Shown here: positions 1-64,000 of the stretch, piece by piece
How positions within the stretch are numbered: position 1 is the stretch's first letter
Layout of the letters: each line of letters begins with the position of its first letter
NCBI GenBank assembly: GCA_905221605.1
Contig: CAJNDS010002823.1
Span: forward strand, 467,001-531,000
DNA from: Symbiodinium natans
Lineage: Eukaryota; Sar; Dinophyceae; Suessiales; Symbiodiniaceae
Reading direction: 5' to 3'
Length of the DNA: 64,000 bases
Notes under the pieces: generated by a model
Databases searched by the model: none
Seen by the model: the letters and a program-made list of their open reading frames with translations, nothing else
What the model was told of the DNA's origin: nothing
Translations under genes and position numbers: made by a program

Positions 1-1358
1 TAGAGGAATTCTTAAGCAAATAGCCCAATTTGACTCAAGTGAATACTATTTAAAGGACCATACTCAACCAAATACGAAAGAAACACTAACGGAAATGGAA
101 GCGGTTCTACCTACATAACAATGAAACAAAGATTGCTGAAGTATTCAATAAAGACCACTTATATACTATGTCTGAAAAGCACAATTTGCATAAGCAAGCT
201 TAAAAATGCACAAGAATGGAAATAGACGCGGTTCTACTTACATAACGATGAAACAAAGATGTCTGAAGTATTCAATAAAGACCACATATATACTCTGCTT
301 GTCTCTATCCGCAGCCATGAACACATCCAAACGCGTGGTTTCGTTTCGTGTACTTACGTAAAATACTAAAACGCAGGGGCCGGGTTCACCCCTGGAACCG
401 GATGTTCTTATTGGCTTTTATAAGGAGCTGACAAACACATGTGAAAGTTTAAGAGCAACAGAAGGGCGCCCGGGCGCTCGAGTTTTGTTCGCTCAGTTTC
501 ATGCGTCACTAGGTTCGTTTCACTCGTTTCTTTCTTTGCTTGTGATCGCCTCACAAAGCTGCTAAGAAATTAGTAGTACTGTAAGCCCGCACACGAACAA
601 GACTGTTAATCTAAAGATGTTTAGTCGTTTGCCCTTTATCTGCTAGAGCCCGTCCAGAAGCCCTTGTTAGTAGCATTTCGGCGCTTTTAACACAGCATGG
701 AAAGCAAAAGGAACATAATATACTTGAGCGGGAAAAATGATCCAGACACCCGGTTTTTCGTCTTTCCTAGTTCAATCGCTCACCAATTTGACATTGAGTT
801 TGTGCGTCTTTCCCTTGCATCTCAACGATACTCGTGCACAGGTGGTTACAGGGAAAAAGGCTAACGACCTTTAACATCGCTCTCTTTGCCCTGTCACCTC
901 TCTCTAGGAGGTAATCTGTTGAGTCGTGAATTTAACAGCCAGGATGAAAGAATGAGGGTCTTGTCTGTATTTCTTTGACTCCACTGTCTACGAAGGCCCG
1001 CAACACCGCACAATCAAAAACAAGGTTGAAACGTAGCGAAGGAGAAGGCCGTTCACAGGCTCACCAGTCTCGATGTTAAACTAACTACACGTCTGTCTCT
1101 CTTTGCACCGGTTTTCGTACTTTTTTCCGCCATGCTCGTGCGTTGCTTGCCTCACTCACAAATAAAGCCTAAATCATGGGTGAAGAAGAGAAAGGTAGAG
1201 GTATTCTTCATTTCTCCGGCCGATCACTTCGTTCAGTCACTCGCCTCGGCTCAAGACTCGCTCATTAGCTCACGTCTTCTTCTCCCGACTTCCAAGGAAA
1301 CACGCAAAGTCATTTAATATCGAACGAAAGGAACCCAACACACAAATCTAGCCATTCA

Positions 1359-1390
<32 letters not shown>

Positions 1391-1560
1391 TCTCTCTCGT
1401 TCCACACTGCCTGGCTGAGATGCGAAGCATTGACGAGCTACAACCTCTACTTCAAACAACATCGTTTTCAAGAACAAAACACCATTCACCCAGAAACGTT
1501 TAAACGTTTCACCCCCGTTGCCACCCCCCCAACCCTTACAGACCCCCAAAGCCTCGACGC
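1..1560. other. Low-repeat stretch, no gene recognised
   Basis: No convincing open frame or domain is seen. Positions 91-172 and 218-299 are an imperfect direct repeat of about 80 bp, offset by 127 bp. A CT microsatellite lies at about 1358-1402. The first 30 bp contain the motif CTTAAGCAAATAG, which matches the end of foldback family D found elsewhere in the window. This is the only part of the window before the telomere-like repeats begin. Confidence 0.6.
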
Positions 1561-1570
1561 ACCCTGCGGC

Positions 1571-1752
1571 CCTAAACCCTAAACCCTAAACCACTCTAAA
1601 CCCCAAACCACCCTAAACCCTAATCCCTAAACCCTAAACCCTAATTACCCTTAACCCTAAACCCTAACCCTAATCCCGAAACCCTAAACCACCCTAAACC
1701 CTAAACCCTATAAACCCTAATCCCTAAACCCTAAACCCTGAACCCTAAGCCC
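1571..1752 (-). repeat. (CCCTAAA)n telomere-like array
   Basis: Degenerate CCCTAAA units with scattered substitutions. It is the left flank of the exon-like island at 1762-1821. Confidence 0.95.
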
Positions 1753-1761
1753 TGATTGCAC

Positions 1762-1821
1762 CTCCGGCAGGGCAGCCTCGTGGAGCGCCGAGGCGTTGGC
1801 GCGCACCTTCGTTTTGTGGGC
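1762..1821 (-). CDS. Candidate exon, unknown protein
   Basis: On the minus strand a frame of exactly 60 nt runs between an AG (CCGTATAG before 1821) and a GT (GTGCAATC after 1762). It reads AHKTKVRANASALHEAALPE with no stop. The left flank is (CCCTAAA)n and the right flank is a short degenerate TTTAGGG array. The product is not recognised. A 60-nt open frame can occur by chance; support comes mainly from the flanking pattern shared with stronger islands. Confidence 0.35.
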
Positions 1822-1830
1822 CTATACGGT

Positions 1831-1876
1831 TTAAGGATTTAGGGTTTAGGGTGTAGGGTTTAGGATTTAGGGTTAG
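1831..1876 (+). repeat. Short degenerate (TTTAGGG)n array
   Basis: About six diverged units to the right of the 1.8-kb island, opposite in orientation to the array on its left. Confidence 0.85.
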
Positions 1877-1891
1877 TTATACACCCCAGAC

Positions 1892-1996
1892 CCTGGGATG
1901 TTCACCCTTATACTAACAGTCCTTAGTAGAGATTATATTTGATAGGGGGTACCATAATTCTATTAAGGATTGTTAGTACAAGGGGGAACATCCCAA
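1892..1996. mobile_element. Foldback element, family B
   Basis: About 105 bp. It begins with CTGGGATGTTCACCCTTA and ends with the near reverse complement TACAAGGGGGAACATCCCA, with matching inner arms (AACAGTCCTTAGTA and ATTAAGGATTGTTAG). No coding capacity. Similar copies occur at 35.8 and 59.5 kb, and interrupted or partial copies at 2.76, 21.2, 25.4, 25.8 and 30.9 kb. Confidence 0.75.
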
Positions 1997-1999
1997 CCC

Positions 2000-2960
2000 A
2001 GACCCTTTAATTAAGGCTTGGGGAAGGGGGTGGGTGGGATAACTTTAGGGCTTGAATAACTCAGCGTGTTTGGGGGGGCTCAGCCCAGTGTTTGTTGCTG
2101 TCGGGGGGGGAGGGGGGCTTTGGCCTTGTAGGAGGCTTAGGGTTACAGGGTTTGCAGGCTTACAGGGTTTAGGGCTGGGAATTGCATCGTGTTCAGAGCT
2201 GAGGGCTAGGGTTCCCCAGCCCACGTGCTTGATGCGTCAGGGGCGCATGCGCCAAGGCAGCTCGCTGACAGGGTACGAGCTTCCTCGGCTGAAAAAAGGG
2301 GGGCGTGACATTTGAACTCAACTGCAACCTCCGCGCAGAAACCGCCCTAAAACCTATGACCCTATGTGAAACCCTCGGGTGAGGGGTGGGGTACCTTTGC
2401 TGAATGGGTCTGTAAGGGAACCTCAGCCATATAAGAAAAGGCCGAAGCGCACCGCTGGCTCAACACAGGTTCGACCCCAGGGGTGCAGGCTCACATAAAT
2501 ATATTTATGTAATATAGTATACATGGCCTTTTGTGCTATATGATATTGTTGTATGAAGTTTTTAAATATTGTATGATATGATATACGATACTATAGGTTA
2601 ACAATTGCAGAGTACAAGTTCTCTAACTATATTGCATTGTGTGCACAAACAATTCATGTGATCCACTATAGCTCCAGCGCCGTTCCAGAAACCCTGAACA
2701 AATCCCTGTATGCTTTACCGAGCATAATTACCCCCCCCCCCCCCCCCCCGCCCCCTAATACCCATGTTCCCTCCTAAGGACTGTTAGTATAAGGAAACGT
2801 ACCAACCCAAACCCCAAACCCCAAATCCCAAACCCCAAACCCTAAACCCTAAACCCGAAACCCTAGACAAAAAAAAAAAAAACAAAAAAACAAATAACAA
2901 ATCTCCGGCGCTCGACATGCCGCGGTTTCAAGCTGGGATGCTGCGGCTTCAAGCTGTGGC
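2000..2960. other. Intergenic or intronic DNA with simple repeats
   Basis: Contains scattered TTTAGGG-like words, an AT-rich stretch at about 2500-2630, a poly(C) tract at about 2732-2750 followed by a partial family B end (about 2763-2809), a CCCTAAA/CCCCAAA array at about 2812-2866, and an A-rich tract. No gene is supported. Confidence 0.6.
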
Positions 2961-2961
2961 T

Positions 2962-3034
2962 TGGGTTTAGGGTTTAGGGTTTAGGGTTTAGGGTTTCGGG
3001 TTTAGGCTTTAGGCTTTGGGGTTTGGGGTTTGGG
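2962..3034 (+). repeat. (TTTAGGG)n array with variants
   Basis: Telomere-like units drifting into TTTGGGG at the right end. Confidence 0.9.
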
Positions 3035-3636
3035 GGATGTGATTGGGGGTGCACCTTCTGTCGAAAGCGGGCTTCCGAGCACCAGGGGTACTTTGGCATA
3101 TTCAAAGCAACTTTGCGCGTGTCCGGGGTGTCGTGGCATCGATGCTGAAACTCCCAATATAGCACCTAAACCCTATAAACCCTAAACCCTTAACCAGCCC
3201 CCCCCCCCCCCAAAAAAAAAAAAAAAAAAAAAAACGATTAAAATAAAATAAAACATCATAATGCTAAATAAACAAAGTAAAATAAACAATAGAAAAAATA
3301 AAAGAAAATAAAAAAAAATAAAATAAAAGCACCCAGGCCACTCGACGGCACGCATCTCGGACTCTGGAAAAATGGCGGCCCAGAACGCCTGCTGCTCCTG
3401 GAGCTTCACATTCAGGGTGCTTCGGGTTGCGGGCAGGGAGGCTTAGGGGTTTAGGGTTTGGGAAGTTTTTGGTTTAGGGGTTTAGGGGCCCCAAAAGCCT
3501 GGTGGTTCGACTCTCTTATAAGCCCGAAATCACCAACCTCACTGACCCAAAGCGACTCAAATCCCCGAGGCATATAGGCTCCCTCCTTTCAGGCGCGCAA
3601 GAAAACGCAGCAACACCACCGAGGAAGTTTACCTTA
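3035..3636. other. Mixed unique and low-complexity DNA
   Basis: Includes a poly(C)/poly(A) tract at about 3197-3234 and an A/T-rich run to about 3330. Open frames here are low-complexity and are not supported as genes. Confidence 0.5.
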
Positions 3637-3752
3637 ACTCCTGTTTGCTTAAGAACCCCAAAACAATGAAAGATAGTATTCCCTATCTTCCCCTTGCAAG
3701 GGAGAATGGTTCATTATTCGGTTTTTCGGGAGGTTCTTAAGCAAATAGTAGT
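3637..3752. mobile_element. Foldback element, family D
   Basis: Inverted ends: TTTGCTTAAGAACCCC on the left and GGTTCTTAAGCAAATAGTAG on the right, with a second inner palindrome around 3670-3715 (ATTCCCTATCTTCC and the related arm). About 115 bp, noncoding. Related copies lie at about 34.5, 35.34 and 36.2 kb. Confidence 0.7.
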
Positions 3753-3852
3753 TACGGCCCCAGGTTTCCTAAGACCCCTAAGGTTTAGGGTTTAGGGCTT
3801 CAGCCTCAGCCCAGGGCCCATTCTTGCGACACCAGTCTGACGAAATGTCTTT

Positions 3853-3914
3853 GCCCTAAACCCTAAACCCTAAACCCTAAACCCTAAACCCTAAACCCTA
3901 AACCCCAAACCCCT
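3853..3914 (-). repeat. (CCCTAAA)n array
   Basis: About eight near-perfect units; left flank of the 3.95-kb island. Confidence 0.95.
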
Positions 3915-3919
3915 AGAAC

Positions 3920-3995
3920 GTCTCTTGTCGCTTCCCCCCGGAGCGGGGCCTCAAGGATGCCCACCTCACGCAAGGCGGACACCACGTTGCTGTCC
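3920..3995 (-). CDS. Candidate exon, unknown protein
   Basis: Minus-strand frame after CGCCAG with GTTCTAGG following. The frame reads through NVVSALREVGILEAPLRGE without a stop. It lies between a CCCTAAA array (left) and a long TTTAGGG-family array (right). Composition suits a helical repeat protein, but no family is recognised. Confidence 0.4.
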
Positions 3996-4006
3996 CTGGC
4001 GGCGTT

Positions 4007-4508
4007 CAGGGTTTAGGGTTTAGGGTTTAGGGTTTTAGGGTTTAGGGTTTAGGGTTTTAGGGTTTTAGGGTTTTCAAGGTTTTAGGGTTTTAGGGTTCTA
4101 GGGTTTTAGGGTTTTTAGGGTTTTAGGGTTTTAGGGTTTTAGGGTTTTAGGGTTTTAGGCTTTTAGGCTTTTAGGCTTTTATGGTTTTAGGGTTTAGGGT
4201 TTTAGGGTTTTAGGGTTTTAGGGCTTTTAGGGCTTTTAGGGTTTTAGGGTTTTAGGGGTTTTAGGGTTTTAGGGTTTTAGGGTTTTAGGGTTTTTAGGGT
4301 TTTAGGGTTTTTAGGGTTTTAGGGTTTTAGGGTTTTAGGGTTTTAGGGTTTTAGGGTTTTAGGGTTTTAGGGTTTTCAGGGTTTTCAGGGTTTTAGGGTT
4401 TTAGGGTTTTAGGGTTTTAGGGTTTTCAGGGTTTTAGGGTTTCAGGTTATCAGGGTATCAGGGGTTCAGGGCCTAGGGTTTCAGGGTTTAGGGTTTCAGG
4501 GTTTAGGG
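4007..4508 (+). repeat. Long TTTTAGGG-variant telomere-like array
   Basis: About 500 bp. It starts as 7-mer TTTAGGG, then becomes mostly the 8-mer TTTTAGGG with TTTTCAGGG and TTTTAGGC variants, as if an altered unit was locally amplified. Confidence 0.95.
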
Positions 4509-4708
4509 CTGAGGGCGTTAGAGATCCGGGTTGGTGGTCCAACAAGGGAAGAGGCATTAAACTACAGGGGTCCTGATGTCTTGCAGTTTCGGGGATTTGG
4601 GATTTCGGTGGTGTGAGGGCTTGTCATTTTGTTCTCCTGCCAGGTTTTGCCAGGGGTGCAGTTCACACGAGGGCTGAGGGCTTCGTGGTTACCGAGGGGC
4701 ACCCATAA

Positions 4709-5120
4709 ATCTTAAACCCTAAGCCCTAAAGCCATAACCCATAAACACAAAACACCAAACCCATAAACCCTAAACCTTAAACCCATAATCCCATACACCC
4801 TAATTAAAGCCCTAAACCCTAAACACTAAACCAAAAACCCATAAACCGCAAAAACCCTCAACCAATAAAACCCATACACCCTGAACCCTAAACCCCTAAA
4901 CCCCAAAACCCTAAACCGATAAACCCTAAAACCTCAACCCTGAACCAAGAACCCATAAACCCTCACACTCCCCAGCTCTGACACCAGAAAGCTCGAAACC
5001 AATACCTTCAGCCCTAAACCCCTAAACCCCTAAACCCCTGAACCCCTAAACCACTAAACCCCTAAACCCCTAAACCCCTAAACCCCTAAACCCCTAAACC
5101 CCTAAACCCTAAACCCTAAA
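4709..5120 (-). repeat. Degenerate CCCTAAA array ending in 8-mer CCCCTAAA
   Basis: The left part is highly diverged. From about 5010 it is a regular CCCCTAAA array that returns to CCCTAAA at 5105-5120, immediately next to the retroelement's left (3') end. Confidence 0.9.
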
Positions 5121-5129
5121 AGAAAGCAG

Positions 5130-5762
5130 AGAAAGCAGAAGCGGAAGCCAGGCCTTTTTGTACTCGCCGTACAGCTCCAATCCAATTAGGATTAATTTAG
5201 GTCAGGGGCAGCCTGGAGACGATTTGTTAGCGCTGCCTGCTGCATGCCCTCCAGCCCTGCTAGGCAGAGCCCTGACATATGGAAGCTTGAGCAACATATC
5301 AGATACATCAGGAGTTTTTGGCGCCAAGTGTACTGGCGCATGACCCTTCACACATCTGTATGCATGTCTGTCAAGACAAGTCATGACACTTCATAAAAAT
5401 CGAGTGTTGACGGAACACTTCGTCGAACATCTCAGTACAACTAGGCAAGGAGAGCTGCCACATTGAAACTAGCTGATGGCCCGAATGGCCTTCATGCGTT
5501 GCATCATGAAAGCGCACGCCAAAGCTGACATCCCTCGGACTGTGTATGCAGCCGCTGGTTGTAGCGGGATCCCAGATTGGTTAAGAGCAGCCCCTATTCC
5601 CAGCTCGTCGCAAGAAATGATTCGGAGAGCCTGCACATACGCAATGCCAGCCCCTATTGGCCAAGGAAGTTGCGTCTGCTCAGTTCTGCATGTGTAGAAT
5701 GCAAAACCCAAGATGAAACCCAGAAGAATGGCCGAAAGGAACCACAAGGGTGGGATTGGATG
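5130..5762 (-). repeat. Retroelement terminal repeat, left (3' in sense) copy
   Basis: About 633 bp, nearly identical to 9870-10492. The visible differences are a 10-bp insertion after about 5679 (TCAGTTCTGC, a partial local duplication) and one A/G change near 5755. Short frames inside it in several directions are not supported as genes. Confidence 0.92.
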
Positions 5763-5816
5763 CCCACAGAAAAGAGTCCTGCTGCACTGCATGAGACCTG
5801 AAAAGGATTCCCCCAA

Positions 5817-6563
5817 TCAGGCCTTGATTTCCAGCTCCTCTTGCAGATGTGCAAGCAAAATGCCCTGGCGATCTTTGCACGCCCGTGGAGTGGCAAGACC
5901 CTCGCTCCTGAGCACTTCCAGAAGCTGGCGGCCTTCCATGGACTCCACAGCAGAAACGATGTCAGCCCAAGCTTTCACTGTTGACAGGTCTGAGATAGTC
6001 CCATCCAGCACTTTGGCAGCCAGGCGCTTTTGAGGCCCTGACAAAATGACATTTTCTGCAGTTTTTCCAGCTGGCGGGGCAGGCTTCGCATGTGCACCTG
6101 TGGATTGCAACCTTTCCCAGAGACGCTGTTCGAGTTCTTTCAACTCCTTGTGCTTCTGTTCTTCAATAGCAGCTTGCTCAGTCTTCTCCTTGAAGGCACG
6201 AAGCTCGGATAGCTCCTGCTTGAGTTTGGAAGCTTGCCTGGAACGCTTGTGAGTGTCTGCAGATGACGAACGAGAAGATCCTGAAGAAGCATCCCCACGG
6301 TGCGAGCGCTTCTTGCGGGAATGACGCCGAGCTGAATTTTCCCGATCTCCCATCCACATGGCATAAGCCATTCCAGCATCAAAACTCGAGGAGCTACCTT
6401 TTCCACCCCAAGACTGCTGATGGCCACCAGACCAGTTGCTACGGTTCCAGTTCTTAGACGACCACTGATTGTACTGGCCTTTGTTGCCCCCCTTGCCCCA
6501 TGTCGCCTCAAGGTGGCGAGGGAACAGCAGGAACCATAGCAAAAAGCTAGTTGAGACCATCAT
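5817..6563 (-). CDS. Retroelement second ORF, Gly/Trp/Ser-rich with coiled coil
   Basis: 248 codons from the first ATG (6563), which lies 5 nt after the RT stop (TGA at 6571-6569). The frame is open back to about 6645, overlapping RT in the -1 frame, but has no ATG there. The product begins with a hydrophobic stretch (residues ~3-15), then a low-complexity Gly/Trp/Asn/Ser/Gln-rich part (~22-60, with GKGG and WGGKG), a basic Arg/Ser-rich part (~75-112, RKKRSHR), a charged predicted coiled coil (~112-150), and a compact C-terminal part (~165-248). The basic and Gly-rich sections suggest RNA binding, as in gag- or ORF1-like proteins (inference). No CCHC knuckle is present. Being downstream of RT is unusual for such a protein. 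Translation could be by reinitiation or -1 frameshifting; no canonical slippery heptamer was seen. Confidence 0.6.
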   Translation of the reverse strand: MMVSTSFLLWFLLFPRHLEATWGKGGNKGQYNQWSSKNWNRSNWSGGHQQSWGGKGSSSSFDAGMAYAMWMGDRENSARRHSRKKRSHRGDASSGSSRSSSADTHKRSRQASKLKQELSELRAFKEKTEQAAIEEQKHKELKELEQRLWERLQSTGAHAKPAPPAGKTAENVILSGPQKRLAAKVLDGTISDLSTVKAWADIVSAVESMEGRQLLEVLRSEGLATPRACKDRQGILLAHLQEELEIKA

Positions 6564-6568
6564 GCTGC

Positions 6569-9500
6569 TCACTGTCTCTGACAACAGGCTGCAACTTGCT
6601 TGAACATTGGATCGCGGACAGCGTTGCGAAGAAAGCACACTGTATCATGCACCCTTGCAATATACACAGTGAAAAGCACCTTTGCCAATGCTCTGCTGCT
6701 CCATCCACAAGACATGCAATCCAAAAGAAAATGGAGCATGAACAGACGTAGGTCACTATGTGAATCACAAATTTGCGAAGCCCGGTGTAGTGCGCCTAGT
6801 AGTAAAGGCCGGATGTAACTCTCACCCGTCGCCCATGGGGGAGGGATCTGTAGCTTCTTACGTTTTGGAGTCAAGCTTTTGTCGGAACCCACTACCATGT
6901 CTAAGAAGTGGAGGGGAAAAACATCTTCGGCAACATCGAAGCGCTCATCATAGACATGAAGAAGGAGATCGACGAGGCAACCTTTGCAAAAGCTGTGGGT
7001 GCCCAAGAATACATCATCGACATATCTGACGTGGCAAACAGTTCGTTTCCAAGAATTTCGCAAGGAATAAAAGCCTGCATGCGCCCTCCGTGAAGAACTA
7101 GCTTTCCAAGCTTCTTCTTCTTGGCAAAGAACCATACTTGAAGCTAGCTTGCTCATCAGACCGCCGATCGGCAAACCGCTCAACATAGCGACTGCTTGGC
7201 CCACTGACACCAAGGAAACGCTGATGGCCGTCGAAAAAGTAGCAAAAATGTCAGGTAAGCCCAGGCGTACAAACTTTCCACGGCCACCTTGCAAGTCGCA
7301 AGTCATGAAACCGAAGAACTTCCGAGTGCGAGCAACAGCAACCCCTTTCCAACCAGCAGAAGCAGCTGCGGAGAAAACAGAGAACCCAGCTTGTAGAGCA
7401 CGTTGGGGAGCGACTTCTTCGTAAAACTGACCAGCATCTGCGACGATTGCAGTGAAGCGCTGTTTTTCAGCCTGGCACCTGAGGCAGGTGTAAGGATTGC
7501 CAGGAACATCCAGATCCCTGAGGCCTTCGCGTAGTTTGGCGGTTGCATCTTTCAAACCATGAGCTTCAAAACCTGGACACAAACATCGCAGGATCACATC
7601 GGCACCTCGATTGAAGTATTGCCAGACCCGTCGCTTTGGCCATTTGGCATAGCTGCAAATCTTCCGAACACAGGAGTGTGAAAGTTTTTTGCAGCATCGC
7701 CTTACTTGGTAACCGTCGAAAAAACACTTGCTCTTCAACGTCGTGTAGACATACGGTAGTACCCACACACCATCACGAAGTCCTAACCGCGCGCTCAAGG
7801 TCACCCCCAGTGTATCCTTCATGCGCTGAAGCAGCACCTTGTTGGCGTAGGAACGAGAGTATTTGACAAACGTCCATGTGCTGGATAAGCACACGAATGC
7901 AAGGCACAGGACCTGGTACGCCAGCTTTGGGAGGATCCAAGCACTTTTCTTGTTTTTGTCATCCGGAACAACAGCGCGGCGTAATCTGTAGAACTGCAAG
8001 CCTTTAGTTTCGCGAGAATATGCTTCCGCTGAACGTTGTTGTCGAGCCAGTAACTTGTCTACTTCCACAGACGACCGCAAGGATGAAGACACCGCAGAGT
8101 GGAGACCAGCGAGTTCACGTCGTGGCAAACCAAGCTTCATGAGACCCTTCATGGTTTCATCACGGATGTACTGCACACGCTCAGCAAACGTCAACCTGTA
8201 TCTAACATCCCAATTCTTTTCGGAACGAAGGAAACCCTGTCCTGACATGATGGAGGTCAGGTCCTCTTCGCTCATGCCTTCGAGCGAGGTCAACGACGCG
8301 TTCCCAGCAACTTGCACATGGTTCCAGAACGACTTGAAAGTGCGGCATTTCCCAACTTGTACACGTAAGCGGGACTTTAGCCAGGACTTCTCAGCCAGCG
8401 AAAACCTGGCGGCCGAATTTATGTATAGGACCAGAATCCTTCGAAGAACGCGTATGGACTCCTTATCAGGAGAAGCAAATCGCAAAAGACAAAAAGGCAG
8501 TCGCTTATAGTCGCAATATTCCCGCAATCTCCGGCTTAGCATAGCACGTTGACCGGAACGAGGCAGGAACCTCTTCAAGCCACAGAGCGCAGGAAACAAA
8601 AAAGAATTGCCCCACTTTCGCTCGCAAAGCTGCCAATCAACGCACGCTAGCCTCGTAACCAACCACAGTGCAAGCAAGTGAGCATTTATGGGACTGTAGA
8701 TGTCGCAAGGACCAAACAAACCAGTGTCAGCAAAAGTTGCACGCGCGCAGGTCGCATAGGCAATGGCATATGGTATCCAAAGAGCGTAGGTCTTCTGTGT
8801 CTGACTCCCGTGATCCATCTTCGTGAGGCGGGCCTCTCGTGCACGTAGCCTTGCATCATGTTCCGACAGGTCATGCGGTCGAGGGACCCGACAATGCTTA
8901 GGGGGCCGCTTTCTCTGCTTGTCACGAACGCCCGTGGCAACGTAGCCGTTAGCAGAAGGTCTATGGTTGACAATGTCATGCCATTCAACGGCTCGCATGC
9001 GCAAAGCAGCGCCGTTCCCAACGACTACGAAGAACAGCGTCCAGGGGGGGTGTCTGCGAGCCATTCGGTATCGGAGCTTACGTGCTTCCTGCGTGTGAGA
9101 CCGCATGGTTGCAATCATATGCTCAGAGAAACGCTTCACAGGTCCAGAAACATTGGGCGCACTGTCTCTCGTAGTATGCGCGAAGCCTGTGTATCTGAAA
9201 TGGCCAGAAAACCACTGATAAACAACCGCCTCGCATTCAGCAGTATCCAAAATCAGAGCTTCATGCCATCTCACTAGCTCTCTGACTGCATGTGGGGAGT
9301 CATAGCCCTGGAAAACAGCCTGAACGTGGTCAGGCAACATCCGCAAGACGCACTTAGCATGAGCATGGCTGCTATTGTAGCGTAGCCAAAGTAGGCCCTT
9401 GGCCATGGCACACATGCATATCAATCTTTCAACATCAGGCGAAACATGGCATTTCTTGCTGTCTGGGGGGAACATGTAGTCAAGCGCAAGCTTTTGGAGC

Positions 9501-9925
9501 TTTGTCAGCACAGACCAAAGTCGATGAGGAAAGTCTGGAAGTCGCCACTGGCATAATACTTTGGCAAAGACAGACCGACACAACAACGTCGTGCACTCGC
9601 GCTGAACTTGCTTGGTGACCCGTCTATCGCCAAAAACAGGCACAGGCCCAGTTGTAATAAGATTTGACCAAAAGCTGCACGCAGTCAGAATGCACATGCT
9701 CGCGTTCGCCATTGCAGTTGCCCAAGAAAAAGGAAAGGTACGGTATCTGAAAGTGCTGCACCAGAGTGCACCCTGGTAGATGAAGTATTCGAGGAGGAAG
9801 TGAAAGAACACAAGGCACCGTAGCAAAACGCAGTCACTGGTAGCCGGTGTAGCCTTGTGGGAAACGCCAAGAAAGCAGAAGCGGAAGCCAGGCCTTTTTG
9901 TACTCGCCGTACAGCTCCAATCCAA
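6569..9925 (-). CDS. Reverse transcriptase of the retroelement
   Basis: 1118-codon open frame, stop TGA at 6571-6569. The frame opens at TTG 9925 after an in-frame TAA at 9928-9926; the first ATG is at 9712 (residue 72), giving about 1047 residues, and is the likelier eukaryotic start. Numbering from 9925, the RT core is C-terminal: motif A ADAGQFYEEV (D830), motif B SGLPIGGLMS (916-925), motif C RYVDD (YVDD 968-971) and a later HFLDMVV (1006-1012). All three catalytic Asp (830, 970, 971) are present. The first ~650 residues are basic and Trp/Cys/His-rich with no recognised domain. About 110 residues follow the FLD motif, with no GIY-YIG or RNase H signature. YVDD with a downstream FLD is common in Penelope-like RTs, but motifs A and B are not typical of them, so the clade is open. 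The intact frame and near-identical terminal repeats suggest a recent copy. Confidence 0.85.
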   Translation of the reverse strand: MDWSCTASTKRPGFRFCFLGVSHKATPATSDCVLLRCLVFFHFLLEYFIYQGALWCSTFRYRTFPFSWATAMANASMCILTACSFWSNLITTGPVPVFGDRRVTKQVQRECTTLLCRSVFAKVLCQWRLPDFPHRLWSVLTKLQKLALDYMFPPDSKKCHVSPDVERLICMCAMAKGLLWLRYNSSHAHAKCVLRMLPDHVQAVFQGYDSPHAVRELVRWHEALILDTAECEAVVYQWFSGHFRYTGFAHTTRDSAPNVSGPVKRFSEHMIATMRSHTQEARKLRYRMARRHPPWTLFFVVVGNGAALRMRAVEWHDIVNHRPSANGYVATGVRDKQRKRPPKHCRVPRPHDLSEHDARLRAREARLTKMDHGSQTQKTYALWIPYAIAYATCARATFADTGLFGPCDIYSPINAHLLALWLVTRLACVDWQLCERKWGNSFLFPALCGLKRFLPRSGQRAMLSRRLREYCDYKRLPFCLLRFASPDKESIRVLRRILVLYINSAARFSLAEKSWLKSRLRVQVGKCRTFKSFWNHVQVAGNASLTSLEGMSEEDLTSIMSGQGFLRSEKNWDVRYRLTFAERVQYIRDETMKGLMKLGLPRRELAGLHSAVSSSLRSSVEVDKLLARQQRSAEAYSRETKGLQFYRLRRAVVPDDKNKKSAWILPKLAYQVLCLAFVCLSSTWTFVKYSRSYANKVLLQRMKDTLGVTLSARLGLRDGVWVLPYVYTTLKSKCFFDGYQVRRCCKKLSHSCVRKICSYAKWPKRRVWQYFNRGADVILRCLCPGFEAHGLKDATAKLREGLRDLDVPGNPYTCLRCQAEKQRFTAIVADAGQFYEEVAPQRALQAGFSVFSAAASAGWKGVAVARTRKFFGFMTCDLQGGRGKFVRLGLPDIFATFSTAISVSLVSVGQAVAMLSGLPIGGLMSKLASSMVLCQEEEAWKASSSRRAHAGFYSLRNSWKRTVCHVRYVDDVFLGTHSFCKGCLVDLLLHVYDERFDVAEDVFPLHFLDMVVGSDKSLTPKRKKLQIPPPWATGESYIRPLLLGALHRASQICDSHSDLRLFMLHFLLDCMSCGWSSRALAKVLFTVYIARVHDTVCFLRNAVRDPMFKQVAACCQRQ

Positions 9926-10492
9926 TTAGGATTAATTTAGGTCAGGGGCAGCCTGGAGACGATTTGTTAGCGCTGCCTGCTGCATGCCCTCCAGCCCTGC
10001 TAGGCAGAGCCCTGACATATGGAAGCTTGAGCAACATATCAGATACATCAGGAGTTTTTGGCGCCAAGTGTACTGGCGCATGACCCTTCACACATCTGTA
10101 TGCATGTCTGTCAAGACAAGTCATGACACTTCATAAAAATCGAGTGTTGACGGAACACTTCGTCGAACATCTCAGTACAACTAGGCAAGGAGAGCTGCCA
10201 CATTGAAACTAGCTGATGGCCCGAATGGCCTTCATGCGTTGCATCATGAAAGCGCACGCCAAAGCTGACATCCCTCGGACTGTGTATGCAGCCGCTGGTT
10301 GTAGCGGGATCCCAGATTGGTTAAGAGCAGCCCCTATTCCCAGCTCGTCGCAAGAAATGATTCGGAGAGCCTGCACATACGCAATGCCAGCCCCTATTGG
10401 CCAAGGAAGTTGCGTCTGCATGTGTAGAATGCAAAACCCAAGATGAAACCCAGAAGAATGGCCGAAAGGAACCACAAGGGTGGGGTTGGATG
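9870..10492 (-). repeat. Retroelement terminal repeat, right (5' in sense) copy
   Basis: About 623 bp matching 5130-5762. Similarity stops exactly where telomere-like sequence begins (GGATG then AAACCCTAACCC). The RT open frame extends 56 nt into this repeat. A promoter would be expected here by analogy with LTRs, but no specific element is recognised. Confidence 0.92.
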
Positions 10493-10509
10493 AAACCCTA
10501 ACCCTAAAC
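10493..10509 (-). repeat. Short CCCTAAA remnant at the retroelement 5' junction
   Basis: AAACCCTAACCCTAAAC, about two units. On the minus strand it begins GTTTAGGG directly after an exon-like sequence. Confidence 0.85.
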
Positions 10510-10565
10510 GAATCATCGGGCCTCGTGTCGCTGAAGATCCAGCTCTGCGGGACCACCTTCCGGAT
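10510..10565 (-). CDS. Candidate exon next to the retroelement
   Basis: The minus-strand frame reads KVVPQSWIFSDTRPDDS and then reaches GTTTAGGG at 10509, a possible 5' splice site. If correct, the retroelement sits in the TTTAGGG start of the following intron. The upstream boundary is not clear and the product is not recognised. Confidence 0.35.
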
Positions 10566-11160
10566 GCCCATTCGTTAGTGGTTGGATTTTTGGGTTTTTG
10601 GGCTCTTTTTTTCTTGGTTTTTGGGGTTTTGGGTTTTTTTTGGGGTCTTTTGGGCTTTTTGGGGTTTTTTTGGGCGTTTGGGGTTTTAGGGTTTCGGGTT
10701 TGGGGTTTAGGGTTTGGAGTAGGGTTTGGAGTTTAGGGTGACAGATGTCGGGGCGCTAGTGTCTGGAGGTCTTGTCGGACGGTTTAGGGTTTCCAGGCCG
10801 CTTTTCAGGACGTATCGTTTTGTCACGGTGCTTGAATGTGTGTCCCTAGAGTCTTAAGTGTTAGGTTTGGGTTTAAGGTACGTAGGGTCTTGGGATTTCA
10901 GGGATGTTAGCTTCCTGGCCGCTCTTCCCCCGCTAGTCCAAGAATCTAGGAACAAGAAGGGTAATGGAGGGTTTGTGTGGGGTGTGTGGGGGTGTCTTAC
11001 CAGAAGCAAAGGGAAACCCACCGTCACACTTGGGTGGATTTCGGTGCTTTTCTCAACTTAAAATTCGGGGGAGTTGCGCCCTGACACTCTGAAACGCCCA
11101 AAGTCTGTCACCCCAATAGGTTCGTTGGTCCCCCCAAAAAAAAATGAAAAATGAGGCCCT
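10566..11160. other. T/G-rich repeat-derived and unique DNA
   Basis: 10575-10740 is TTTTGGG/TTTAGGG-derived low complexity ending in a short telomere-like array (about 10681-10738). The remainder has no recognised gene. Confidence 0.5.
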
Positions 11161-11240
11161 TAACCCTAAACCTTGAACCTTAAACCCTAAGCCCGAAACC
11201 CTAAAAGCCTAAACTAAACCCTAAACCCCTACACCCTAAA
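11161..11240 (-). repeat. Degenerate CCCTAAA array
   Basis: Diverged telomere-like units on the left of the 11.3-kb island. Confidence 0.85.
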
Positions 11241-11279
11241 ATGTTCAGCCCAAAGCCCGGGAGCCTGACGGCTGAGGAC

Positions 11280-11327
11280 CTTGGGTCCTGTCTGTTCCGA
11301 CTCGTCGTCCACGAAGTCGATGAGCAC
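11280..11327 (-). CDS. Candidate 48-nt exon, acidic
   Basis: Sixteen codons, VLIDFVDDESEQTGPK, between CCCTCCCAG (acceptor-like) and GTCCTCAG (donor-like). Flanks are CCCTAAA-type on the left and a TTTAGGG-type array (11335-11400) on the right. The acceptor reads as a mutated CCCTAAA unit. No family recognised. Confidence 0.45.
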
Positions 11328-11334
11328 CTGGGAG

Positions 11335-11400
11335 GGTTTTAAGGGTTTCGGGCCTTAGGGTTTAGGGTTTCGCGTTTAGGTTTCTGGCTTTAGGGTTGGA
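11335..11400 (+). repeat. Degenerate TTTAGGG array
   Basis: Right flank of the 11.3-kb island. Confidence 0.8.
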
Positions 11401-11649
11401 GGAAGCAGCGCGGGTTTAAGGTTCAGGGAAAAAGGGGAGGTGAGGGTGAAGGATGTGCCCCAACACCCTGCAACTCCCGCTTTGCAAGGCACCCCGAAAC
11501 TAGCTCCAAATATCTGAGGAGCTTCCACCCGTACACACTGAACCTTGAACCCTCCAAAACCCTGAACCTTAACTTATGCTTCCAGGATTGAAGGCATGCC
11601 TAGACCACCAAAGTCCCCCCTACCAATGGTGCCAGAAACCTGCATTCTA

Positions 11650-11837
11650 GGCTTTAGGGTTTAGGGTTTAGGGTTTAGGGTTATCTACAAAGCCTAGACC
11701 CTAGATCCTGAACCTAAACCTAAACCGTGACTCAGGCATATAACCCTAACCCTGAGTCCTCAAACCCTAAACCCTAAACCCTAAAGCCCTAAAGCCCTAA
11801 AGCCCTCAAACCCTCAAACCCTCAAACCCTAAACCCC
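11650..11837. repeat. TTTAGGG then CCCTAAA arrays, convergent pair
   Basis: TTTAGGG units at about 11650-11683 and CCCTAAA/CCCTCAAA units at about 11757-11837, separated by about 70 bp of degenerate repeat. This is the layout expected for a small intron with complementary ends. Confidence 0.85.
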
Positions 11838-11866
11838 TGAAAGCAGTTCGGATTTAGGTTTCAGGC

Positions 11867-11951
11867 TGATTCTGCCAGCCAGGGTGCGCCGTTCGTGGGC
11901 ATCACGCGTAGTTCCAAGACCTGCCCCTCACGCAGATGCTCCGACTTCTTC
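11867..11951 (-). CDS. Candidate exon, unknown protein
   Basis: Minus frame starting after ACGTCCCAG and reading REGQVLELRVMPTNGAPW, with a GC donor candidate near 11866. Codon choice is GC-rich at third positions, like the other islands. Flanked by CCCTAAA (left) and TTTAGGG/TTCAGGG (right). Confidence 0.45.
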
Positions 11952-11974
11952 CTGGGACGTGCAGTTTGGGAGTT

Positions 11975-12215
11975 GTTAGGGTTCAGGGTTCAGGGTTCAG
12001 GGTTCATTGTTCAGGGCTCAGGGTTTAGGGCTTAGGGTTTAGGACTTCTGTCACATTGCATGTATACTTCCTCTTTGCCGAAGGAGAGCGCGGCCCAGAA
12101 ACAATTTGGGGTTTCGGGTTTGTTCAGGTTTAGGGTTTGGGGTTTGGGGTGTGGGGTTTGGGGTTTAGGGTTTAGGGTTCAGGGTTCAGGTTTAGGGTTT
12201 GGGGTTTAGGGTTTT
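11975..12215 (+). repeat. Two TTTAGGG/TTCAGGG arrays
   Basis: Arrays at about 11975-12035 and 12108-12215 in the same orientation, with TTTGGGG variants, separated by about 70 bp of unique DNA. Confidence 0.85.
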
Positions 12216-12625
12216 CTCTCTGCTGGGGGCTGAACTTTGCATTGAGACTGGCACACTCTGTCAATCTCATTCAATCTCGTACGAGATAGCGCACGCAACT
12301 TATCATATCATGTCATATTATGCAGATCATATCACAGCATATCATATCATATCATCTATACGTCACCAGAACCCGCCTGAACTGACACTGCAAGACTATT
12401 CGAACCCTTCCATTGTCGGGAGGATTGTCGTAGTTACCGGCTTTCTTCTCATGGCTACATTTCCAAGAGTAGTTACATGGTCCCTTAATACGGTCTCCTA
12501 CCTTCTTTGGAGTCCCCATGGGACCATGTTAGCTACCCTAAGAGCCGTCTGGGCCATGCGCGTGTATCATTGACAACACTAAAAAGATCACAGGCCTTCG
12601 GCCCAGATTGCCAAATCGGCGAAGT
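12216..12625. other. Unique DNA, no supported gene
   Basis: Contains an AT-rich, ATATCAT-rich patch at about 12300-12360. A plus-strand frame of 124 codons spans part of it but has no recognisable domain and begins in repeat sequence. Confidence 0.4.
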
Positions 12626-12869
12626 TTAGGGTTTAGGGTTTAGGGTTCTCAACTGAACAGATTCAAGAGACTCTTGTGTGACCGACATGCACGAGCAATG
12701 TGCTTGCGCTTGCACAACAAAATCGAAACGCGCACTGTGGCCCTAGAGGCGCAGCAGCTGGTGTGCAGGGTACTGTGAGCTTTGTCCTGAACTTACTCCT
12801 TGAATCTCAGGAAGTTTTGTCTCGGAGGGGTAGCCTGTGTGGGGCTTCACCCATCAAAGGCAAGCCGAA

Positions 12870-13294
12870 ACGAGAAAGTGAGAGAGAGAGAGAGAGAGAA
12901 AGAGGGAGGCAGGGAGGCAGGGAGGGAGCCCGGGAGCCAGAGAGCGAGGGAGAGAGGGAGAAAGGGAGAGAGGGAGAGAGAGGGAGAGAGCGAGCAAGGC
13001 GAAGGTTTCGGGTTTCAGTTTCTAAAGCTTGCCCAGAGTGACCTCAGACGTCAGTTAGATACTAGACCCAAGCGCAGCCTAGGAATAAACAGGGCCTCAT
13101 GAAGGAACCTTGACCCAAAAAAGATGGAATAAGGGCCTTGTAGGACTGGGCTGCAAGCCAAGTTTCCCATCGGCCGTGTGGAAGTGAGACCGCACCTCCA
13201 AGCCGGACTCAAATCGCGAGAGAGCGAGAGACAGGGAGAGAGAGAAAGAGAGAGAGAGAGAGCGAGAGAGAGAGAGAGAGGCAAAGAGAGAGAC

Positions 13295-13354
<60 letters not shown>

Positions 13355-13470
13355 TGAGAGGAGAGAGGAGAGAGAGTCAGAGTGAGGGAGAGAGGGAGGG
13401 ACAGGAAAGGAGAGAGGGGGGCAGGGGGAGAAGGTGAGAGGGGAGAGAGGGGAGAGGGAGGGAGGAGGAT
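12870..13470. repeat. GA/AG-rich simple repeats
   Basis: Two purine-rich blocks, about 12876-12990 and 13218-13470, built from GAGA with GGGA variants, separated by about 220 bp of unique DNA. Frames across them are low complexity. Confidence 0.9.
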
Positions 13471-13764
13471 GACTTGTCCGATACTCCCAGCAGGGGAACC
13501 CCCGATACTCCCCGTGGGGAGGCCAAGCTTAGTGAAACGTATTGCTCTATGACCCTTGACCACTGGTTACTGAGGCTTAAGCGCTAAATCCAGACGCGCC
13601 GCAGGCAGAAGACCATAAACGAAAGACCCTAAACGGCATCCCAAAACAAGAGGCCCAAAGCCATGCCCAAACTAGGCCGGAAACCCTGCAAATCATACCC
13701 GCTTGAATCCGAAGCCCCCAACACCTCGAAAGCCTCTATGCCCTACAACTCCAAGCTGAAAGGT

Positions 13765-13810
13765 AAACCCTAAACCCTCAACCCTCAACCCTAAACCCTA
13801 AACCCTAAAC
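13765..13810 (-). repeat. CCCTAAA array
   Basis: Left flank of the 13.86-kb island; the last unit overlaps its apparent 5' splice site. Confidence 0.9.
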
Positions 13811-13900
13811 CAGTCTGCCGTGCAGGCGAGGCCACCCGGTTGCCAACTTCCAGAACAGCTGGCGCCTCAACGCCCCACCTGGCCGTGGGTTGCTCAGACC
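13811..13900 (-). CDS. Candidate 90-nt exon with donor inside telomere repeat
   Basis: Thirty codons in frame, including LRRQLFWKLATGWPRLHGRL. The 5' splice site would be CTG followed by GTTTAGGG, the first unit of the repeat array. The acceptor side reads AACCTCCAAGTAG, the end of a family A foldback element. So both splice sites would come from repeats. Product not recognised. Confidence 0.5.
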
Positions 13901-14324
13901 CTACTTGGAGGTTCCTGGATACTGGGTTTAGGGTTTAGGGTTTTGGGTTTGGATAGTTAGAAGCAGAGATAGAAGTGCCCTAAACAAGGCTCTGACAGAT
14001 AGCTGCCCAACTTGAAACACCGCACTGACAACTACACGCACCTGCAAGGGGGCTCTTGGAAACCCACGAGGTTTAATGGCTAAAAACCTCAACCTGCTCC
14101 CTCTCTGCCTCGGAGACCCAGGGCCCTAAACCGTAAGGGTGAACATCCCAACCCGAAACCTAAACCCCTCGAAGTTGCGCAAGACAGAGGCATGGGAAAC
14201 AAAAATAGCCCAAAGAGATGAAGCTGCAAGACCCTGCGCCCAGAAAAAGCAGGGGTTCAGGATTCTGCAATACCTCGGAGTTTAAAGGGGTGCCCTTATC
14301 CCAAAACCCTATAAACTTGGCCCC

Positions 14325-14732
14325 CAACCCTAAACCCTAAACCGTAAACTGTAAACCCCAGACCCTAACCCGTAAACCGCCGACCCTAAACCCTAAACCC
14401 TAAACCCTAACCGCCCTAAACCCTAAAATCTAAACCCTGAACCCTTCTCATAACCGCCCCTGAACCCTAATCCCTAGCCCCTAAACACTTGGCCCCAAAC
14501 CCTAATTAAACCCTAAACCCTAAACCCTTCTCATAACCGCCCTAAACCCTAATCCCTAAACTAAACCCTAAAAACTTGGCCCCAAACCCTAAACCCTAAA
14601 CCCTGCATCCCTAAACCGTAAACCGTAAACCGTAAACCGTATACCGTAAACCGTAAACCGTAAACCGTAAACCGTAAACCGTAAACCGTACACCCTAAAC
14701 CCTAAACCCTAAACCCTAAACCCTAAACCCTA
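14325..14732 (-). repeat. CCCTAAA arrays including a CCGTAAA-variant block
   Basis: Several blocks; 14605-14692 is a nearly pure array of the variant unit AAACCGT, flanked by normal CCCTAAA. This suggests local amplification of a mutant unit. Confidence 0.95.
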
Positions 14733-14746
14733 CTGCTGTCGGGCAG

Positions 14747-14829
14747 CTGCTTCCGTGCCACGCGCAGACGCCGGTGTTCGAAGAGCTCGCCAAGGCCCCC
14801 GGCATCGCCTGTGTTGCACTGCAAGGGTT
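14747..14829. CDS. Candidate exon, strand ambiguous
   Basis: Both strands are open. Plus: after CGGGCAG it reads HAQTPVFEELAKAPGIACVA. Minus: after CCCTTGCAG it reads GDAGGLGELFEHRRLRVARK and reaches GTAGGGTTTAGGG. Neighbouring islands favour minus. Flanked by CCCTAAA (left) and TTTAGGG (right). Confidence 0.35.
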
Positions 14830-14848
14830 CCATGTGCCTATATGTGTA

Positions 14849-15085
14849 GGGTTTAGGGTTTAGGGTTTAGGGTTCATAGGGTTTAGGGTTTAGGGTTTAG
14901 GGTTTAGGGTTTGGGGTTGAGGGGTGAGGGTTGAGGGTTTAGGGGTTAGGGTTTAGGGTTTCGGGTTTAGGGTTTGGGGTTCAGGGTTAAGACGGTTGAG
15001 GTTTCGGGTTTACCCTTCTCCCCCTGTGGTTCACTGATGGGTTTAGGTCTTAGGGCTTAGGGTTCAGGGTTTGGGGTTTAGGTTG
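14849..15085 (+). repeat. TTTAGGG array with variants
   Basis: Regular at the left, degenerate to the right with GAGGGTT and CGGGTTT variants. Confidence 0.9.
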
Positions 15086-15317
15086 AGGTTTTTCTCCCCC
15101 ACCTGTTGTCCGTGGTGTTTTTAAGGTTAACGGGCAGGGTTTGGATGCCATGGGGGGGGGGGGAGGGGGGCGGCCGAGGGGGGATGCGGGGGGGTGGGTG
15201 GGGGTCGATTATGCGGAACGCGGGCGCATATAAGGGTAGACCTACTTGGGACATACCCATATCGAATTCTCCATGATCATGCCCATGATGCATGTGGAAG
15301 ATGAGCTCCGCGACTCA

Positions 15318-15360
15318 ACCCTAAACCCTAAACCCCAAACCCTAAACCCTAAACCCTAAA
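15318..15360 (-). repeat. CCCTAAA array
   Basis: About six units, left flank of the EF-hand island. Confidence 0.9.
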
Positions 15361-15395
15361 TCCTCCTCTGGCCCTGCACCCCAGGGGAGGCCTAC

Positions 15396-15466
15396 AAAGC
15401 GCTGGAACTCTTCCAGGGTGATGTAACCGTCGTCGTTGACGTCCATCATGGCAGCCTCCATGTCTT
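15396..15466 (-). CDS. EF-hand exon (calcium-binding loop)
   Basis: The minus frame reads MEAAMMDVNDDGYITLEEFQ. The loop DVNDDGYITLEE has Asp, Asn, Asp, Gly, Ile and Glu at positions 1, 3, 5, 6, 8 and 12, a canonical EF-hand, with Phe following as is usual. The acceptor would be AAAAG at the end of an A-tract; donor GTAGGCCT after CGCTTT. Calcium binding follows from the family. The rest of the protein is not identified; the island at 16.68 kb carries a second EF-hand in the same strand and order, so both may belong to one calmodulin-like or EF-hand-containing protein (inference). Confidence 0.6.
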
Positions 15467-15467
15467 C

Positions 15468-15478
15468 TTTTTTTTTTT

Positions 15479-15531
<53 letters not shown>

Positions 15532-15552
15532 CGGGGGGGTTTAGGGTTAGGG

Positions 15553-15585
<33 letters not shown>

Positions 15586-15655
15586 GGGGGGTTAGGGTTT
15601 AGGGTTTAGGGTTTAGGGCTTAGGGCTTAGGGTTTAGGGTTTAGGGTTTAGGGAT
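15468..15655. repeat. Poly(T)/poly(G) tracts and TTTAGGG array
   Basis: About 20 T, then about 43 G with one C, a short TTTAGGG piece, a second poly(G) of about 30, then a TTTAGGG array. The homopolymer lengths are likely unreliable. Confidence 0.9.
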
Positions 15656-15788
15656 AGGGACCATGGGTTCGAGTTTCGGGTTTACCCTAAGCCCTAAAAA
15701 CCCTACAAGCCCAGGCAAGAAGCAGCCGTGCCCCCCCAGCTGTTTGACTGAAGGGTCTTGGGAGATCGGGGCTTTTGCCTCAGGTCTA

Positions 15789-16110
15789 AGGTATATATAT
15801 ATATATAATTATATGATATGATATGATATGATATAATATAAGTTTATATTATACTATATTACATTATATTATATTATATTATATTATATTATAAACAAAT
15901 CTTCTGATACATACATATATATATATATATGTGTGTGTATATACATGTATATATAATATGTATACATACATCATTATATAAATATACAAACACTTTCGTA
16001 TACATACATATATGTATGTGTGTGTGTGTATTTATACATATATACACACACTCGTACAGGTATAGGTGTGTATGCGTGTGTAGCATACATACATAGTGCT
16101 TTGGCCTCCT
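15789..16110. repeat. AT-rich microsatellites (TA, TATGA, TATTA, ATAC)
   Basis: Several adjacent short tandem motifs including ATATGATATG and TTATATTATA. No coding signal. Confidence 0.9.
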
Positions 16111-16205
16111 GTGCCCTGTTCTCTCCTAAAGACCCTAAAGCTGTTGGGCCCTTCCCCCCCCCCCCCCCCCCCTCCTCCGGCCCCCGCTCCCCTCTTGAAT
16201 CTGAG

Positions 16206-16264
16206 CCTAAACCCTAAACCCTAAACCCTAAACCCTAAACCCTAAACCCTAAACTCTAAACCTA
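16206..16264 (-). repeat. CCCTAAA array
   Basis: About eight units; left flank of the 16.3-kb island. A poly(C) tract lies just before, at about 16146-16161. Confidence 0.95.
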
Positions 16265-16286
16265 AGCCTCTCTAAAAGTGCAAACC

Positions 16287-16366
16287 GGCGGCCTCTTCAG
16301 GGCCCCAGCCGATGTAGGCGCACCTGAAGGAGAGCATCTGCAGGCCAGTTGCAGGCCCAATTACAA
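16287..16366 (-). CDS. Candidate exon, unknown protein
   Basis: The minus frame reads VIGPATGLQMLSFRCAYIGW and continues to a GTTTGCAC donor; acceptor CCCCAAAG. An alternative donor is TTCAG/GTGCGCC within it. Flanked by CCCTAAA and, on the right, a long TTTAGGG array. It lies between two EF-hand exons, so it may be part of the same gene. Confidence 0.4.
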
Positions 16367-16388
16367 CTTTGGGGTTGCCCGACAGCAG

Positions 16389-16580
16389 TAGGGTTTAGGG
16401 TTTAGGGTTTAGGGTTTAGGGTTTAGGGTTTAGGGTTTAGGGTTTAGGGTTTAGGGTTTAGGGTTTAGGGTTTAGGGTTTAGGGTTTAGGGTTTAGGTTC
16501 AACCGCAACTAATCAGGGTTTAGGATGTAGGGTCTAGGGTCTAGGGTCTAGGGTTTAGGGTTTAGGGTTTAAGGTTTAGG
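16389..16580 (+). repeat. TTTAGGG arrays
   Basis: 16389-16497 is almost perfect (about 15 units); a second array follows at 16514-16580 and includes GTCTAGG variants. Confidence 0.97.
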
Positions 16581-16639
16581 ACCCTACGTGAAACCCTCGA
16601 CCGAAGCCCCCAAAGCTTGTCCGAGCCGAGCTGCATATA

Positions 16640-16707
16640 CTTGAACTCCTTGGGGTCCAATTTTTCGGACTTGTCTACGTCGAATCGGCGGAAAGCATCA
16701 GTCACCT
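16640..16707 (-). CDS. EF-hand exon (second calcium-binding loop)
   Basis: The minus frame reads VTDAFRRFDVDKSEKLDPKE and then FK. The loop DVDKSEKLDPKE (16681-16646) has Asp1, Asp3, Ser5, Leu8 and Glu12, preceded by an amphipathic helix as in EF-hands; position 6 is Glu rather than the usual Gly. Acceptor-like TTTGCATCAG precedes; GTATATGC follows FK. The frame is open upstream to about 16756. Confidence 0.6.
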
Positions 16708-16744
16708 GATGCAAAGCACCATCCACACCAAACCCACCCATCCA

Positions 16745-16855
16745 GTGCACAAACATACTACAGGGGCCTTAATTGGGGGGGTCATTGTAGTATAACTTTA
16801 CAGGGACTTTAAGGGAACACTATTAGTAATTATTCCGACCCCTATATTACACATG
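16745..16855. mobile_element. Foldback-like element, family E
   Basis: Starts ACAGGGGCCTTAATT and ends ATTATTCCGACCCCTATATT. The ends are partly complementary, and the same pair of motifs recurs at 27.44, 54.46, 54.75 and 63.79 kb. Confidence 0.5.
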
Positions 16856-17564
16856 CGCGCAATTCTGAAGTAGGTCTTCTGGCTCGCAGATGTCCGAGAT
16901 GGTAGACTAGGCCGACTCGGTCCGACTAGGCATTCACATTGCAAGGACCCAAAAGGACAAATACGAAGACAAACGGCGCCGAGTAAAAACTGGTCGGTAG
17001 GGGCAAGATAGTAGCCAGGCAAGCCGCCAAGCAGTCGCCAGGTGGCCAAGCTCCCGAAAAGTACACTGTTAGAGTGTTAGAGTTACTCCCAACTTTCTAT
17101 TCAAGCGAGCAAAGCTTCGGGACGTTCTTTGCGCAACTAAGACGAAACGATGTGAGCCTTGGTACATTGGCGCACAGCCTAGAATACCCCGCTCTGAGAA
17201 GGCTTCGAGCCTGCGCAATCTCGTGCTTCAGGCTGCAGGAGATTCGTTCCAGGAAGCCTTTGGCATCCTCGATGTTCTTCGCAATGACCTACAGCGTCGT
17301 GATGGGCTCTCAAGTCCTATAGCGCCCATCTCAGACTCAGAGCCCTGTAGGAGTTAAATCTCCATGCGCCCTGACTGAGAGCTAACCGCCCCTCAGCCCC
17401 TTGACCACCTCCAACCCCGCCTCCAACAAAAGACCTGAGCTGCGCGATTAAATTTGAGGGAGCCCCGAAATGGTTAGGGCTGGGGCTGCAGTGACAACCG
17501 AAATATGAGACCGAGACACACAAACACCATATCCGTTGCAGACACACCTACAAAATAGTATAAC

Positions 17565-17595
<31 letters not shown>

Positions 17596-17836
17596 AAAAA
17601 AAAACAACCGTAGATGTGTACTCCCAAACTAACAAGTCATCGGGGCCCAGGGCAACAATGCCATGTTATCATGATGATTATTGGTATTATTATTATTGTT
17701 ATTATTATCATGATTAATCTTTTCCATTATCCTAGAATCCCTCCGACAGCTCCCAGAAACTGCATCCTCGCGACTGCTTCGCGACAGCAGCGCACCCAGT
17801 AGAGGAGGTGGTGCGGCTTTGCCTCTGTGCCTCTCA
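16856..17836. other. Unique DNA, no supported gene
   Basis: Largely free of telomere-like repeat. Contains a poly(C)/poly(A) tract at about 17567-17604 and an ATT-rich patch at about 17670-17720. Open frames of 60-83 codons exist on both strands without recognisable domains. Confidence 0.45.
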
Positions 17837-18043
17837 ACTTGGAGGTTCATGGGCAGCTATAAGTGGGTCGTAAGTAGGGCATGGGTTTAGGTTTAGGGTT
17901 TAGGGTTTAGGGTTTAGGGTTTGGGGTTTAGGGTTTAGGGTTCAGGGTTTAGGGTTTGGGGTTTGGGGACTAGAAGCATAGCTGGTTAGTACCTTATGTA
18001 GGCTGCTTCGAACCCTACTTATAACTACCCATGAACCCCGAAG
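17837..18043. mobile_element. Foldback family A element split by a TTTAGGG array
   Basis: Left arm begins ACTTGGAGGTTCATGGGCAG; right arm ends CTACCCATGAACCCCGAAG, its reverse complement with changes. Between the arms, 17883-17968 is a TTTAGGG array. Intact relatives are about 123 bp, so the array looks inserted in the element. Confidence 0.75.
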
Positions 18044-18532
18044 AACGCACGCGGGTCTTTGTGCAAAGCAGCAGGGCTGGGTGCTTGGGACCAAAGCAGC
18101 TCCAAGGGTATTTTTATGGGCCCTTCATATGGTGCCTTCTTGAAAGGGTTCTGATGTATGGGCCTTTGGGTGTGGTTACCCTAAGAGCAGCAGGGCTTTG
18201 TGCAGACTCAACCCTACTCCCAGAACCCGACTAGGTCGAGAAGAAAGTCACGTTTTAGGGTTTAGGGTGCTGAAGCCTAACTCCCTTGGTCAAGGAAACC
18301 GGCAAAACAAAAAGGGGCAGCACCACTACGTGTCCTAGTGAAACGGTTCAGGGCTTCAGGGTGCTCGGGGCCCAGGCCACGCCCCCCACCCCCTCCCTCC
18401 CCCCTCCTCCCCCAAACCCACCCCCCTCCCCCCTAATCCCCACCGCCCCCCCAACCCAAAGCCCCCCACCACCACCCTGAAAACAAAAGGAGCAGGTCAA
18501 TAGAGAGTCTGCAACATCACCCCAAACCCCAA
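18044..18532. other. Unique and C-rich DNA
   Basis: 18375-18480 is C-rich (CCCCC with A/T interruptions). No gene is supported. Confidence 0.5.
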
Positions 18533-18605
18533 ACCCCAAACCCTAAACCCTAAACCCTAAACCCTAAACCCTAGACCCTAAACCCTAGACCCTAGACCCT
18601 AAACC
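18533..18605 (-). repeat. CCCTAAA array
   Basis: Includes CCCTAGA variants; left flank of the 18.66-kb island. Confidence 0.95.
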
Positions 18606-18634
18606 CATCAACACAACCCATAAACCGTTAAGGC

Positions 18635-18702
18635 AACTTCTTCTGCAGGGCCAAGGGGCCCATTGGCTTGAGATACGGGTGATCATGGATGATCCTGGGA
18701 AG
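18635..18702 (-). CDS. Candidate exon, unknown protein
   Basis: The minus frame reads PRIIHDHPYLKPMGPLALQK. A GC donor is possible at AAGTT/GCC, just before a stop. Acceptor CCAAGAG or CTTCCCAG. Flanked by CCCTAAA (left) and TTTAGGG (right). Not assigned to a family. Confidence 0.45.
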
Positions 18703-18708
18703 CTCTTG

Positions 18709-18833
18709 GTTTAGGGTTTAGGGTTTAGGGTTTAGGGTTTAGGGCTATAGGGTTTGGGGTTTAGGGTTTAGGGCAATAGGGTTTAGGGTTTAGGGTTAAG
18801 GGCTACAGGGCTACAGGGCTTAGGGTTTAGGCT
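18709..18833 (+). repeat. TTTAGGG array
   Basis: Includes GGGCTATAGGG and GGGCTACAGGG variants. Confidence 0.92.
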
Positions 18834-41145: not shown

Positions 41146-41627
41146 CAGCAGATCACAGAGGATTCTCTGGTGAATTTACAAATCTTTTTCTCCTTCTACG
41201 CCAAAATGCAACTCGCTAACCAACATAGGCATTCTAACTGAGTAGTTCTCTAATCACAAGGTTCCCCCACATTTAGTACGGCACCCCTAAAGTATTGTTC
41301 TTTTGGCATCAGGCAACTCCGGCCGAAACTCAAGGTCTGAGGCTTTAAAGGGCTCGCAGGGTTTTGAGGGCCTTGAGGGCTTCCAAGCCCTTCTGGGTTA
41401 GCCCGAAGCCCCAAATGCCCAAACCCTGAAATCTCGGCTTTAGCGCAATGCAGAAACCTGCGTGAGGCAGTAGATCTACCTAGGGCTAGAAGTTAGAAGT
41501 ACCCTCAGCAAGGTCGAATGATAGTTGCCCTACTTAGCCCTACTTATAATCCTACGCGAAACTACCCGTGACCCCTTCAACCCTAAACCCTAAACCCGAT
41601 GAACAAGGAACCCTCCGGCTAAACCCT
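41146..41627. other. Unique DNA with partial family A fragment
   Basis: 41495-41575 resembles the inside and right arm of family A (AAACTACCCGTGACC). No gene is supported. Confidence 0.4.
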
Positions 41628-41754
41628 GCTTGGAGGTTCATGGGTACTTAGAAGTGGGGTTATATGCAGGGTAATTATATTTATACGCGTACCTGGTTGT
41701 AACCTTATTCAGGGTACTTATAACCCACTGAGAAGTACCCTTGAACCTTCAAGT
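41628..41754. mobile_element. Foldback element, family A (intact)
   Basis: GCTTGGAGGTTCATGGGTAC at the left, GTACCCTTGAACCTTCAAGT at the right, 127 bp. Confidence 0.85.
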
Positions 41755-42209
41755 AGCCCTAAACCCTACTAAACCCTAAACCCTAAACCCTAAACCCTAA
41801 ACCCTAAACCCCAAACCCTTCAAGTATTTGTGTGCAAGCCCCATCTCTCGGGTGCAGACACCCGCAAGGCCGTCCATTTGGTGGGCTCAGCTTGGCTATA
41901 CACCTGGAGACACGGGTTTAGGGTTAAGGGTTTAGGGCGTACCTTTTGGGGTCTATATTATCTGGGAATCCTACTATGTGGGGGTCACCCCTATTTTCGT
42001 AAACCATCACACAGCTTGGGTTTAGATTCTTAGGTTGTTAGCTTCCTTTTGTTTCAAGACTTATAAGGGCCTTCTGAATTTGAGCCGTAAACCCTGAACT
42101 CGCAACCCTGCACCCTGAGAAGCCTAAGCCTGCCTTGGAGTAGACCCTGGAAAAAAGTATACACCAATAGGAACCCAGAACCAAAAACACGTATTAAAGT
42201 ATAGTACTC

Positions 42210-42308
42210 TTAGTTGTCCAGTACCTAGGGGTTTTAAAGGTTAACCTTTGGGATTATAAGGGGAAAATATTAACCCAAAAAGGTTAAAGGTTACCTACTC
42301 TACTACTA
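42210..42308. mobile_element. Foldback-like element, family F
   Basis: Close match to 38103-38205, including TTGTCCAGTA before it and CCTACTCTACTACTAAG after. Confidence 0.7.
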
Positions 42309-42406
42309 AGTACTCCCAAATCCAGCTAAGCCTTCTTGGCACATCACTGGCTGGAACTTTCGCTTTTATGTACCCGGGTCCCAAGGGAGCCTACGGTTTG
42401 AGGATG

Positions 42407-42722
42407 TTAAACCCTAAACCCTAAACCCTAAACCCTAAACCCTAAACCCTAAACCCTAAACCCTAAACCCTGAACCCTGAACCCTGAACCCTGAACCCTA
42501 AACCCTAAACCCTGAACCCTGAACCCTGAACCCTAAACCCTAAACCCTAAATAGGGGACATATTCTCAACTTTCAGGGTTGAAAGACTGCGGGGTTCGAA
42601 GATAACCCGGGGCGGGCAGGTTGGGCTCACGTGCCAAAGAGGCCCCCCAAATGAAGATCCTACAGCCCTGAAATCCCTGAAGCCCTACACCCTAAACCCT
42701 AAACCCTAAACCCTAAACCCTA
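42407..42722 (-). repeat. CCCTAAA arrays with a CCCTGAA block
   Basis: 42407-42552 alternates blocks of CCCTAAA and CCCTGAA units; a second array at 42687-42722 is followed by a CT microsatellite (42733-42768). Confidence 0.95.
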
Positions 42723-42769
42723 AGGACCCGGCTCTCTCTCTCTCTCTTTCTCTCTCTCTCCCTCTCTCT

Positions 42770-43351
42770 GAACTTCAGAACTCCGCCCCCTGGGTCCCTT
42801 ATGAGCACTGCACTGGGTTCTCTATTTTGGAAAGGGGGGGTTATATTGCTGACATTGGTGGAATGTCTAGGGCTCCTTATACATCCTTGTGTTCCTGGGT
42901 GTATGTACTTGGTGTCTTCTTTGGGATGGCCGACAAGATGGTAGCTTCTTCATTCAGAGCTGCTGAGAGTGAACAAGGTCCCTCAAAGCCTCGGTCTTCT
43001 GCTATACTGCTATAAGCCCAAAGAGTCCTACGAGTGGGCTTTTCTTAACCCGTGCCAAGCCCTCAAAGAAAAACCTTCAAGACGCCATTGAACCTAAACA
43101 CAGGCCGCAAGGCTTGAGAAAGCTCTGGGACACAACAAAAGACCTTCGACACTACTTGGGGGATATAAGTAGGGCAACTATAATTCTGACTGTGTATAAC
43201 CTTACTTAAAGTACTTATAACCCCACTTATAAGTACCCATGAACCTTACAAAATTTCTTGCAAGCCCTAGAGCAGAAGCCTTGAACCATCAAAAGCAGTA
43301 TATGCTTGACCCCGCACCTTGACCAACGGACCACCTTTTAAGTGCCCCTGA
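42770..43351. other. Unique DNA with a family A element
   Basis: A family A relative lies at about 43152-43250 (ACTTGGGGGATATAAGTAGG to CTTATAAGTACCCATGAACC). No gene is supported. Confidence 0.45.
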
Positions 43352-44125
43352 AGCCTAACACGCACACACACAGAGACACAGACACACACACACACACAGA
43401 GACACAGACACAGACACAGACACAGACACAGACACAGACGACCCGCGCACACACAGACCCGCGCACACACACACCCGCGCACACACACACACACACACAC
43501 ACAGCCACACACACACACACACAGCCACACACACACACACACACCAGCCACACACCACACCACACCACATCACACAACACACACACACAACACACCACAC
43601 ACACACACACACACACACACCAGCCACACACACACACACCACACACACACACACAGCCACCCACACACACACACACCACCACCCCCACACACACACACAC
43701 ACCACACACACAGATCCAGCCACACACACACACACACCCACGCACCCACGCACGCACGCACGCACGCGCGCACGCACGCACGCACGCACGCACCCACCCA
43801 CCCACCCACCCACCCACACACGCTCGCACGCACGCAGGCACGCACGCACGCACGCACGCACGCACGAACGCACAGACACAGACACAGACGCAGACACAGA
43901 GACAGACACAGAGACACAGAGACACAGAGACGCAGAGGCGCAGAGACGCAGAGGCGCAGAGACGCAGAGACGCACACACACACACACACAGACACACAGA
44001 CACACAGACACACAGACACACAGACACACAGACACACAGACACACAGACACCGACAGAGAGACACACACACACACACACACTTACACACTTTTTTGCACA
44101 TACACTTACACTTACACTTGGCCAC
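43352..44125. repeat. Large CA-rich microsatellite cluster
   Basis: About 770 bp of CA, CACAGA, CGCA and CCCA repeats with AC-rich variants. Frames of 160-280 codons on both strands are pure repeat translation (Thr/His or Cys/Val). Confidence 0.97.
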
Positions 44126-44304
44126 ATGTACACACCTGCACTTCTCCAAAACGGGCTGAATCAGGACGAAGCCTTCATTCCTAACTCTTCAGGCAGGCGG
44201 CCTTGACTATCGGCGCCTCGGATATGAAGGGCTCGTAGTCGAGATTGCCCTGCCAGCTGTGGGACCACGCGGATTTCGTGATTTCGGCGTTTGTAGGATT
44301 TGGG

Positions 44305-44420
44305 GTTATTCAGGGTTCAGGGTTGTTAAGGGTTTAGGGTTATTAAGGGTTTAGGGTTATTCAGGGTTTAGGGTTATTAAGGGTGTAGGGATATTAAGGG
44401 TGTAGGGTTTAAGGGTTGAA
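44305..44420 (+). repeat. Degenerate TTTAGGG array with TTATTAAGGG units
   Basis: About eight diverged units. Confidence 0.85.
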
Positions 44421-44984
44421 GTCTTTCCGGGATTAGGGTTCACGTGGGATTCTGCTCAGACTCAGGGGACGTGCGCGAAATCCCGCGCAACTGAGGGCGT
44501 CAGTTTTTTTGGTCGAGGAAGTGTTCTAGTCTAGGCTTTACTAGTTCATGGTTGGGATAATGTTAAAAAAATGGATCTTTATTCCTTATTGGGTTTAAGT
44601 ACCCTCAAAGATGTAACATGGTACACAACTATGACAAAGTTTAAAGGAGTTGAGGCATTCAGGGGTTAGGGTTGAGGGGCACGCAGGAAGAAATGGACAG
44701 TTTGGAGTTGAGGGCTTCGGCTCTGGGAACTCGGGTTAAGGGTTGAGGGTTTAGGGTTTAGGATTTAGGGTTTAGGGTTTAGGGCTAGAAAACATGAAAC
44801 ACGATTCCGTCCTCTTGGCCTTTCTTTTTTTTGAGGTGTTCAAAGACGGGTTCGCAAAAGAGAGCCCACCATGGTAAACGGCACACCCGGTGCCCCCCAT
44901 GTTCACAGGACGCTTTGCACTACCTCTTAAGTTCGCCTCTTATTCCTATGCCGATGGCTCTACCGGGTCGGAGACTGCCAGGTT
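44421..44984. other. Unique DNA with small TTTAGGG patches
   Basis: A short array at about 44745-44790. No gene is supported. Confidence 0.45.
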
Positions 44985-45095
44985 TAGGGGGGTTTAGGGT
45001 TTAGGGTTTAGGGTTTAGGGTTTAGGGTTTAGGGTTTAGGGTTTAGGGTTTAGGGTTTAGGGTTTAGGGTTTAGGGTAAGTTTAGGGTTTAGGGT
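44985..45095 (+). repeat. Near-perfect TTTAGGG array
   Basis: About 14 units. Confidence 0.97.
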
Positions 45096-47097
45096 TTAGT
45101 GACTGCGGGTTGCATGCTTTACGTGTAAAAGCAGAGAAGTCGGAGACGAACTCCCATGGTCGACGACCCAACCCCCGACCTGAAGTCCTGCTTCTGCATT
45201 GCTCTTGAACTGCCCCCTTTTTTGAGCTTCCTCGGGTGGTACATCACTTTGACATTCCGGTGTATAGGAGATGCTCGCGGCACGCCACCCAGTTAGCCTC
45301 AACTCCTCCCAGCACCAACAACTTTACCCAGACTTGCGGCCAATGAACGTAAACAAAAAAACAGTGCCGGGGTCTCACATCATGCGACCCAAATTGGCCA
45401 AACACCATCAGCAGAACGGATGAACAGGCCCTGAAACCCTAAACCCTAAACCCTAAACCCTCATTGTTCTGGCGAGACCTGCCTTACCGTGCAAGTCCAC
45501 TGCCAGCTTCTGGTGCCGCAGTGTGGCCACAATGGCACCTCACTGCACATCAGTCTAACCCAAAAAACAACAATCCTAAACCCCTAAACCCTAAACCCAA
45601 AAAACACAATCCTAAAAAACCGAAAAACTTCCCAAACCTCGCTTAAACCGCGCCTGTGGATCGCAGAGAGAGAGGGAGAGCCCGAGACCCCTTAATGAAG
45701 GACCCCCTTAGTTCCGAATCAAGACCTATAGTCTAAATAAAAATGTTTTGTATATGAATTTCTATATATATATATATATGTTTATTGATTTATTTATATT
45801 TATATTTATGTAAACAAGCGTACAAATACAAAACCTAACAACAAAAACAATACATGCTTCAATACATGGATATGTACATAGACCCTGACACTCTCCTGCC
45901 TATAAGCACATGGTGAAACTGATCCCGAGGTCGGTGCCAGCAGACATCACAGAGCCTGCGCGGCAACGTCGACATGAAGGGGCTCAGGATTCCATGTTTA
46001 AAAAGAGTACATAGATATATATGTAGCTATTATGACTATTCATATTGTTGCTTTTAAGATGTACCATACGCCACCCCAAGATCAGAACCTAGACCCAAAA
46101 AAACCCTAAACTAGAGCCACAAGTTCCGGACTCCGGACTGCAGTCTCTTAAACCGTCCAAAACCTATATCTTGAACCTTCAAACCTAAATACTGTAAACC
46201 CTGACAAAGACCCGGGGGCCCTTCCTCCGCTTGGCAACCATACTGATAGCGCAAGGGCTTTTAAAAGGACCTTCTTGGTTCCGAATGGATTCATACAGGT
46301 TTTGAAGCAAGCACGCGCACACCGCTCATAACAGACTATGGGCCCGGATCCGGGCATCAAACAAATACTGAACTCACTTTTTCGCGGGGATCTGGTCTTG
46401 ACGGAAGTGCTGCAAACCCAGATCCTAAACTTCTCAAAGCTGCTCATGTGAAGTTTTGTTTCTTGCTCGTATTCCCTGAGGAACACTCCATATTTACACT
46501 CACCAAAACCCCTATAAGGAGCCCTGTACACACACATACAAACACCAACACCTGAAGATGAGTCCCCTGCTGCGTATAGTTTTGGGGAGTCTCACGCCAT
46601 GCTCGCTTTGCGGCGAAAGAGCCCCTTGAGTGTGCGTGGGCTCCTTAGTCGTTTGGCTTCTGGGGCCAACTCGCGCTGTGTGCTAAAATCTTCAACCCGA
46701 AGCCGTTCAACCCCAAGGCCCTAAAACCCTGAAGCCCTGAACCCTAGAGCCCTAGAAACCCTAAAGCCCTCGAGCCCCAAAACCCTGAACCCTAAACTCT
46801 CAACCCCCCCAACAGGTTTAGGGTTTAGGGTGTAGGGTTTAGGGTTGAGGGTGTAGGGTTTAGGGTTGAGGGTTGAGGGTATAGGTTGCACAGATTCATT
46901 GGCGCACCTGCACAGCCCAGATGGTAGCAGCTCCGGAGGATCTCTCTGCTGGTTCAAAGGTTCTTAAACCCAAGAGCCAGGATTCCCCAGAAGCCTGGGA
47001 CTATCTACTCGAGTCTGCTGTTCGACTCTTCTAAAGCCTAAACTCTAAACCATCTGTGAACGTCTTCAGACATGTTTTATATTCCCAACTAGGGCTT
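45096..47097. other. Mostly unique DNA, no supported gene
   Basis: AT-rich at 45740-45880 and 46000-46060. The minus frame 46148-46537 (129 codons) has no recognised domain and stays unassigned. A short TTTAGGG/TTGAGGG array is at about 46815-46885. Confidence 0.45.
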
Positions 47098-47410
47098 CTA
47101 AACCCTAAACCCTAAACCCTAAACCCTAAGCCCTAAACATTAGCATGCAAACAAACAAATCCGGAAACGATGGAGTGGCGGGGGCCCTGGAGTCGCAAGG
47201 GCCCTGAAGTTCCAGGTGTCTCTGATGGCTATCCTTGAGGGGAAACCCTAAACCCTAAACCCTAAACCCCAAACCCTAAACCCTAAACCTCATGGGTGAC
47301 ATGGGTTCTGGCACTTTGCCTCAGCTTTGAGCCGTTGAATGCAGGGGCGAGAATTCAGAACGCCAAGCCCTAAACCCTAAACCCTAAACCCTAAACCCTA
47401 AACCCTAAGC
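47098..47410 (-). repeat. Three short CCCTAAA arrays with unique spacers
   Basis: Arrays at 47098-47135, 47244-47290 and 47367-47410, all in the same orientation. The spacer 47143-47240 has a minus frame HQRHLELQGPCDSRAPATPS, weakly LRR-like. Confidence 0.8.
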
Positions 47411-47789
47411 CCCCCTTCCATCTCGCATCCTGCCCCGGCCATTGAGATGAGATGTTGCCGCGGCCCTTAACACCTAGCCCCCATCACCTATACACCCCAT
47501 AAACCCTGTAAACCCTGTAAACCTATGAGCCCTGTAAACCCATAAACCCTGTCAACCCCATACACCCAAGAAACCCTAAACGCCAAGACCCTGAAACTTT
47601 AGGGTGTCGGGCTTCATGGGCTTTGGGGGAAGAGTTTCTTGCACAGGGCCAAGAAATCCCAAACACCCCCCACCCCACCCCGCCTCCCGCTTCAAACTCT
47701 CCAATTAACACATGAGAAATTCTTCTCTGCCCCTTCCAAAGTCGCGCAGGAACATACGTCCTAAACAGCAACAACAAAATGCACCGAAT

Positions 47790-47798
47790 TCGCCCCCC

Positions 47799-47829
<31 letters not shown>

Positions 47830-47832
47830 AAA
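47790..47832. repeat. Poly(C) then poly(A) tract
   Basis: About 29 C followed by about 13 A; the length is likely unreliable. Confidence 0.95.
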
Positions 47833-47944
47833 CTAAACCCCCAAGCCTTAAAGCCCTCAGCCCTTACCCTAAGCCCTAGACCCCCGAAACCCTAAGCTCT
47901 AAAAAACCCTCAAAGCCCTAAATCTCTAAAGAACGCCAAGGCCG

Positions 47945-48020
47945 GCGACTGGAGAAGTGGCTGCGCTGCCACTTCTGCGCACCTCCGCCCCTGACGCCAT
48001 GCAGTTGCAGCCCAAAGGGT
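47945..48020. CDS. Candidate exon island, strand uncertain
   Basis: Open in plus (GRRLEKWLRCHFCAPPPL) and in minus (ASGAEVRRSGSAATSPVAGL). Left flank is degenerate CCCTAAA, right flank TTTAGGG/TTTGGGG. Confidence 0.25.
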
Positions 48021-48282
48021 CAATGAGGGTTTAGGGTTTGGGGTTGCGGGTTTAGGGTTTGGGGTTTAGGGCTACTTGGTCCTTACAAGGGTTCCGGTAT
48101 GGTAGCTTCAGGGCCCAAATGAGTGCTATGCACGTGCATGGGCCTAGAGGGCAATTTCCCTGGTACTCTTAGAACTTGATTGAAGGTTGACTTCAGGGTT
48201 TACAGAGTTTACGTCCGGAGCTTGGGGTTAGGAGGGTTTAGGGCCTGGGGTTTCCTTCAGGGCTTCGGGCTTGGGGATTTAA

Positions 48283-48675
48283 CCCTAAACCCTAAACCCT
48301 AAACCCTAAACCCAAAACCCTAAACCCTAAACCCTAAACCCTAAACCTGGATTTTCGGGGTCCACACCCTGAATCGCTACACTGCCTACACCGTGAGCCC
48401 CATGTAACCTTAAGCGCTGGAACCCTGAAGCCCTACACCGGGTTTAGGGTTTCGGGTTTAGGGTCCTCAAGCTCTACACCCCTATGCCCTGTAAAGCCCA
48501 AAACCCTAGAAACCTTACTAAAGTCCTAAACCCAACTCCGCTTCAGCCCACAAGTGCTTCATTCCCTTTTTGCCCTGGGCCTACGCAAATCCCTGAGCCC
48601 TAAGCCTTGAACCCTAAAACCCTAAAACCCTAAACCCTAAAACCCTAAACCCTAAACCCTAAACCCAAAACCCTG
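48283..48675. repeat. CCCTAAA arrays around 100-250 bp of unique DNA
   Basis: Arrays at 48283-48345 and about 48600-48675 (with CCCTAAAA 8-mers); short TTTAGGG at about 48440-48460. Confidence 0.85.
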
Positions 48676-48905
48676 AACCCCGCAAGTTGGGACCGGGGCT
48701 CTTTACCCGCAACTCCGGCGGGGTCCTGAAACCCAGGCTGGCCGGCTCGAGTAGCCCTCTGAAACTTGGCTTAGAGTTTAGGGGTTTAGGGCTTTCGGGG
48801 TTTAGGCCTTGACTATCCCGACGCTCGCTGATTGAACCCTTTGATAACTTTTATTTTTGAACCCCAAACGCTAAACCCTAAACGCTGTTGACCCTAAACC
48901 CCCCT

Positions 48906-49002
48906 ACTTGAAGGTTCATGGGTAGCTGTATGCAGGGTGATAAGCTTGAAGCCCGTTACCCTACCCATAACCCCACCTTTAAGTACCCATGAACCTCCAA
49001 GT
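48906..49002. mobile_element. Foldback element, family A (short)
   Basis: ACTTGAAGGTTCATGGGTAG at the left and TACCCATGAACCTCCAAGT at the right, 97 bp. Confidence 0.82.
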
Positions 49003-49144
49003 GTAAACCACTGGGAGCTAGTAGTTTTCCCTCTAAGCAGACCAGCCTCAGGGGTTTAAACCCTTTAAAGCCTTGAGAGTTTGCATGTTGCCTTGCCCTA
49101 AACCCTAAACCCAAAACCCTAAAGCCCTAAGCCTCTAAGCAGAC

Positions 49145-49208
49145 CAGCCTCAGGGGCTTGCGCAAGACCGCTGTTGCGCAGCCGCACAAGTTGCAGGGCC
49201 TTGTGGCC
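49145..49208 (-). CDS. Candidate LRR exon
   Basis: The minus frame after CTTGAGAG reads GHKALQLVRLRNSGLAQAPE, which fits an LRR core (LQLVRLRNSGL). GT or GC donors lie at 49144-49150. The final 25 bp (CCTCTAAGCAGACCAGCCTC) recur at about 49032-49055, so the exon's 3' end is duplicated. Confidence 0.45.
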
Positions 49209-49376
49209 CTCTCAAGCTCTCAGGGCTCAGGGGTCTTAGATAGGTTCCTGACTCTAAACCCTAGACCCCAAACCTTAAACCCTAAACCCTAAACCCTAGA
49301 CCCTAGACCCTAAAGCCTAAACCCTAAACCCTTATTGGACATCCATCAAAGCACTTATGGGCACCAAAGAAGGGAC

Positions 49377-49440
49377 CAGAACTTCGGGAACTGGCCACCC
49401 ATGTGTCTGGAGCCCTCGTTGCTAGAAGCAAAGGTTGTGC
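49377..49440 (-). CDS. Candidate exon, unknown protein
   Basis: The minus frame after AATCCGTAG reads TTFASSNEGSRHMGGQFPKF, then GTCCC. CCCTAAA lies left (to 49331) and a TTTAGGG-type array right (49477-49592). Confidence 0.4.
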
Positions 49441-49476
49441 CTACGGATTCATGCACCTTCGTAGCATATAGGGCTT

Positions 49477-49592
49477 AGGGCTTATAGGGCTTAGGGCTTA
49501 TAGGGTTTAGGGTTTAGGGTTTAAGGTTTAGGGTTTAGGGTTTAGGCTTATAGGCTTTAGGGTTTAGGGTTTAAGGTTTACGGTTTAGGGTT
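49477..49592 (+). repeat. TTTAGGG array with TTATAGGG units
   Basis: Mixed variants, right flank of the 49.4-kb island. Confidence 0.92.
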
Positions 49593-49906
49593 TTGGCATG
49601 GTACGTTTTTTGGGACCTTAAACTACTACGAAGGGAACCCCGCGAAGACCCAACAATAGGCTAAGTAGGTACATGGGCCCTTGGGGCTTTTGTTGCTTGG
49701 AGATGGCAACTCTAAACGGCGAACGCAAGCAGCGCAACTTGGGGGCCAAACAAACTTCCATACATGCTGTGAGCTTGTGAAGAGCATGTGGTGGGTTCCC
49801 TACATTCTGGTCCCGTCTGGGGTACCTCAATAAGAGAGGCCGCCTTTATAATAAGGATCCCAAAAGGAACCAGATTTGAGAGACGTGACCATATAGTTCA
49901 CTAGAC
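49593..49906. other. Unique DNA, no supported gene
   Basis: Contains the word GTAGGTACATGGGCCCTT, also found in similar form at about 21750 and 60260, probably an unclassified dispersed repeat. Confidence 0.45.
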
Positions 49907-50030
49907 CCGGGAGTAACCTAGGAATAAAAAGGGTAGCCTTTTTGGCATTGGTTTTGAGGGGATGAAAAAGGGAACCCCAACCCTGAAAACAGGAAATAAG
50001 GGCCTACTCCCGGTCCTAGTTCTTGCTTTT
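49907..50030. mobile_element. Foldback element, family C
   Basis: CTAGACCCGGGAGTAACCTA at the left, GGGCCTACTCCCGGTCCTAG at the right, 124 bp: the clearest copy of this family. Confidence 0.82.
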
Positions 50031-50299
50031 CAGCACCACCGAGGTTCCCTGGCAAGCCGTGCAAAGCCCTCATGCCAACCTAACTCCCCAGCACAAGTCA
50101 AACACAGCCCGACGCCTTGAAACAGTCCACAACCCTAAACCCTAAAAACCTGAAACCCTAAAGCCACCCCACTGCGGCGCGGGGCCGGTAAAGAGTCTTC
50201 CTGCAAACCTGGGCGTCCGGCGGACAAAGTTTGGAGGGTGTGGGGGCTTGGAGATAAACCCTAAACCCTAAACCCTAAACCCTAAACCCCCAAATCTTT

Positions 50300-50362
50300 G
50301 GGGCTTTGTGCTCTCTGAGCCGACACATTCTGTTGGTCCTCTAGTTCCTCATTCTGGGGCAT
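50300..50362 (-). CDS. Candidate exon, acidic Gln-rich
   Basis: The minus frame after GATTCTTAG reads MPQNEELEDQQNVSAQRAQS. It lies between CCCTAAA (50256-50290) and TTTAGGG (50415-50510). It opens with ATG, so it could be a first coding exon, but this is unproven. Confidence 0.4.
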
Positions 50363-50414
50363 CTAAGAATCCCCAGGCTGGCGAATGTCCAGCAGAACCT
50401 ATAAGCCCTAAGCC

Positions 50415-50510
50415 AGGAATTAGGGTTTAGGGTTTAGGGTTTGTGGGGTTTAGGGTTTAGGGTTTGGGGGGTTTAGGGTTTAGGGTTTAGGGTTTACGGT
50501 TTAGGGGGCT
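50415..50510 (+). repeat. TTTAGGG array
   Basis: Right flank of the 50.33-kb island; includes TTTGGGGG units. Confidence 0.93.
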
Positions 50511-50860
50511 CTCAAGACGAAGTGTAGCTGGCATGACAAGAGAACTTACAAGGCTCGGTGATGGCTTACACCTTCGGGTTGTCTAACATATACTAGGGTT
50601 GCGCGTCTTGCTTGCCATGAACGGCGAGATGTCTGAACTCGTGATGCGGCATAAATCACCTGAACCATCCTACTAGGACTAGGAACAAAAAAAAGCTCTA
50701 GCAAAGTTCTGCAAAAAGTCGTGCTAAATCCCAAAACCCCAAAACCCCTATTCAACATATAGTTTACCCCTTCCATTCCAACGATGCAGATCAGAGGCTT
50801 TCCGCCGCATACGACAGGATCTTGTAGTGCTGAATACCCATGAGCAAGTGCAAGAGAGCC

Positions 50861-51070
50861 CTAAACCCTAAACCCTAAACCCTAAACCCTAAACCCTAAA
50901 CCCTAAACCCTAAACCCTGAACCCTGAACCCTGAACCCCAAACCCTAACCCCCTACTAAGGGCTCACGCCCTGGGGGACGTGGGGTTGGAGCCGCAGGCT
51001 TCCGGACTCTGGGTGTTTAGGGTGTAGGGTTTAGGGTTTAGGGTTTAGGGTTTAGGGTTAGGGTTCAGGG
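50861..51070. repeat. CCCTAAA and TTTAGGG arrays around a small island
   Basis: CCCTAAA 50861-50955 and TTTAGGG 51014-51070. The island between (about 50965-51010) has a 13-codon minus frame SGSLRLQPHVPQG after ACACCCAG and before GTGAGCCC, weakly LRR-like. Confidence 0.85.
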
Positions 51071-51084
51071 TAAGAAAAACACTA

Positions 51085-51200
51085 TAGACCCCAGAGCAAC
51101 CCAGGAACAAAAAATAGGGGTGCCCTGTGGTTTAAAGGGGCTTAGAAGGGAACCTAAACCCGAAAAAAGGGGGGGGGGGGGAGGGCCTACTCTGGGCCTG
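51085..51200. mobile_element. Family C foldback element
   Basis: Contains GGGGTGCCC, GGGAACCTAAACCC and GGGCCTACTCTGGGCC with a poly(G) insertion at about 51170-51181. Confidence 0.65.
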
Positions 51201-51211
51201 GCACTGGCGTG

Positions 51212-51320
51212 TAGACCCTAAACCCTAAACCCCAAACCCTAAACCCTAAACCCTAAACCCCAAACCCTAAACCCTAAACCCTAAACCCCAAACCCTAAAC
51301 CCTAAACCCTGAACCCTCAG
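51212..51320 (-). repeat. CCCTAAA/CCCCAAA array
   Basis: Alternating CCCTAAA and CCCCAAA units. Confidence 0.95.
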
Positions 51321-51371
51321 GATCCTGGGGTTCCGGGCCACAACACTCCCGAAATCTCCCCGGGAGGATCC

Positions 51372-51490
51372 ACTTGCAGGTTCATGGGTAGTTATAAGTG
51401 GGTTAGAAGTAAGGTAACCTTGTTAGTAACTTGCTATAACCGAGCTTATGGGCACTTATAACCCCACTTGTAAGTACCCCATGAACCCCC
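51372..51490. mobile_element. Foldback element, family A
   Basis: ACTTGCAGGTTCATGGGTAG at the left and AAGTACCCCATGAACCCCC at the right. Confidence 0.8.
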
Positions 51491-51635
51491 TAAACCCTAA
51501 ACCCTAAATCCTAAATCCTAAACCCCAAACCTTCTAGCATCCCATCCAGCCATGCGGCAGCTATTTGGAAGGCCCATGAGCTGGTTGTCCTGTCGCGTCT
51601 CAGTGTTTCGGGCTTAGGGAGGGCTCGGAGGTCTT

Positions 51636-51750
51636 GTAACCCTAAAACCCTAAAACCCTAAAACCCTAAAACCCTAAAACCCTAAAACCCTAGAACCCTA
51701 GAACCCTAGAACCCTAGAACCCTAGAACCCTAGAACCCTAGAACCCTAGT
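51636..51750 (-). repeat. 8-mer CCCTAAAA array turning into CCCTAGAA
   Basis: About seven CCCTAAAA units then about eight CCCTAGAA units: stepwise spread of a new variant. Confidence 0.97.
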
Positions 51751-52225
51751 GTGGATTTGAGAGCGGCTTTGGAAGCTGTGGGAGCTTGTGAGGAGGCTTT
51801 CGGCCTTCCAAGGAAGAATGGGGTTTAGGGTATAGGGTTTAGGGATTAGGTTGGTTAATTTATAAGGGAACCTTGAACCCAAAAAAAGCCAAAAGGGTAC
51901 CACTAGGCTACCAAGTCAAGGAACATCCCGTAAGTCACAGGACATATAGGGCCGTATGTATTTATCTCTGTATACACATTTCTAAACTTCACTGTTCATG
52001 GACTTTGCCTTGCTTTGTGTGTCTTTCTTTCTTTCTTTAATTGCTTCTTTCTTCTTTCTTTCTTTCTCTCTCTATCTCTCTCCTCTCTTTAGTTTTGGAG
52101 CGCATTGGGCTGGGGATGCTAGGGTGTGGGGCTCCCCTGCGCCCCAGCAAGCGATGCCAGAGACCTCCAACTCCGAATTGAGGACCCAAGCTGTCAATTG
52201 TCGGGTATACGGTCCCTAGACCCCA

Positions 52226-52303
52226 AACCCCAGAGCCTAAACCCTAAACCCTAAACCCTAAACCCTAAACCCTAAACCCTAAACCCTAAACCCTAAACCC
52301 TAA
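52226..52303 (-). repeat. CCCTAAA array
   Basis: About eleven units, left flank of an LRR island. Confidence 0.97.
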
Positions 52304-52305
52304 GC

Positions 52306-52397
52306 GTCGAGAAGATCTCCACGCCTCCAGCCACAGCATCCGCAGCTGCTTTAACGCGGCCAGGCTGGATGGAAGGCCCTCGAGTGAGTTCTCCTGA
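52306..52397 (-). CDS. LRR exon
   Basis: 92 nt. After AACACTTGCAG, a strong acceptor, the minus frame contains LEGLPSSLAALKQLRMLWLE, a full LRR consensus (LP..L..L..L..L.L). It ends at GAC before GCTTAGGG, a GC donor that is itself a telomere-like unit. LRR proteins usually bind other proteins; the specific protein is not identified. Confidence 0.62.
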
Positions 52398-52574
52398 CTG
52401 CAAGTGTTTAGGGTTTAGAGTTTAGGGTTTATGGGGTTCAATGAAACCCACAGCGGGGGTTAGGACTTAGGACGCGAGGGGAACGGTCCTTCCATTGAGC
52501 TGGTGCTTTTGACATTCCATCGCCGATAAATATGATACATCACCCTTTGCATGTGAGGGATTAGGAGGATGCAC

Positions 52575-52700
52575 GCTAAACCCTAAACCCTAAACCCCAA
52601 ACCCCAAACCCTGAACCCTAAACCCTAAACCCTAAACCCTAAACCCTAAACCCTAAACCCCAAACCCTAAACCCTAAACCCTAAACCCTAAACCCTAAAT
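52575..52700 (-). repeat. CCCTAAA array
   Basis: Near-perfect in the right half, left flank of an LRR island. Confidence 0.97.
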
Positions 52701-52708
52701 GTGGAAAC

Positions 52709-52784
52709 CTGCGCTTGCCATGGGGTCCTGCAGGTACAGGACCTCCAGTGTCCCCAGCGCACCCAGACCTGAGTCTCTGCCCCG
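52709..52784 (-). CDS. LRR exon
   Basis: 76 nt. Acceptor TTCGGGACAG; the minus frame contains GLGALGTLEVLYLQDP, an LRR core (L..LGTLEVLYLQ). Donor GCAG/GTTTCCAC. Same strand and style as the neighbouring LRR islands. Confidence 0.6.
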
Positions 52785-52797
52785 CTGTCCCGAAAGG

Positions 52798-52905
52798 CGT
52801 TTAGGGTTTAGGGTTTAGGGTTTAGGGTTTAGGGTTTAGGGTTTAGGGTTTAGGGTTTAGGGTTTAGGGTTTAGGGTTTAGGGTTTAGGGTTTAGGGTTT
52901 AGGGC
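52798..52905 (+). repeat. Near-perfect TTTAGGG array
   Basis: About 15 units. Confidence 0.98.
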
Positions 52906-53136
52906 TGGTGAGTACCTAAGCTCCAATGCCCGAAGCCCCCAAAACAGGGGACTTTAAAATGAGAAGCCGACCTTGTAGTTTCAGGGCCGGGCTATTTTGA
53001 GCTATCGCAGTCGCTGAGCGTTCTTTTGGGTTGGGATATGATGCGAAAACACACACCCAAAGCTAGAAGCCCTGTACTGTCCCTTTACATCCTTGTAAAA
53101 CCCTATACACACACATCCTGACAGCCGGCCTTAAAG

Positions 53137-53187
53137 CCCTAAACCCTAAACCCTAGCCCTAAACCCTAAACCCTAAACCCCAAACCC
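53137..53187 (-). repeat. CCCTAAA array
   Basis: Left flank of the 53.25-kb island. Confidence 0.95.
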
Positions 53188-53219
53188 CATATATAATCCC
53201 ACACCTGCTAATCATGCGC

Positions 53220-53276
53220 TTCGGGGGCCCGGCTGTCTGGCAGTGTCTGCAGGCGGTTGCATTTCAGACTCAGCTC
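53220..53276 (-). CDS. LRR exon with telomere-like acceptor
   Basis: 57 nt, 19 codons: ELSLKCNRLQTLPDSRAPE, an LRR core (L.L..NRLQTLPDS). The acceptor is CCCTACAG, one or two changes away from CCCTAAA, directly before the exon. A GC donor (GCGCATGA) follows. Confidence 0.62.
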
Positions 53277-53278
53277 CT

Positions 53279-53492
53279 GTAGGGTTTAGGGTTTAGGGTT
53301 TAGGGTTTAGGGTTTAGGGTTTAGGGTTTAGGGTTTAGGGTTTAGGGTTTAGGGTTTAGGGTTTAGGGTTTAGGGTTTAGGGTTTAGGGTTTAGGGTTTA
53401 GGGTTTAGGGTTTAGGGTGTAGGGTTTAGGGTTTAGGGTTTAGGGTTTAGGGTTTAGGGCTTAGGGTTTAAGGTTTAAGGTTTAGGGTTTAG
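53279..53492 (+). repeat. Longest near-perfect TTTAGGG array
   Basis: About 30 units with almost no interruption. Confidence 0.98.
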
Positions 53493-53529
53493 CCCCAAAC
53501 CCCTGAAGCCGCAACGCTCAACTACCAGC

Positions 53530-53720
53530 ATGGGCTATTTAGGTCTTAGAATCCCCTTAACCAACCCTATCAAGGGCCCTTTTTTCGGGGGGTTATAGGG
53601 TATAAATAGACGGGCCTTTTTTAAGAGGTTATAGGGCATAAATACAAGGGCCTTTTTTAAGGGGCTATAGGGTATAAATAAAGGGGCCTTTTTAAGGGGT
53701 TATAGGGTATAATCATAATT
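53530..53720. repeat. ~45-bp tandem repeat
   Basis: Four copies of GGGCCTTTTTTAAGGGGTTA then TAGGGTATAAATA. It begins in a segment (CCAGCATGGGC) that recurs at about 59437-59500 with one copy of the same unit. Confidence 0.88.
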
Positions 53721-54519
53721 GCCCATGCAGGTAAACATGTGAGGTTGTCTTGGTGGTCTCCTTGAGCCCGCGCATATTGTGCAGGGCTGTGTCCGGGAGC
53801 TGGCGTACTGCCTGGGAGCCCGTCTCAGATTTTGTGGTTTGGGCTTACGTCTTACCTAAAGCACTCTGCTGGGTTTTGACGGACTTTTTGCTTGTGCGTC
53901 GGCGTTCGTGAGCCCGATTCCTCGGAGCACTTAAGATTTTAAGATAAACGGTTTTCGGCTTGGTGTTGGAGCCTTTCGCAGAGGGTAGGGTGTCTCAACG
54001 AAAGCTGCCCGGCCTCATGCCGGAAGAGGATACTGTACATATGTGAGCTCTTACAACGCCGCCCTTAACCCAAGCTCCCATGCCGAAATCCGACAGTTTG
54101 ACCCCGAAGCCCTGAACCCCTAAAGCCGGACCCGAAGTCCCACACATCTCCAATCGCAACCCTATCAAGGTGCATCCCAAATGCGAAGCTACTGCCCACA
54201 TGCCGTCGGAAGCCTGACTTCTGTTTTGACAAGAACTGTACAGCGCCGTAAATCCCCTTTAGGGAACCCGATGCCCTACATGGGTCCCCTACCCTAAACC
54301 CTAAACCCTAAGCCCTAAGCCCTAAACCCTAAACCCTAAACCCTAGAAAGGAACCCAAGGTTCCCAACTCCCTAAATCCTTATACTCAGCCTCACAAAGC
54401 CCTAGCAACAGCGCCTTGTCGGTTGCGCCACCAAAAAAACCCTCAACCCGAGGGTGGTAGGCAAAATAGGGGTCGGAATCATTACATATTCCCTTAGGGC
54501 GCCCCTTTAGAATAACCCC
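53721..54519. other. Unique DNA, no supported gene
   Basis: Short CCCTAAA run at about 54290-54345; part of a family E element from about 54455. No gene is supported. Confidence 0.4.
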
Positions 54520-54597
54520 AAACCCTAAACCCTAAACCCTAAACCCTAAACCCTAAACCCTAAACCCTAAACCCTAAACCCTAAACCCTAAACCCTA
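54520..54597 (-). repeat. CCCTAAA array inside a family E element
   Basis: About eleven units placed between ATAGGGGTCGGAATCATTAC (54460) and AATTATTCAGGCCCCTAGAG (54602), the two ends of family E. Confidence 0.93.
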
Positions 54598-54624
54598 TTC
54601 TAATTATTCAGGCCCCTAGAGTAC

Positions 54625-54689
54625 TGGAAGTCGGCATCTGAGGCCACGGGCGTTGCAGCCGATCCACAGCTTCTCTAGACTTGGCAAAC
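54625..54689 (-). CDS. LRR-like exon
   Basis: 65 nt. Acceptor ACCGAGCCAG; the minus frame reads LPSLEKLWIGCNARGLRCRL, fitting LPSLEKLWIGCN of an LRR. Donor GTACTCTA. Confidence 0.52.
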
Positions 54690-54696
54690 CTGGCTC

Positions 54697-54742
54697 GGTT
54701 TAGGGTTTAGGCTTTTTTGGGTTTAGGGTTTAGGGTTTAGGG
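54697..54742 (+). repeat. TTTAGGG array
   Basis: About six units, right flank of the 54.66-kb island. Confidence 0.9.
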
Positions 54743-55285
54743 ACGAATATATGTAGTTGCTGAGTTCATGAGCCCCAAAAAGTGTTCACTTTCAGTTCTA
54801 TAGGGGATTATAGTACCCCAAAAAGTGCAAAGTGTGCTCATTCAGCCAGTAGGAATAGAATCCCCTTATGGTCCCTTCATTATTATGCATATATAAAGCC
54901 CCCGTCCCCCCCAACCCTTTTCTATTTACCCAGGCCCCTATATTCTTCGGCTTAGGGTTGAAGGTTCACGGTATTGTGGGCATCACGTGATTTAGGGTAC
55001 TGCTGGAGTTTAAAGGGTTTAGGAGGACCACTTCAATTCCGCCGCTTTTGCCGCAGAGTCGATGCCGAAGGTTTTGGGGCCCTTGACGCTCTATGCGAGC
55101 AGGCTTTCTACTTGAAGGTGCATGTGTACCCGAAACCCTGAACCCTAAATTGCCCTAAGTTGTGAAGCCCTTCAGAGATTCCCCGCAACTCAGCCAGGGT
55201 GGCAGAGTGAGCCTGGCACCTCCCGAAGGCAGTTGCCTGGTCAGCAGGAGGCTTCCCAGAATTGGTCTGTTACACCCCTTCAGGT
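54743..55285. other. Foldback fragments and unique DNA
   Basis: 54750-54945 holds family E/F-like arms (GGGGATTATAGTACCCC). An island at about 55150-55260 has weak minus frames including SATLAELRGISEGL, but the reading is not decisive. Confidence 0.4.
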
Positions 55286-55395
55286 TCTAGGGTTTAGGGT
55301 TTAGGGTTCAGGGTTTAGGTTTGGGGTTTGGGGTTTGGGGTTTGGGGTTTTGGGTTTTGGGTTTGGGGTTTTGGGTTTGGGGCTTGGGGGTTGAA
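55286..55395 (+). repeat. TTTAGGG/TTTGGGG array
   Basis: Drifts into TTTTGGG units. Confidence 0.95.
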
Positions 55396-55489
55396 AATAC
55401 TGCAGCAGTATCTGGGGGTCCCTCATAAACCTCAAATAAGGAAGATATGTAAGCCAAACACCCCAAACCCCAAACCCCAAACCCTAAAC

Positions 55490-55558
55490 CTCGTCGCACT
55501 GGGAGGCCGGCCGTCCAGGTTCAACACCTGAACGAGGCGTGGCGCTGCGAATTCCATA
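55490..55558 (-). CDS. LRR-like exon with telomere-repeat donor
   Basis: 69 nt. The minus frame reads MEFAAPRLVQVLNLDGRPPS, with RLVQVLNLDG like an LRR strand. The donor is GACGAG/GTTTAGGG, a perfect telomere-like unit. Acceptor AAGGTCAG. Confidence 0.5.
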
Positions 55559-55593
55559 CTGACCTTAATAAGTTTAGGGTTTAGGGTTTAGGG

Positions 55594-56844
55594 TTCAGCA
55601 TCTCAAGTCCAAGCATTTCACTAGTAGAGCTCCTTACTCTGGGCTGGCTTTAGGGTTTAGGGCCTACTCGGTACTGGCTTTAGGGTTTAGGGCCTACTCT
55701 GGGCTGGCCTTAGGGTTTAGGGCCAAGGCCCTGCTCTGGGCTGCCTTTAGGCTTTATAGGGCCCACCCTGGGCGGCAGCCGACTGAACGAAAAATTCTAA
55801 GATTAAAACACAAAGTAGAATATTTTCATAATGTTATGGGATCCAATGGGTGGGTGGGTCGATATTCGATACCGGAGTAGGCCCTAAACCCTAAAGCCAG
55901 CCCAGAGTAGGCCCCCCGAGCAACCGGTAAATTTTGGTGGAAAACCGAAAAATTTTGGTGGAGAACCGGGAAATTTTGGTGGAAAACCGGGAAGTTTTGG
56001 TGGTAAAACCTGGAATTTTTGGTGGAAAAGCCGGGAAGTTTTGGTGGAAAAACCTGGAAGTTTTGGTGGAAAACCTGGAAGTTCTTGTGGAAAAACCGGG
56101 ACTTTTTTGTGGAAAACCGGGAGTTTTTAGTGGAAAAACCGGGAGTTTTTGGTGGAAAAACCGGCAAGTTTTAGTGGAAAAACCGGGATATTTTGGTGGA
56201 AAGCCGGGAAGTTTTGGTGGAAAAACGGGATTGTGGAAAACCGGTAATTTTCGGTGGAAAACCGGGACCTTTTGTGGAAAACCGAGAATTTTTTGTGGAA
56301 AAACCGGGAAGTTTTGGTGGAAAACCGGGAACTTTTTTGTTGAACAACCGGGATTTTTTGGTGGAAAACCGGTAATTTTTAATGGAAAACCGGGATTTTT
56401 TGTGGAAAACCGGTAATTTTTAGTGGAAAAACCGGGAATTTTTGGTGGAAAACCGGGAATTTTTGTGGAAAACCGGGATTGTTGAAAACCGGGAGTTTTT
56501 GGTGGAAAACCGGGAGTTTTTTGTGGAAAACCGGGAATTGTTTGTGGAAAACCGGGAAGTTTTAATGGAAAACCGGTATTTTTTTGTGGAAAACCGGGAT
56601 TTTTTAATGGAAAAACCGGGATTTTTTGGCGGAAAAACCGGTAAGTTTTAGTGGACAAACCGGGATTTTTTGGTGGAAAACCGGGATTTTTTGTGGAAAA
56701 CCGGGAATTTTTAGTGGAAAACCGGGAATTTTTAATGGAAAACCGGATTTTTTTGTGGAAACCCGGGGTTTTTTGGTGGAAAACCGGGAATTTTTAGTGG
56801 AAAAACCGGGAAGCCATTAGCCATTAAATATACATAGGATAGAG
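55594..56844 (-). mobile_element. Minisatellite-bearing element, copy 2, with inner inversion
   Basis: Order: reverse complement of copy 1's right end (TTTCACTAGTAGAGCTCC), composite TTTAGGG repeat in direct orientation (55640-55760), the core in direct orientation (55770-55878), a short inverted composite piece (55880-55915), the minisatellite in inverted orientation (55927-56812), and the inverted left end (AAATATACATAGGATAGAG). Compared with copy 1, everything is inverted except the composite-plus-core segment. Confidence 0.8.
55927..56812. repeat. ~21-bp minisatellite
   Basis: About 40 units of GGTGGAAAACCGGGAATTTT with variable length (about 19-23 bp). Half of each unit (CCGGGAATTTTTGGTG) matches the reverse complement of the 36.9-kb unit; the other half differs. 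Confidence 0.97.
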
Positions 56845-56997
56845 TTTAGGGTTTAGGGTTTAGATGATATTCTTAATGTTGCCTTGTACTTAGGGTTTAG
56901 GGCTTAGGGTTTAGGGATCCTCCCCCCAGAGCCTGAACGAAAATACAACATGAATCCCAAGGGGGCCAGAAAATTCTGCTCTAAAACGACAACCACC

Positions 56998-57371
56998 TAC
57001 TAGAGCAAGGGGTAAGCCAGGAATAAAAAAAGTGCCCTTTTTGGTTTTGAGGGGATTATAGGGGAACCCCTACTCCGGGTCCTAATTACCTTAAACCCTA
57101 AACCCTAAATCCCAACCCCTAAGCCTAAACTCTATAAACTCTGATCTTAAGCAAATAGTAGCAAAAGGCCATGCCATCATCAAACTATTTCGCAGAAGAG
57201 AGCAGGGCTCTCCTATCCTCGTTGGCAGAGAGCGTCCACACCCCAGACTTTCCAAAAACCCTGAACTACTACACCCGGGAGTAACCTAGGAATAAGGCAC
57301 CTTTTTTGGTTTTAAGGGGAGCATAAGGGAACCCCAACCCTTAAAAAAAGGGCCTACTCGCGGTCCTAGAC
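56998..57371. mobile_element. Two family C elements with a family D fragment between
   Basis: C copies at about 56998-57090 and 57272-57371 (CCCGGGAGTAACCTAGGAAT to GGGCCTACTCGCGGTCCTAG). CTTAAGCAAATAGTAG at about 57147 is a family D end. Confidence 0.7.
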
Positions 57372-57459
57372 TAAACTCCCCTTAGAACCTTAAACAATGA
57401 CACGTTTTTTCCCCACATCTTTGTGTGGGGTTCTTACTTTTGGGGCTGTCCCGCCTCCT

Positions 57460-57720
57460 TCTCCTTCCCTCCTTCCTCTTCCTTCTCCTCCTCCTCCTCC
57501 TTCCTCCTCCTCTATCATCACGCACATCACGCACATCACGCACATCACGCATCACATCACGCACATCACGCACTTCATGCGCCACACAACATCAGGCACG
57601 TACATGCACGTACTACATCACGCATCACGCACCTCATGCGCCACATAGCTCCATCACGCACTACATCATACATGCACATCACGCACCTCATGCACACACA
57701 TCACCATACTGCACGACATC
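57460..57720. repeat. TTC-rich and ATCACGCAC microsatellites
   Basis: Pyrimidine-rich tract (57460-57512), then a 9-bp repeat ATCACGCAC with variants to about 57700. Confidence 0.93.
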
Positions 57721-57725
57721 AGGCG

Positions 57726-59010
57726 CGCGCGCGACACATGCGTCGTTTGTGCTGACAGGCGCGGTACTTAGAGGCCCTGGACCCTTGCCGCGCGCGCGCT
57801 GGGGGGCTCGCCAAACGCTGGCAGGCGCGACACATGCGTCGTTTGTGCTGGCAGGTGCGGTACTTAGGGGCCCTGGACCCTGGCCGCGCGCGCGCTGGGG
57901 GGCTCGCCAAACGCTGGCAGGCGCGACACATGCGTCGTTTGTGCTGGCAGGCGCGGTCCTTAGGGGCCCTGGACCTTTGCCGCGCGCGCGCTGGGGGGCT
58001 CGCCAAACGCTGGCAGGCGCGACACATGCGTCGTTTATGCTGGCAGGCGCGGTACTTAGGGGTCCTGGGCCCTTGCCGCGCGCGCGCTGGGGGGCTCGCC
58101 AAACGCTGGCAAGCGCGACACATGTGTCCTTTGTGCTGGCAGGCGCGGTACTTAGGGGCCCTGGACCGTTGCCGCGCGCGCACTGGGGGGCTCGCCAAAC
58201 GCTGGCAGGCGCGACGCATGCGTCGTTTGTGCTGGCAGGCGCGGTACTTAGGGGCCCTGGGCCTGGACCCTTGCCGCGCGCGCGCGCTGGGGGGCTCGCC
58301 AAACGCTGGCAGGCGCGACACATGCGTCGTTTGTGCTGGCAGGCGCGGTACTTAGGGGCCCTGGACCTTTGCCGCGCGCGCGCTGGGGGGCTCGCCAAAC
58401 GCTGGCAGGCGCGACACATGCGTCGTTTGTGCTGGCAGGCGCGGTACTTAGGGGCCCTGGGCCCTTGCCGCGCGCGCGCTGGGGGGCTCGCCAAACGCTG
58501 GCAGGCGCGACACATGCGTCCTTTGTGCTGGCAGGCGCGGTACTTAGGGGCCCTGGACCCTTGCCGCGCGCGCGCTGGGGGGCTCGCTAAACGCTGGCAG
58601 GCGCGACACATGCGTCCTTTGTGCTGGCAGGCGCGTTACTTAGGGCCCCTGGATCCTTGCCGCGCGCGCGCTGGGGGCTCGCCAAACGCTGGCAGGCGCG
58701 ACACATGCGTCCTTTGTGCTGGCAGGCGCGGTACTTAGGGGCCCTGGGCCCTTGCCGCGCGCGCGCTGGGGGGCTCGCCAAACGCTGGCAGGCGCGACAC
58801 ATGCGTCCTTTGTGCTGGCAGGCGCGGTACTTAGGGGCCTGGACCCTTGCCGCGCGCGCGCTGGGGGGCTCGCCAAACGCTGGCAGGCGCGACACATGCG
58901 TCCTTTGTGCTGGCAGGCGCGGTACTTAGGGGCCCTGGACCCTTGCCGCGCGCGCTGTGGGGGGCTCGCCAAACGCTGGCAGGCGCGACACATGCGTCCT
59001 TTGTGCTGGC
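57726..59010. repeat. 96-bp GC-rich minisatellite
   Basis: About 13 units, each with GACACATGCGTC, TTAGGGGCCCTGG, GCCGCGCGCGCGCTGG and CGCCAAACGCTGGC. The period is divisible by three, so long frames appear on both strands, but indels of 1, 2 and 8 bp shift them, so it is not conserved as protein. Confidence 0.97.
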
Positions 59011-59436
59011 AGCTCACACTCACGCACTCACTCATGGCCACACACTCACTCCATCGCTCTCTCACTCTCACTTCTCTACTCTTTCTGAATGGAAAACTTT
59101 GCATGTGGGGTTATCCGGTCCTTTAATTGTTAATACCCTTTTGTTTTATACAAGAAAAATGACAACTGATTCCTAACACAGCTTTTCGTGAAAACCACTG
59201 TGCTTCCCAGTGCCTCGGACTTCGGTGGCATTCTTAAGATTCTTAAGGCGGGTGCTGAAGATTCCCCGAAACGCCCCCATGCAGGGTTTAGGGTTTAGGG
59301 TTTAGAGTTTAGGGTTCAGGGTTTAGGGTTTAGGGCTTAGGGCTTAGGGTTTTCAGCAGTTCCTGCAACGCCGCCCCTGCTCCCGCGGCACGTTCACCGG
59401 AGAGTAAAGCCTCCCTTTGCCTTCCCTTACCTTCCA
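59011..59436. other. Unique DNA plus short TTTAGGG array
   Basis: Array at 59283-59350. No gene is supported. Confidence 0.5.
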
Positions 59437-59504
59437 GCATGGGCGATTCGGCCCTATTGTCCCCATAATCAACCCTATAAAGGGCCTTTTTAAGGGATTA
59501 TAGG

Positions 59505-59593
59505 TTGGGATGTTCCCCCTATACTAACAGACCTTAATAGGGATTATAGTACCCCCTAGTATAGGACTGTCAGTATAAGGGGGAACATCCCAA
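59505..59593. mobile_element. Foldback element, family B (compact)
   Basis: 89 bp: TTGGGATGTTCCCCCTATAC at the left and TATAAGGGGGAACATCCCAA at the right with inner arms. The cleanest copy of the family. Confidence 0.88.
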
Positions 59594-59709
59594 GTTATAG
59601 GATAGAATATCACTGCCTGAAGACAAGGACATGAGGCCTATGGAAGCTGCTGCTTTAGGACAAAGACGAACCCAAGCCTTGTTCTTGTGAAAGCCAAACT
59701 TGCTAGCCC

Positions 59710-59795
59710 AGCAACCATATTGTAACAAGGGCACCCTTTCTGGGGTTTTTTTACTAAGGAAAGAAAGAAAGGGTAAAGGGTACCACTGGGCAACG
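59710..59795. mobile_element. Family C-like element
   Basis: AGCAACCATATTGTAACAAG at the left, AAAGGGTACCACTGGGC at the right; related in style to 24.1 and 51.85 kb copies. Confidence 0.5.
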
Positions 59796-59803
59796 GCAGT
59801 TTG

Positions 59804-59900
59804 CCCTAAACCCTAAACCCTAAACCCTAAACCCTAAACCCTAAACCCTAAACCCTAAACCCCAAACCCTAAACCCTAAACCCTAAACCCTAAACCCTGG
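59804..59900 (-). repeat. CCCTAAA array
   Basis: About 13 units. Confidence 0.97.
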
Positions 59901-60370
59901 CAAGCCCGGGGCTTTGGGTCACGGAACGAAGGGGGAAATGGCCATCGACCAAACAACTTTTTTCTGGCTCTTAGTAGGGAATGAGGGGTTTAGGGTTTAG
60001 GGTTTAGGGTTAGATTATGTAGGTACCCGAATGTTTAGGGTTTAGGGGCCTATATGTACCCCTTATGGGATTATATAGGGTGCAGTACCTCATTCCCTCA
60101 GTCCCTACTAAGAATCAGCCAGATTCCTGGGATTCCTGGGACGGGCATCGGAAGCGCCTCGTACTGTTTAGGTTTAGGGTTTAGGGTTTAGGGCTTAGGG
60201 TTTAGGGTCCATATTATATACTTGGGCCCAAAAGTCTCTGTTAGAGGTCTTTTAAGTCCCGATTTAGGTACATGGACCCTTAGGGTCAGGATTCCGGACC
60301 TTGAGCTATTTTAGGTGTTTTCGGGGGCTCTCAAAAGGCATAACCCTAAACCCTAAACCCCATTCAGTTG
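59901..60370. other. Unique DNA, short TTTAGGG patches
   Basis: Includes one copy of the 39.1-kb tandem unit at about 60040-60110 and a TTTAGGG patch at about 60170-60210. Confidence 0.45.
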
Positions 60371-60432
60371 GCCTGCAGAGAGCTGAGCTCTGCGAAGCTG
60401 TCGGGCAGCTCATCCACCAAATTCTCCTTCCC
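60371..60432 (-). CDS. LRR-like exon
   Basis: The minus frame reads ENLVDELPDSFAELSSLQ, a clear LRR pattern (LPDSFAELSSLQ). It ends at a GC donor (CTGCAG/GCCAAC) just before an in-frame stop. Acceptor GCGGGAAG. Right flank here is not a TTTAGGG array, unlike most islands. Confidence 0.52.
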
Positions 60433-60990
60433 GCTTTAAGGCTGCCACAACCCTATGGTGGTTTCCGAAGACTAGGGGTACCCTTTAAGGGATTCTATTC
60501 TTTTAGGGTTTCGGGTTTACCCTTTTTGGGGTACCCTTTAAGGGATTCCATTCTATTTGGGGTAGAAAAGGGGGACGTGCCCGTATTTTGGGAATATACC
60601 CATATGTCTCAGTCCCCAAGGCCCAGCAACTCTCCAATGAAACAACGCCACCGAAATACGTTGACCCTACCTGGACCCCAATGTATATAAAAAAAACAGC
60701 CCAACACCCTTAAAAGGGCCATATCTTGTGTACATATTTTGGGGTTGAGGTAAGCCCTAAGCCGCGCGCACGATGCCCGTACGCCAGAGTATGGCAGAAC
60801 GTCCAAAAATCCCCGCAAGCCCCACACCCTGGACATCGAGAATTGGGCTGACAGTGCGGAGTATCTCCCTAAAGCCTAAACCCTAAACCCTAAACCCTAA
60901 ACCCTAAACCGGCTGCGAATTGCATGATGCCCTTCCTTCGCTCCATGCTCCCGGAGCGCGTCCTTCGACTTGACCCGATGCGACTTCAAC
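60433..60990. other. Unique DNA, no supported gene
   Basis: 60470-60560 has a direct repeat of GGGGTACCCTTTAAGGGATT. Short CCCTAAA array at about 60872-60910. Confidence 0.45.
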
Positions 60991-60991
60991 A

Positions 60992-61107
60992 ACTAGACCC
61001 AGGAGTAACCAAGGAATAGACAGGGTACCCTTTTCGGTTTTAAGGGGATTAGAAGGGAACCCCGACCCCAAGCAAAAGGAAATAACGGCCCACGCCGGGT
61101 CCAAGGC
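60992..61107. mobile_element. Foldback element, family C
   Basis: CTAGACCCAGGAGTAACCAA at the left and GGCCCACGCCGGGTCCAAGG at the right. Confidence 0.78.
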
Positions 61108-61109
61108 TA

Positions 61110-61170
61110 CTAAGAACCTAAACCCTAGGCCCTAAACCCTGAACCCTAAACCCTACACCCTAAACCCTAA
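61110..61170 (-). repeat. CCCTAAA array
   Basis: Degenerate, left flank of the 61.2-kb island. Confidence 0.92.
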
Positions 61171-61174
61171 GGAC

Positions 61175-61256
61175 CTGTCCTCCAGTGCAAGAATCCGCAG
61201 TGCAGATAAGGCCCCGAAGCTCCTGGGGCCCCCAAGGATGGCTCTGGTGAGCCCGG
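61175..61256 (-). CDS. LRR exon
   Basis: 82 nt. Acceptor CCCTACATTGCAAG (again telomere-like); the minus frame includes RSFGALSALRILALEDR, fitting FGALSALRILALED of an LRR. Donor GACAG/GTCCTTAGGG. Confidence 0.57.
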
Positions 61257-61264
61257 CTTGCAAT

Positions 61265-61375
61265 GTAGGGTTTAGGGTTTAGGGTTTAGGGTTTAGGGTT
61301 TCGGTCTTAGGGTTTAGGGTTTAGGGTTTAGGGTTGAGGGTTGAGGGTTGAGGGTGTAGGGTTTAGGGTTTAGGG
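61265..61375 (+). repeat. TTTAGGG array
   Basis: About 15 units with TTGAGGG variants. Confidence 0.96.
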
Positions 61376-61747
61376 TGGGTGAAGGATTAAGGGGCGTTAA
61401 CAGCTTAGGCTTCAGGCATTTGCATGTTGCTTGTGTGTTGCTTCTTCGGCAATGCTAAGGAGTGCTGTCAGAACCCGCCTGGCCTCTTGAACCCTACCCA
61501 AGCCAACCATGAAACTCTCGCTATCCACTCCCATCTCGTCCCCAAAGGTCCCCTGAAACCCTAGCCGGCCTCCCTGTCAACAGAAGTCCGACATGTACCA
61601 AGAAAGGCAAACTGATGAGCTAATGAATGCTGCTGGCCACCTTGAGGCCCAAATCCTTTAACCCTTCAAGTTGAAACTCGCAACCCGAATCCTCTACATC
61701 CTGTAGACGTTTCAGCTTTTTACACAGACCCTGAGGGCCTCAACACA
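61376..61747. other. Unique DNA, no supported gene
   Basis: Lies between TTTAGGG (left) and CCCTAAA (right), as expected for the middle of an intron. Confidence 0.5.
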
Positions 61748-61815
61748 TTAACCCTAAACCCTAAACCCTAAACCCCAAACCCCAAACCCCAAACCCTAAA
61801 CCCTAAACCCTAAAC
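61748..61815 (-). repeat. CCCTAAA/CCCCAAA array
   Basis: Left flank of the 61.9-kb island. Confidence 0.95.
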
Positions 61816-61829
61816 CCAACCCTCCCAAC

Positions 61830-61937
61830 CCGGGTCGCCAGTGGAGCTGAGGCACTCGGGCAGACGCCGAAGGGCGTTGCGTCCCAGGCGCAGCCTCCGT
61901 CGCCAGGTGTTGGATGGGAGCTCCCCCTTCACTTCAG
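61830..61937 (-). CDS. LRR exon with telomere-like acceptor
   Basis: 108 nt. Acceptor CCCTAACCCAG, then a minus frame including RLRLGRNALRRLPECLSSTG, an LRR core (LRLGRNALRRLPECL). Donor CCCG/GTTGGGAGG. Flanked by CCCTAAA and TTTAGGG. Confidence 0.6.
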
Positions 61938-61940
61938 CTG

Positions 61941-62015
61941 GGTTAGGGTTTAGGGTCTAGGGTTTAGGTTTAGGGTTTAGGGTTTAGGGTTTAGAGTTTA
62001 GGGTTCTGGGTTCTG
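61941..62015 (+). repeat. TTTAGGG array
   Basis: Ends in TTCTGGG units. Confidence 0.93.
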
Positions 62016-62886
62016 GGTTCTGGGTAGGATGTGGCCCAGTCCGTGTGCTGAATTACTCTAGTAGGGTTGACCCCAAAAAGAAGGCCCTAAACCCTAAACC
62101 CTAAAACCCTAAAAGAAGGCTCCGCATGATAGGAGCCCCCCAAGCAGATCATGGCGTTCAGAACCTTCGGGTTGATGTCGGGGGTTGCTCCCAGTTCCCC
62201 CCCCCCCCCCCCCAGGGTGAAACTCAATAGCCTCAATCCCTCAGAGTAAAGTATAGGGAATCCCAGCACTACTTGTCCTTTAACAGGTGTCCAACTTTTT
62301 GGGGTTCACTGTAGGGCGAGGGTTAGATGAAGATGTATCACATGACTATTGGGTTCAGCATTCCCCCGCTCTCTCTCTCTCTATAGTATCAATCTATCTA
62401 TCTGTATATATATATATGACTATACATACATTACTCACAGACATATACGCACAAATATACGTATGTATATACATACACACATGCTCAACATGAAAGTTGC
62501 TTTCTGTTGTGGAGGTGCGAAAAACGCAACTAAATTTTCCTGTCGCGATGAAGCTCCACAGAGATGGTCGAGTGGCTCATCTGATGCGGCACAAAAATCA
62601 TCACAGTTGTAAGAAATCGCACGAGAGATCCTTATGTCTTCTGCAAAAAAAACGAACGGGGAAGCTAGACATTCAATCTAGTCCACCATCATAAACCCTA
62701 AACTTTCCAACCCTAAACACAAAACCCTAAACCCTAAACCCTAAACCTTAAACCCTAAACCCGAAATCCAACCCCCCCACACCCTAAACCCCCAAAAGCT
62801 CAGGCCCCGGGCTGTTGTAAGGTGCGCAGACCTCGGGGGCGCGAGGAAGCATTAGATTCCCCAATGGCTTAGGAATTTGGCTGCTT
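62016..62886. other. Unique DNA with microsatellites
   Basis: Poly(C) at about 62198-62213, TATC/TATA repeats at 62385-62480, CCCTAAA patch at about 62715-62765. A plus frame 62349-62612 (87 codons) has no recognised domain. Confidence 0.45.
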
Positions 62887-62945
62887 GGGTTTAGGGTTTA
62901 GGGTTTAGGGTTTAGGGTTTAGGGTTTAGGGTTTAGGGGTTCAGG
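62887..62945 (+). repeat. TTTAGGG array
   Basis: About eight units. Confidence 0.96.
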
Positions 62946-63564
62946 GTTCCAAAACCCCTAAACACCCCTAAACCCTAAACACCGAACAGAGGAACGCGGC
63001 GTGTCCGGAACTTTAATAAGCGTCATAGTAGTGATGGTAATAGTAGCACCCGACAAAATACTAGTATTAACAGTTTGATGATACGGATGGTCATCATTGC
63101 AACATAGAAAGCACTGCATTGACAGATTGAAGGAACAAGAGAAAGAGAACGAGGGGCGCTGAATGTTCAGGGTATATATATATATATACATATTTGTTTA
63201 TTTTTTTACATATGTATATGTATTTTGATTATTGTTGTTTTTTGTTTTGTTTGGGCGGGGGCGTAAGCCCTAAGACGTAAATCCTAAACTCTAAATCCTT
63301 TCAAGGGTCGAGCAACAGAAAGCGCCGAATCCTAAGCCCCGTAACCCAGCAAAAGCCCTAAACATTAGTAGGTTAACAACTACATGTACCCCAGGGCTCC
63401 GACGACTCCTGTTTGAGGGGGATGCGGGGCCCGCAGACCATACAGCGCGCCATGCGGAGGAGTACGTCGAGGTTAGAGCGGCCACCAAAAACAACCCACA
63501 TACGAGGCTAACTCGTAAACATAGGGCCTAAGTCCAAAAAACGTGGTCGGCAAAAGGAGCCCCT
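62946..63564. other. Unique DNA, no supported gene
   Basis: TA-rich patch at about 63172-63230. Small frames without domains. Confidence 0.45.
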
Positions 63565-63680
63565 TAAAGCCTAAACCCTGAACCCTGAACCCTAAACTCT
63601 AAACCCTCAACCCTAGACCCTAAACCCTAAACCCTAAACCCTAAACCCTAAACCCTAAACCCTAAACCCTAAACCCTAAA
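63565..63680 (-). repeat. CCCTAAA array
   Basis: Near-perfect in the right half, left flank of the last LRR island. Confidence 0.97.
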
Positions 63681-63686
63681 CGCTAC

Positions 63687-63757
63687 AGAGTCGGGGCCCC
63701 CGCGCCCGAAGTGCTCAGGCAACTCAGCAATGCTGTTGCTGCTGAGCCACAGCTCCT
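63687..63757 (-). CDS. LRR exon
   Basis: 71 nt. Acceptor AACTTCCCAG; the minus frame reads ELWLSSNSIAELPEHFGRGG, an LRR core (LWLSSNSIAELPE). Donor GTAGCGTTTAGGG at the edge of the telomere-like array. Confidence 0.6.
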
Positions 63758-63784
63758 CTGGGAAGTTGTTGGCAAAAGTAACAG

Positions 63785-63885
63785 CCTAAGTAATTAGAAC
63801 AGGGCGTTTGGGGGTTATTCTAGTATTTATATAGAGACCATGAGAGAATGCGATTGGTAACTATTCCGACCCTTATATTCCCAAG
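63785..63885. mobile_element. Foldback-like element, family E
   Basis: TAATTAGAACAGGGCG at the left and GGTAACTATTCCGACCCTTA at the right; matches the pattern at 16.75 and 27.4 kb. Confidence 0.5.
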
Positions 63886-63977
63886 ATCCCGAATCTCTCG
63901 TCCTAACCGAAAGGCTCCCTTTATTTAGGTGGACTTTGGGTTATTCGGAGCCTTGTAGGGCCGCTGGGCAGAACATA

Positions 63978-64000
63978 CAGTTTAGGGTTTAGGGTTTAGG
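63978..64000 (+). repeat. TTTAGGG array cut by the window end
   Basis: About three units visible; completes the CCCTAAA-island-TTTAGGG pattern for the 63.7-kb island. Confidence 0.9.

Follow-up and report, generated by a model that had tools for sequence, protein, structure and literature searches.

Telomere-like arrays lie in a preferred direction at most intron ends of two genes in Symbiodinium natans

Results

The window analyzed here is a 64-kb stretch of the genome of Symbiodinium natans, a dinoflagellate from an algal group related to coral symbionts (assembly GCA_905221605.1, contig CAJNDS010002823.1, positions 467,001 to 531,000), and all coordinates refer to it. It contains two minus-strand genes, one for an LRR protein and one for an EF-hand protein, together with 206 TTTAGGG/CCCTAAA-like arrays that make up 12.3 kb of the 64 kb and begin abruptly at 1.57 kb. 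As TTTAGGG is described as the dinoflagellate telomere unit (PMC11453091), these 206 TTTAGGG-type arrays represent interstitial telomeric sequence, with the telomere unit of the organism found in arrays inside a chromosome. The window also encodes a retroelement protein with 99% identity to an S. natans protein.

The two genes were mapped via relatives into 36 exons, 16 to 78 nt in length (median 44), and 34 introns. LRR exons were located by tblastn with P0007, and the relatives used for spliced alignment were P0007 (LRR) and P0018 (EF-hand). A spliced LRR segment aligns with P0007 without gaps over 177 aa (88%), and spliced EF-hand segments align with P0018 without gaps over 105 aa (97%) and 68 aa (93%). 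P0007 is a 535-aa protein whose source looks like a transcript, since the longest source contig is only 1,671 bp. Pfam places the LRR above and a single EF-hand loop below its cut-off, and the motifs named in the first-pass annotation, which was made from the letters of the window, were therefore correct. An AG|G acceptor and a GC (23), GT (9), or GA (4) donor, the borders of dinoflagellate spliceosomal introns, can be placed at all 36 exons, although the edges were picked to fit this rule and the border counts are not independent evidence. The reading frame is kept across 31 of the 34 introns, with E12/E13, E14/E15, and X8/X9 unbridged. Judged from these alignments, the mapped islands between arrays are short exons of genes predicted to be spliced in both cases, as had been proposed for many islands read on the minus strand.

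All features given below are on the minus strand, array directions are those of the sense strand, and the arrays listed are a selection. In the LRR gene, E1 (63704..63755) was found by tblastn with P0007, and the microexons E1b (19 nt; 62813..62831) and E5 (16 nt; 55512..55527) by gapless spliced alignment. Both tblastn with P0007 and spliced alignment place E2 (61856..61894), E3 (61180..61222), E4 (60373..60426), E6 (55204..55236), E7 (54652..54689), E8 (53761..53811), E10 (52728..52768), E11 (52325..52393), E14 (47950..47990), E16 (41860..41903), and E17 (40991..41033); tblastn and spliced alignment likewise place E9 (53234..53276), E12 (51556..51589), E13 (49149..49199), E18 (40034..40087), and E15 (44202..44249), the last of which maps to P0010 and has a donor without a nearby array. 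A TTTAGGG array on the donor side is accompanied by a CCCTAAA array on the acceptor side at E3 (61117..61170 and 61266..61376), E9 (53137..53187 and 53280..53492, the latter stopping 3 nt ahead of the exon), E10 (52576..52699 and 52799..52904), and E17 (40874..40961 and 41040..41139), and the donor-side TTTAGGG array of E11 lies at 52225..52303. The upstream arrays of E12, E13, and E18 are reversed, with TTTAGGG 36 to 54 nt ahead of the acceptor, and both sides of E8 are array-free for 100 bp.

In the EF-hand gene, homology and spliced alignment support X3 (18660..18694), X4 (16293..16323), X6 (14748..14808), X7 (13836..13878), X9 (11888..11920), X10 (11265..11327), X11 (10522..10556), X12 (3950..3995), and X15 (1762..1806). 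X5 (15392..15455), which carries the calcium-binding loop, is supported by Pfam and spliced alignment, and X2 (19710..19768) by P0019 and spliced alignment, the 5' edge being uncertain in both. Spliced alignment also places X3b (17775..17830), whose donor lacks a nearby array; X3c (17211..17288) and X8 (13152..13195; 3' edge uncertain), both without arrays for 100 bp in either direction; X3d (16632..16705), with a reversed donor-side array and an acceptor without a nearby array; X13 (3342..3397), with its nearest donor-side array at 151 nt; and X14 (2247..2283), where the arrays on both sides are reversed. Donor-side TTTAGGG and acceptor-side CCCTAAA arrays flank X3 (18524..18606 and 18708..18797), X4 (16206..16277 and 16389..16497), and X12 (3854..3912 and 4008..4442, the latter with many 8-nt units).

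Within 100 bp of the 36 exons, the donor side carries TTTAGGG in 28 cases, CCCTAAA in 2, and no array in 6, and the acceptor side carries CCCTAAA in 27, TTTAGGG in 4, and no array in 5. The exons mostly lie in gaps of about 100 bp between arrays. TTTAGGG thus usually opens an intron and CCCTAAA usually closes it, as the first-pass annotation had supposed, and 55 of 61 array-bearing exon sides show the expected direction in these two genes on one contig. Agreement at the 19 query exons is complete (36/36 sides), but it partly reflects selection, as the protein queries were drawn from islands with CCCTAAA to the left and TTTAGGG to the right (C-G islands); the remaining 17 exons, which were part of no query, follow the rule on 19 of 25 sides (p = 0.007), with expected-to-reverse counts of 10:2 at donors and 9:4 at acceptors. 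As a control, points outside arrays were drawn at random in the LRR gene: the array within 55 nt downstream was TTTAGGG in 514 of 858 cases and that within 75 nt upstream was CCCTAAA in 468 of 1,140. One or both sides are array-free out to 100 bp at 8 of the 36 mapped exons, and because E8, X3c, and X8 still align as exons with no array within this distance, the arrays are not essential.

A directional pattern is also evident across the window. All 18 places listed in the first-pass annotation have a CCCTAAA-type array to the left and a TTTAGGG-type array to the right; those at 63.7 kb (298 bp), 15.4 kb (176 bp), and 19.74 kb (143 bp) exceed the size of about 60 to 120 bp given for them, and 14 contain a homology-mapped exon, with none at 22.4, 29.0, 29.5, and 33.4 kb. 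In total, the window has 55 C-to-G gaps, 43 of 66 to 158 bp and 32 of 60 to 120 bp. With same-direction neighbors merged, gaps of 66 to 158 bp comprise 43 C-G, 17 C-C, 15 G-C, and 7 G-G, compared with 20.5 C-G gaps (SD 3.3) expected under random orientation, and 43 was reached in none of 20,000 trials. A mapped exon is present in 24 of 44 C-G islands of 60 to 180 bp (the other 20 have none), but in only 1 of 21 G-C, 3 of 22 C-C, and 0 of 10 G-G islands. The reverse pattern occurs too, with a strict G-island-C arrangement at 3 places versus C-island-G at 7. It is clear from these results that the direction of the arrays around exons is far from random, in agreement with the earlier claim. Were the contig simply near a chromosome end, with functionless repeats spreading through its non-coding DNA and sparing the exons, the share of the window taken up by arrays and their abrupt start would be accounted for; exon sparing would produce islands, but neither their direction nor the enrichment of arrays at intron ends, and such a subtelomeric invasion is highly improbable.

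Of the 131 arrays located in introns, 52 are no farther than 60 bp from an intron end, versus 24.6 (SD 3.4) in circular shifts. The arrays are separated from the exon by 9 to 54 nt of unique sequence on the donor side and 3 to 81 nt on the acceptor side. In 8 of the 24 C-exon-G exons, the array ends 3 to 13 nt ahead of the acceptor, and general splicing geometry therefore implies that the branch point is very probably inside the array at these 8 exons. Where both intron ends are over 100 bp away, the arrays are balanced (37 TTTAGGG, 35 CCCTAAA), so the direction rule is local to exon edges; array direction did not differ significantly between intron halves (p = 0.17).

The first and last arrays of the 32 array-bearing introns, 2 of which hold one array only, are ordered GC in 22, GG in 6, CC in 4, and CG in 0, compared with 22.75, 5.25, 3.25, and 0.75 expected from the margins, and the directions of the two ends look independent. 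Predicted folds of the 17 GC introns of up to 1,100 nt join the first array to the last in every case, and in 14 of them the end-to-end pairs outnumber those in every one of five block-shuffled copies, versus 1 of 10 other introns, each intron being folded by itself. Folds across exons would compete with such pairing. The ends are thus able to pair in silico, as had been anticipated, and selection for end pairing alone, as in euglenid nonconventional introns, might be invoked. However, pairing is blind to order, and an intron beginning with CCCTAAA would pair equally well, yet none of the 32 does so; in addition, eight introns with at least two arrays have same-direction ends that cannot pair together. 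Together with the apparent independence of the ends, this argues against the earlier suggestion that pairing explains the direction, and end pairing as the sole selected trait is quite unlikely.

It is also conceivable that the introns were made by an introner-like transposable element with the telomeric arrays as its terminal inverted repeats, since dinoflagellate introns with inverted ends have been described (PMC7789003, PMC10666404, PMC9860276). Consistent with this, and judging by alignment scores, reverse complementarity between the unique flanks of an intron's two ends seems to continue past the arrays (p = 0.001 to 0.011 in 9 overlapping alignment tests; p = 0.84 to 0.91 in the control orientation), and the intron ends may carry inverted repeats that are shorter and not telomeric. 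However, there was no excess of duplex energy for the flanks (p = 0.43) or the 45-nt ends (p = 0.94), and the longest exact match gave p = 0.05 to 0.10. Comparison of the 34 array-masked introns of this window with one another found no common sequence, only short interior and within-intron repeats, and direct repeats at the borders are, by eye, no longer than the splice consensus. An introner-like character applies to the inverted ends, with TTTAGGG first and CCCTAAA last in 22 of 34 introns and set back from the splice sites, but does not extend, within this window, to a family with shared sequence, and we regard an origin from such an element as unlikely.

Alternatively, a gene break could have been capped by telomerase at both ends and the capped ends fused, yielding exon-(TTTAGGG)n-filler-(CCCTAAA)n-exon, in which case each exon island would resemble a tiny chromosome with both ends capped. 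The observed C-exon-G direction and the concentration of arrays at intron ends fit this scheme, and array presence is coupled more across the exon (both sides 28, one side 3 and 2, none 3; p = 0.024) than across the intron (26, 2, 4, and 2; p = 0.13). Island length is also less variable than expected from its components (n = 24, p = 0.024; LRR p = 0.012, EF-hand p = 0.26). Repaired breaks in mammals are reported to gain telomeric repeats, in some cases through telomerase, but the same report rejects telomere fusion as the source of mammalian interstitial repeats (PMC2246262). Moreover, the arrays do not abut the exons, the directions of the two ends look uncoupled, repeat variants common to both ends of an intron were not significant (p = 0.14), and further arrays in both directions lie inside introns. 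Break capping and fusion is thus a doubtful origin, and the broader idea that telomerase caps became intron ends, and that telomere maintenance has thereby supplied Symbiodinium with new introns, can be entertained only tentatively.

Discussion

With moderate confidence, we favor the explanation that interstitial telomeric arrays make up the ends of introns and are retained where their direction is tolerated by splicing, TTTAGGG usually lying ~10 to 55 nt inside the 5' end of the intron and CCCTAAA ~3 to 80 nt ahead of the 3' end. Telomeric repeats may be introduced into introns through slippage or telomerase-type break repair, and those close to exons would survive mainly in the direction usable for splicing. 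A UUUAGGG array downstream of a GC/GA/GT donor would supply repeated GGG runs, and a CCCUAAA array ahead of an AG|G acceptor would be C-rich, would contain no G and therefore no AG, and would offer CUAAAC branch-point-like sites, a branch-point role that we propose from general splicing geometry. In contrast, a reversed array ahead of the acceptor would present one false acceptor (UUUAG|G) after another. Zipping of the complementary ends may also draw the splice sites together. Several observations sit uneasily with this explanation: removal of false acceptors does not by itself readily account for the donor-side bias, arrays should become sparser near exons under simple purging but are enriched there, and reversed arrays occur on both sides of X14, on the donor side of X3d, and ahead of the acceptors of E12, E13, and E18.

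Where introns come from is an old question, and dinoflagellates have been described as fast intron gainers (PMC11453091). Mirrored telomere-like arrays at most intron ends would tie telomere biology to the birth of introns or the recognition of splice sites, and the idea is directly testable in existing Symbiodinium genomes with full-length transcripts, such as the IsoSeq data reported for S. natans and S. tridacnidorum (PMC8045281). For gene-finding programs, the arrays would also be a strong marker of exons down to 16 nt.

Among known systems, the introner elements of Amoebophrya and other dinoflagellates carry inverted repeats at intron ends (PMC7789003, PMC10666404) and share with the introns described here ends able to form a stem, a dinoflagellate host, and non-GT donors. 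The present introns differ in having telomere-like arrays of 17 to 435 nt that are set back from the splice sites, with both arrays within 30 nt of the intron ends, the distance (~30 nt) typical of Amoebophrya, in only 2 of 34 introns. The available text of these two papers makes no mention of telomere sequence in introns, and our literature search found, in the text available for the papers retrieved, no telomere-sequence version of inverted-end dinoflagellate introns. Introners of Symbiodinium microadriaticum, a member of the same genus, also have inverted repeats at intron ends, but are reported to carry TSD and TIR and to form families (PMC9860276), unlike the 34 introns here, which share only the arrays and short interior repeats. 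Interstitial telomeric sequences at repaired breaks are likewise short telomeric arrays inside chromosomes (PMC2246262, PMC7215372), whereas the arrays described here occur at most mapped intron ends and are oriented relative to exons. Plant telo boxes place the same plant-type telomere motif within genes, but as single motifs rather than arrays, mostly in 5' regions and the first two introns (PMC3022908); the word "orientation" does not appear in the main text of that paper. Finally, the nonconventional introns of euglenids and diplonemids are described as lacking conserved borders (PMC12621601, PMC4770533), in contrast to the introns of this window, which can be fitted throughout with AG|G acceptors and GC/GT/GA donors.

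Exon structure of the two genes

The first-pass annotation had proposed that the islands lying between divergent telomere-like arrays are exons, and this holds for part of them: 36 minus-strand exons were mapped by homology, 19 in an LRR gene (E exons) and 17 in an EF-hand gene (X exons), and no mapped exon occupies 20 of the 44 C-G islands of 60-180 bp, that is, array-free gaps with a CCCTAAA-type (C) array at left and a TTTAGGG-type (G) array at right. Ten of these 20 islands fall inside the two gene spans, and ten in the 22 to 36 kb stretch. Translations of islands served as protein queries. The first query mixed exons of both genes and gave 11 hits among the 8,000 best candidates scored, including P0007 (535 aa, from source contigs of at most 1,671 bp), P0008 (an Effrenium voratum protein), and P0010. 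By tblastn, P0007 and P0010 matched a collinear series of pieces on the minus strand between 63.8 and 40.0 kb, amid weak chance matches. A further search gave two hits, P0018 (201 aa) and P0019, recorded as cal-1 of Symbiodinium sp. KB8, both collinear over 18.7 to 1.7 kb. Among the matches listed in these searches, there was no annotated S. natans record of either gene.

Exon edges were set by hand to fit the reading frame, the homologue, and an AG|G acceptor with a GC, GT, or GA donor; exon X2 at 19.7 kb was placed by eye using the first part of P0019. The spliced segments contain no stops. For the LRR gene, E1-E12 align with P0007 over 177 aa (88% identity, gapless), E13-E14 align over 30 aa (80%, gapless), and E15-E18 align with P0010 over 61 aa (62%, one gap); for the EF-hand gene, X9-X15 align with P0018 over 105 aa (97%, gapless), and X2-X8 with P0018 over 68 aa (93%, gapless) and with P0019 over 156 aa (61%, three gaps). 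Three joints, E12/E13, E14/E15, and X8/X9, are unbridged, and the search between E12 and E13 did not locate the P0007 stretch LEEHSLP. Exon length spans 16 to 78 nt, with a median of 44, and the set includes microexons of 19 nt (62813-62831) and 16 nt (55512-55527), for both of which the gapless spliced alignment gives support. The EF-hand gene may have a further, first exon at 20344-20447, where an ATG lies near 20430 and sense-strand TTTAGGG flanks both sides; this tentative exon near 20.43 kb is beyond homologue coverage and was kept outside all counts.

Orientation of telomere-like arrays

Scored by 6-mer cover with the units TTTAGGG and TTTTAGGG, the whole window carries 206 telomere-like arrays totaling 12,304 bases. 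Of the 55 gaps of the C-to-G kind, 43 measure 66-158 bp; gaps of the remaining three kinds vary more widely in length. When same-direction neighbors were merged into 174 blocks, these 43 gaps compared with 20.5 expected under random orientation, and none of 20,000 random-orientation trials reached 43, which bears out the proposal that the arrays are not oriented at random. A strict C-island-G pattern matched 11 times at seven places and its reverse, G-island-C, six times at three places; because dinucleotide shuffles expect 0.00 in either direction, chance is ruled out as the origin of the arrays. Assembly error was judged an unlikely source, as array variants and lengths differ from place to place. 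A pattern search of viral contigs found neither arrangement. Positions 1-1560 are free of telomere-like arrays, with a sharp boundary at 1.57 kb, and a 16-nt unit array containing the telomere motif at 36327-36600 constitutes a telomere-derived higher-order repeat.

On the donor side of the 36 exons, the array within 100 bp is TTTAGGG in 28 cases and CCCTAAA in 2, with no array in 6; on the acceptor side it is CCCTAAA in 27 and TTTAGGG in 4, with none in 5. The introns had been predicted to start with TTTAGGG and end with CCCTAAA, and for these two genes on one contig this is mostly the case: 24 of the 36 exons have the predicted array on both sides, and 55 of 61 array-bearing sides agree, although the binomial value of 3e-11 is overstated because 19 exons entered via queries taken from C-G islands. 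The 17 exons outside all queries have 25 array-bearing sides, of which 19 agree (10:2 at donors and 9:4 at acceptors; p = 0.007). Classified by the sense-strand type of their first and last arrays, the 34 introns comprise 22 GC (TTTAGGG first, CCCTAAA last), 6 GG, 4 CC, no CG, and 2 array-free introns. Two of the ten same-direction introns contain a single array only, and in E7/E8, E8/E9, E15/E16, X7/X8, and X8/X9 the first or the last array is located deep within the intron. The margins of the 32 array-bearing introns give expectations of 22.75, 5.25, 3.25, and 0.75 for GC, GG, CC, and CG; the observed counts are close to these, and therefore the orientations of the two intron ends look independent, with the skewed margins leaving little power.

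Array cover peaks at 50-74 nt from the splice sites, where TTTAGGG occupies 60% of bases on the donor side and CCCTAAA 54% of bases on the acceptor side. Of 131 intronic arrays, 52 lie no more than 60 bp from an intron end, compared with 24.6 in circular shifts (maximum of 5,000: 38). More than 100 bp from both ends, the two directions stand at 37 to 35, and intron halves do not differ significantly in direction (21:14 and 16:21; p = 0.17), so that, as far as these numbers go, the orientation rule is confined to exon edges. The perfection of the arrays is unrelated to how far they lie from the exon (p = 0.44 and 0.43).

The chief rival explanation for this direction sees the arrays as scars left by breaks that telomerase capped and that were then fused, a history that predicts the observed direction without any selection. 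The reading that we favor, though with no better than even confidence, is that arrays have been retained where their direction is compatible with splicing, and zipping of the intron ends may be an aid. CCCTAAA before an acceptor lacks G and therefore contains no AG; TTTAGGG in that place would present TTTAG|G repeatedly. GGG runs 3' of donors are splicing enhancers in vertebrates. The CCCTAAA array stops 3-13 nt short of the acceptor in 8 of 24 exons, so that a branch point at the usual distance from the acceptor would fall within the array; for exons such as E9, E17, and X10, branch points are predicted to lie inside CCCUAAAC.

Pairing of intron ends

The stem proposed between intron ends forms in silico, but pairing as the only cause of the orientation is not confirmed. 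Of the 34 introns, the 27 that measure up to 1,100 nt were folded, each by itself. The first and last arrays pair in every one of the 17 GC introns; none of the other 10, 4 of which have at most one array, shows this pairing. End-to-end pairs exceed all five block-shuffled copies in 14 of 17 GC introns (the exceptions are E6/E7, X6/X7, and X9/X10) and in 1 of the 10 others. Such pairing in modeled folds is what complementarity of the arrays produces and does not demonstrate function. Unique flanks outside the arrays look reverse-complementary within introns by alignment (p = 0.001-0.011; control orientation, 0.84-0.91), but their duplex energy shows no excess (p = 0.43), and the longest exact match between flanks gives p = 0.05-0.10. 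Duplex energy was likewise unremarkable for 45-nt intron ends (p = 0.94 for all 34 introns; p = 0.79 for the 13 other introns) and in the exon control and the across-exon flanks (p = 0.55 each), and sharing of repeat variants is not significant by intron (p = 0.14; alignment score, 0.50) or by exon (p = 0.93; alignment score, 0.10).

There are weak hints that the capped exon, rather than the intron, is the unit. In exons preceded by a C array and followed by a G array (n = 24), the array-free island measures 109 bp on average (SD 23), and its variance of 521 is below the 894 given by the sum of its parts (p = 0.024). The same test gives p = 0.012 for the LRR gene alone, p = 0.26 for the EF-hand gene alone, p = 0.046 for the full set of 28 exons flanked by arrays on both sides, and p = 0.0006 without two exons of uncertain edges, which were dropped post hoc. 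The presence of arrays is linked across exons (p = 0.024) more than across introns (p = 0.13).

Comparison with described introns

Roy et al. (2023) is said to be the main paper on dinoflagellate introners. A review gives TTTAGGG as the telomere unit of Dinophyceae (PMC11453091), the group to which Symbiodinium belongs. Inverted-end introns are described in dinoflagellates (PMC7789003, PMC10666404, PMC9860276, PMC11114475). Among the matches listed for telomere repeats, introns, introners, and dinoflagellates, with few subscription papers covered, no title or opening of an abstract describes telomere-repeat intron ends; PMC12730881 concerns a different alga, and no word beginning with telomer occurs in the S. 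natans genome paper (PMC8045281, main text).

Other sequence features

The X11/X12 intron harbors a retroelement-like unit at 5123-10492 flanked by direct repeats of 633 bp (98% identity). It contains minus-strand open frames at 6569-9922 (1,117 aa) and 5820-6644. Over 68% of its length, the longer frame shows 99% identity to the S. natans protein P0003, whose public name, SMG1, looks like a misannotation; this match indicates that the DNA comes from a Symbiodinium dinoflagellate, probably S. natans or a near relation. A Pfam search of this frame returned no domains at E <= 1. Rfam at gathering thresholds and a tRNA scan found nothing. MITE-like short palindromic stretches recur in non-coding DNA (1881-2010, 25451-25566, 59500-59600), and a short repeat is common to several introns (17834-17879, 51369-51490), with one copy immediately preceding the acceptor of exon X3b. 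The 4.8-kb E4/E5 intron contains two large tandem repeat blocks (57729-59012 and 55922-56813), both open in several frames and one built of ~96-bp units of ~95% identity, and a further tandem repeat at 36924-37385, with 22 copies of a 21-nt unit, is open on both strands.
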